64,000 nt of DNA, from the NCBI GenBank assembly GCA_903813345.2, contig CAIIXF020000012.1:25184184-25248183 (forward strand). Reading direction: 5' to 3'. Within the stretch, counting starts at the first letter, position 1. The number at the start of each line of letters is the position of its first letter. The position numbers and the translations under genes were made by a program. This document shows positions 1 to 64,000 of the stretch, piece by piece. Origin of the DNA: Owenia fusiformis (Eukaryota > Annelida > Polychaeta > Sabellida > Oweniidae). The notes under the pieces are model-generated. The model was given only the letters and a program-made list of their open reading frames with translations, ran no database searches and was not told the origin of the DNA.

Positions 1-668
1 AGACGTAACATTTCACGCTTGCACGGTTCGTTGAAATCGGGATAACTTTTGTAATACTGATCAGAATTTTACTAAAATTTCATATTTTATTCATTGAAAC
101 ATGTGCTTTTATGACGTCACAATTGCCTAGCGGCTACAGTTCAAATCGTCTTATATGAACGCTTTTAAGATTTTCAAAATTGTGTAAGGTTTTGAAGGCG
201 AAGGAGACAAGCAATAAGTTTACCTTTATTTAACCTTCTAATTTAGGTCTGATTTCAAAAAAAATTTAATTGCACAATATTGTCATGGCGAAATTTACAA
301 AACAATAACCGATTTCTTTATTTTTCAAATAATAAGAGAATAATTTGCTTTTAGAGACTTGAAAAAATGTAACGCATCGATTTTTTACCACAAATCCCAT
401 ACACATCAATTTTTACTAACGCCCCGAGTGGACTTCCTGACCGATTTTCAAAAATCAAAAACATTTTAGAAATATTGTCCTCGAGATCTTTTTACCAGGA
501 TTGAATAAGAATAAAGCATCTTATTTTTATGTTGACTAAACTTGACAAAATGTAACGCTTGTCGTTTTTGACGTTATAATGCTGATTGCGCCCTATACTG
601 CCCATTGTATTGTTTTGGTAATTTGACGCCATAATGTTACTCTAATTGTCCCCAGTTTCGTGCGACGT
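1..668. other. Left flank, no gene recognised
   Basis: This AT-rich stretch is not satellite and has no convincing ORF. It holds a perfect TGACGTCA palindrome (CRE-like) near 111-118 and three loosely related pieces with GTAAC/AATGTAACGC (near 5, 368 and 549). Nothing else is supportable from sequence alone. The satellite begins just after it, in reverse orientation. Confidence 0.6.
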
Positions 669-2271
669 GTAAGAGCCATATATTGAAACGTCTCACAATT
701 CAACAAAAGACTAGGTAGTACCAGCGTGACGTACGAATAGTCAGGAAATTGACATTTCGTCTAGAGCGAAATGTAAATTTGAGTTTTATGACAAATTAGA
801 TACTCATAATCTCACGAATAGAATGACCATACAACGAGTCCTTCGAAGAGCAAATACAAAAATTATATCCCCACACGTTGCTCAAATAAGCAAACATCAT
901 ACTCCTACCAGCGTAATGTAAGACCGGTCCGAAAATTGAAATTTCGTCTAGAGCACAATGTAAATCAGAGCTTCGCGACAAATCCTACAAATTAAATACT
1001 CTTTATCTCATTAATATAATGACTAATCAACAAGTCCTTGGTCAAACTAATATAAAAATGTATCCTTAAAGATCTTGCCAGTTAGCAAATAACATGCTGC
1101 CACCAGCATTACGTACGACTGGTCTGAAAATTGACATTTCGTCTAGAGCAAAATGTAAATCAGAGCTTTATGACAAATTAGATACTAGTACTCATAATCT
1201 CACGAATAGAATGACCATACAACAAGTTCTTTGAAGAGCAAATGCAAAAATTATATCCTTACACGTTGCTCAAATAAGCAAACATCATGCTCCTACCAGC
1301 GTGACGTAAGACCGGTCCGAAAATTGACATTTCGTCTTGAGCGCAATGTAAATAGGAGCTTTGCGACAAATCCTACAAATTAGATTCTCTTTATCTCATG
1401 AATTAAATGCCCAATTAAAAAGTCCTTTGTAGGGCAAATGTAAAGATGTATCCTTAAACATCTCACTTATTAGCAAATATCCTGCTGACATTTCTTCAAG
1501 AGCGCAAACTGCCTCAGAGATTGATAAAAATTGGATATGAAATATATCACGAAGGGGGACATCAGATGTTAAATCTTTCGAAGAGCAAACGTAGCAACTT
1601 ATACTGAAACGTCTCTCTAATCAACAAAGAACGAGCTGGTATCAGCGTGCGGTACGACTAGTCAGAAAATTGACATTTCGTCTAGAGCGCAATGTAAATC
1701 AAAGCTTTATGTCGAATTACATACTCAATATCTCACGAATAGAATAACCACTCAACAAGAGCAAATGCAAAAATATATACTTCTATGTCTCTCAAACTAA
1801 CAGCCCATATGCTGCTAACTACAGGTACATGACGTAGGGCCAGTCCGAAAATAGTCATTTCGTCTAGAGCGCAATGTAAATCAAAGCTTTATGACAGATA
1901 AGATACGCAATATATTAATAGAAGGACCATTCAAAAAGTCCTTTGTAGAGCAAATGCAAAAATATATACTTTAACGTCTCCCAAACTAATAACCCACATG
2001 CTGCTACCAGCGTGACGTAAGACTGGTCCGAAAATTGACATTTCGTCTAGAGCGCAATGTAAATCAAAGCTTTATGACACATTACATACTCAATATCTCA
2101 CGAATAGAATGAGCACTCAACAAGTCCTTGGTAGAGCAAATGCAAAAATATAGACTTAAACGTCTCTCAAACTAACAACCCACATGCTGCAACCAGCGTG
2201 ACGTAAGACCGGTCCAAAAATGCAAAAATACTTTAAAGTCTCTCAAACTAACACCCAACATGCTGCTAACA
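669..2271 (-). repeat. Diverged satellite monomers, reverse orientation (left edge)
   Basis: Eight to nine degenerate monomers of the same family as the core array, all in reverse complement. The landmark GACATTTCGTCTAGAGCGC (reverse of GCGCTCTAGACGAAATGTC) recurs near 747, 927, 1130, 1320, 1490 (truncated), 1665, 1848 and 2030, at roughly 180-200 bp spacing. The divergence and the CTAGAGC variant match the diverged forward monomers at 39-43 kb better than the homogeneous core. Orientation flips at about 2,220-2,275. Confidence 0.9.
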
Positions 2272-3445
2272 ACATACGTAACGCTGGTGGCAGCATGATA
2301 TTTGTTATTTAGTGAGATGTTTCAGGATACATATTTACATTTGCCCTACCGAGGACTTGTTGATTGGTCATTCTATTCGTGAGATATTGAGTATCTAATT
2401 TGTCAAACTGGTACATGCAAGTCCTTTGCAATTTTGTGAGACGTTTGAGTATATATTTGGGAGTATGCTCTTGAATGGATTTAATGAATGATGTTCCCGT
2501 TCGTGATATATTTTATATCTAATTCGTCTTAAATCTATGATGCAGTTTGTGCTCTGGAGGAAATGTCAATTTTCGGACCAGTCGTACGTAACGCTGGTGG
2601 CAGCATGATATTTGTTATTTAGTGAGATGTTTCAGGATACATTTTTACATTTGCCCTACCGAGGACTTGTCGATTGGTCATGCTATTCGTGAGATATTGA
2701 GTATCTAATTTGTCATACAAGTCTGATTTACTTTGGGCTATGTACGGAATGTCAATTTTCTGAACAGCTGTACATCGCACTGGTAGCAGCGACATATTGT
2801 GAGACGTTTATGTATATATTTTTACGTTTGCCAAAGGAGGGATTTATCGATTGACTTCTCTGTTAGGGGGATATATAATATCCAATTCGTCTTAATCGCT
2901 TATGCAATTTGCGCTCTTGACGAAATGTCAATTTTCCAACCAGTCGTACGTCACACTGGTACATGCCAGTCCTTTGCAATTTTGTGAGACGTTTGAGTAT
3001 ATATTTTGAAGTATGCTCTTGAATGGATTTAATGAATGATGTTCCCGTTCGTGGTATATTTTATATCTAATTCGTCTTAAATCTATGATGCAGTTTGTGC
3101 TCTGGAGGAAATGTCAATTTTCGGACCAGTCGTACGTAACGCTGGTGGCAGCATGACTTTTGCTATTTAATGAGATGCTTCAAGATACATTTTTAGATTT
3201 GCCCTACCGAGGACTTGTTGATTGGTCATGCTATTCGTGAGATGTTGAGTATCTAATTTGTCATACAAGTCTAATTTACTATTGGGCTATGTACGAAATG
3301 TGAATTTTCGGACCAGCTGTACATCTCACTGGTAGCAGCGACTAGTTTGATATATTGTGAGACGTTTATGTATATATTTTTACGTTTGCCAAAGGAGGGA
3401 TGTATCGATTGACTTCTCTGTTAGGGGGATATATAATATCCAATT

Positions 3446-4557
3446 CGTTTTAAATACCTAATGCAATTTGCGCTCTTTACGAAATGTCAGTTTTCCGACC
3501 AGTCGTACGTCACACTGGTACATGCCAGTCCTTTGCAATTTTGTGAGACGTTTAAGTATATATTTTGGAGTATGCTCGTGAATGGATTTAATGAATGATG
3601 TTCCCGATCGTGATATATTTTATATCTAATTCGTCTTAAATCTATGATGCAGTTTGTGCTCTGGAGGAAATGTCAATTTTGGACCAGTCGTACGTTACGC
3701 TGGTGGCAGTATGATATTTGTTATTTAGTGAGATGTTTCAGGATACATTTTTACATTTGTTCTACCGAGGACTTGTTGATTGGTCATTCTACTCGTGAGA
3801 TATTGAGTATCTAATTCGCTATACAAGTCTGATTTACTTTGGGCTATGTACGGATCTCAATTTTCGGACCAGCTGTACATCGCACTAGTAGGAGGGACTA
3901 GTTTGATATATTGTGAGACGTTTATGTATATATTTTTACGTTTGCCAAAGGAGGGATGTATCGATTGACTTCTCTGTTAGGGGGATATATAATATCCAAT
4001 TCGTTTTAAATACCTAATGCAATTTGCGCTCTTTACGAAATGTCAGTTTTCCGACCAGTCGTACGTCACACTGGTACATGCCAGTCCTTTGCAATTTTGT
4101 GAGACGTTTAAGTATATATTTTGGAGTATGCTCGTGAATGGATTTAATGAATGATGTTCCCGATCGTGATATATTTTATATCTAATTCGTCTTAAATCTA
4201 TGATGCAGTTTGTGCTCTGGAGGAAATGTCAATTTTGGACCAGTCGTACGTTACGCTGGTGGCAGTATGATATTTGTTATTTAGTGAGATGTTTCAGGAT
4301 ACATTTTTACATTTGTTCTACCGAGGACTTGTTGATTGGTCATTCTACTCGTGAGATATTGAGTATCTAATTCGCTATACAAGTCTGATTTACTTTGGGA
4401 TATGTACGGATCTCAATTTTCGGACCAGCTGTACATCGCACTAGTAGGAGGGACTAGTTTGATATATTGTGAGACGTTTATGTATATATTTTTACGTTTG
4501 CCAAAGGAGGGATGTATCGATTGACTTCTCTGTTAGGGGGATATATAATATCCAATT
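3446..4557 (+). repeat. Tandem duplicate of one trimer (556-bp period)
   Basis: The stretches 3,446-4,001 and 4,002-4,557 are almost identical. Both carry the private variants CGTTTTAAATACC, GCTCTTTACGAAATG, CCCGATCGTG and GGATCTCAATTTTCGG. A single-base difference is visible (GGGCTATG against GGGATATG). The same variant trimer reappears near 24.2, 28.5 and 35.0 kb. Confidence 0.9.
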
Positions 4558-6775
4558 CGTCTTAAATCGCTTATGCAATTTGCGCTCTTGACAAAATGTC
4601 AATTTTCCGACCAGTCGTACGTCACGCTGGTACATGCCAGTCCTTTGCAATTTTGTGAGACGTTTAAGTAAATATTTTGAAGTATGCTCTTGAATGGATT
4701 TAATGAATGATGTCCCGTTCGTGATATATTTTATATCTAATTCGTCTTAAATCTATGATGCAGTTTGTGCTCTGGAGGAAATGTCAATTTTCGGACCAGT
4801 CGTACGTAATGCTGGTGGCAGCATGATATTTGTTATTTAGTTAGATGCTTCAGGATACATTTTTACATTTGCCCTACCGAGGACTTGTTGATTGGTCATT
4901 CTATTCGTGACATATTGAGTATCTAATTTGTCATACAAATCTGATTTACTTTGGGTTATGTACGAAATGTCAATTTTCGGACCAGCTGGACATCGCACTG
5001 GTAGCAGCGATTAGTTTGATATATTGTGACACGTTTATGTATATATTTTTACGTTTGCCAAAGGAGGGATGTATCGATTGACTTCTCTGTTAGGGGGATA
5101 TATAATATCCAATTCGTCTTAAATCGCTTATGCAATTTGCTCTCTTGACGAAATGTCAATTTTCAGACCAGTCGTACGTCACACTGGTACATGCCAGTCC
5201 TTTGCAATTTTGTGAGACGTTTAAGTATATATTTTGGAGTATGCTCGTGAATGGATTTAATGAATGATGTTCCCGATCGTGATATATTTTATATCTAATT
5301 CGTATTAAATCTATGATGCAGTTTGGGCTCTGGAGGAAATGTCAATTTTCGGACAAGTCGTACGTAACGCTGGTGGCAACATGATATTTGTTATTTAGTG
5401 AGATGTTTCAGGATACATTTTTACATTTGCCCTATCGAGGACTTGTTGATTGGTCATTCTATTCGTGAGATATTGAGTATCTAATTTGTCATACAAGTCT
5501 GATTTACTTTGGGCTATGTACGGAATGTCAATTTTCTGACCAGCTGTACATCGCACTGGTAGCAGCGACTAATTTGATATATTGTGAGACGTTTATGTAT
5601 ATATTTTTACGTTTGCCAAATGAGGGATGTATCGATTGACTTCTCTGTTAGGGGGATATGTAATATCCAATTCGTCTTAAATCGCTTATGCAATTTGCGC
5701 TCTTGACGAAATGTCAATTTTCCGACCAGTCGTAAGTCACACTGGTACATGCCAGTCCTTTGCAATTTTGTGAGACGTTTGAGTATATATTTTGAAGTAT
5801 GCTCTTGAATGGATTTAATGAATGATGTTCCCGTTCGTGATATATTTTATATCTAATTCGTCTTAAATCTATGATGCAGTTTGGGCACTGGAGGAAATAT
5901 CAATTTTCGGACCAGTCGTACGTAACGCTGGTGGCAGCATGATATTTGTTATTTAATGAGATGTTTCAGGATACATTTTTACATTTGCTCTACCGAGGAC
6001 TTGTTGATTGGTCATGCTATTCGTGAGATATTGAGTATCTAATTTGTCATACAAGTCTGATTTACTTTGGGCTATGCACGGAATGTCAATTTTCTGAACA
6101 GCTGTACATCGCACTGGTAGCAACGACATATTGTGAGAAGTTTATGTATATATTTTTACGTTTGCCAACGGAGGGATTTATCGATTGACTTCTCTGTTAG
6201 GGGGATATATAATATCCAATTCGTCTTAATCGCTAATGCAATTTGCGCTCTTGACAAAATGTCAATTTTCCAACCAGTCGTACGTCACACTGGTACATGC
6301 CAGTCCTTTGCAATTTTGTGAGACGTTTCAGTATATATTTTGAAGTATGCTCTTGAATGAATTTAATGAATGATGTTCCCGTTCGTGATATATTTTATAT
6401 CCAATTCGTCTTAAATCTATGATGCAGTTTGTGTTCTGGAGGAAACGTCAATTTTCGGACCAGTCGTACGTAACGCTGGTGGCAGCATGATATTTGCTAT
6501 TTAGTGAGATGTTTCGGGATACATTTTTACATTTGCTCTACCGAGGACTTGTTGATTGGTCATTCTACTCGTGAGATATTGAGTATCTAATTTGTCATAC
6601 AAGTCTGATTTACTTGGGGCCATGTACGGAATGTCAATTTTCGGACCAGCTGTACATCGCACTGGTAGCAGCGACTAGTTTGATATATTGTGAGACGTTA
6701 ATGTATATAATTTTACGTTTGCTAATTGAGGGATGTATCGATTGACTTCTCTGTTAGGGGGATATATAATATCCT
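4556..6775 (+). repeat. 2.2-kb satellite block, copy 1 (partner at +4,034)
   Basis: Matches 8,590-10,809 at a constant offset of 4,034. Shared private variants include GTAAATATTTTGA, TGATGTCCCGTTCG, GTGAGAAGTTTATG and GCTAATTGAGGG. The match ends near 6,775 (CTTTTCGTC here, CAATTCGTC in the partner). Confidence 0.88.
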
Positions 6776-8589
6776 TTTCGTCTTAAATCTCTTATGCAAT
6801 TTGCGCTCTTGACGAAATGTCAATTTTCCGACCAGTCGTACATCACACTGGTACATGCCAGTCCTTTGCAATTTTTGAGACGTTTCAGTATATATTTTGG
6901 AGTATGCTCTTGAATGGATTTATTGAATGATTTTCCCGTTCGTGATATATTTTATATCTAATTCGTCTTAAATCTATGATGCAGTTTGTGCTCTGGAGGA
7001 AACGTCAATTTTCGGACCAGTCGTACGTTACGCTGGTGGCAGTATGATATTTGTTATTTAGTGAGATGTTTCAGGATACATTTTTACATTTGCCCTACCG
7101 AGGACTTGTTGATTGGTCATTTTATTCGTGAGATATTGAGTATCTAATTTGTCATACAAGTTTGATTTACTTTGGGCTATGTACGGAATGTCAATTTTCG
7201 GACCAGCTGTACATCGCACTGGTAGCAGTGACTAGTTTGATATATTGTGAGACGTTTATGTATATATTTTTACGTTTGTCAAATAAGGGATGTATCGATT
7301 GACTTCTCTGTTAGGGGGATATATAATATCCAATTCGTCTTAAATACCTAATGCAATTTGCGCTCTTGACGAAATGACAATTTTCCGACCAGTCGTACGT
7401 CACACTGGTACATGCCAGTCCTTTGCAATTTTGTGAGGCGTTTAAGTATATATTTTGGAGTGTGCTCTTGTATGGATTTATTGAATGATGTTCCCGTTCG
7501 TGATATATTTTATATCTAATTCGTCTTAAGTCTTTGATGCAGTTAGTGCTCTGGAGGAAATGTCAATTTCAGACCAGTCGTACGTAACGCTGGTGGCAGC
7601 ATGATATTTGTTATTTAGTGAGATGTTTCAGGATACATTTTTACATTTGCCCTACCGAGAACTTGTTGGTTATTCTATTCGTGAGATATTGAGTATCTAA
7701 TTTTTCGGACCAGCTGTACATCGCACTGGTAGCCGTGACTAGTTTGATATATTGTGAGACGTTTATGTATATATTTTTACGTTTGCCAAAGGAGGGATGT
7801 ATCGATTGACTTCTCTGTTAGGGGGATAAAGAATATCCAATTCGTCTTAAATCGCTTATATGCAATTTGCGCTCTTGACGAAATGTCAATTTTCCAACCA
7901 GTCGTACGTCACACTGGTACATGCCAGTCCTTTGCAATTTTGTGAGACGTTTCAGTATATACTTTGGAGTATGCTCTTGAATGGAATTAATGAATGATGT
8001 TCCCGTTCGTGATATATTTTATATCTAATTCGTCTTAAATCTATGATGCAGTTTGTGCTCTGGAGGAAATGTCAATTTTCGGACCAGTCGTACGTAACGC
8101 TGGTGGCAGCATGATATTTGTTATTTAGTGAGATGTTTCAGAATACTTTCTTTTACATTTGCCCTACCGAGGACTTGTTGATTGGTCATTCTGTTCGTGA
8201 GATATTGAGTATCTAATTTGTCATACAAGTCTGATTTACTTTGGGCTATGTACGGAATGTCAATTTTCGGACCAGCTGTACATCGCACTGGTAGCAGTGA
8301 CTAGTTTGATATATTGTGAGACGTTTATGTATATATTTTTACGTTTGTCAAATAAGGGATGTATCGATTGACTTCTCTGTTAGGGGGATATATAATATCC
8401 AATTCGTCTTAAATACCCAATGCAATTTTGCACTCTTGACGAAATGTCAATTTTCCGACCAGTCATACGTCACACTGGTACATGCCAGTCCTTTGCAATT
8501 TTGTGAGACGTTTGAGTATATATTTTGAAGTATGCTCCTGAATGGATTTAATGAATGATGTTCCCGTTCGTGATATATTTTATATCCAA

Positions 8590-10809
8590 TTCGTCTTAAA
8601 TCGCTTATGCAATTTGCGCTCTTGACAAAATGTCAATTTTCCGACCAGTCGTACGTCACGCTGGTACATGTCAGTCCTTTGCAATTTTGTGAGACGTTTA
8701 AGTAAATATTTTGAAGTATGCTCTTGAATGGATTTAATGAATGATGTCCCGTTCGTGATATATTTTATATCTAATTCGTCTTAAATCTATGATGCAGTTT
8801 GTGCTCTGGAGGAAATGTCAATTTTCGGACCAGTCGTACGTAATGCTGGTGGCAGCATGATATTTGTTATTTAGTTAGATGCTTCAGGATACATTTTTCC
8901 ATTTGCCCTACCGAGGACTTGTTGATTGGTCATTCTATTCGTGACATATTGAGTATCTAATTTGTCATACAAATCTGATTTACTTTGGGTTATGTACGAA
9001 ATGTCAATTTTCGGACCAGCTGGACATCGCACTGGTAGCAGCGATTAGTTTGATATATTGTGAGACGTTTATGTATATATTTTTACGTTTGCCAAAGGAG
9101 GGATGTATCGATTGACTTCTCTGTTAGGGGGATATATAATATCCAATTCGTCTTAAATCGCTTATGCAATTTGCTCTCTTGACGAAATGTCAATTTTCAG
9201 ACCAGTCGTACGTCACACTGGTACATGCCAGTCCTTTGCAATTTTGTGAGACGTTTAAGTATATACTTTGGAGTATGCTCGTGAATGGATTTAATGAATG
9301 ATGTTCCCGATCGTGATATATTTTATATCTAATTCGTATTAAATCTATGATGCAGTTTGTGCTCTGGAGGAAATGTCAATTTTCGGACAAGTCGTACGTA
9401 ACGCTGGTGGCAGCATGATATTTGTTATTTAGTGAGATGTTTCAGGATACATTTTTACATTTGCCCTATAGAGGACTTGTTGATCGGTCATTCTATTCGT
9501 GAGATATTGAGTAACTAATTTGTCATACAAGTCTGATTTACTTTGGGCTATGTACGGAATGTCAATTTTCGGACCAGCTGTACATCGCACTGGTAGCAGC
9601 GACTAATTTGATATAATGTGAGACGTTTATGTATATATTTATACGTTTGCCAAATGAGGGATGTATCGATTGACTTCTCTGTTAGGGGGATATGTAATAT
9701 CCAATTCGTCTTAAATCGCTTATGCAATTTGCGCTCTTGACGAAATGTCAATTTTCCGACCAGTCGTAAGTCACACTGGTACATGCCAGTCCTTTGCAAT
9801 TTTGTGAGACGTTTAAGTATATATTTTGGAGTATGCTCGTGAATGGATTTAATGAATGATGTTCCCGTTCGTGATATATTTTATATCTAATTCGTCTTAA
9901 ATCTATGATGCAGTTTGGGCACTGGAGGAAATATCAATTTTCGGACCAGTCGTACGTAACGCTGGTGGCAGCATGATATTTGTTATTTAATGAGATGTTT
10001 CAGGATACATTTTTACATTTGCTCTACCGAGGACTTGTTGATTGGTCATGCTATTCGTGAGATATTGAGTATCTAATTTGTCATACAAGTCTGATTTACT
10101 TTGGGCTATGCACGGAATGTCAATTTTCTGAACAGCTGTACATCGCACTGGTAGCAACGACATATTGTGAGAAGTTTATGTATATATTTTTACGTTTGCC
10201 AACGGAGGGATTTATCGATTGACTTCTCTGTTAGGGGGATATATAATATCCAATTCGTCTTAATCGCTTATGCAATTTGCGCTCTTGACAAAATGTTAAT
10301 TTTCCAACCAGTCGTACGTCACACTGGTACATGCCAGTCCTTTGCAATTTTGTGAGACGTTTCAGTATATATTTTGAAGTATGCTCTTGAATGAATTTAA
10401 TGAATGATGTTCCCGTTCGTGATATATTTTATATCTAATTCGTCTTAAATCTATGATGCAGTTTGTGTTCTGGAGGAAACGTCAATTTTCGGACCAGTCG
10501 TACGTAACGCTGGTGGCAGCATGATATTTGCTATTTAGTGAGATGTTTCGGGATACATTTTTACATTTGCTCTACCGAGGACTTGTTGATTGGTCATTCT
10601 ACTCGTGAGATATTGAGTATCTAATTTGTCATACAAGTCTGATTTACTTGGGGCCATGTACGGAATGTCAATTTTCGGACCAGCTGTACATCGCACTGGT
10701 AGCAGCGACTAGTTTGATATATTGTGAGACGTTTATGTATATAATTTTACGTTTGCTAATTGAGGGATGTATCGATTGACTTCTCTGTTAGGGGGATATA
10801 TAATATCCA
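8590..10809 (+). repeat. 2.2-kb satellite block, copy 2
   Basis: Copy of 4,556-6,775. Its left boundary is an out-of-register join near 8,586: a C monomer tail (CGTTCGTGATATATTTTATATC) runs into a B tail (CAATTCGTCTTAAATCGC), so C is followed directly by another C and the A-B-C rhythm is broken. Confidence 0.86.
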
Positions 10810-12940
10810 ATTCGTCTTAAATACCCAATGCAATTTTGCACTCTTGACGAAATGTCAATTTTCCGACCAGTCATACGTCACACTGGTACATGCCAGTCCT
10901 TTGCAATTTTGTGAGACGTGTAAGTATATATTTTGGAGTATGCTCTTGAATGGATTTAATGAATGATGTTCCCGTTCGTGATATATTTTATATCTAATTA
11001 GTCTTAAATCTATGATGCAGTTTGTGCTCTGGAGAAAATGTCAATTTTCGGACCAGTCGTACGTAACGCTGGTAGCAGCATGACATTTGCTATTTAGTGA
11101 GATGTTTCAGGATACATTTTTACATTTGTTCTTCCGAGGACTTGTTGATTGGTCATTCTACTCGTGAGATATTGAGTATCTAATTTGTCATACAAGTCTG
11201 ATTTACTTGGGGCCATGTACGGAATGTCAATTTTCGGACCAGCTGTACATCGCACTGGTAGCAGCGACTAGTTTGATATATTGTGAGACGTTTATGTATA
11301 TATTTTTACGTTTGCCAAATGAGGGATGTATCGATTGACTTCTCTGTTAGGGGGATATATAATATCCAATTCGTCTTAAATACCCAATGCAATTTTGCAC
11401 TCTTGACGAAATGTCGATTTTCCGACCAGTCGTACGTCACACTGGTACATGCCAGTCCTTTGCAATTTTGTGAGACGTTTAAGTATATATTTTGGAGTAT
11501 GCTCTTGAATGGATTTAATGAATGATGTTCCCGTTCGTGATATATTTTATATCTAATTCGTCTTAAATCTATGATGCAGTTTGTGCTCTGGAGGAAATGT
11601 CAATTTTCGGACCAGTCGTACGTAACGCTGGTGGCAGCATGATATTTGTTAATTAGTGAGATGTTTCAAGATACATTTTTACATTTGCCCTACCGAGGAC
11701 TTGTTGATTGGTCATTCTATTATGGAGATATTGAGTATCCAATTCGTCATACAAGTCTGATTTACTTTTGGCTATGTACGGATGGTCAATTTTCGGACCA
11801 GCTGTACATCGCACTTGTAGCAGCTACTAGTTTGATATATTGTGAGACGTTTATGTATTTATTTTTACGTTTGCCAAAGGAGGGATGTATCGATTGACTA
11901 CTCTGTTAGGGGGATATATATTATCCAATTCGTCTTAAATCGCTTATGCAATTTGCGCTCTTGACGAAATGTCAATTTTCCGACCAGTCGTACGTCACAC
12001 TGGTACATGTCAGTCCTTTGCAATTTTGTGAGACGTTTAAGTATAAATTTTAGAGTATGCTCTTGAATGGATTTAATGAATGATGTGTCCGTTCGTGATA
12101 TATTCTATATCTAATTCGTCTTAAATCTATGATGCAGTTTGTGCTCTGGAGGAAATGTCAATTTCGGACCAGTCGTACGTAACGCTGATGGCAGCATGAC
12201 ATTTGCTATTTAGTGAGATGTTTTGGGATACATTTTTACATTTGCCCTATCGAGGACTTGTTGATTGGTGATTCTATTCTGGAGATATTGAGTATCCAAT
12301 TCGTCATACAAGTCTGATTTACTTTTGGCTATGTACGGAATGTCACTATTCGGACCAGCTGTACATCGCACTTGTAGCAGCGACTAGTTTGATATATTGT
12401 GAGACGTTTATGTATATATTTTTACGTTTGCCAAAGGAGGGATGTATCGATTGACTACTCTGTTAGGGGGATATATATTATCCAATTCGTCTTAAATCGC
12501 TTATACAATTTGCGCTCTTGACGAAATGTCAGTTTTCCGACCATTCGTACGTCTCACTGGTACAGGCAAGTGCTTTGCAATTTTGTGAGACGTTTTGTGA
12601 GATATTTTGGAGAATGCTCTTGAATGGATTTAATAAATGATGTGTCCGTTCGTGATATATTCTATATCTAATTCGTCTTAAATCTATGATGCAGTTTGTG
12701 CTTTGGAGGAAATGTCAATTTTCGGACCAGTCGTACGTAACGCTGGTGGCAGCATGATATTTGTTATTTTGTGAGTTGTTTCAGGATACATTTTTACATT
12801 TGCCCTACCGAGGACTTGTTGATTGGTCATTCTATTCGTGAGATATAAGTATCTAATTTGTCATACAAGTATGATTTACTTTTGGGCTATGTACGGAATG
12901 TCAATTTTCGGACCAGCTGTACATTGCGCTAGTAGCAGCG
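10800..12940 (+). repeat. Satellite block repeated at about +10,600, copy 1
   Basis: Matches about 21,400-23,540. The 83-codon open variant of A-B sits at 11,646 here and at 22,245 there (offset 10,599). Other shared variants are CTATTATGGAGATATTGAG, GGGATACA after GATGTTTT, and GTGAGATATTTTGGAGAATG. Confidence 0.82.
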
Positions 12941-13679
12941 ACTACTGTGATATATTGTGAGACGTTTACGTATATATTTTAACGTTTGCCAAAGGAGGGA
13001 TGTATCGATTGACTTCTCTGTTAGGGGGATATATATAACATCCAATTCGTCTTAAATCGCTTATGCAATTTGCGCTCTTGACGAAATGTCAATTTTCCGA
13101 CCAGTCGTACGTCACACTGGTACATGCCAGTCCTTTGCAATTTTGTGAGACGTTTAAGTATATATTTTGGAGTATGCTCTTGAATGGATTTAATGAATGA
13201 TGTTCCCGTTCGTGATATATTTTATATCTAATTCGTCTTAAATCTATGATGCAGTTTGTGCTCTGGAGGAAATGTCAATTTTCGGACCAGTCGTACGTTA
13301 CGCTGGTGGCAGTATGATATTTGTTATTTAGTTTGATATTTCAGGATACATTTTTACATTTGCCCTACCGAAGACTTGTTGATTGGTCATTCTATTCGTG
13401 AGATATTGAGTATCTAATTTGTCATACAAGTCTGATTTACTTTGGGCTATGTAGGGAATGTCAATTTTCGGTCCAGCTGTACATCGCACTGGTAGCAACG
13501 ACTAGTTTGATATATTGTGAGACGTTTATGTATATGTTTTTACGTTTGCCAAAGGAGGGATGTATCGATTGACTTCACTGTTAGGGGGATATATAATATC
13601 CAATTCGTCTTAAATCGCTTATGCAATTTGCGCTCTTGACAAAATGTCAATTTTCCGACCAGTCGTACGTCACACTGGT

Positions 13680-16600
13680 ACGTGCAAGTCCTTTGAAATT
13701 TTGTGAGACGTTTGAATATATATTTTGTAGTATACTCTTGAATGGATTTAATGAATGATGTTCCTGTTCGTGATATATTTTATATCTAATTCGTCTTAAA
13801 TCTATGATGCAGTTTGTGCTCTGGAGGAAATGTCAATTTTCGGACCAGTCTTACGTAATGCTGGTGGCAGCATGATATTTGTTATTTAGTTAGATGCTTC
13901 AGGATACATTTTTACATTTGCCCTACCGAGGACTTGTTGATTTGTCATTCAATTCGTGACATATTGAGTATCTAATTTGTCATACAAATCTGATTTACTT
14001 TGGGTTATGTACGAAATGTCAATTTTCGGACCAGCTGTACATCGCACTGGTAGCAGCGACTAGTTTGATATATTGTGAGACGTTTATGTATATATTTTTA
14101 CGTTTGCCAAAGGAGGGATGTATCGATTGACTTCTCTGTTAGGGGGATATATAATATCCAATTCGTCTTAAATCGCTTATGCAATTTGCTCTCTTGACGA
14201 AATGTCAATTTTCCGACCAGTCGTACGTCACACTGGTACATGCCAGTCCTTTGCAATTTTGTGAGACGTTTAAGTATATATTTTGGAGTATGCTCTTGAA
14301 TGGATTTAATGAATGATGTTCCCGTTCGTGATATATTTTATATCTAATTCGTCTTAAATCTATGATGCAGTTTGTGATCTAGAGGAAATGTCAATTTTCG
14401 GACCAGTCGTACGTAACGCTGGTGGCAGCATGATATTTGTTATTTAGTGAGATGTTTCAAGATACACTTTTACATTTGCTCAACCGAGGACTTGTTGATT
14501 GGTCATTCTATTCGTGACATATGGAGTATCTAATTTGTCATACAAGTCTGATTTACTTTGGGCTATGTACGAAATGTGAATTTTCGGACCAGCTGTACAT
14601 CGCACTGGTAGCAGCGACTAGTTTGATATATTGTGAGACGTTTATGTATATATTTTTACGTTTGCCAAAGGAGGGATGTATCGATTGACTTCTCTGTTAG
14701 GGGGATATATAATATCCAATTCGTCTTAAATCGCTTATGCAATTTGCGCTCTTGACGAAATGTCAATTTTCCGACCAGTCGTACGTCACACTGGTACATG
14801 CCAGTCCTTTGCAATTTTGTGAGACGTTTAAGGATATATTTTGGAGTATGCTCTTGAATGGATTTAATGAATGATGTTCCCGTTCGTGATATATTTTATA
14901 TCTAATTCGTCTTAAATCTATGATGCAGTTTGTGCTCTGGAGGAAATGTCAATTTTCGGACCAGTCGTACGTAACGCTGGTGGCAGCATGATATTTGTTA
15001 TTTAGTGAGAAGTTTTAGGATACATTTTTACATTTGCCCTACCGAGGACTTGTTGATTGGTTATTCTATTCGTGAGATATTGAGTATCTAATTCGTCATA
15101 CAAGTCTGATTTACTTTGGGCTATGTACGGATCTTAATTTTCGGACCAGCTGTACATCGCGCTAGTAGCAGCGATTAGTTTGATATATTGTGAGACGTTT
15201 ACGTATATATTTTTACGTTTGCCAAAGGAGGGATGTATCGATTGACTTCTCTGTTAGGGGGATATATAATATCCAATTCGTCTTAAATCGCTTATGCAAT
15301 TTGCGCTCTTGACAAAATGTCAATTTTCCGACCAGTCGTACGTCACACTGGTACTTGCAAGTCCTTTGAAATTTTGTGAGACGTTTGAATATATATTTTG
15401 TAGTATACTCTTGAATGGATTTAATGAATGATGTTCCTGTTCGTGATATATTTTATATCTAATTCGTCTTAAATCTATGATGCAGTTTGTGCTCTGGAGG
15501 AAATGTCAATTTTCGGACCAGTCGTACGTAATGCTGGTGGCAGCATGATATTTGTTATTTAGTTAGATGCTTCAGGATACATTTTTACATTTGCCCTACC
15601 GAGGACTTGTTGATTTGTCATTCAATTCGTGACATATTGAGTATCTAATTTGTCATACAAATCTGATTTACTTTGGGTTATGTACGAAATGTCAATTTTC
15701 GGACCAGCTGTACATCGCACTGGTAGCAGCGACTAGTTTGATATATTGTGAGACGTTTATGTATATATTTTTACGTTTGCCAAAGGAGGGATGTATCGAT
15801 TGACTTCTCTGTTAGGGGGATATATAATATCCAATTCGTCTTAAATCGCTTATGCAATTTGCTCTCTTGACGAAATGTCAATTTTCCGACCAGTCGTACG
15901 TCACACTGGTACATGCCAGTCCTTTGCAATTTTGTGAGACGTTTAAGTATATATTTTGGAGTATGCTCTTGAATGGATTTAATGAAAGATGTTCCCGTTC
16001 GTGATATATTTTATATCTAATTCGTCTTAAATCTATGATGCAGTTTGTGATCTAGAGGAAATGTCAATTTTCGGACCAGTCGTACGTAACGCTGGTGGCA
16101 GCATGATATTTGTTATTTAGTGAGATGTTTCAAGATACATTTTTGCATTTGCCCTACCGAGGACTTGTTGATTGGTTATTCTATTCGTGAGATATTGAGT
16201 ATCTAATTTGTCATACAAGTCTGATTTACTTTGGGCTATGTACGGAATGTCAATTTTCGGACCAGCTGTACATTGCACTGGTAGCAGCGACTAGTTTGAT
16301 ATATTGTGAGACGTTTATGTATATATTTTTACGTTTGCCAAAGGAGGGATGTATCGATTGACTTCTCTGTTAGGGGGATATATAATATCCAATTCGTCTT
16401 AAATCGCTTATGCAATTTGCGCTCTTGACGAAATGTCAATTTTCCGACCAGTCGTACGTCACACTGGTACATGCCAGTCCTTTGCAATTTTGTGAGACGT
16501 TTAAGGATATATTTTGGAGTATGCTCTTGAATGGATTTAATGAATGATGTTCCCGTTCGTGATATATTTTATATCTAATTCGTCTTAAATCTATGATGCA

Positions 16601-18700
16601 GTTTGTGCTCTGGAGGAAATGTCAATTTTCGGACCAGTCGTACGTAACGCTGGTGGCAGCATGATATTTGTTATTTAGTGAGAAGTTTCAGGATACATTT
16701 TTACATTTGCCCTACCGAGGACTTGTTGATTGGTTATTCTATTCGTGAGATATTGAGTATCTAATTCGTCATACAAGTCTGATTTACTTTGGGCTATGTA
16801 CGGATCTTAATTTTCGGACCAGCTGTACATCGCGCTAGTATCAGCGATTAGTTTGATATATTGTGAGACGTTTACGTATATATTTTTACGTTTGCCAAAG
16901 GAGGGATGTATCGATTGACTTCTCTGTTAGGGGGATATATAATATCCAATTCGTCTTAAATCGCTTATGCAATTTGAGCTCTTGACGAAATGTCAATTTT
17001 CCGACCAGTCGTACGTCACGCTGGTACATGCCAGTCCTTTGCAATTTTGTGAGACGTTTAAGTATATATTTTGAAGTATGCTCTTGAATGGAATTAATGA
17101 ATGATGTTCCCGTTCGTGATATATTTTATATCTAATTCGTCTTAAATCTTTGATGCAGTTTGTGCTCTGGAGGAAATGTCAATTTTAGACCAGTCGTACG
17201 TAATGCTGGTGGCAGCATGATATTTGTTATTTAGTGAGATGTTTCAAGATACATTTTTGCATTTGCCCTACCGAGGACTTGTTGATTGGTTATTCTATTC
17301 GTGAGATATTGAGTATCTAATTTGTCATACAAGTCTGATTTACTTTGGGCTATGTACGGAATGTCAATTTTCGGACCAGCTGTACATTGCACTGGTAGCC
17401 GCGACTAGTTTGATATATTGTGAGACGTTTATGTATATATTTTTACGTTTGCCAAAGGAGGGATGTATCGATTGACTTCTCTGTTAGGAGGATATATAAC
17501 ATCCAATTCGTCTTAAATCGCTTATGCAATTTGCGCTCTTGACGAAATGTCAATTTTCCGACCAGTCGTACGTCACACTGGTACATGCCAGTCCTTTGCA
17601 ATTTTGTGAGACGTTTAAGTATATATTTTGGAGTATGCTCTTGAATGGATTTAATGAATGATGTTCCCGTTCGTGATATATTTTATATTTAATTCGTCTT
17701 AAATCTATGATGCAGTTTGTGCTCTAGAGGAAATGTCAATTTTCGGACCAGTCGTACGTAACGCTGGTGGCAGCATGATATTTGTTATTTAGTGAGATGT
17801 TTCAAGATACATTTTTACATTTGCTCAACCGAGGACTTGTTGATTGGTCATTCTATTCGTGACATATGGAGTATCTAATTTGTCATACAAGTCTGATTTA
17901 CTTTGGGCTATGTACGAAATGTGAATTTTCGGACCAGCTGTACATCGCACTGGTAGCAGCGACTAGTTTGATATATTGTGAGACGTTTATGTATATATTT
18001 TTACGTTTGCCAAAGGAGGGATGTATCGATTGACTTCTCTGTTAGGGGGATATATAATATCCAATTCGTCTTAAATCGCTTATGCAATTTGCGCTCTTGA
18101 CGAAATGTCAATTTTCCGACCAGTCGTACGTCACACTGGTACATGCCAGTCCTTTGCAATTTTGTGAGACGTTTAAGGATATATTTTGGAGTATGCTCTT
18201 GAATGGATTTAATGAATGATGTTCCCGTTCGTGATATATTTTCTATCTAATTCGTCTTAAATCTATGATGCAGTTTGTGCTCTGGAGGAAATGTCAATTT
18301 TCGGACCAGTCGTACGTAACGCTGGTGGCAGCATGATATTTGTTATTTAGTGAGAAGTTTCAGGATACATTTTTACATTTGCCCTACCGAGGACTTGTTG
18401 ATTGGTTATTCTATTCGTGAGATATTGAGTATCTAATTCGTCATACAAGTCTGATTTACTTTGGGCTATGTACGGATCTTAATTTTCGGACCAGCTGTAC
18501 ATCGCGCTAGTAGCAGCGATTAGTTTGATATATTGTGAGACGTTTACGTATATATTTTTACGTTTGCCAAAGGAGGGATGTATCGATTGACTTCTCTGTT
18601 AGGGGGATATATAATATCCAATTCGTCTTAAATCGCTTATGCAATTTGAGCTCTTGACGAAATGTCAATTTTCCGACCAGTCGTACGTCACGCTGGTACA
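13680..18700 (+). repeat. Nine-monomer higher-order unit, about 1,673-bp period
   Basis: Private variants recur every three trimers. ATCTTAATTTTCGG occurs at 15,131, 16,804 and 18,476. AGGATATATTTTGGAG occurs at 14,831, 16,504 and 18,176. TTCCTGTTCG occurs at 13,761 and 15,434. Copies are mosaics: the third resembles the first in CATTTGCTCAACCGAGG (14.46 and 17.81 kb), while the second has CATTTGCCCTACCGAGG. Confidence 0.85.
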
Positions 18701-21700
18701 TGCCAGTCCTTTGCAATTTTGTGAGACGTTTAAGTATATATTTTGAAGTATGCTCTTGAATGGATTTAATGAATGATGTTCCCGTTCGTGATATATTTTA
18801 TATCTAATTCGTCTTAAATCTATGATGCAGTTTGTGCTCTGGAGGAAATGTCAATTTTCGGACCAGTCGTACGTTACGCTGGTGGCAGTATGATATTTGT
18901 TATTTAGTGAGATATTTCAGGATACATTTTTACATTTGCCCTACCGAAGACTTGTTGATTGGTCATTCTATTCGTGAGATATTGAGTATCTAATTTGTCA
19001 TACAAGTCTGATTTACTTTGGGCTATGTAGGGAATGTCAATTTTCGGTCCAGCTGTACATCGCACTGGTAGCAGCGACTAGTTTGATATATTGTGAGACG
19101 TTTATGTATATATTTTTATGTTTGCCAAAGGAGGGATGTATCGATTGACTTCTCTGTTAGGGGGATATATAATATCCAATTCGTCTTAAATCGCTTATGC
19201 AATTTGCGCTCTTGACAAAATGTCAATTTTCCGACCAGTCGTACGTCACACTGGTACTTGCAAGTCCTTTGGAATTTTGTGAGACGTTTGAATATATATT
19301 TTGTAGTATGCTCTTGAATGGATTTAATGAATGATGTTCCCGTTCGTGATATATTTTATATCTAATTCGTCTTAAATCTATGATGCAGTTTGTCCTCTGG
19401 AGGAAATGTCAATTTTCGGACCAGTCGTACGTAATGCTGGTGGCAGCATGATATTTGTTATTTAGTTAGATGCTTCAGGATACATTTTTACATTTGCCCT
19501 ACCGAGGACTTGTTGATTGGTCATTCAATTCGTGACATATTGAGTATCTAATTTGTCATACAAATCTGATTTACTTTCAATGGGTTATGTACGAAATGTC
19601 AAATTTCGGACCAGCTGTACATCGCACTGGTAGCAGCGACTAGTTTGATATATTGTGAGACGTTTATGTATATATTTTTACGTTTGCCAAAGGAGGGATG
19701 TATCGATTGACTACTCTGTTAGGGGGATATATATTATCCAATTCGTCTTAAATCGCTTATGCAATTTGCACTCTTGACGAAATGTCAATTTTCCGACCAG
19801 TCGTACGTCACACTGGTACATGTCAGTCCTTTGCAATTTTGTGTGACGTTTAAGTATATATTTTCAAATATGCTCTTGAATGGATTTAATGAATGATGTG
19901 TCAGTTCGTGATATATTCTATATCTAATTCGTCTTAAATCTATGATGCAGTTTGTGCTCTGGAGGAAATGTCAATTTCGGACCAGTCGTACGTAACGCTG
20001 GTTGCAGTATGATATTTGTTATTTAGTGAGATGTTTCAAGACACATTTTTACATTTGCCCTACCGAGGACTTGTTGATTGGTCATTTTATTCGTGAGATA
20101 TTGAGTATATTATTTGTCATACAAGTCTGATTTACTTTGGGCTATGTACGGAATGTCAATTTTCGGACCAGCTGTACATCGCACTGGTAGCAGCGACTAG
20201 TTTGATATATTGTGAGACGTTTATGTATATATTTTTACGTTTGCCAAATGAGGGATGTATCGATTGACTTCTCTGTTAGGGGGATATATAATATCCAATT
20301 CGTCTTAAATACCTAATGCAATTTGCGCTCTTGACGAAATGACAATTTTCCGACCAGTCGTACGTCACACTGGTACATGCCAGTCCTTTGCAATTTTGTG
20401 AGGCGTTTAAGTATATATTTTGGAGTATGCTCTTCTATGGATTTTTTGAATGATGTTCCCGTTCGTGATATATCTTATATCTAATTCGTCTTAAATCTTT
20501 GATGCAGTTAGTGCTCTGGAGGAAATGTCAATTTCAGACCAGTCGTACGTAACGCTGGTGGCAGCATGATATTTGTTATTTAGTGAGATGTTTCAGGATA
20601 CATTTTTACATTTGCCCTACTGAGGAATTGTTGATTGGTCATTCTGTTCGTGAGATATTGAGTATCTAATTTGTCATACAAGTCTGATTTACTTTGGGCA
20701 ATGTACGGAATGTCAATTTTCGGACCAGCTGTTCATTGCACTGGTAGCCGCGACTAGTTTGATATATTGTGAGACGTTTATGTATATATTTTTACGTTTG
20801 CCAAAGGAGGGATGTATCGATTGACTTCTCTGTTAGGGGGATATATAATATCCAATTCGTCTTAAATCGCTTATGCAATTTGCGCTCTTGACGAAATGTC
20901 AATTTTCCGACCAGTCGTACGTCACACTGGTACATCCCAGTCCTTTGTTATTTTGTGAGACGTTTAAGTATATATTTTGGAGTATGCTCTTGAATGGAAT
21001 AAATGAATGATGTTCCCGTTCGTGATATATTTTATATCTAATTCGTCTTAAATCTATGATGCAGTTTGTGCTCTGGAGGAAATGTCAATTTTCGGACCAG
21101 TCGTACGTCACGCTGGTGGCAGCATGATATTTGTTATTTAGTGAGATGTTTCAGAATACTTTTTTTACATTTGCCCTACCGAGGACTTGTTGATTGGTCA
21201 TTTTATTCGTGAGATATTGAGTATATTATTTGTCATACAAGTCTGATTTACTTTGGGCTATGTACGGAATGTCAATTTTCGGACCAGCTGTACATCGCAC
21301 TGGTAGCAGCGACTAGTTTGATATATTGTGAGACGTTTATGTATATATTTTTACGTTTGTCAAATAAGGGATGTATCGATTGACTTCTCTGTTAGGGGGA
21401 TTATCGAATTCGTCTTAAATACCCAATGCAATTTTGCACTCTTCACGAAATGTCAATTTTCCGACCAGTCATACGTCACACTGGCACATGCCAGTCCTTT
21501 GCAATTTTGTGAGACGTGTAAGTATATATATTTTGGAGTATGCTCTTGAATGGATTTAATGAATGATGTTCCCGTTCGTGATATATTTTATATCTAATTT
21601 GTCTTAAATCTATGATGCAGTTTGTGCTCTGGAGAAAATGTCAATTTTCGGAGCAGTCGTACGTAACGCTGGTAGCAGCATGACATTTGCTATTTAGTGA

Positions 21701-22192
21701 GATGTTTCAGGATTCATTTTTACATTTGTTCTTCCGAGGACTTGTTGATTGGTCATTCTAGTCGTGAGATATTGAGTATCTAATTTGTCATACAAGTCTG
21801 ATTTACTTGGGGCCATGTACGGAATGTCAATTTTCGGACCAGCTGTACATCGCACTGGTAGCAGGGACTAGTTTGATATATTGTGAGACGTTTATGTATA
21901 TATTTTTACGTTTGCCAAATGAGGGATGTATCGATTGACTTCTCTGTTAGGGGATATATAATATCCAATTCGTCTTAAATACCCAATGCAATTTTGCACT
22001 CTTGACGAAATGTCAATTTTCCGACCAGTCGTACGTCACACTGGTACATGCCAGTCCTTTGCAATTTTGTGAGACGTTTAAGTATATATTTTGGAGTATG
22101 CTCTTGAATGGATTTAATGAATGATGTTCCCGTTCGTGATATATTTTATATCTAATTCGTCTTAAATCTATGATGCAGTTTGTGCTCTGGAG

Positions 22193-22378
22193 GAAATGTC
22201 AATTTTCGGACCAGTCGTACGTAACGCTGGTGGCAGCATGATATTTGTTATTTAGTGAGATGTTTCAAGATACATTTTTACATTTGCCCTACCGAGGACT
22301 TGTTGATTGGTCATTCTATTATGGAGATATTGAGTATCCAATTCGTCATACAAGTCTGATTTACTTTTGGCTATGTAA
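22193..22378 (+). repeat. Reference monomer, type A (186 bp)
   Basis: Type A is recognised by GTACGTAACGCTGGTGGCAGC and later CCGAGGACTTGTTGATTGG. This copy belongs to a sub-variant in which CGTGAGATATTGAG has become ATGGAGATATTGAG, removing stop codons. It is followed directly by type B. Confidence 0.9.
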
Positions 22379-22564
22379 GGAATGTCAATTTTCGGACCAG
22401 CTGTACATCGCACTTGTAGCAGCGACTAGTTTGATATATTGTGAGACGTTTATGTATATATTTTTACGTTTGCCAAAGGAGGGATGTATCGATTGACTAC
22501 TCTGTTAGGGGGATATATATTATCCAATTCGTCTTAAATCGCTTATGCAATTTGCGCTCTTGAC
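22379..22564 (+). repeat. Reference monomer, type B (186 bp)
   Basis: Type B is recognised by ACCAGCTGTACATCGCACT instead of the GTCGTACGT core, then GATATATTGTGAGACG, CCAAAGGAGGGATG and GTTAGGGGGATATAT. The B version of the dyad core is altered (CTGTACATCGC) but keeps the outer ACCAG and CTGGT arms in most copies. Confidence 0.9.
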
Positions 22565-22750
22565 GAAATGTCAATTTTCCGACCAGTCGTACGTCACACT
22601 GGTACATGTCAGTCCTTTGCAATTTTGTGAGACGTTTAAGTATATATTTTAGAGTGTGCTCTTGAATGGATTTAATGAATGATGTGTCCGTTCGTGATAT
22701 ATTCTATATCTAATTCGTCTTAAATCTATGATGCAGTTTGTGCTCTGGAG
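22565..22750 (+). repeat. Reference monomer, type C (186 bp)
   Basis: Type C is recognised by CGTACGTCACACTGGTACATG, GTCCTTTGCAATTTTGTGAG and GAATGATGTTCCCGTTCGTG (TGTGTCC in this copy). The next type A monomer begins at 22,751, so A, B and C measure exactly 186 bp each here. Confidence 0.9.
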
Positions 22751-24098
22751 GAAATGTCAATTTCGGACCAGTCGTACGTAACGCTGATGGCAGCATGACA
22801 TTTGCTATTTAGTGTGATGTTTTGGGATACATTTTTACATTTGCCCTACCGAGGACTTGTTGATTGGTGATTCTATTCTGGAGATATTGAGTATCCAATT
22901 CGTCATACACGTCTGATTTACTTTTGGCTATGTACGGAATGTCAATTTTCGGACCAGCTGTACATCGCACTTGTAGCAGCGACTAGTTTGATATATTGTG
23001 AGACGTTTATGTATATATTTTTACGTTTGCCAAAGGAGGGATGTATCGATTGACTACTCTGTTAGGGGGATATATATTATCCAATTCGTCTTAAATCGCT
23101 AATGCAATTTGCGCTCTTGACGAAATGTCAGTTTTCCGACCAGTCGTAGGTCTCACTGGTACAGGCCAGTGCTTTGCAATTTTGTGAGACGTTTTGTGAG
23201 ATATTTTGGAGAATGCTCTTGAATGGATTTAATAAATGGTGTTCCCGTTCGTGATATATTTTATATCTAATTCGTCTTAAATCTATGATGCAGTTTGTGC
23301 TATGGAGGAAATGTCAATTTTCGGACCAGTCGTACGTAACGCTGGTGGCAGCATGATATTTGTTATTTTGTGAGTTGTTTCAGGATACATTTTTACATTT
23401 GCCCTACCGAGGACTTGTTGATTGGTCATTCTATTCGTGAGATATAAGTATCTAATTTGTCATACAAGTATGATTTACTTTTGGGCTATGTACGGAATGT
23501 CAATTTTCGGACCAGCTGTACATCGCACTGGTAGCAGTGACTAGTTTGATATATTGTGAGACGTTTACGTATATATTTTTACGTTTGCCAAAGAAGGGAT
23601 GTATCGATTGACTTCTCTGTTAGGGGGATATATAATATCCAATTCGTCTTAAATCGCTTATGCAATTTGAGCTCTTGACAAAATGTCAATTTTCCGACCA
23701 GTCGTACGTCACGCTGGTACATGCCAGTCCTTTTCAATTTTGTGAGACGTTTAAGTATATATTTTGAAGTATGCTCTTGAATGGATTTAATGAATGATGT
23801 TCCCGTTCGTGATATATTTTATATCTAATTCGTCTTAAATCTATGATGCAGTTTGTGCTCTGGAGGAAATGTCAATTTTCGGAAAAGTCGTACGTAACGC
23901 TGGTGGCAGCATGATATTTGTTATTTAGTGAGATGTTTCAGGATTCATTTTTACATTTGTTCTTCCGAGGACTTGTTGATTGGTCATTTTATTCGTGAGA
24001 TATTGAGTATCTAATTTGTCATACAAGTCTGATTTACTTTGGGCTATTTACGGAATGACAATTTTCGGACCAGCTGTACATCGCACTGGTAGCAGCGA

Positions 24099-27000
24099 CT
24101 AGTTTGATATATTGTGAGACGTTTATGTATATATTTTTACGTTTGCCAAATGAGGGATGTATCGATTGACTTCTCTGTTAGGGGGATATATAATATCCAA
24201 TTCGTTTTAAATACCTAATGCAATTTGCGCTCTTTACGAAATGTCAGTTTTCCGACCAGTCGTACGTCACACTGGTACATGCCAGTCCTTTGCAATTTTG
24301 TGAGACGTTTAAGTATATATTTTGGAGTATGCTCGTGAATGGATTTAATGAATGATGTTCCCGATCGTGATATATTTTATATCTAATTCGTCTTAAATCT
24401 ATGATGCAGTTTGTGCTCTGGAGGAAATGTCAATTTTCGGACCAGTCGTACGTAACGCTGGTGGCAGCATGATATTTGTTATTTAGTGAGATGTTTCAAG
24501 ATACATTTTTACATTTGCCCTACCGAGGATTTGTTGATTGGTCATTCTATTATGGAGATATTGAGTATCCAATTCGTCATACAAGTCTGATTTACTTTTG
24601 GCTATGTACGGAATGTCAATTTTCGGACCAGCTGTACATCGCACTTGTAGCAGCGACTAGTTTGATATATTGTGAGACGTTTATGTATATATTTTTACGT
24701 TTGCCAAAGGAGGGATGTATCGATTGACTACTCTGTTAGGGGGATATATATTATCCAATTCGTCTTAAATCGCTTATGCAATTTGCGCTCTTGACGAAAT
24801 GTCAATTTTCCGACCAGTCGTACGTCACACTGGTACATGTCAGTCCTTTGCAATTTTGTGAGACGTTTAAGTATATATTTTAGAGTATGCTCTTGAATGA
24901 ATTTAATGAATGATGTGTCCGTTCGTGATATATTCTATATCTAATTCGTCTTAAATCTATGATGCAGTTTGTGCTCTGGAGGAAATGTCAATTTCGGACC
25001 AGTCGTACGTATAACGCTGATGGCAGCATGACATTTGCTATTTAGTGTGATGTTTTGGGATACATTTTTACATTTGCCCTACCGAGGACTTGTTGATTGG
25101 TGATTCTATTCTGGAGATATTGAGTATCCAATTCGTCATACACGTCTGATTTACTTTTGGCTATGTACGGAATGTCAATTTTCGGACCAGCTGTACATCG
25201 CACTTGTAGCAGCGACTAGTTTGATATATTGTGAGACGTTTATGTATATATTTTTACGTTTGCCAAAGGAGGGATGTATCGATTGACTACTCTGTTAGGG
25301 GGATATATATTATCCAATTCGTCTTAAATCGCTTATGCAATTTGCGCTCTTGACGAAATGTCAGTTTTCCGACCAGTCGTAGGTCTCACTGGTACAGGCC
25401 AGTGCTTTGCAATTTTGTGAGACGTTTTGTGAGATATTTTGGAGAATGCTCTTGAATGGATTTAATAAATGGTGTTCCCGTTCGTGATATATTTTATATC
25501 TAATTCGTCTTAAATCTATGATGCAGTTTGTGCTATTGAGGAAATGTCAATTTTCGGACCAGTCGTACGTAACGCTGGTGGCAGCATGATATTTGTTATT
25601 TTGTGAGTTGTTTCAGGATACATTTTTACATTTGCCCTACCGAGGACTTGTTGATTGGTCATTCTATTCGTGAGATATAAGTATCTAATTTGTCATACAA
25701 GTATGATTTACTTTTGGGCTATGTACGGAATGTCAACTTTCGGACCAGCTGTACATCGCACTGGTAGCAGTGACTAGTTTGATATATTGTGAGACGTTTA
25801 CGTATATATTTTTACGTTTGCCAAAGGAGGGATGTATCGATTGACTTCTCTGTTAGGGGGATATATAATATCCAATTCGTCTTAAATCGCTTATGCAATT
25901 TGCTCTCTTGACGAAATGTCAATTTTCCGACCAGTCGTACGTCACACTGGTACATGCCAGTCCATTGCAATTTTGTGAGACGTTTAAGTATATATTTTGG
26001 AGTATGCTCGTGAATGGATTTAATGAATGATGTTCCCGATCGTGATATATTTTATATCTAATTCGTCTTAAATCTATGATGCAGTTTGTGCTCTGGAGAA
26101 AATGTCAATTTTCGGACAAGTCGTACGTAACGCTGGTGGCAGCATGATATTTGTTATTTAGTGAGATGTTTCAGGATACATTTTTACATTTGCCCTATCG
26201 AGGACTTGTTGATTGGTCATTCTATTCGTGAGATATTGAGTATCTAATTTGTCATACAAGTCTGATTTACTTTGGGCTATGTACGGAATGTCAATTTTCG
26301 GACCAGCTGTACATCGCACTGGTAGCAGCGACTAATTTGATATATTGTGAGACGTTTATGTATATATTTTTACGTTTGCCAAATGAGGGATGTATCGATT
26401 GACTTCTCTGTTAGGGGGATATGTAATATCCAATTCGTCTTAAATCGCTTATGCAATTTGCGCTCTTGACGAAATGTCAATTTTCCGACCAGTCGTAAGT
26501 CACACTGGTACATGCCAGTCCTTTGCAATTTTGTGAGACGTTTGAGTGTATATTTTGAAGTATGCTCTTGAATGGATTTAATGAATGATGTTCCCGTTCG
26601 TGTTATATTTTATATCTAATTCGTCTTAAATCTATGATGCAGTTTGGGCACTGGAGGAAATGTCAATTTTCGGAGCAGTCGTACGTAACGCTGGTAGCAG
26701 CAAGGCATTTGCTATTTGGTGAGATGTTTTAGGATACATTTTTACATTTGTTCTTCCGAGGACTTGTTGATTGGTCATTCTACTCGTGAGATATTGAGTA
26801 TCTAATTTGTCATACAAGTCTGATTTACTTGGGGCCATGTACGGAATGTCAATTTTCGGACCAGCTGTACATCGCACTGGTAGCAGCGACTAGTTTGATA
26901 TATTGTGAGACGTTTATGTATATATTTTTACGTTTGCCAAAGGATTGATGTATCGATTGACTTTTCTCTTAGGGGGATATATAATATCCAATTCGTCTTA

Positions 27001-28397
27001 AATCGCTTATGCAATTTGCGCTCTTGACGAAATGTCAGTTTTCCGACCAGTCGTACGTCTCACTGGTACAGGCAAGTGCTTTGCAATTTTGTGAGACGTT
27101 TTGTGAGATATTTTGGAGAATGCTCTTGAATGGATTTAATAAATGGTGTTCCCGTTCGTGATATATTTTATATCTAATTCGTCTTAAATCTATGATGCAG
27201 TTTGTGCTTTGGAGGAAATGTCAATTTTCGGACCAGTCGTACGTAACGCTGGTGGCAGCATGATAATTGTTATTTAGTTAGATGTTTCAGAATCCATTTT
27301 TACATTTGCCCTACCGAGGACTTGTTGATTGGTCATTCTGTTCGTGAGATATTGAGTATCTAATTTGTCATACAAGTCTGATTTACTTTGGGCTATGTAC
27401 GGATCTTAATTTTCGGACCAGCTGTACATCGCGCTAGTAGCAGCGACTAGTTTGATATATTGTGAGAAGTTTACGTATATATTTTTACGTTTGCCAAAGG
27501 AGGGATGTATCGATTGACTTCTCTGTTAGGGGGATATATAATATCCAATTCGTCTTAAATCGCTTATGCAATTTGAGCTCTTGACGAAATGTCAATTTTC
27601 CGACCAGTCGTACGTCACGCTGGTACATGCCAGTCCTTTGCAATTTTGTGAGACGTTTAAGTATATATTTTGAAGTATGCTCTTGAATGGATTTAATGAA
27701 TGATGTTCCCGTTCGTGATATATTTTATATCTAATTCGTCTTAAATCTATGATGCAGTTTGTGCTCTGGAGGAAATGTCAATTTTTGGACCAGTCGTACG
27801 TTATGCTGGTGGCAGTATGATATTTGTTATTTAGTGAGATATTTCAGGATACATTTTTACATTTGCCCTACCGAAGACTTGTTGATTGGTCATTCTATTC
27901 GTGAGATATTGAGTGTCTAATTTGTCATACAAGTCTGATTTACTTTGGGCTATGTAGGGAATGTCTATTTTGGGTCCAGCTGTACATCGCACTGGTAGCA
28001 GCGACTAGTTTGATATATTGTGAGACGTTTATGTATATATTTTTACGTTTGCCAAAGGAGGGATGTATCGATTGACTTCTCTGTTAGGGGGATATATAAT
28101 ATCCAATTCGTCTTAAATCGCTTATGCAATTTGCGCTCTTGACAAAATGTCAATTTTCCGACCAGTCGTACGTCACACTGGTACTTGCAAGTCCTTTGAA
28201 ATTTTGTGAGACGTTTGAGTATATATTTTGTAGTATGCTCTTAAATGGATTTAATGAATGATGTTCCCGTTCGTGATATATTTTATATCTAATTCGTCTT
28301 AAATCTATGATGCAGTTTGTGCTCTGGAGGAAATGTCAATTTTCGGACCAGTCGTACGTAATGCTGGTGGCAGCATGATATTTGTTATTTAGTTAGA
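24099..28397 (+). repeat. 4,299-bp tandem segmental duplication, copy 1
   Basis: Begins at CTAGTTTGATATATTG inside a B monomer and ends at GTTATTTAGTTAGA inside an A monomer. The following copy is offset by exactly 4,299 bp at several anchors (24,476/28,775 and 26,632/30,931). It contains one 207-bp hybrid A/B monomer at its junction with copy 2. Confidence 0.93.
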
Positions 28398-31300
28398 CTA
28401 GTTTGATATATTGTGAGACGTTTATGTATATATTTTTACGTTTGCCAAATGAGGGATGTATCGATTGACTTCTCTGTTAGGGGGATATATAATATCCAAT
28501 TCGTTTTAAATACCTAATGCAATTTGCGCTCTTTACGAAATGTCAGTTTTCCGACCAGTCGTACGTCACACTGGTACATGCCAGTCCTTTGCAATTTTGT
28601 GAGACGTTTAAGTATATATTTTGGAGTATGCTCGTGAATGGATTTAATGAATGATGTTCCCGATCGTGATATATTTTATATCTAATTCGTCTTAAATCTA
28701 TGATGCAGTTTGTGCTCTGGAGGAAATGTCAATTTTCGGACCAGTCGTACGTAACGCTGGTGGCAGCATGATATTTGTTATTTAGTGAGATGTTTCAAGA
28801 TACATTTTTACATTTGCCCTACCGAGGATTTGTTGATTGGTCATTCTATTATGGAGATATTGAGTATCCAATTCGTCATACAAGTCTGATTTACTTTTGG
28901 CTATGTACGGAATGTCAATTTTCGGACCAGCTGTACATCGCACTTGTAGCAGCGACTAGTTTGATATATTGTGAGACGTTTATGTATATATTTTTACGTT
29001 TGCCAAAGGAGGGATGTATCGATTGACTACTCTGTTAGGGGGATATATATTATCCAATTCGTCTTAAATCGCTTATGCAATTTGCGCTCTTGACGAAATG
29101 TCAATTTTCCGACCAGTCGTACGTCACACTGGTACATGTCAGTCCTTTGCAATTTTGTGAGACGTTTAAGTATATATTTTAGAGTATGCTCTTGAATGGA
29201 TTTAATGAATGATGTGTCCGTTCGTGATATATTCTATATCTAATTCGTCTTAAATCTATGATGCAGTTTGTGCTCTGGAGGAAATGTCAATTTCGGACCA
29301 GTCGTACGTATAACGCTGATGGCAGCATGACATTTGCTATTTAGTGTGATGTTTTGGGATACATTTTTACATTTGCCCTACCGAGGACTTGTTGATTGGT
29401 GATTCTATTCTGGAGATATTGAGTATCCAATTCGTCATACACGTCTGATTTACTTTTGGCTATGTACGGAATGTCAATTTTCGGACCAGCTGTACATCGC
29501 ACTTGTAGCAGCGACTAGTTTGATATATTGTGAGACGTTTATGTATATATTTTTACGTTTGCCAAAGGAGGGATGTATCGATTGACTACTCTGTTAGGGG
29601 GATATATATTATCCAATTCGTCTTAAATCGCTTATGCAATTTGCGCTCTTGACGAAATGTCAGTTTTCCGACCAGTCGTAGGTCTCACTGGTACAGGCCA
29701 GTGCTTTGCAATTTTGTGAGACGTTTTGTGAGATATTTTGGAGAATGCTCTTGAATGGATTTAATAAATGGTGTTCCCGTTCGTGATATATTTTATATCT
29801 AATTCGTCTTAAATCTATGATGCAGTTTGTGCTATTGAGGAAATGTCAATTTTCGGACCAGTCGTACGTAACGCTGGTGGCAGCATGATATTTGTTATTT
29901 TGTGAGTTGTTTCAGGATACATTTTTACATTTGCCCTACCGAGGACTTGTTGATTGGTCATTCTATTCGTGAGATATAAGTATCTAATTTGTCATACAAG
30001 TATGATTTACTTTTGGGCTATGTACGGAATGTCAACTCTCGGACCAGCTGTACATCGCACTGGTAGCAGTGACTAGTTTGATATATTGTGAGACGTTTAC
30101 GTATATATTTTTACGTTTGCCAAAGGAGGGATGTATCGATTGACTTCTCTGTTAGGGGGATATATAATATCCAATTCGTCTTAAATCGCTTATGCAATTT
30201 GCTCTCTTGACGAAATGTCAATTTTCAGACCAGTCGTACGTCACACTGGTACATGCCAGTCCATTGCAATTTTGTGAGACGTTTAAGTATATATTTTTGA
30301 GTATGCTCGTGAATGAATTTAATGAATGATGTTCCCGATCGTGATATATTTTATATCTAATTCGTCTTAAATCTATGATGCAGTTTGTGCTCTGGAGAAA
30401 ATGTCAATTTTCGGACAAGTCGTACGTAACGCTGGTGGCAGCATGATATTTGTTATTTAGTGAGATGTTTCAGGATACATTTTTACATTTGCCCTATCGA
30501 GGACTTGTTGATTGGTCATTCTATTCGTGAGATATTGAGTATCTAATTTGTCATACAAGTCTGATTTACTTTGGGCTATGTACGGAATGTCAATTTTCGG
30601 ACCAGCTGTACATCGCACTGGTAGCAGCGACTAATTTGATATATTGTGAGACGTTTATGTATATATTTTTACGTTTGCCAAATGAGGGATGTATCGATTG
30701 ACTTCTCTGTTAGGGGGATATGTAATATCCAATTCGTCTTAAATCGCTTATGCAATTTGCGCTCTTGACGAAATGTCAATTTTCCGACCAGTCGTAAGTC
30801 ACACTGGTACATGCCAGTCCTTTGCAATTTTGTGAGACGTTTGAGTGTATATTTTGAAGTATGCTCTTGAATGGATTTAATGAATGATGTTCCCGTTCGT
30901 GATATATTTTATATCTAATTCGTCTTAAATCTATGATGCAGTTTGGGCACTGGAGGAAATGTCAATTTTCGGAGCAGTCGTACGTAACGCTGGTAGCAGC
31001 AAGGCATTTGCTATTTGGTGAGATGTTTTAGGATACATTTTTACATTTGTTCTTCCGAGGACTTGTTGATTGGTCATTCTACTCGTGAGATATTGAGTAT
31101 CTAATTTGTCATACAAGTCTGATTTACTTGGGGCCATGTACGGAATGTCAATTTTCGGACCAGCTGTACATCGCACTGGTAGCAGCGACTAGTTTGATAT
31201 ATTGTGAGACGTTTATGTATATATCTTTACGTTTGCCAAAGGATTGATGTATCGATTGACCTTTCTCTTAGGGGGATATATAATATCCAATTCGTCTTAA

Positions 31301-32696
31301 ATCGCTTATGCAATTTGCGCTCTTGACGAAATGTCAGTTTTCCGACCAGTCGTACGTCTCACTGGTACAGGCAAGTGCTTTGCAATTTTGTGAGACGTTT
31401 TGTGAGATATTTTGGAGAATGCTCTTGAATGGATTTAATAAATGGTGTTCCCGTTCGTGATATATTTTATATCTAATTCGTCTTAAATCTATGATGCAGT
31501 TTGTGCTTTGGAGGAAATGTCAATTTTCGGACCAGTCGTACGTAACGCTGGTGGCAGCATGATAATTGTTATTTAGTTAGATGTTTCAGAATCCATTTTT
31601 ACATTTGCCCTACCGAGGACTTGTTGATTGGTCATTCTGTTCGTGAGATATTGAGTATCTAATTTGTCATACAAGTCTGATTTACTTTGGGCTATGTACG
31701 GATCTTAATTTTCGGACCAGCTGTACATCGCGCTAGTAGCAGCGACTAGTTTGATATATTGTGAGAAGTTTACGTATATATTTTTACGTTTGCCAAAGGA
31801 GGGATGTATCGATTGACTTCTCTGTTAGGGGGATATATAATATCCAATTCGTCTTAAATCGCTTATGCAATTTGAGCTCTTGACGAAATGTCAATTTTCC
31901 GACCAGTCGTACGTCACGCTGGTACATGCCAGTCCTTTGCAATTTTGTGAGACGTTTAAGTATATATTTTGAAGTATGCTCTTGAATGGATTTAATGAAT
32001 GATGTTCCCGTTCGTGATATATTTTATATCTAATTCGTCTTAAATCTATGATGCAGTTTGTGCTCTGGAGGAAATGTCAATTTTTGGACCAGTCGTACGT
32101 TATGCTGGTGGCAGTATGATATTTGTTATTTAGTGAGATATTTCAGGATACATTTTTACATTTGCCCTACCGAAGACTTGTTGATTGGTCATTCTATTCG
32201 TGAGATATTGAGTGTCTAATTTGTCATACAAGTCTGATTTACTTTGGGCTATGTAGGGAATGTCTATTTTGGGTCCAGCTGTACATCGCACTGGTAGCAG
32301 CGACTAGTTTGATATATTGTGAGACGTTTATGTATATATTTTTACGTTTGCCAAAGGAGGGATGTATCGATTGACTTCTCTGTTAGGGGGATATATAATA
32401 TCCAATTCGTCTTAAATCGCTTATGCAATTTGCGCTCTTGACAAAATGTCAATTTTCCGACCAGTCGTACGTCACACTGGTACTTGCAAGTCCTTTGAAA
32501 TTTTGTGAGACGTTTGAGTATATATTTTGTAGTATGCTCGTAAATGGATTTAATGAATGATGTTCCCGTTCGTGATATATTTTATATCTAATTCGTCTTA
32601 AATCTATGATGCAGTTTGTGCTCTGGAGGAAATGTCAATTTTCGGACCAGTCGTACGTAATGCTGGTGGCAGCATGATATTTGTTATTTAGTTAGA
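28398..32696 (+). repeat. 4,299-bp tandem segmental duplication, copy 2
   Basis: Near-identical to 24,099-28,397. Only scattered changes were seen, such as GTCAACTCTCGG against GTCAACTTTCGG and ATATCTTTACG against ATATTTTTACG. The low divergence implies a recent event or ongoing homogenisation. It ends with the same GTTAGA/CTAG junction as copy 1. Confidence 0.93.
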
Positions 32697-33089
32697 CTAG
32701 TTTGATATATTGTGAGACGTTTATGTATATATTTTTACGTTTGCCAAAGGAGGGATGTATCGATTGACTTCTCTGTTAGGGGGATATATAATATCCAATT
32801 CGTCTTAAATCGCTTATGCAATTTGCGCTCTTGACAAAATGTCAATTTTCCGACCAGTCGTACGTCACACTGGTACTTGCAAGTCCTTTGAAATTTTGTG
32901 AGACGTTTGAGTATATATTTTGTAGTATGCTCTTAAATGGATTTAATGAATGATGTTCCCGTTCGTGATATATTTTATATCTAATTCGTCTTAAATCTAT
33001 GATGCAGTTTGTGCTCTGGAGGAAATGTCAATTTTCGGACCAGTCGTACGTAATGCTGGTGGCAGCATGATATTTGTTATTTAGTTAGA
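32304..33089 (+). repeat. 393-bp tandem duplication spanning a hybrid junction
   Basis: The segment 32,304-32,696 is repeated at 32,697-33,089. Both carry GTACTTGCAAGTCC, TTTGTAGTATGCTC and GTAATGCTGG. The join GTTAGA|CTAG is the same one that separates the 4,299-bp copies, so the same breakpoint was reused or copied. Confidence 0.88.
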
Positions 33090-36000
33090 TGCTTCAGGAT
33101 ACATTTTTACATTTGCCCTACCGAGGACTTGTTGATTGGTCATTCAATTCGTGACATATTGAGTATCTAATTTATCATACAAATCTGATTTACTTTGGGT
33201 TATGTACGAAATGTCAATTTTCGGACCAGCTGTACATCGCACTGGTAGCAGCGACTAGTTTGATATATTGTGAGACGTTTATGTATATATTTTTACGTTT
33301 GCCAAAGGAGGGATGTATCGATTGACTTCTCTGTTAGGGGGATATATAATATCCAATTCGTCTTAAATCGCTTATGCAATTCGCTCTCTTGACGAAATGT
33401 CAATTTTCCGACCAGTCGTACGTCACACTGGTACATGCCAGTCCTTTGCAATTTTGTGAGACGTTTAAGTATATATTTTGGAGTATGCTCGTGAATGGAT
33501 TTAATGAATGATGTTCCCGATCGTGATATATTTTATATCTTATTCGTATTAAATCTATGATGCAGTTTGTGCTCTGGAGAAAATGTCAATTTTCGGACAA
33601 GTCGTACGTAACGCTGGTGGCAGCATGATATTTGTTATTTAGTGAGATGTTTCAGGATACATTTTTACATTTGCCCTATCGAGGACTTGTTGATTGGCCA
33701 TTCTATTCGTGAGATATTGAGTATCTAATTTGTCATACAAGTCTGATTTACTAAGTTGGGCTATGTACGGAATGTCAATTTTCTGAACAGCTGTACATCG
33801 CACTGGTAGCAGCGACATATTGTAAGACGTTTATGTATATATTATTACGTTTGCCAAAGGAGGGATTTATCGATTGACTTCTCTGTTAGGGGGATATATA
33901 ATATCCAATTCGTCTTAATCGCTTATGCAATTTGCGCTCTTGACGAAATATCAATTTTCCAACCAGTCGTACGTCACACTGGTACATGCCAGTCCTTTGC
34001 AATTTTGTGAGACGTTTCAGTATATATTTTGAAGTATGCTCTTGAATGAATTTAATGAATGATGTTCCCGTTCGTGATATATTTTATTTCTAATTCGTCT
34101 TAAATCTATGATGCAGTTTGTGCTCTGGAGGAAACGTCAATTTTCGGACCAGTCGTACGTAACGCTGGTGGCAGCATGATATTTGCTATTTAGTGAGATG
34201 TTTCGGGATACATTTTTACATTTGCTCTACCGAGGACTTGTTGATTGGTCATTCTGCTCGTGAGATATTGAGTATCTAATTTGTCATACAAGTCTGATTT
34301 ACTTGGGGCCATGTACGGAATGTCAATTTTCGGACCAGCTGTACATCGCACTGGTAGCAGCGACTAGTTTGATATATTGTGAGACGTTTATGTATATATT
34401 TTTACGTTTGCCAAAGGATTGATGTATCGATTGACTTCTCTGTTAGGGGGATATATAATATCCAATTCGTCTTAAATCGCTTATGCAATTTGCGCTCTTG
34501 ACGAAATGTCAATTTTCCGACCAGTCGTACGTCACACTAGTACATGCCAGTCCTTTGCAATTTTGTGAGACGTTTAAGTATATATTTTGAAGTATGCTCT
34601 TGAATGGATTTAATGAATGATGTTCCCGTTCGTGATATATTTTATATCTAATTCGTCTTAAATCTATGATGCAGTTTGTGCTATGGAGGAAACGTCAATT
34701 TTTGGAGCAGTCGTACGTTACGCTGGTGGCAGTATGATATTTGTTATTTAGTGAGATGTTTCAGGATACATTTTTACATTTGCCCTACCGAGGACTTGTT
34801 GATTGGTCATTTTATTCGTGAGATATTGAGTATCTAATTTGTCATACAAGTCTGATTTACTTTGGGCTATGTACGGAATGTCAATTTTCGGACCAGCTGT
34901 ACATCGCACTGGTAGCAGCGACTAGTTTGATATATTGTGAGACGTTTATGTATATATTTTTACGTTTGCCAAATGAGGGATGTATCGATTGACTTCTCTG
35001 TTAGGGGGATATATAATATCCAATTCGTTTTAAATACCTAATGCAATTTGCGCTCTTTACGAAATGACAATTTTCCGACCAGTCGTACGTCTCACTGGTA
35101 CATGCCAGTCCTTTCCAATTTTGTGAGGCGTTTAAGTATATATTTTGGAGTATGCTCTTGTATGGATTTATTGAATGATGTTCCCGTTCGTGATATATTT
35201 TATATCTAATTCGTCTTAAATCTTTGATGCAGTTAGTGCTCTGGAGGAAATGTCAATTTCAGACCAGTCGTACATAACGCTGGTGGCAGCATGATATTTG
35301 TTATTTAGTGAGATGTTTCAGGATAGATTTTTACATTTGCTCTACCGAGCACTTGTTGGTTATTCTATTCGTGAGATATTGAGTATCTAATTTTTTGGAC
35401 CAGCTGTACATCGCACTGGTAGCAGCGACTAGTTTGATATATTGTGAGACGTTGATGTATATATTTTTACGTTTGCCAAAGGAGGGATGTATCGATTGAC
35501 TTCTCTATTAGGGGGATATATAATATCCAATTCGTCTTAAATCGCTTACGCAATTTGCGCTCTTGACGAAATGTCAATTTTCCGACCAGTCGTGCGTAAC
35601 GCTGGTGGCAGCATGATATTTGTTATTTTGTGAGTTGTTTCAGGGTACATTTTTACATTTGCCCTACCGAGGACTTGTTGATTGGTCATTCTATTCGTGA
35701 GATATAAGTATCTAATTTGTCATACAAGTATGATTTACTTTTTGGCTATGTACGGAATGTCAATTTTCGGACCAGCTGTACATCGCACTGGTAGCAGTGA
35801 CTAGTTTGATATATTGTGAGACGTTTACGTATATATTTTTATGTTTGCCAAAGGAGGGATGTATCGATTGACTTCTCTCATAGGGGGATATATAATATCC
35901 AATTCGTCTTAAATCGCTTATGCAATTTGCTCTCTTGACGAAATGTCAATTTTCCGACCAGTCGTACGTCACACTGGTACATGCCAGTCCTTTGCAATTT

Positions 36001-36360
36001 TGTGAGACGTTTAAGTATATATTTTGGAGTATGCTCGTGAATGGATTTAATGAATGATGTTCCCGATCGTGATATATTTTATCTAATTCGTCTTAAATCT
36101 ATGATGCAGTTAGTGCTCTGGAGAAAATGTCAATTTTCGGACAAGTCGTACGTAACGCTGGTGGCAGCATGATATTTGTTATTTAGTGAGATGTTTCAGG
36201 ATACATTTTTACATTTGCCCTATCGAGGACTTGTTGATTGGTCATTCTTTTCGTGAGATATTGAGTATCTAATTTGTCATACAAGTCTGATTTACTTTGG
36301 GCTATGTACGGAATGTCAATTTTCGGACCAGCTGTACATCGCACTGGTAGCAGCGACTAA

Positions 36361-38730
36361 TTTGATATATTGTGAGACGTTTATGTATATATTTTTACGT
36401 TTGCCAAAGGAGGGATGTATCGATTGACTACTCTGTTAGGGGGATATATATTATCCAATTCGTCTTAAATCGCTTATGCAATTTGCGCTCTTGACGAAAT
36501 GTCAATTTTCCGACCAGTCGTACGTCACACTGGTACATGTCAGTCCTTTGCAATTTTGTGAGACGTTTAAGTATATATTTTAGAGTATGCTCTTGAATGG
36601 ATTTAATGAATGATGTGTCCGTTCGTGATATATTCTATATCTAATTCGTCTTAAATCTATGATGCAGTTTGTGCTCTGGAGGAAATGTCAATTTCGGACC
36701 AGTCGTACGTAACGCTGATGGCAGCATGACATTTGCTATTTAGTGTGATGTTTTGGGATACATTTTTACATTTGCCCTACCGAGGACTTGTTGATTGGTG
36801 ATTCTATTCTGGAGATATTGAGTATCCAATTCGTCATACACGTCTGATTTACTTTTGGCTATGTACGGAATGTCAATTTTCGGACCAGCTGTACATCGCA
36901 CTTGTAGCAGCGACTAGTTTGATATATTGTGAGACGTTTATGTATATATTTTTACGTTTGCCAAAGGAGGGATGTATCGATTGACTACTCTGTTAGGGGG
37001 ATATATATTATCCAATTCGTCTTAAATCGCTTATGCAATTTGCGCTCTTGACGAAATGTCAGTTTTCCGACCAGTCGTAGGTCTCACTGGTACAGGCCAG
37101 TGCTTTGCAATTTTGTGAGACGTTTTGTGAGATATTTTGGAGAATGCTCTTGAATGGATTTAATAAATGGTGTTCCTGTTCGTGATATATTTTATATCTA
37201 ATTCGTCTTAAATCTATGATGCAGTTTGTGCTATGGAGGAAATGTCAATTTTCGGACCAGTCGTACGTAACGCTGGTGGCAGCATGATATTTGTTATTTT
37301 GTGAGTTGTTTCAGGATACATTTTTACATTTGCCCTACCGAGGACTTGTTGATTGGTCATTCTATTCGTGAGATATAAGTATCTAATTTGTCATACAAGT
37401 ATGATTTACTTTTGGTCTATGTACGGAATGTCAATTTTCGGACCAGCTGTACATCGCACTGGTAGCAGTGACTAGTTTGATATATTGTGAGACGTTTACG
37501 TATATATTTTTACGTTTGCCAAAGGAGGGATGTATCGATTGACTTCTCTGTTAGGGGGATATATAATATCCAATTCGTCTTAAATCGCTTATGCAATTTG
37601 CTCTCTTGACGAAATGTCAATTTTCCGACCAGTCGTACGTCACACTGGTACATGCCAGTCCTTTGCAATTTTGTGAGACGTTTAAGTATATATTTTGGAG
37701 TATGCTCGTGAATGGATTTAATGAATGATGTTCCCGATCGTGATATATTTTATATCTAATTCGTCTTAAATCTATGATGCAGTTTGTGCTCTGGAGAAAA
37801 TGTCAATTTTCGGACAAGTCGTACGTAACGCTGGTGGCAGCATGATATTTGTTATTTAGTGAGATGTTTCAGGATACATTTTTACATTTGCCCTATCGAG
37901 GACTTGTTGATTGGTCATTCTATTCGTGAGATATTGAGTATCTAATTTGTCATACAAGTCTGATTTACTTTGGGCTATGTACGGAATGTCAATTTTCGGA
38001 CCAGCTGTACATCGCACTGGTAGCAGCGACTAATTTGATATATTGTGAGGCGGTTATGTATATATTTTTACGTTTGCCAAATGAGGGATGTATCGATTGA
38101 CTTCTCTGTTAGGGGGATATGTAATATCCAATTCGTCTTAAATCGCTTATGCAATTTGCGCTCTTGACGAAATGTCAATTTTCCGACCAGTCGTAAGTCA
38201 CACTGGTACATGCCAGTCCTTTGCAATTTTGTGAGACGTTTGAGTGTATATTTTGAAGTATGCTCTTGAATGGATTTAATGAATGATGTTCCCGTTCGTG
38301 ATATATTTTATATCTAATTCGTCTTAAATCTATGATGCAGTTTGGGCACTGGAGGAAATGTCAATTTTCGGAGCAGTCGTACGTAACGCTGGTAGCAGCA
38401 TGGCATTTGCTATTTGGTGAGATGTTTTAGGATACATTTTTACATTTGTTCTTCCGAGGACTTGTTGATTGGTCATTCTACTCGTGAGATATTGAGTATC
38501 TAATTTGTCATACAAGTCTGATTTACTTGGGGCCATGTACGGAATGTCAATTTTCGGACCAGCTGTACATCGCACTGGTAGCAGCGACTAGTTTGATATA
38601 TTGTGAGACGTTTATGTATATATTTTTACGTTTGCCAAAGGATTGATGTATCGATTGACTTTTCTCTTAGGGGGATATGTAATATCCAATTCGTCTTAAA
38701 TCGCTTATGCAATTTGCGCTCTTGACGAAA
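36361..38730 (+). repeat. Partial third copy of the 4.3-kb block
   Basis: Matches 24,661-27,032 at an offset of 11,700, dropping to 11,698 after a 2-base difference (GTACGTAACGC against GTACGTATAACGC). The 81-codon minus-strand frame at 26,632 recurs at 38,330. Similarity breaks down near 38,730. Confidence 0.87.
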
Positions 38731-38917
38731 TGTCAATTTTCCGACCAGTCGTACGTCACACTGGTACATGCCAGTCCTTTGCAATTTTGTGAGACGTTTA
38801 AGTATATATTTTGGAGTATGCTCGTGAATGGATTTAATGAATGATGTTCCCGATCGTGATATATTTTATATCTAATTCGTCTTAAATCTATGATGCAGTT
38901 TGTGCTCTGGAGGAAAT

Positions 38918-41900
38918 GTCAATTGTGTCTTACGTCAACCTGGTAGCAGCATGTGGGTTGTTTGTTTGAGAGACGTTATAGTTACTATTTTTGCATTTGC
39001 TCAATCAAGGACTTATTGCGTGGTCATATGTCAATTTTCTGACCAGTCGTACGTCACACTGGTACTAGCTAGTCCTTTGGTGATTTGTTAGACCTTCCAA
39101 TATATGTTTCTACGAGTATTCTACGAAGGATTTAATGACTGTTTTTTTGTTCATGAAATATTTTATGTTCAATTTTTCAGAAATCGCTAAAAATACAGTT
39201 TGCTGCATGCTATTTGCTAATTAATGATATTTTGGTGGATACCTTTTTACATTTACTCTACCTAGGACTTGTTGGTTAGTCATTCTATTCGAGAGGTATG
39301 GAATATCTAATTTGTGGTGGGGCTGTCAAAAGTGCTGACAAAATGTCAAATTTCGGAGCAGTCTCACGTCAAGCTAGTAGCAGCATTTGGATTGTTAGTT
39401 TGAGAGACGCTAAAGTATATATTTTTGTATGTGCTATACCAAGGACTTGTTGATGGGTCATTCTATTCGTGAGATATTGAGTATCTTATTTGTCATAAAG
39501 TTTTGATGTACATTGCGCTCGAGACGAAATGTAAATTTTCTGACCAGTCGTACTTCACGCTGGTACTAGTTCGTCATTTGCTGATTTATGAGACTTTTCT
39601 GAATATGTTTCTACGTTTGCATTAAGAAAGAATAAATGACTTATGTTTCCTTCGTGAAATATTTTATATCTAATTTGTCTTAAACCTCTGATGCAGTTTG
39701 CGCTCTAAAAGAAATGTCAATTTTCGGACCAGTCGTACGTCACACTGCTATTAGCTAGTCTTTTGCTTTTTTGTGAGACGTTTATGTATTTATTTTGAAG
39801 TATGCTCATCAATGGATTTAATGACTGATGTTTCCCTTTGTGATATATTTTATATCTAATTTGTCTTCAATCTCTGATGCACTTCGCGCTCTAGAAGAAA
39901 TGTCAATTTTCGGACCATTCGTACGTAACGCTGGTCGCAGCAGAATATTTGGTAATTCAAGAGATGTTTGAAGATACATTTTTACATTTGCCCTAACAAA
40001 GACTTGTCGATTGGTCATTCTATTCGTGGGATATAGAGTATTTAATTTATAGTATTTGTCGCAAAGCTCTGATTTACATTGCGCTCGAGACGAAATGTCA
40101 ATTTTCGGACCGGTCTTACGTCACGCTGGTAGCAGCATGTGGGTTGTTAGTTTGAGAGACGTTACAGGATATATTTTTGCATTTGTACTACCAAGGACTT
40201 GTTGAGTGGTCATTCTATTCTTGAGATATTGAGTATCTTATTTGTCATGAAGCTTTGATTTACATTGCGCTCTAGACGAAATGTCAATTTTCGGACCGAT
40301 CTTACGTCACGCTGGTAGCAGCACGGGGGTTGTTAGTTTGGGAGACGTAAAAGTATATATTTTTGATTTTGCACTTCCAAGGACTTGTTGGGTGGTCATT
40401 CTATTCGTGCGATATTGAGTATATAATTTGTCATAAAACTTTGATTAAAATTGCGCTCTAGACGAAATGTCACTTTTTGACTGGTCTTACGTCACGCTGG
40501 TAGGAGTATGATGTTTGCTTATTTGAGCAACGTGTAAGGATATAATTTTTGCATTTGCTCCTCCAAGGACTCGTTTTATGGTCATTCTATTCGTAAGATT
40601 ATGAGTATCTAATTTGTCATAAAGTTCTGATTTACATTTCACTGTAGACGAAATGTCAATCTTCTGACCAGTCGTACGTCACGCTGGTACTAGCTAGTCC
40701 TTTGCTGATTTGTGAAACGTTTCAATATATGTTTCTACGTTTGCTCTAGGAAGAATTTAATGACAGGTTTTTCTGGGCGTGAAATATGTTATATCTATTT
40801 TGTCTTAAATCTCTGATACAGTTTACGATCTAGACGAAATGTCAATTTTCGGACCAGTCGTACGTAACGTTGGTGGCAGCAAGCTATTTGTTAATTAATG
40901 AGATTTTGGAGAATATATTTTAACATTGCCTTTACCAAGGACTTGTTGATTTGTCATTCTATTCGGGAGATATTAAATATCTAATTTGTCGAAAAGCTCT
41001 GATTAACGATGCCCTCTAGACAAAATGTCAAGTCTTCGGACCAGTCTTACGTCATGCTTGTATCAGCATGTGGGTTGTTAGTTTGAGAGACGTTAAAGTA
41101 TATATTTTTGCATTTGCACTACCAAGAACTTGTTGAGTGGTCATTATATTCGTGACATATTGAGTAACTTATTTGTCATAAAGCTTTGATTTACATTGCG
41201 CTCTAGACGAAATGTCAATTTTCGGACCGGTCTTACGTCATGCTGGTAGGAGTATGATGTTTGGTTATTTGAGCAACGTTTAAGGATATGTTTCAACGTT
41301 TGCTCTACGAAAGATTGAATGACTTATGTTTCCGTTCGTGAAATATTTTATATCTAATTTGGTTTAAATCGCAAATGCAGTTTGTGCTCTAAAAGAAATG
41401 TCAATTTTCGGACCAGTCGTACGCCACACTGCTACTAGCTAGTCCTTTATTATTTTGTTAGACGTTTAAGTATTTGTTGTAAAGTATGCTCATCAATGGA
41501 TTTAATGACTGAAGTTCCCATTCGTGATATATTTTATATCTAATTTGTCTTCAATCTCTGATGCAGTTTGCGCTCTAGAAGAAATGTCAATTTTCGAACC
41601 AGTCGTACTTAACGCTGGTGGAAGCGGGATATTTGCTAATTAGTGAGATGTTTAAGGATACATTTTTACATTTGCCCTATCTAGGACTTGTTGATTGGTA
41701 ATTCTATTCGTGAGATATAGAATATCTAATTTGTAGGATTTGTCACAAAGCTCTGATTTACATTGCACTCTCTAATTTTAGGACCGGTCTTACGTCACGC
41801 TTGTAGAAGAATGATGTTTGCTTATTTGAGCAACGTGTGTGGATATATTTGTGCAATTGTTCTACTTATGTTTCTACGTTTTCTCTTCAAGGGATTTAAT

Positions 41901-43325
41901 GACTGATGTGCCTGGTCGTGAAAGATTTTATATCTAATTTGTCTTAAATCTCTAATACAGTTTGCGCTCTAGGCGAAATGTCAATTTCGGACCAGTCAAT
42001 CATAACGCTGGTAGTAGCATGTTATTTGCTAATTGGTGAGATCTTTATCAATACATTTTTATATAAGCTCTATAAAGGACTTGTTGATTAGTCATTCTAT
42101 TCGAGAGATATAGAATATCTAATTTGTCGCTAAGCTCTGATTTACATTGCGCTCTAGACGTAATGTCAATTTTCGGACCGGTCTTACGTCACGCTTGTAG
42201 AAGAATGATGTTTGCTTATTTGAGCAACGTATGAGGATATATTTTTGCAATTGCTCTACCTATGTTTCTACGTTTTCTCTACAAGGGATTTAATGACTGA
42301 GTGCCTGGTCGTGAAATTTTTTATATCTAAGTTGTCTTAAATCTCTAATACAGTTTGCGCTCTTGGCGAAATGTCAATTTTCGGACCAGTCAATCAAAAC
42401 GCTAGTAGCAGCATGTTATTTGCTAATTGGTGAGATCTTTATCAATACATTTTTATATAAGCTCTATAAAGGACTTGTTGATTAGTCATTCTATTCGAGA
42501 GATATAGAATATCTAATTTGTCGCTAAGCTCTGATTTACATTGCGCTCTAGACGTAATGTCAATTTTCGGACCGGTCTTACGTCACGCTTGTAGAAGAAT
42601 GATGTTTGCTTATTTGAGCAACGTATGAGGATATATTTTTGCAATTGCTCTACCTATGTTTCTACGTTTTCTCTACAAGGGATTTAATGACTGATGTGCC
42701 TGGTCGTGAAAATTTTGATATCTAAGTTGTCTTAAATCTCACAGTTTGCGCTCTAGACGAAATGTCAATTTTCGGACCAGTCAATCATAACGCTAGTAGC
42801 AGCATGTTATTTGCTAATTGGTGAGATCTTTATCAATACAATTTTATATAAGCTCTATAAAGGACTTGTTGATTAGTCATTCTATTCGAGAGATATAGAA
42901 TATCTATTTTGTCGCAAAGCTCTGATTTACATTGCACTCTAGACGTAATGTCAATTTTCGGACCGGTCTAACGTCACGCTGGTAACCGTATATATAGGTT
43001 GTTAATTTAAGAGATGTAAATGGATATATTTTTGCATATGTTACGTTAAGGACTTGTTGATCAGTAGTCATTCTATTCATGAGATAATGAATATCTAATT
43101 TGACATAAAGCTTTGATTTACATTGCGATCTGGACGAAATGTCAATTTTCTGACTAGTCGTAGCTCACACTAATACCAGCTCGTCCTTTGCTGATTTTTG
43201 AGACGTTTCAGTATATAAGTCGCTGATTCAGTTTGATAATATAAATCTTCAGACCGATCGTACGTCACGATGGTACCAGCATGTTGTTTGCTATTTTGTG
43301 AGACGTTTAAAAATATATTTTTAAA
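38918..43325 (+). repeat. Diverged satellite monomers, forward orientation (right edge)
   Basis: About 23 degenerate monomers at roughly 185-bp spacing. ATGTCAATTTTC-like starts are near 39,345, 39,530, 39,717, 39,899, 40,096, 40,278, 40,467, 40,650, 40,836 and onward. Here the GCGCTCTAGACGAAATGTC form dominates, and the core reads GACCGGTCTTACGTCACGC rather than GACCAGTCGTACGTAACGC. The type rhythm is much weaker than in the core. This edge shares the variants of the reversed left edge. Confidence 0.92.
41782..42960 (+). repeat. Local 394-bp repeat, three copies, within the right edge
   Basis: GACCGGTCTTACGTCACGC-type starts lie at 41,782, 42,176, 42,570 and 42,961 (spacings 394, 394, 391). 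Each unit contains a truncated fusion monomer in which GCTCTACC runs straight into TATGTTTCTACG, so an edge-specific higher-order unit formed independently of the core trimer. Confidence 0.87.
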
Positions 43326-44067
43326 GGATCCGTTACCCCATGTACCTAAAGGTGCCCCCAAAGGTTTCATTGAATATAACATGGAAATAGTTACTTTTAT
43401 AAAGTATGAACACATCCAAAACAAAATTAGGTCATAGGGATTAAAACTAAGGTCATTCAGTGCATTTAAGTTTGACTATGCAAATCATTCTAAATATCAT
43501 ATTGTTAGGGGTATGCTAGTCTTCACTCATGACTATTTTAAGTATATTGACCATTCAATCAATCAATATATTAAAACATCATTAAGGTAGGACACAAAGG
43601 GCAACATATTGAAAACACAAATCATAAAACAACCCCTAAAATGTAATACATCTATGAATCTGAATCTTGAATCTCAGCAAAAGTATCAAATTAGTTGGTA
43701 TGCAGTAGGTTTAACCTAGGATATTCAATTTAGAGGACATATTAAACATCATTATCAAAGATAGGCCACAACATATTGACATATTGAAAACACAAAACCT
43801 AGGTATTCAACTCAAATATTAAAAATCTAGTTGTGACTTTCCAATATATGATGTATATATTTGGCATTTTCAAAGAATAATTCAATTGTAGCTAAAGGTA
43901 TAAAGTCAAATGGTTGCTTTTTAAAATTGAAAAGGTGCATGTAGGAGAGTTTTTTCGTCAGTTTGAAACCCATTGTTTTGCTATAAAACAAGTGAAGGTA
44001 CATGTATTTTAATCTATCCGTTGTATAACATATAATTATTGTGAAGTAAAATATTTTAGTTCGACTT

Positions 44068-44900
44068 AGGATGAGAACTATCTTACAAGCAGTGTCCCTT
44101 TAATGGCTAAATGGATATTGATTCCGTCTTTCAGCAATATATCATCTTTTGGGACAAGCATCACAAAAAATTGACCATTTTATTTCTTTTGGTGAGAACT
44201 ACCTTCCAAGCAGTGTCCCTTTAAACAGCTACATGGATATTGATTTAGTCCCTCAGCAATATATCATCTTCAGGGGTAGGCATTTGTATGAAGAATCAAA
44301 AATAGATTGACCCATTAGTTGAGAACTACCTTACACGCAGGGTCTCTTTAAATGGGTAAATGGATATTGATTCAGTTCCTCAGCAATATATCACATTCAT
44401 GGGCAGGGATGACTGTTCGATCAAAAGTATATTGACCCTTTGATTCTTTGTTAAAAATAGTTTAGTGTTCATTAGGATGAGAACTATCTTACAAGCAATG
44501 TCCCTTTAAATGTCTGAATGGATAATGACTCAGTCCCCCTGCAATATATCATATTCAGGGGCATGCATGAATGATCGATCAAAGATAGATTGGCCTATTT
44601 GTTTCTTTGGGTGAGAACTGCCTTACAAGGAGTGTCCCTTTAATGGCTAGATGGATATTAATTCAGTGTCTCTTCAACATATCATCTCAAGAGATAGCCA
44701 TAACTGATGAACCAAAAGAAGATTGACCCATTTGATTCTTTGTTTAAAACATTTTAGTGTTCATTAGCATGAGAACTACCTTACAAACAGTGTCCCTTTA
44801 TTGACTAAATGGATATCAATATTCAGTCCCTCTGCAACATATCCTCTTCAGAGACATGCATGACTGATAAATCAAAAAACAAATTGACCCATTTGATACT
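44068..44900. repeat. Internal tandem repeat of the inserted element (six degenerate copies)
   Basis: GAGAACTACCTTACAAGCAG followed by TGTCCCTTTAAATGG-like sequence recurs near 44,068, 44,190, 44,319, 44,477, 44,612 and 44,769, with spacing of about 120-160 bp. Each copy continues with ATGGATATTGATTCAGT, CAGCAATATATCATCTTC and ATTGACCCATTTGATTC. Confidence 0.85.
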
Positions 44901-44993
44901 TGTCTGATAGTTTGTTGCCTTGGTGTCTGGCAGATCCAATATGGCCTCCTTTTTTACACTAAATTTTTTGCTATACTTTCACATTGTATATCC

Positions 44994-45089
44994 TCCGCAG
45001 TCAGGACCCTCTCTCATTTCATGTTTGAACCATGCAATGATGTCAATACTAAACAATAAAGGTAAAATCAGAGGGGGTCTGACCTGCGG
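44994..45089. repeat. Hairpin inside the inserted element
   Basis: The arms CCGCAGTCAGGACCCTC (44,994-45,010) and GAGGGGGTCTGACCTGCGG (45,071-45,089) are imperfect reverse complements round a loop of about 60 bp. It could be a small nested MITE or a structured segment. Confidence 0.55.
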
Positions 45090-45520
45090 AAGCACCTCAA
45101 TCTGTCAGTGACTGTAGAAGGTCATCCATTCTTAAAAACAAGAACACAATAGGGTGCCTTTCAAAACAATAGGATTACAAAGTATCTATGCATGGTTGAT
45201 CTGCTTAGTGAAGGTTATTATGCTCAGACACAATGTCGTTTTATACTGATAAGTCAATTTAAGTGTATCTACAAAAATCGAGATTTTATTCAAGGTTTTG
45301 TGAAAATATGTGAAAATTACTCATTTTAAGAGTCAGAATGACATGTGTTAAGAGTCACTGTAAAAAACAACTTTTTACCATATTCTAAATATTATTTTTG
45401 TGATTTGTTGAAAATATACTTCTTAAAGATTCATATTATAGAAGAATAATCCTGGAATTCCAATTTACCCTTTTCGAAAAATTTCTAAGTCCTTATAGGT
45501 ACACTAATGGGTACGGATCC

Positions 45521-45770
45521 TTTGCTCTACCAAGGACTTGCTTATTGGTCTGTTTTTTCGTGAGATATTCAGTATCTTATTTGTCATGAAGCTCTGATTT
45601 ACTTCGCGCTCTCGAAGGAATGTCAATTTCCGGACCAGTTGTGCATCGCGCTGGTAGCAGCGACCAGGTTAATATTTTGTAAGACGTTCATGTATATATT
45701 TTTACGTTTGCCGTAAGATGGATGTGTTGATTGACTTTTCAGTTAAGGAGATATAAAATATCCACTTTGT
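45521..45770 (+). repeat. Last satellite monomers, right of the insertion
   Basis: Resumes with TTTGCTCTACCAAGGACTTG (A/edge type), then a diverged B monomer: GGAATGTCAATTTCCGGACC, GTTGTGCATCGCGCTGG, TTTTTACGTTTGCCGTAAG, AAGGAGATATAAAATATCC. Similarity stops at about 45,770. This is the right limit of the satellite in the window. Confidence 0.85.
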
Positions 45771-45992
45771 AGGAAAAGACGGTCTGTATCATGTCTTTCA
45801 GGAATGGTAGAAAAGGCATAACACAACTACTTTGGAGGATTAGAATTGATGGACGAATAATGACAGTTACTATGAACATTAATGAATATACTTAATGATA
45901 TAATACAACCTATTTCATGTCAGTATATTTGTAACATACTCAGCAATGAATACAGTGTCAAAAAATGGCATATAAAACTATTGTTGATTTTT

Positions 45993-46379
45993 CAAAGGAC
46001 GATTCTCGGTTTGGAGAACGAAGTTCATCAATTTAAATGAGCATTATCCCTGCTTCGGACAAATTTGATTTTTTTACATAATATAGATTTGAATGTCTCC
46101 TTTTGAATAGTCATAATTTAATTTGGGTAATATTTCTAGATTTTTCTCAAAAAAATATTAGCGCAGTACACTGATGAACTTCTTTCCCCAAATCGAGACT
46201 TGTATTTTATTGAATCGGTCAAATCGAGCATTATCCCTGCTTCAGACCAATTTGTTATTTTTACATCTTGTAGATCTAAATGTCCTCTTTTGAATATTCA
46301 TAGTTTAATTTGGGTATTTTTTCATTAAAAAAATTATTAGCCCAGGAGACTGTTCTCCAAACCGAGAATCGTCCTTTGG
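45993..46379. mobile_element. 387-bp MITE-like element with perfect 27-bp inverted ends
   Basis: The left end CAAAGGACGATTCTCGGTTT plus GGAGAAC is matched exactly by the reverse complement at 46,353-46,379. Inside, a stretch of about 90 bp is directly repeated: GAGCATTATCCCTGCTTC near 46,039 and 46,223, each continuing to TTTAATTTGGGTA. No coding capacity is seen, so this is a non-autonomous cut-and-paste element. No convincing target duplication was found. Confidence 0.82.
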
Positions 46380-46721
46380 TATTTTTTCTGAGCTCCACCT
46401 TGTCGCGTCACCGATTACCATGGTAACAAAAATAAAAAGATAATGATTTCATTATTCATAGAACAGTGAAATCTTCATGGTGTGATCCTATATGTTTGAG
46501 TTATATTGTGTGAAAAAATCACTTAGAAACGATAAGAAATGGCACAAATAGAGCCAACGGTCCAGAAATTCCTGATCACCCCTCGTATATTTGATTTATG
46601 AACCTACGGTATACATGTATATGTGGTAAATGAACTTGTATATGCGGTTTATGTTATTCAGTGTTTGGTAAAATATCACATATTTAAGTCCATGTACACA
46701 CACGAACAAAGACGGTACTAC
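46380..46721. other. Spacer, nothing recognised
   Basis: Low-complexity AT-rich sequence between two inverted-repeat elements. It contains ACATGTATATG-type alternating tracts near 46,612 and no supportable gene. Confidence 0.5.
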
Positions 46722-47618
46722 TATCACACCAAACTAATTCTCACTACGTTCTCGAAAACGGGCTTCAACTGTGCACGAACGGACTGGACGTATTGAGAAC
46801 CGTTTGGGGTCTATTAACTTATTCGAACGAACTTGAAGGGGTAGGTCATCTAGAACTTAGAACATGCTCGAAATGATCTCGTGGTCGTCACGTTCTACAA
46901 TTAGAACGAGTGACAACTTAACGTACTATCGACGAGCTGGACGTACTTCGAACGGAACCGTCGTACTTCGAACGGAACCGTCGTACTTCAATCCTTCTAG
47001 GGACGTTTTTACAACGAGTTGAACTGTCTGGGGACGTATTGAGAACGAGGTAGATCTAATTGCAAACGGGTTTAAACTGATTAAGAACGCATTAAAGACT
47101 GCTTATAAACGAGTTAGCAAAACTATAGCTATCACACCAAACAAGTTTCCATTGCGTTCTTCAAAACTGGTTTTAAACTGTGTGCGAACGGAATGAACGT
47201 AGCGGCAACTTTCTAAAGACTATTTACGAACATCCTCCTTAGCAGACTTCCAGAATCGTACCTCCTTCTTGTAGAAAGGAAGACTAGATTCTGCATTTTG
47301 AAACCCTGCGCACGGAGGATGATTTACGAACTTCATGAACGTTTTCAGACGGGAAGGCGATTTTAGAATTTTGAAATGATTCAAAATTCGATGGCGACCA
47401 TACAGTTCTGTAATCAGGTCATGATGACCTTCTAGACTAAGGGGCGCGTTATACGACGTTGCACAACGATGTGGTGCGACCTGCGAATGAGATGGACTGT
47501 TTATGAACGAAGTAGCTAATTATTTTAGACATATTTCACGACCACCCCTAGATTGAGCCCGTTTTACGATGTTTTCGTAGGACTGGCAAGAACGGGTAAG
47601 AACTAGTTTGGTGTGATA
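46722..47618. mobile_element. 897-bp inverted-end element (TATCACACCAAACTA family)
   Basis: The left end TATCACACCAAACTAATTCT is the imperfect reverse complement of the right end AGAACTAGTTTGGTGTGATA. A second copy of the left end lies inside at about 47,129 (CTATCACACCAAACAAGTTTC, then TGCGTTCTTCAAAACTGG). The body is dense in GAACG/CGAAC motifs, often as GTATTGAGAACG. It also has a 20-bp doublet GTACTTCGAACGGAACCGTC near 46,942-46,983. No transposase frame is seen. Confidence 0.7.
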
Positions 47619-47815
47619 AGTACCCTGCGTGCAGAGTCTAGTTAATCTACACTCTGCCTAGTAGAGACCATATTACAGTTTAGTAGCCCCGCCCCCACGA
47701 CGGGTACCGGTGACAGTTTGGGTAATAATATAAATCACTTCTGACCTATGCGCCGACCTTTCTTCCACCATTCAGCGAGCCTGAACAAACATACGCCAAA
47801 TGCGTTCTAATTAAA

Positions 47816-47905
47816 TATGCGCATGTCATTGGTCAATTCCGGGCTCAACGATGACGTCAGAAGGAATGACCATATATAGAACGTCGGTCAAACTTAGCCG
47901 ACGAA
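47816..47905 (+). promoter_or_regulatory. Candidate RNA polymerase II promoter
   Basis: Within 70 bp the plus strand has an NRF1-like TATGCGCATG (47,816), an inverted CCAAT box ATTGGTC (47,829), a perfect CRE TGACGTCA (about 47,852) and a TATA-like CATATATAGA (about 47,871), with a second inverted CCAAT (GATTGGCG) near 47,911. A GC box CCCCGCCCCC lies upstream near 47,685. The order and spacing fit a promoter initiating near 47,900. The call rests on motif clustering only. Confidence 0.45.
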
Positions 47906-48288
47906 CACTGATTGGCGCGGTGAGTTCACAGGTTTATTTTAGTTTGAAAGAGTGAAGACTAAGCTCTCTTTTAAGAAGTGAAGTCAAACGAATGCAAAGG
48001 GTATGTGATAAGGGGGTAAACCAAGTGAAACGACAATACGATTTTATAAGACTGCGTGTTAACGCAAAGATAGATAATAGGGGGCAAAGTGAAGTGAAAC
48101 TTAAAAGCAATACAAGATACATTTCAGTAAATCTATTCCTGTACAGGGAGCTCGAAGTTTCAGTTCGAATATGTTACTTCTTTTGACATTAACAAAAAAC
48201 AGTTAACTGTTATTTAAACTTCGTATCATTGTGTCATATGTAGATACGTATGTCATTCAATTGTATTTTTGTAAATTAATTGTTTTCA

Positions 48289-48509
48289 GAAATATATCTT
48301 TACTTTGCCGCCAGGCAGAGCATAGCGTAAACGATTTTTCCTCTTGTCACAAAGAGGATAATGTTTGTTTTGAGAAGTCATGTGATGGGTGTTTCATGAT
48401 TAAATGCAAAATCACCCGAGCAGATATCATGCAAAAACATCGGACATTCAACATGTCATGCAAGACTACTACACAATTGTCAATTTCATCGATACAACGA
48501 ACGTGCTGA
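48289..48509 (+). CDS. Possible Cys-rich terminal exon (hypothetical)
   Basis: An acceptor-like TTAATTGTTTTCAG precedes an open frame of about 73 codons ending in TGA. The translated part has eight cysteines (LLC, SSC, NVC, KSC, DGC, IKC, MSC, RTC), a pattern seen in small secreted or metal-binding peptides, but I recognise no family. The upstream open frame begins at 48,231 with ATG, without a signal peptide I trust. The candidate promoter lies about 400 bp upstream on the same strand. An ATG near 47,992 followed by GG|GTATGT could end a first exon, but its phase does not join this frame. It could equally be a chance ORF. Confidence 0.2.
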
Positions 48510-50270
48510 AGTCTATACATTATCATTATAATTACCGATTCAATATCTTAGTCCATTGAATATATCAACTAATAGAATTGAATAAGAAATGTTTAATGTT
48601 GTTTTGTGTATGTGTTACATGCAAAAACACACTTCAAGTGAAACATTAGGACACATTTATAAACGAACCTACGTTCGTGAAGCTTTTAAGTGACTTTTAT
48701 AACAAACTCAAAACGTTAAAAAATCACGAGTATTTATATATTGTTGAATTGGAAATCACGATTAACATATTTCAAATATTTTCATAAGTATAATTCAGCA
48801 TTAACATGTAATAAACGTGCTTAATCAACCCAAAATTCATTTATTTTTGTACTTGAACCGCTAATTATATTGGCAATCCAGCAAAGTTTTACATTTAGAA
48901 TTGATTCTTTCGACCAATCAAATTGAGGCTTTCTGTATCACGTTTTCATCTGCTGTTTATGGCATATTCCGCAGTGAGATATCTGATTATCACTGAAATC
49001 AATGTATCACATGTTGCCATACTCATGCAGAATATGCCATATACCACACGTGAGTATGGCATATTCACCAGTACCAAACATACCGCAGAACCATAAATAT
49101 ATGCCATATTTCGCGTAACACCATGCACATATAGGCCTAGCTATTTTGCAGTTTTTGGCAAGCATTTCCATATACAGCATTTGAAATATCCTAATGACGA
49201 CTCTTGCATGCATATGTGCATCAATGTACTCCAATGAAACTTATCATTCGTTCTATTATTCATTACATGTATGTTCTGGATTTGAATGTCAAGTTCAGGT
49301 CCATGTACCACTCGATTAGGATATCAAACGCATTAGAAATAATGATTGGCAAATGTACGTTGTAATTGTACTCGTCCGAAAATAAAGACTAGATCAATTA
49401 CATTAAGTGGTTCAAAAATATACTTTCATTCTATTACTATCACAGCAAATTGATCAACTTGTTGACCAACAAAGCAGTCAATATACAAAAGTGACCTGGT
49501 TAAAAGCCAAAATTCTCGCGCATGCGTGATCGAGGTGGGGTAGTATGAGCATTGAAGTGAATAAAGATCTGGCCCGAAAAATCAAAGAGAAACGAGGACA
49601 TCTATAACATCAGCTTCATAATTATCTATTTAGAAACTACACTTTTGAATATGTTCAATGGAGAATCATGAAATTAAGGGATTTCTGGCTGGGGTTTCCA
49701 TATTTTGAACAGTAATCTGGCCTGCGATACATTTTCAGTAAAACATGTAAAACAACTGCCGTGTTGAGCCACAAAAAGTGTTATTTTAGGCAAATGTTCA
49801 TTAAGAGATGAGACTCTATACAAGTCTATGCAAAATGTGTTCACCAAGTTATGTTTCAATATAGCAACTTTATCAATCACTAATTCAATTCTTAATTCTA
49901 TTCCAACATTGGTTAAATTTCCTTTGTATTTTTCAAAAAACTGAAAAATATTTCTATTGAAAAATGTAATGCCAACTCTTGACAGATTGAGTCTTCAATA
50001 CTATTGGATAGTGGATTTGCCAGTCATTCCTTTATTTGATGGTCTTCAATAAAATAACAATAGAAAACTGACCAATTTTATTTATAAAGGAATATGAAAA
50101 GGTTTTTGTAAAATTCTTTAATTCACATTAAGACATTGACAAGCAAGTCAGAATATGTTTGTAATACAGATGTTGTTCAATATGAGTAAACAGTGCAGTA
50201 TTCCATAAATTATGTTTATTGTACACATATAGCTCATAGCTATAATATATTAGATCACGATTTGTTCAAC
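48510..50270. other. AT-rich intergenic stretch with one hairpin
   Basis: No supportable gene. A small inverted repeat lies at 49,016-49,060 (GCCATACTCA ... TGAGTATGGC) in a cluster of (T)GGCATATTC/GAATATGCCA motifs spanning 48,959-49,110. A GCGCATGCG (NRF1-like) lies near 49,518. The rest shows nothing distinctive. Confidence 0.5.
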
Positions 50271-50274
50271 ACAG

Positions 50275-51590
50275 ATTATGAAGTCGCCACCCATAACTAT
50301 ACCACCATCATTAGTCTAGGTTACAAAAGAAGGGTGTAATAATGTTCACTCTACTATACCTAACACATAGAAATGCATAAGATACTTTGTTTGTCTAATT
50401 GTATTGTTTAATATATTTGTGAAAGTGCCTTAGTAACATGCAACATTCAACCAATAAACCATAAATAAGGAACATACATATAAAAACAAGTACATAATCA
50501 TTACTAATAAGTCAAATGGGTTGCTCATGAACACCAAATGCAAGGTATAGTAGAGTGAATGTTGAGCTCTTAAAGGTAAGGGTTGGAATTTGTGGTAAGG
50601 TTTTCTCCAAGTTGAAGGTTGTACACAATATGTAATCATACTCCTTAACAAAAATGTCGGTGACAAAGTCATTAGTGTTACTACAGAAGCGTAGAGTACT
50701 GTTATGTTGACGGTTGTACAAAATATGTAATCGTACTCCATAACACCATTTGGACCACAAAATCATTAGTGGTGCCACAGACGAGTACAATAATGTTGTT
50801 TTCTTCAAGGTGAAGGTTGTACACAATATGTAATCACAGTCCATAACAACATGTAGGTCACAAAGTCATTAGTGATGCCACAAAAGAGTATGAAAATGTT
50901 GTTTTCTACAAGTTATGGATTGCACACAATATATAATTACAGTCAATAACCAAGTTCCAAGACCATTTTAGTCAAGGTAACAGAGTGATAAGTGCTGCCC
51001 CAGAAGAATATCATAAAATTGAATGTTGATTATGAAGATGAGAATTAAGCACGATATTTAGTAGCAGTCCATAATAAAGCTCCATTATTAACAAAAATCA
51101 TTGGTGTCACAACCACATCAGATAATGTTGTCCCTTTTCCAAGTTAATGATTTCACCCAATATGTGATCGCAGTCTAACTAATAACTAATCTCGATCTCC
51201 ATTATACTCTTGGTAACAGTCTCCCCAGGGTAAGAATTGCGCAAAATAAAACGAAGTTCAAACACTATTGTGTCTAGGTTACAAGGTCTCCAGGTTTTCC
51301 ACAGTATTGTGTGATAATACTGTTCTCTCCAAGGTAAGGATTGTTTCACCACCATTGTAGTCTAGGTTACAATGTCACTAGTTGTGCCACAGAAGAATAT
51401 GATGATGTTGTTCTCTCCATGGTAAGGATTGCGCACAATATAACTAAGTTCCACATCCATTGTGGACTAGGTTACAAAGTCACTAGTTGTACCACAGAAG
51501 AGTATGATAAACAATTTGTAATAGCAAGCCATCACAGAATATGTAATCCCAGGCCATAACTAAGTCCATCCGACCACCATCATTGCAGTC
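50275..51590. repeat. Degenerate minisatellite, ~100-120 bp period
   Basis: About nine diverged units. GTACACAATATGTAATCACAG-like sequence recurs near 50,620, 50,716, 50,818, 50,921, 51,048, 51,154, 51,239, 51,429 and 51,531. Linked blocks GGTCACAAAGTCATTAGTG and CCACAGAAGAGTATGA recur between them. Overlapping ORFs here are translations of this repeat and are not credible genes. Confidence 0.82.
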
Positions 51591-51609
51591 TAAAATTAAA
51601 ATGATATAA

Positions 51610-52535
51610 TCTTTTCAGGGATGAGTATATTTTAAGAGAAAAGCATTAACATGCAAAATCATTAAATGTCACCTTGCCATTTGTTACAGATGTCTAACTC
51701 ATAATTACAATCACACAGTCCTTAGGCCCATGTATTTTACATTCAAATTTGCCATTCATTGCAAATTGCATTCTGCTATCAAGACATGTGTTCTTGATGA
51801 ACACAAGAAATGTCCATTATTGCTTATATACAAGATTGATGGTTTAAAATCTCATTTTAAATTGACGAAAAACCAAGGTCAAAAACAAGTGTCAACTCTT
51901 GAAAGAGGATCTAACCAGTCAGTTGTAACATTTTGCAAGTAGCTCCTTACCACAAAACAAATGAGATGTATAAGATCTTAAGGAGAATCATTGAATGATA
52001 TCAAGATAAATTTAGTGGTTTATAAAGCTTTGTGTAATCCACACAACAACAAGCTTTTTTCACCGTTAGTCTTGTTTTCCAAAAAAGCATACTATTATAC
52101 AACGTTACTGAATACTGGTAAAACATGTTTCATCTTTTAAAAATTAATTCCTATGCGCTGTAAATTATTAAATAATTCAACTTACTTAAACAGGATCCAA
52201 AGACTGTCACCTTCTCGAAGATGTAACTTTAGTTAAATAGATCTATCACTAGCAGGAATAATATGCCATGTAGATACAGACACTGCAAAGAGCTGACGTA
52301 GATTGTCTATCTTTTACATAACTTCACAACTGGGGTTCAAAGTGTAATGACCTGAAAGTACTTAGAAAAAGGGAAAAAAAGTCAGCAATGATTTGACTTT
52401 TTTCCTTTAAAGTGATAAGTTAATATACCCATCTCTCTGGAATGGCCATTTTCAGATATGAGTATGTTTAAATATCACTTTAAGAGAATGCATTAATATG
52501 CAAAATGTCACCACTGGCCATTTGTTAAAGATGCA
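51610..52535. repeat. Pair of diverged direct repeats about 840 bp apart
   Basis: GATGAGTATATTTTAAGAG ... CATTAACATGCAAAAT ... TTGCCATTTGTTACAGATG at 51,620-51,690 matches GATATGAGTATGTTTAAAT ... CATTAATATGCAAAATG ... GGCCATTTGTTAAAGATG at 52,455-52,535. This is a local duplication of unknown nature. Confidence 0.65.
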
Positions 52536-52539
52536 ATCT

Positions 52540-54600
52540 GTTACAGTAGACGAACACCAATTGCTGGCCGCAATCCATAAAGAGCTTTGTTCACAGAAAT
52601 ATACATGTAACATTATGTTACTACTTTTGGTGGCGACATAAAAATCAAATCATTGCTGAGTAAGTACACTTTACTAAGAACTATGAATATATCACCTTAT
52701 CAATGCTGAATTAATTGGCAACTTGTTACTTGAAAGTTAGCATTATTATATTGATCAAAACTAAATTGATAGAATATTAACTATTTTCCCAGTAGTCACA
52801 GAACATAAATTACCAAACACATGTAAACAAGACCACTGTTCCTGGTGTTGCAGCCCAAGATCTGCTTTGCTGAAAATACAAAAAGATGCTGTAATACTCA
52901 GATAATATAACAATGTAAACAAATTGCCAAAAAAGAATCAATTAGGAGGGATGGAGTAAGGTAGTAATACATTTTAACTAGACAATACAAAACTGCTTCC
53001 AGCATTGCATCCATTGTGTGCCTTCTGCCAAGTTCATACTTCTGGCTAAATTGTGATTTTGTGCAAGGAGAAAATCAATTTATTAGTATCTTCTATGCAA
53101 TAGTAGTAGTTGTTGTCCAAAGCAGTAGAAGTCAGCATCTCTCTTAAAACCACCTATATTGAGAAAAGTTGTTTTAATGACTACCTTAACTCCAAAGCAA
53201 GCAAGGGATTATCATTTGCAAAACCTGAACAATTTGCTTTAAACAATCAGAGTCTAGGTCATAAATACCTATACAGTTGATTGCTTTTTGGACCAAATCA
53301 TGGTCACATTTACACTGACCTCAACACAAGAAAAAAATAGTTGAAAACTAAAAATTGGCTACAAATAGGCTACAACACAGAGAACCATCTTCCAGCTCGC
53401 ACCAAAAAAAGAATTGAAAATTGAAACCTAAAAACTGAGACTAACATACTTAGTATGTTAACTCTCAGGTGAAAGTGAATTTATAAAAACAATATGAAGA
53501 CAACATTTCCAAATATGGCGCACATCTCTTCCATTTTGAAATGAACCATTGGTGGATTCCACTATTCTTTCATTTCAGAACATAGAACCTGTTAGGAAGC
53601 TTTCAAGCCAACCACACCTTAACAAAAGATCAAACATTGGGTGACCGTCCCCTCGCTCATGCTGTATGCTGTCCAGAGAGATTAAGAAGAATTACAAGAA
53701 TGCCATCCTTGGCCATGCATCATTAGGATACATCACATTAAAAAGATGAAATACAAGACCAGACCACTATCAATTCCTGATAGTATCTTTACTGTAACAC
53801 TGATAAGCAATGTCTACCTACCTAAAGAGTACAAGGGTAACATGTATCAACTCCAATGCCGTTCCTGTACAGTAACCATGTGAACCCTAGCTGCTTCCTC
53901 ACAAGATCTTAAGAATCACACTATATCCATCATAGCCAACTAATCGTCACTGATGCTTGAAAGCAAAAATGAGTGGACCATCACCAGAATTCACCGAGAC
54001 CCCTCGGGAACTATCAAATGCACACCGGCACCACAGCAATACATTGACCTGCATCCTGGTGGGTGCAGGTCGACCACGTTTACTAACGAGTAACTGTGGC
54101 TTTCATCAACCATCAGAATATAGGCGAAACAAGAACCAAGTTCAACAATAAGAATCCAACATGGAAACTGTTGGGTTGGGACTTACAAGGAATTGATACC
54201 TGAAACCCATGCATCTAGAGATTGATAGACACTGATCATCAGATTCACAGTGGAGATACCACAAGGAACATCAAATGGTATGATCAAGTAAGCCAGAGCT
54301 CTCAATGCAATGGATCAGAATGACCCATGCTCAACGATGCCATTCTTAGATATTCCTCAAAATCAATCGGGACAACATAAAACATGAACAAAGGAAGGCC
54401 TCCCAATACTTGATCTCGTGTTAAGACATGTTCAGCCATCCAGCTTCATAGCAGACTCCACATTCCTCCACTCCAGAATAATGGGCTGGCCAACAAAATC
54501 TACCGGTTCATTCAAAATGGAAGGTGCCCCACTAAACGAGAAGAACCTGCCTCCCACCCATAGATGGAAATTATTGTCTAGCTGGAGATGACTCTTTAAA
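52540..54600. other. Unique-looking 2-kb stretch, no gene assigned
   Basis: Base composition becomes more balanced between about 53,560 and 54,560 than in the flanks, as in an exon or a non-coding RNA. CATTTCAG|AACATAG at about 53,575 looks like a splice acceptor on the plus strand. Short open frames exist (53,957-54,151 plus; 54,432-54,686 minus), but neither resembles a protein family I know, and the minus one begins inside a microsatellite. I leave it unassigned. Confidence 0.4.
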
Positions 54601-54601
54601 T

Positions 54602-54656
54602 GACATAAAAAATACAACATAAAAAATACAACATAAAAAATACAACATAAAAAATC
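54602..54656. repeat. 14-bp microsatellite, about four copies
   Basis: The unit AACATAAAAAATAC is repeated almost perfectly about four times. Confidence 0.9.
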
Positions 54657-54889
54657 AAGATTACTTAACTTGGGTGACAGGAACATTGCAACTCATCAGG
54701 GGTCGTGTTAAAGTAGTTTCCAGTATACGGGTCATCTTGGCTTGGCTTCCCATATGTGGCTCACACTCAAGCAAGTGATTAATCTTCCAGAGGGTGGCTT
54801 GGTTTTCAGTAGGTAGGTCATCTCCACCTGGATTCCTATGGGTGGCTAGGTTTCCATTTGTGGCTTGATGCTTATTTGTGGCTCATCTT

Positions 54890-55494
54890 GCAGCAGGAGA
54901 CTTATCTTCCAGCAGGCAACTCATCTTCCAGCAGGCGACTCATCTTCCAGCAGGCGACTCATCTTCCAGCAGGCGACTCATCTTCCAGCAGGTGATTCAA
55001 ATTCCAGCAGGGGACTCAACTTCCAGCAGGGGACTCATCTTCCAGCAGGTGACTCATCTTCCAGCAGGCGACTCATCTTCCAGCAGGTGACTCATCTTCC
55101 AGCAGGTGACTCATCTTCCAGCAGGCAACTCAACTTCCAGCAGGTGACTCATCTTCCAGCAGGCGACTCATCTTCCAGCAGGCGACTCAACTTCCAGCAG
55201 GCAACTCAACTTCCAGCAGGCAACTCAACTTCCAGCAGGCAACTCAACTTCCAGCAGGCGACTCATCTTCCAGCAGGCGACTCATCTTCCAGCAGGCGAC
55301 TCAACTTCCAGCAGGGGACTCAACTTCCAGCAGGGAACTCAACTTCCAGCAGGCAACTCATCTTCCAGCAGGCAACTCAACTTCCAGCAGGCGACTCAAC
55401 TTCCAGCAGGCGACTCAACTTCCAGCAGGCGACTCAACTTCCAGCAGGCGACTCAACTTCCAGCAGGCGACTCAACTTCCAGCAGGTGCCTCGG
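54890..55494. repeat. 19-bp minisatellite, about 31 copies
   Basis: The unit CATCTTCCAGCAGGCGACT, with CAA/CAT and GGCGA/GGCAA/GGTGA/GGGGA variants, repeats at exactly 19-bp spacing (CTTCC at 54,906, 54,925, 54,944 and so on). A degenerate prologue (GTGGCTTGG, GTGGCTCAT) extends back to about 54,740. Since 19 is not a multiple of 3 and the unit lacks stops in the plus frames, it generates a long artificial ORF with a 19-residue repeat. I do not call that ORF a gene. Confidence 0.93.
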
Positions 55495-55615
55495 TCTTCC
55501 AGAGGCCAGCTTGGATCCCTTTTTGTGGTTCAGATTCTAGTGGGCTTCTTAACTCCAGGCTAAAGGTAAATCTGAAAGAAATACTGAACATTAGGAAATG
55601 AAATACTGTACTTAC

Positions 55616-55785
55616 TTGAACAGGATCCTAGAGACATATCCCATCCTCGACCTGAGTCACCAGAAGTAGTCACAACGATATGGTTTGTGCACAAATGCTG
55701 CAGACAGATTGTTCCGATTGTAGTTCCTATCCAACATTTCTCGGACAAGACAGAACTTTACATCTCCAAGGTCAGAGGAGTGCAT
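55616..55785 (-). other. Candidate spliced exon, minus strand (170 nt)
   Basis: On the minus strand an acceptor-like TGTACTTTCAG is followed by ATGCACTCCTCTGACCTTGG, and 170 nt later by a strong donor-like TTCAA|GTAAGT. The frame from that ATG is open for 41 codons before TGA, so the exon would be mostly non-coding or terminal in that frame. A second segment near 52,175-52,200 has the same reverse-strand end (GGATCCTGTTTAA|GTAAGT), which suggests duplicated exon-donor units. A spliced non-coding transcript is the simplest reading. Confidence 0.35.
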
Positions 55786-57370
55786 CTGAAAGTACATACA
55801 AAAAAGAAAAGTCAGTACAGCTCTGAGAAGCATAATAGTTTACTAAGATGCTTTCAAATGCAATGACCTGAAATAGCCTGCTGTCCACTCATGAGTATAC
55901 ACACAAAAGTGAGAAAATTCTTTTGCAACCACTACACAAAAAGTGAGAAATGTAGCATTATCAGCTTTTTCAACAAATAGTAATCAGGGCGCAGTATCCA
56001 AACTGCGTGCATACTATGCAAGCAGTTTGAAAACCTAACAAACTGCATGCCTTTCAACATTGCATTAAGCAACTTGGAGTCCATGTTTTCAAACATCATT
56101 TTAAGACATAAATTCTGCATTGTTTTATAGTTTCATATGTCCATTCGGTGTAGATTATTTGATTCTACCATGTGATAGCGGAAACTATGTCCAGATGAAC
56201 GTAGGTTTTAGAATTTAAGCAGATTAATAAAAAATTGTCATCATGTTTTGATAACCGACACATTAGCTGATGTCAAACTTTTCACAGATACAGAAAATAC
56301 TTGGATTTTGTTTCATATAGGTAAATCTCAACCAAGTCATGTACATGTACAATTTCGTATTAAGTCAGATGATCATGAGAGAAAAAAGTAAAAAGTAATA
56401 AAACACAAACTGCATGCCTATTTTACCAGAAAATACAAACTGCGTGCATACTCTTCAAAAAGATTTCAAATTACATTAATGCCTTGTATAATGGTATAAT
56501 GGCTTAATATAATTTGTATTGATCTCGATCACCACAGTCCTGTCAACCCTAACGCATTAGGAGTGATTGTCATGCATTTGCTGGAAAAAAGAAATCGCGC
56601 GTCAATTTAGTGTGTATGATCAAATATGACTCAAATCATGCATTATGTTGATATTTTTAAAAATCATTTTTCATAAAACGTCGATACGATAAAAATCAGA
56701 AAGCATTTGGTTCGGTCTTTGTACGCCATTGCCATTTATGTCACGCATTTGGTCCGAAATATGTGTACAGTGCTGTAACAAATTAATTGATAAGTCGTAT
56801 AGATGGCATATTTTCTTGAATTTTAACATTTAATGTCCAAAACTCCCACAAACTGCAGAAAAGTATACACTCTAAATCATATTTACCAAAATGAGTGTTC
56901 AAGGCTTCATACCAGCGTATGCATAATGCATTTGTCACGAGTTTGAGCTGAAATTTCGCTAAAATGAAGTAAAGCTAATCTCCGCCAGGCTTGTTTATTG
57001 TGGTTAGCTTTTATGGTAAGTGCTCAGAAGCAAATAATTCATGTGCGCAAAATAATCAAATAATCTGATTGGTTGAAACTTTGCTTTTTCGCACGATGTG
57101 TGCATCGGTTTTTTCTAGTGATTTCATTTCATTCCATGGAGTTTGCGTTTCAGTGTACCTTCCGCAAAAATGGAGGACCAATGACAGAATTAACAGGTAA
57201 AATCACTTTTAAGAGAACTTTTTACCTATAATAGCAAAACTTTTGTTTTATTTGTGCATTCTGTCTATTAGATTAGAGTCTCAAGGGTATGTAGGCAAAT
57301 TCATTTTGGTAGGAGCCCTCTATCTAGTTTGAAAACGCACCATCTATTATTTTGTATCAGCACTATATCA
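55786..57370. other. Intergenic stretch upstream of the 57.4-kb exon
   Basis: No gene is assigned. It contains a segment at about 56,667-56,752 (CATTTGGTTCGGTCTTTG, GCCATTGCCATTTATGTCA) that is also present in the same orientation at about 61,918-61,975. A possible ATG exon with a CAG|GTAAAA donor lies at about 57,171-57,197, but its first ATG meets TGA after four codons. Confidence 0.5.
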
Positions 57371-57523
57371 CCCCGGGTGATCAATATCCTGTGTTCCGAA
57401 TTTCGTACCAGCAAGTCAGTGACCCGAGTTGTGTTTTTACTGAATCCCGATAAATATGGCGTCTCGTTCGCCACTGGACGAGCCAGGTGACGAAAATGTG
57501 TCAAACAAATCAGATAGCATAAG
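57371..57523 (+). CDS. First exon of an unidentified gene (copy 1)
   Basis: A leader (CACCCCGGGTGATCAATATC ... CTGAATCCCGATAA) precedes an ATG at 57,456 in good initiation context (AAATATGGCG). The coding part is 68 nt: 22 codons plus two bases, beginning MASRSPLDEPGDENV and ending KSDSI, then a strong donor AAG|GTAAGA. An inverted paralogue at 61,678-61,850 keeps the leader almost base for base, the ATG, the same 68-nt length, the SDSI ending and the donor, while the intervening codons differ. Conservation of frame, length and splice site supports a real exon. The downstream exons are not identified and no function can be assigned. Confidence 0.55.
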
Positions 57524-58163
57524 GTAAGAATGAATATAGAGTAATGCATTCGGTGCTGGAATATGTTTTCAACATGTTCCTAAACGATTATCCATATGTG
57601 TAGGCTATTAATGCAAATCGAAGCATGAAACCAACATGACCCAATTCGAAAAGCTCGCAGAAAACGATATCAGCGAGTCGTTCTTTGCCTTCTGTAAGTA
57701 ATGATGGATACTCTGAGCATTGTATAACTGTAAATTATACCTTATTAGTATGTCTCAACTTGTTCTATGTTTGAATCCAAGCTATTATCTTTCATAAGCG
57801 TCATAGAAGTCGTTGAAAGATATATTCCATTCTACCGAATAGGAATAGTCATTGTCCCGAAGCTACAGAATAAGATTATATATATTTTGTATACTTTGAA
57901 AGCTAATTTGGTGCTACCTTTCTTGTTATTATTTTACAAATTCAAGATCGAATTTCCCTGTATATTGATTTCCACATTGGCATTGAACTGCAAATACAGG
58001 GTGTCCCAAAAAGTGTACCCACTTTATAGAAGGAATATAACTATTCAAAAAAAATTGAACTTTTCACATGATTAGGATGCTCTCAATTAGATTTTTAAAA
58101 ATAAAAAATGTGTGCAAATCAAAACATTGCATTGCTGTCTGGTACAACCACGATGACCATTTA
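57524..58163. other. Intron-like sequence with a mariner-type terminus
   Basis: Similarity to the inverted paralogue continues to about 57,705 (GCCTTCTGTAAGTAATG against GACCTTCTGTTAGTTAATG). At 57,995 TA is followed by CAGGGTGTCCCAAAAAGT, the form of terminus known from mariner-like elements. No matching opposite end was found nearby, so this is probably a solo or truncated end. Confidence 0.5.
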
Positions 58164-58464
58164 CAGGCCCGTATCCAGGATTCACCATTGGGGAGCGGTT
58201 TTACCAAGGGTGGAGTTTTTGCCAAGGGGGGGGGGGGCTTTTTGACAGTTTTGATAGCACGATCGTATATATAGTATCAGTATCTCAATGATAATACCTC
58301 AATTTGAGGTTTATTTGAGCCTAGCCTTCTACTATAAGTATGATCTGGCTGGCATCTGTTGTTTTGGCAAAAAATCATGTGAAAAGTGCTCAGAATGGTG
58401 AAAAACTGCAAGTTTTTGAGAGAATTTCTGACCAGCCCCCCCCCCCCTCCTATCTGCGGGCCTG
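58164..58464. mobile_element. 301-bp MITE with G-tract arms and ATTTA target duplication
   Basis: The ends CAGGCCCGTATCCAGGA and TCCTATCTGCGGGCCTG are imperfect inverted repeats, each followed inward by a long G run (left) or C run (right). ATTTA directly flanks both ends (58,159-58,163 and 58,465-58,469), consistent with a 5-bp target duplication. No coding capacity. I recall similar GGCCCGTA-plus-poly-G elements from several marine invertebrate genomes. Confidence 0.82.
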
Positions 58465-59039
58465 ATTTAATAAATTATGCATGGATCCTGCCATTACCTT
58501 AGCAATGCTATCGTGAAAGCCTGGTGTGACCGTCGCCTTTATGTGACATTTATGGCTTACTAAGTGAAGACTTTTTAGCCTGTTGTCAATATTATTATAT
58601 TTTTATGGGTATATTGTAATGCCTACTCTAACAGTGACAACGTTGAAATATATTACAATACCTGGCATATACCTGCTATATGATATGCTATATTTTTTGT
58701 CAATCCCTGGTTTTTGTGACAATGTTAAAATATATCATAAAAATGCCTGCTACAGTATGTGCAATGTGGATTGTGAAATGACCATTCTTTGAAGGTGTTG
58801 CAACATAGTCTCATAATTTACACATGTTGTATTGTACTCTCATCCTCTGATGTGTGTGGCCTCTTGACAATTTTCACATATTTTAACATGGGAAATCCTC
58901 AATTAATCAAATCCACTACTCATTTATTAATTACTCAGACTAGAAAAAAATCAGTCAAGTTGGCAAAGTATCAATATTATCAAATGCATTCAATTCTTAT
59001 TTTTTGATAAATTAAGATATCACACGTGAGTATACACTG
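58465..59039. other. AT-rich spacer with a diverged direct repeat
   Basis: GACAACGTTGAAATATATTA and GACAATGTTAAAATATATCA lie about 80 bp apart (near 58,637 and 58,718), each followed by an AATGCCTG/AATACCTGG-like tail. No gene is supportable. Confidence 0.45.
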
Positions 59040-59054
59040 CTTCTGTTCGGTAAC

Positions 59055-59229
59055 TGGTCAACTCAACCCCAAGTCAACTCAACCCAAGTCAACTCAACCC
59101 TTAGTCAAGTCGACCCCAAGTCAAGTCGACCCTTAGTCAAGTCGACCCCAAGTCATCTCGACCCTTAGTCAACTCGACCCCAAGTCATCTCAACCCTTGG
59201 TCATCTCAACCCTTAGTCAACTCGACCCC
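59055..59229 (+). repeat. Left terminal array, 16-bp unit
   Basis: About eleven units alternate CCCCAAGTCAACTCAA, CCCTTAGTCAAGTCGA and similar. The AACTCAACC and AAGTCGACC sub-types are interspersed. The array is the approximate reverse complement of the right terminal array. Confidence 0.9.
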
Positions 59230-59624
59230 ACCATAAAAAACAAATAGATGTACTATTTTCATGGTATGATATTGATGAATTTTGAAAGAATGAGGGACTA
59301 AAATGCTAATTTTCCAAAATAAAATTATCAACTATTGAAGTTTGTGCTTAATGCATTTATAATTTTTATAAATATGACATTTATTTACCAAAATAATATT
59401 TGATTAATCTTAATAGGGCTATTCGCGATGCTATACATATATTTCACCCCTTCATATTTGAGCTTGTTTTATCTCTCTGAAATAAAAAAAATTATCTATA
59501 CACTTTATTGTTATACCGAAATTGTTGCAACAGTATTTTTGACAACAGGTAACTTATGCAACATGTGCATTGTGCCAACATCCATCCACTATTTTGTATT
59601 GAATGATTTTTTATTTTGATAATA

Positions 59625-60080
59625 ATAATAAACAATAAACAATATGATATAGTTCAAATCGTCCTTCTGATCTATAGGCGATAGAAATGTTTATTTTTTG
59701 AAGCTAGATTTTAAAACAAGGCTGAACAAAGAATGGGATTTATGATTTTACAATTTCCATTATCGTACCCATGTCATGTGTAATAAATAACAAGATTAGG
59801 ATTTTATAACAATAAACAATATGATCCAGTTCAAATCTTCCTTCTGATCTACAGGCGGTAGAAATGTTTATTTTTTGAAGTAAGATTTTAAAACAAGACT
59901 GAACAAACAATGGGATTTATGTTTTTCTATTTTCCATTATCTTACTCATATGTCAGGTGTCATAAACAATCAGAATGGGATTTTACGATCCAGTTCTAAT
60001 CTTAGTTTTGATCTATAGGTGACAGAAATGTTTTTTTCTATTAAGTTTGATTTCAAACCAAACTGCACAAACAATGGGAT
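59625..60080 (+). repeat. ~172-bp tandem repeat, three copies, inside the Foldback-like element
   Basis: AACAATATGATCCAGTTCAAATC-like starts lie near 59,638, 59,812 and 59,985. Each continues with GATCTATAGGCGATAGAAATG, TTTTTTGAAG and ACAAACAATGGGATT. The third copy is shortened. Confidence 0.85.
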
Positions 60081-60164
60081 TATATTGTACGGGTGACCGG
60101 AAAAAAAGGAGACCATTGAAGTAATCAATTTCTCCTAAACTAGACAAGTGCCATCAATGAAATT

Positions 60165-60460
60165 TTGCATACACTGGAACAGTTATATGGAAATTTGTTA
60201 CTGAAGGTTTCAATACAAGCATTCAACTGGTTCAGGAGCTATGATCATTTACATAACATGCTCCAAATAGGCACAATTGAGACCAACGCAGAGTTGGATT
60301 CATATGGCAAACTACCCTTACATGTTCTGCCCTCTATGGCATTATTATGGCATTACATATAGCAGTGATTGCCTTCTTTAGGTCAACAATAGTCTGAGGA
60401 TTGTTTTGGTATAGATTGTCTTTCAAATATCCATACAAAAAGAAATCAGCAGGATTCAAG
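60165..60460 (-). pseudogene. Tc1/mariner-type transposase C-terminus, left arm
   Basis: Read on the minus strand, this arm encodes NPADFFLYGYLKDNLYQNNP followed by a QTIVDLKKAITAI-like run. This is recognisable as the conserved region after the last catalytic acid in Tc1/mariner-superfamily transposases (PxDFFLWGYLKD...). A stop follows soon after. The DNA-binding domain and the catalytic DDE/D core are absent, so it cannot encode an active enzyme. Confidence 0.72.
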
Positions 60461-60720
60461 TCTAGGCTGTAATGGCAATGAAGGGTTATCTGACATGTGG
60501 TTCATCATCCTGTTGCCAAAGTGCTGATTTACCCAATCTTAAGAGTCACTTTAGGTATTGGGCATAGTGCCATGTTACTAAAACCACTATATGGCACAAT
60601 TAAATCCCATATGGAAACCAAGGGCTGCCCAAAACCTCCTTAGGATGATACTGTAACTGAGTGGGACCACTGAGTCAGAAGCCATAGGTCAGATAAGCTT
60701 CGTCTCCATACACCTCAAAT

Positions 60721-60921
60721 TTGAATCCACCTGATTTCTTTTTGTGGGGCAATTTGAAAGACAATGTGTACCAAAACAATCCTGAGACAATTGCTGACCT
60801 AAAGGTGGCAATAAATGCTAAATGTAATGCCATAACAAGGTCGGAATATGTAAGGGTATTTGCCAAATGTATCCAGCTCTGCGTTGGTCTCAATTGCGCC
60901 TATTTGGAGCATGTTATGTAA
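60721..60921 (+). pseudogene. Tc1/mariner-type transposase C-terminus, right arm
   Basis: A 66-codon plus-strand frame contains NPPDFFLWGNLKDNVYQNNP and then a PETIADLKVAINAKCNAI-like stretch and a C-terminal hydrophobic tail. It is the inverted counterpart of the left arm and closer to the usual family motif (FFLWG). It covers only the end of the protein, and the N-terminal helix-turn-helix and catalytic triad are missing. The similarity in both arms shows a once-coding sequence that was duplicated in inverted orientation. Confidence 0.75.
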
Positions 60922-61109
60922 ATGATCATAGCTCCTGAACCAGTTGACTGCTTGTATTGACACTTTCAGGAACAAATTTCCATAGAACTGTCCTGATGTA
61001 TGCAAAATTTCATTGATGTCACTAGTCTATTTTAGGAGATATTGCCTATTTCAATGGTCTCCTTTTTTTCCGGTCACCCTAATCTACTTAAAACAAGTAA
61101 AATCATTTG

Positions 61110-61282
61110 GGTCGACTTGACTAAGGGTTGAGTTGACCAAGGGTTGAGATGACTTGGGGTCGAGTTGACTAAGGGTCAAGATGACTTGGGGTTGACTTGA
61201 CTTAGGGTTGACTTGACTTGGGGTCAACTTGACTAAGGGTTGAGCTGACTTGGGTTGAGTTGACTTGGGGTTGAGTTGACCA
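61110..61282 (-). repeat. Right terminal array, 16-bp unit (inverted)
   Basis: GGGTTGAGTTGACTTG and GGGTCGACTTGACTAA units, about eleven copies, mirror the left terminal array. The last unit runs into GACCAGGAAGC, the element end. Confidence 0.9.
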
Positions 61283-61677
61283 GGAAGCCTTCTGTTCATT
61301 ATGATTCAATAGTCTATAAGCATTTATCCATGAAGTGCATCGGAACACTGGCGATTCCTATTCGGTACTATGGAATATATCTTATTAAAGCCTTCTAGGA
61401 CGCTTATGCAAAGAAATGGTTTACATTCACTGGAAGCACGAGTTGGTACATACTTTGAACGTCTACCCAGCAATTATACCATGATAACAGTTTATCTCAT
61501 TAACTAACAGAAGGTCAAAAACTGCTCGGTGACATACTTTCAAGCGAGCGTTGAAAATGAGGTCACGTTTACTGATGCTTCGATTAGCAGTAATGCCCAA
61601 CGCATATGGATAAACAACTAAGAAAATGTTGCAAACATATTTAGGCACCGAATGCGCCACTCTATATTCAGTCTTAC

Positions 61678-61850
61678 CTTATGCTGTCAGAAAGTTTTGA
61701 ATAATTGTCGACATCAACATCGTCTGTTGTCAAATTAGCCGCCATATTTGTCGGGATTCAGTAAAACACAACTCGGGTCACTGACTTGCTGGAACGAAAT
61801 TCGGAACACAGGATATTGATCAGCCGGGGTGTATATATATAACTCATTTG
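61678..61850 (-). CDS. First exon of an unidentified gene (copy 2, inverted)
   Basis: On the minus strand the leader CACCCCGGCTGATCAATATC ... CTGAATCCCGACAA is nearly identical to the leader at 57,371. The ATG at 61,745 (AAATATGGCG context) opens 68 coding nucleotides: MAANLTTDDVDVDNY ... LSDSI, then AAG|GTAAGA. It matches copy 1 in length, phase, C-terminal SDSI and donor, and the intron side remains similar to about 61,490. The middle codons have diverged (acidic here, mixed in copy 1). It faces copy 1 across 4.2 kb, so at least one copy is probably detached from its downstream exons. Confidence 0.55.
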
Positions 61851-61917
61851 TTCCATAATATTTACACCTCGCTTTTTATGAAATGCTGATATGGTAAAAA
61901 TCCGAACGGCGAAACAA

Positions 61918-61975
61918 GCAAACGCATTTTATTCGGTCTTTGCACACCATTGCTGTAAATGTCAGGCATTTACAC
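61918..61975 (+). repeat. Second copy of a promoter-proximal segment
   Basis: ATTCGGTCTTTGCACACCATTG and TAAATGTCAGGCATTTA match the segment near 56,680-56,752 (TTCGGTCTTTGTACGCCATTG, TTATGTCACGCATTTG) in direct orientation, although the neighbouring first exons are in opposite orientation. Confidence 0.6.
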
Positions 61976-62291
61976 AATTTCCTTTTTATTAGGGAACCTG
62001 TTCACATGTATAAATATTATTGAGTACCCAATATGCCGGAGTCGTGAAATATCACAAAATCAAATTCTAAAATGACCTTAAATATCCGCACCTTCCACAT
62101 ATGATATCCGCATCCGCTTGTTTTTGTATAGAACAGTCTGTATAGAGTGGAAATGGGCCAAAAGAATTTCACGAGACAAAAATGGTGACCATTTTTAAAA
62201 TAGGAGAGCATTGGAACCAGGAGTCCTAACAGGGTTTTCTATATTCACTGGTACTGACCTAGGTACGCTAACAATACGTCAGCGTAACAAG

Positions 62292-62319
62292 ATGGAAGAA
62301 CTTCCGGGCTTCATTTTCG
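62292..62319 (+). CDS. Possible short first coding exon
   Basis: ATG at 62,292 (AACAAGATGG context) opens MEELPGFIF and reaches a donor-like TTCG|GTATGA. An ETS-type CTTCCGGG lies inside. It is divergent from the exon at 61,745, with about 550 bp between the two ATGs, so a shared bidirectional promoter is conceivable. Evidence is thin: one short frame and one donor. Confidence 0.22.
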
Positions 62320-62842
62320 GTATGATATTTTTATTTCTCAATTTTACACCATTTATAAGTCAAGTTGTGGACAATAATTTGGCTTAAAGTTAAAGAAGAT
62401 GGTCTAGTTTGAGAATGTGCAGGCGGTTCTATGTTTGATATATTAACGAAGATGCAATTCACATATTTAGTCCCTCGCTTTTGTTACACTGACATAAGAT
62501 CAATGTTACGTTGACGAACGTGTGACCTGGAGCTGTTGTTACATTGACGAACCATATTAACATTGGCATATATTGGGCAACAATCATGACTAAATAAAGA
62601 GAATATGCAGCGATGATTATTATTAACATTATTGAATAGTGAGGAGGTGGGTTACTAATCCATTACAAATCTTTATAATCCAAATGAGATTTATTTCATT
62701 TTATGCAGTTTTGTTGAAGTTAAAATATTGTTTTAATATATAAAGTTCTAGGTATGGTCGAAATATACCCTTGACCAGAAATACAGCTTTCCAAAATCAC
62801 TTGCCATACTGCACATGGCCCTTTGAAGATAATAAATTCAAT

Positions 62843-63180
62843 GGTATTTGAGTTATCAAAGATTCAGATCTTTTACAAAAATGGCCTCCATTTTGATATT
62901 TAGAAGCCATTTTAAATATCTCTTCTTCAGCATAGCTCCTTTGTCCCTAGGCATCATCATATAAAACTTGAACCAAATCCGTGAACTGGTATTTGAGTTA
63001 TTAAAGATTACATTTTTTCGAAAAATGGCAGCCATTTGAATTGAGCGACCATATTGAAAATCCCTTACCGACAGAGGTCCTACTTCCATAAAGCAGAAGC
63101 TTATAAAATTTAAATTAAATCCATCAACTGGTATTTGAGTTATCGCCAGGACAAACGAATGGACGGACAAATTGATGGAC
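62843..63180. repeat. Short tandem block, ~145-bp period
   Basis: GGTATTTGAGTTAT recurs at about 62,843, 62,989 and 63,132, with linked AAAAATGGCCTCCATTTT and AAAAATGGCAGCCATTTG palindromes. The last copy runs into GGACGGACAAATTGATGGACG. This belongs to a dispersed repeat family, and the minus ORF across it is not a gene. Confidence 0.7.
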
Positions 63181-64000
63181 GAATGGAAGGCGACTTTCCT
63201 ATATGCCTCTCAAACTTCATTCGGTGATATAAAAAAAAAATTAACGTTTTAAGCACATTATTAGAGAGGTATAATCATAATGAACAGTACCCTGGGTTCT
63301 GGTCTAACATGGTGTTGTGTTTCCAGTTTTCTGGCAAAAAATCCAAACTGAGAACCTTAAAAGTTAAACAAAATGCCCCAAAACTAATCAGTTGAAAAGT
63401 TTTAACTTCAAAGACAAGATTTTATGACTAAAAATCCCAAAATTGCTGACAATAACATGTCTTCTGTATAGATGTTGAACAAAAATAACTTTAAATGGGA
63501 ATTCCATCAACAGAGGTTTTAAAACATTCTGCATAGTGTTGATCATCTTCTGATCACAGGGCTTAAAAATCCAGAATATATTCTTTCTTTTTACCCCCTG
63601 CGATAAGCAGTTAGCAATGCTAATTAAGAACTCGCAATCTGATTGGCTGTCGCAACACTGCAACAGAAATCCTGTATAAGTCATTGCGCATAATTAGATC
63701 ACTTCCAGTGCTTCCAAATTGATTATAGCAGGGGGAAGAAGGTACAGATTCTGGATACCTGCTTAGTAGGGTGATTGTTGACAGACAAAAATTTCTCAAG
63801 ACGAAAAATGGCAGCCATTTTTAAATGAGTGAGCTTTTGAAACAGGAGCCATAGGGGTTTTTCTTATAATCGTAATTAACAAATGTAACCGAAAATCATA
63901 AAAATATCGACAGAGGTTTGGTTTTTAATATAGACAAGACTTTATAGACAAAAAATGGCAGACAATAAAATATAAAATGGACATCAATTTTTGCCAATCT
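63181..64000. other. Dispersed-repeat field at the window end
   Basis: No gene. ACGAAAAATGGCAGCCATTTTTAAA near 63,803 followed by GAAACAGGAGCC matches ACAAAAATGGTGACCATTTTTAAAA near 62,177 followed by GGAACCAGGAGTCC, so one repeat unit occurs at least twice. GACAGAGG and ATGGCAGACAATAAAAT pieces recur at 63,420-63,530 and 63,905-63,975. Confidence 0.6.

What the first reader, a model, noticed from the sequence alone, without database searches (positions are those of the whole stretch)
669..45770. Centromere-like layered satellite: homogeneous core, diverged and partly inverted edges
The sequence shows a 36-kb core of near-identical 186-bp A-B-C trimers, flanked on the left by diverged monomers in reverse orientation and on the right by diverged forward monomers that share variants with the left edge. 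In alpha-satellite centromeres, homogenised higher-order arrays are bordered by older diverged layers. The same age gradient is visible here in a different, apparently invertebrate, family. The centromeric role is inferred from architecture alone.
Basis: partly seen in the sequence, partly recalled or inferred. Interest (0 to 1): 0.85.

Follow-up and report, generated by a model that had tools for sequence, protein, structure and literature searches.

The report
Palindromic satellite domain shared by chromosomes
A block of young three-part repeats sits near the middle of a large, partly eroded mirror-image stretch of older repeats and ordinary DNA, a layout that recurs in whole or part on three chromosomes of what is probably a marine worm and that resembles a centromere without proving one.

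Summary
Window 2273-38912 is a forward array of 186-bp monomers in A-B-C trimers (558 bp; 93-95% within a class, 66-71% between). Diverged reversed monomers lie left and diverged forward monomers right, sharing variants. Inside the core there is no age gradient: the change to the edges is a step. The finding is truncated. The reversed edge runs 6 kb beyond the window, and non-satellite DNA outside the array is mirrored too (window 48017-51576 against C12:25168184-25170680, inverted). The whole is an interrupted palindrome of about 68 kb. A second case, about 135 kb, lies on C11, and a matching arm end lies on C2. Every listed close match of the 186-bp family lies on 3 of 12 pseudochromosomes or on small contigs, within about 9, 8.5 and 1.3 Mb; listings are capped. 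The genome looks annelid and resembles Owenia fusiformis (inferred). I read it as pericentromeric, possibly centromeric, satellite DNA built by inverted duplication and later amplification near the centre. No kinetochore evidence exists. Several units lie on C12, and nine chromosomes show no close copies, so a universal centromere repeat is unlikely. The mirror layout recalls fission-yeast-type inverted-repeat centromeres as much as alpha satellite.

The parts
678..2289 (-). left diverged edge: 10 reversed monomer pieces; continues outside the window to C12:25178004 (35 more pieces)
2273..38912 (+). homogeneous core: A-B-C trimer higher-order repeat, 558 bp, monomers 186 bp
38913..43324 (+). 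right diverged edge, forward monomers sharing classes D, E, G, H, I with the left edge
43325..45519 (.). dispersed ~2.2-kb element with short inverted ends inserted into one monomer (model positions 89/90); not part of the satellite
45520..45776 (+). last right-edge monomers beyond the insertion
48017..51576 (-). right outer arm: non-satellite DNA and outer tandem repeat, inverted copy of C12:25168184-25170680 left of the window (66-89% in pieces)

Best explanation
The window holds most of an interrupted palindromic satellite domain (about 68 kb, C12:25167115 to about 25235760) that belongs to the pericentromeric, possibly centromeric, heterochromatin of three chromosomes. Layers on the left, from outside in: outer ~244-bp tandem repeat, segment Y, segment X, 113-bp satellite S2, diverged 186-bp monomers, then the young A-B-C core; the right side repeats these layers inverted but without S2 and X. 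Shown: the order and inversion of the layers here, a second case on C11, a matching arm end on C2, and cores about as alike between C11 and C12 as within each. Inferred: an ancestral array with its flank was duplicated in inverted orientation; copies spread among three chromosomes; a 3-monomer block (4-monomer in one C12 block) then amplified near the centre, leaving older monomers and flanks on both sides. Also inferred: the DNA works as heterochromatin that may carry or border the kinetochore.
For: Mirror arms here: window 48017-51576 against C12:25168184-25170680, 10 inverted alignments, 0 direct, 0 in the reversed-not-complemented control. C11: left and right edges 90.2% over 3180 bp in mirrored register against about 79% in two of the three other listed registers (85.2% in the third); edge class order score 51 against 16 +- 3.1 in 1000 shuffles, 0 reaching it; Y at 7636277(+) and 7768357(-) on either side; flanks next to the array 98.7-100% over about 340 bp. 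Window locus: edges 85.5% over 1802 bp against 74.6-76.6% in the three other listed registers; order score 18 against 10.3, reached by 1 of 1000. S2 lies at the outer end of arms in one relative orientation in 8 of the 8 S2 places that have listed 186-bp matches on one side nearby (one search read). Core between C11 and C12 0.920-0.936, within 0.922-0.951. Confinement: 34 of 34 exact edge 36-mers on C2, C11, C12, C483; the 100 places listed of 314 at up to 3 mismatches and the 100 listed of 357 for the whole C monomer are on those plus C124, C265, C454. The dispersed insert, found on all 12 large contigs by the same tool, is the positive control.
Against: No CENH3, FISH or Hi-C data. C12 carries at least 8 copies of Y, 4 in each orientation, from 15.1 to 25.9 Mb, and arrays over 17.3-25.7 Mb; C2 has arrays over 9.9-19.0 Mb, so not every unit can be a centromere. 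Nine chromosomes show no close copies. The right arm here lacks S2 and X. For Y the mate across this array (80%) is no closer than copies at other loci (80-92%), so the inversion history is mixed. Of 9 array flanks compared, 6 share X, the window's right flank shares only Y, and the two C2 9.92-9.94-Mb flank pieces (1.4-1.6 kb) share nothing. On C483 both edges are reversed around a forward core, and in the C12 24.6-Mb block forward edges sit between reversed cores, so the clean mirror layout is not universal. A reversed edge match lies outside the left end, at C12:25129251, and short 186-bp pieces lie outside S2 at C12:25171008 and C11:8911029. S2 relatives (79-83%) also occur on C8 without listed 186-bp matches. 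CENP-B-box-like motifs are not enriched and one C monomer shows no unusual single-strand folding (z 0.14).
Confidence: 0.5

Rival explanations
1. A non-centromeric heterochromatic satellite domain: palindromic segmental duplications spread along and between three chromosomes, with no kinetochore role.
For: Several units on C12 and blocks on C2 over 8-9 Mb; no listed match on nine chromosomes; a different 146-bp satellite, often palindromic, occurs as two clusters each on C4, C9 and C10, so such arrays are not special to one place per chromosome.
Against: The listed matches are confined to one interval per chromosome rather than scattered, as expected of pericentromeres.
Confidence: 0.25
2. One reading: an alpha-satellite-like centromere in which a new higher-order array expanded inside an older one-way array and pushed old monomers aside.
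For: Young core with diverged flanks; array-specific HORs (trimer, or tetramer at C12 24.6 Mb); human chromosome 8 shows mirror layers, one with p and q sides 87-92% alike (PMC8099727, passages).
Against: The two sides are inverted and in mirror register and include non-satellite flanks, which needs an inverted duplication.
Confidence: 0.13
3. A giant foldback-like mobile element whose inverted ends carry tandem repeats and whose centre is the satellite.
For: Outer ends recur at several loci in a fixed orientation; 146-bp relatives of S2 form clusters with a forward left half and a reversed right half in 7 of 7 clusters where one search lists both orientations (3 further clusters list one orientation; that list is cut).
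Against: 68-135 kb; no terminus or target duplication was reached; the long close copies of Y are confined to three chromosomes in the list. A transposase in the arms was not searched for systematically.
Confidence: 0.05
4. Assembly artefact: palindromes from long reads that pass an adapter twice, or scaffolding errors.
For: The assembly looks like a Hi-C/3d-dna product with 50,000-base fragments; array and unit order on C12 and C2 may be wrong; the C2 11.64-Mb array abuts a 500-N gap and the C12 24.6-Mb block holds a 23-N run.
Against: Arms differ by 10-20%, more than read error would give; no N in the window, in 110 kb of C11 or in 16 kb left of the window; the arm sequence recurs on three chromosomes.
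Confidence: 0.05

Closest known systems
Human alpha-satellite centromeres (chromosome 8, PMC8099727)
   Same: Homogeneous HOR core flanked by diverged monomers; layers with mirror symmetry; flanks also hold other satellites and transposons (passages)
   Different: Here the sides are inverted copies that include non-satellite DNA; 36 kb instead of megabases; 186 bp instead of 171 bp; CENP-A not mapped; three chromosomes only in the listings
Fission-yeast-like inverted-repeat centromeres (Candida tropicalis, PMC4741521)
   Same: Core flanked by inverted repeats shared among chromosomes, arms holding tandem repeats, arms of one centromere more alike than across centromeres (passages); here true for the 186-bp edges on C11 and C12, not for Y on C12
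   Different: C. tropicalis has a non-repetitive core and one such unit at each of seven centromeres (passages); here the core is an HOR satellite and several units lie on one chromosome
Duplications shared by human acrocentric short arms (PMC10172130)
   Same: Long duplicated blocks shared by a subset of nonhomologous chromosomes (start of abstract in the listing; not opened)
   Different: Palindromic layout and satellite content not compared

Membership tests
Higher-order-repeat satellite DNA | Monomer classes repeat as multimers, alike between multimers and diverged within | tested here: met
   0.93-0.95 within a class, 0.66-0.71 between; 558-bp spacing
Alpha-satellite-like layered centromere | Homogeneous core bordered by older diverged monomers of the same family on both sides | tested here: met
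   a step, not a gradient
Alpha-satellite-like layered centromere | Flanks are remnants of one array pushed apart (model in PMC8099727, passages; one orientation is my inference from it) | tested here: not met
   flanks inverted and in mirror register with non-satellite DNA
Alpha-satellite-like layered centromere | CENP-A/CENH3 chromatin on the core | not testable with these tools
   needs ChIP-seq or CUT&RUN
Alpha-satellite-like layered centromere | Present at every chromosome's centromere | tested here: inconclusive
   all listed matches on C2, C11, C12 and small contigs; lists capped, diverged relatives elsewhere not excluded
CENP-B-box satellite | Motif NTTCGNNNNANNCGGGN (recalled) | tested here: not met
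   class consensuses match 6-7 of 9 bases at best, shuffles mean about 6.0-6.2; the one exact match in the window is at 26, outside the satellite
Inverted-repeat regional centromere | Core flanked by inverted repeats shared among centromeres | tested here: met
   layout only:
Inverted-repeat regional centromere | One unit per chromosome on all chromosomes | tested here: not met
   4 forward and 4 reversed Y copies on C12, no long Y copy listed on nine chromosomes
Inverted-repeat regional centromere | CENH3 on the central domain | not testable with these tools
   needs ChIP-seq or CUT&RUN
Foldback-like transposon | Defined inverted termini, target-site duplications, transposase or mobile relatives | tested here: inconclusive
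   outer ends recur but termini were not reached and no transposase search of the arms was made

The most novel reading that the evidence does not exclude
An annelid has regional centromeres built like those of fission yeast or Candida tropicalis: large inverted-repeat arms exchanged among chromosomes around a central domain, but with that centre filled by a young higher-order satellite, combining the two known animal and yeast layouts in one unit.
Probability: 0.15. Interest if true: 0.85.

Novelty: new variant of a known kind. Interest (0 to 1): 0.58.

Why it matters
Layered satellite arrays are known best from primates. A mirror-image version in a probable annelid, with non-satellite markers X and Y that tag each arm, would let one ask whether centromeric arrays renew from the middle, how inverted arms arise, and how a subset of nonhomologous chromosomes comes to share one satellite. 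It also gives probes for locating centromeres in a group for which two term searches returned no paper (Owenia fusiformis + chromosome-scale + satellite; annelid + centromere + satellite DNA + polychaete).

Tried and rejected
Shared flanks were first rejected because the flanks compared were too short and in mixed frames; longer flanks in one arm frame reversed that result. CENP-B box: no enrichment in the monomers; one exact motif at window 26 lies outside the satellite. Unusual DNA folding, one C monomer: no. Window searches: no Rfam match, no tRNA, no ORF of 90 aa or more with an ATG/GTG/TTG start in 1-45770. Two ORFs that look mariner-like to me by eye (recalled) gave no Pfam match; the other window ORFs were not scanned. 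COX1 was not found in the assembly. Naming the species by assembly size failed; the annelid linker family PF16915 has matches over its cut-off on C6, and 12 large contigs plus 50,000-base fragments fit the O. fusiformis description (505.8 Mb, 12 scaffolds, 3d-dna; PMC9977687, passages), but 498.26 Mb is not 505.8 Mb, so the name is an inference. A missing left edge at the C2 11.64-Mb array is uninformative, since a 500-N gap abuts it. A within-core age gradient was tested and not found. Caps: genome DNA searches score at most 40 candidates and pattern searches list 100 places; the list even left out 3 of the 34 exact places. Absence on C1 and C3-C10 therefore means absence from these lists.
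Full report
Where it is. The window is G000:C12:25184184-25248183 of a 498,259,871-base assembly in 525 contigs. Twelve contigs are 31.9-62.2 Mb; of nine others sampled, six are exactly 50,000 bases. The annelid erythrocruorin linker family PF16915 is found on C6 above its cut-off and in none of the tool's 14 control genomes; those that names are prokaryotes, so this control is weak for telling animal phyla apart. Size, 12 large scaffolds and fragment lengths resemble Owenia fusiformis (505.8 Mb, 12 scaffolds, 3d-dna; PMC9977687, passages). This identification is an inference.

The array. A 186-position monomer HMM finds 235 pieces in the window. The core at 2273-38912 is A-B-C in order; classes are 93-95% alike within and 66-71% between, with a dominant 558-bp spacing. 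Identity inside the core shows no trend with distance or along 4-kb bins. Variants are largely locus-specific: of alleles that reach 3 copies, 117 do so on C12 only, 129 on C11 only and 23 on both. So there is a step in age between core and edges, not a gradient inside the core.

The edges. Ten reversed pieces lie at 678-2289, and 35 more outside the window to C12:25178004. Twenty-six forward pieces lie to the right up to 45776. A 2195-bp element splits one right-edge monomer between model positions 89 and 90; 39 other candidates were scored, full-length ones at 92-94%, and together they fall on all 12 large contigs, which also shows that the search tool sees every large chromosome.

Mirror symmetry. 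On C11 I read a 110-kb stretch that holds a whole array. Its left edge is reversed and its right edge forward, with the same class order mirrored: score 51 against 16 +- 3.1, 0 of 1000 shuffles, and 90.2% identity over 3180 bp in the mirrored register. For the window the values are 85.5% over 1802 bp and 18 against 10.3, 1 of 1000. Between C11 and C12 the longer edge alignments are 77.9-81.2% over 2.2-2.7 kb, with stretches of about 1 kb reaching 85%. The C11 core contains both orientations, with a switch at 7675624; the C12 24.6-Mb core is mainly a tetramer with an extra A, and forward diverged blocks sit between its reversed cores.

Flanks. A first comparison found no shared flanks; it used short flanks. 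With longer flanks in one arm frame, 6 of 9 flanks compared share segment X (C12 left of the window, C12 24.65, C2 10.02, C11 8.91 and both sides of C11 7.65-7.77 Mb), the window's right flank shares only Y, and the two C2 9.92-9.94-Mb pieces share nothing. The order is a 113-bp satellite S2 (absent on C11 7.65-7.77 Mb and on the window's right side), then X, then Y, then an outer ~244-bp tandem repeat. In the window itself, 48017-51576 is the inverted counterpart of C12:25168184-25170680, with no direct match and no match in the reversed control. On C11, Y lies at 7636277 forward and 7768357 reverse, enclosing the array; on C2 it lies at 10025184 reverse beyond S2 and the forward edge. The first 1.1 kb of the Y query has 11 copies of at least about 590 bp among the 40 scored candidates of 2868: 8 on C12, 2 on C11, 1 on C2; short fragments of it also match on C4 (157 bp) and C2 (67 bp), while the rest of the query includes dispersed repeat found on many chromosomes. 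S2 and the edge stand in one relative orientation in 8 of 8 S2 places with a listed 186-bp match nearby; strong S2 matches at C11 8.52, C12 15.91, C12 25.89 and C8 23.64-23.67 Mb have none listed (with 24, 34, 49, 53, 65). Eight of the 11 Y copies have S2 or an edge within 60 kb on the array side in the same relative orientation; 3 have no neighbour listed. Against a tidy picture: Y across this array is 80% alike, no closer than Y elsewhere at 80-92%; C483 edges are both reversed; a reversed edge match lies outside the left end at C12:25129251; short 186-bp pieces lie outside S2.

Distribution. The exact C 31-mer occurs 671 times in the genome and 0 in the control. In the three long stretches read (window, C11, C12 24.6 Mb) there are 74 exact matches and 188 C pieces, so I infer roughly 1,700 C monomers and 1-1.3 Mb of core repeat. 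All listed places for the edge 36-mer (34 of 34 exact; 100 listed of 314) and the whole C monomer (100 listed of 357) are on C2, C11, C12 or small contigs: C2 9.9-19.0 Mb, C11 7.66-8.92 Mb, C12 17.3-25.7 Mb. Diverged relatives on other chromosomes are not excluded, because listings are capped.

Reading. The most likely account is a palindromic satellite domain in the pericentromeric heterochromatin of three chromosomes: an inverted duplication of an old array with its flank, spread among the three chromosomes, and a young HOR grown near the centre. Arms that differ by 10-20% argue against an adapter-read palindrome. Against a universal centromere: several units on C12 and nine chromosomes without listed close copies. 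Human chromosome 8 has mirror-symmetric layers (PMC8099727, passages); the passages I saw do not mention inverted flanks. Candida tropicalis has inverted repeats with tandem blocks around a core, arms more alike within than across centromeres, and an orientation that matters for function (PMC4741521, passages). The present layout shares parts of both.

Literature limits. Searches on 186-bp HOR centromere terms, Owenia with satellite or centromere, and annelid centromere satellites returned 3, 0, 1, 3 and 0 papers; of these I opened passages of one (PMC12153100) and saw the others only as listings. Nothing seen describes this family. Subscription journals were not searched.

Noticed in passing
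window 43325-45519: Dispersed ~2.2-kb element with AAGGATCCGT-like ends in inverted orientation and an internal ~292-bp tandem repeat; full-length copies at 92-94% on C4, C7, C9, C10.
   Followed up: partly
L048 (C9:25793700-25803699) and C3:32.66, C4:19.04 and 25.78, C9:18.42, C10:30.06, C11:13.35 Mb: A 146-bp satellite related to S2 forms clusters of 4-10 kb whose left half is forward and right half reversed, in 7 of 7 clusters where one search lists both orientations; 3 more clusters list one orientation only.
   Followed up: partly
L042-L047 (C12:24596001-24656000): Core is mainly a 744-bp A-A-B-C tetramer instead of a trimer, with forward diverged blocks between reversed cores.
   Followed up: partly
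L039:2131-9438 (C11, inside the C11 palindrome): Four neighbouring long ORFs on one strand (378-860 aa); three have Pfam matches: GDSL lipase (below cut-off), DUF6589 (above), TCR/CXC (below). An unclassified, perhaps mobile, element.
   Followed up: partly
L050:5011-5592 (C12:25173194-25173775): A ~585-bp element with many copies at 97-99% on most large chromosomes, apparently very young.
   Followed up: no
window 54882-55486: GC-rich 19-bp minisatellite, 32 copies, 94% match, open in several frames.
   Followed up: no
window 59057-59230 and 61109-61280: Two 16-bp minisatellites that look like inverted copies of each other about 2 kb apart, enclosing ORFs that look transposase-like to me but have no Pfam match.
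   Followed up: no
window 46718-47618 and L009 (C12:25990000-25991000): The window's right flank matches a stretch 0.8 Mb away on C12 in pieces at 75-95%, apparently a dispersed repeat.
   Followed up: no
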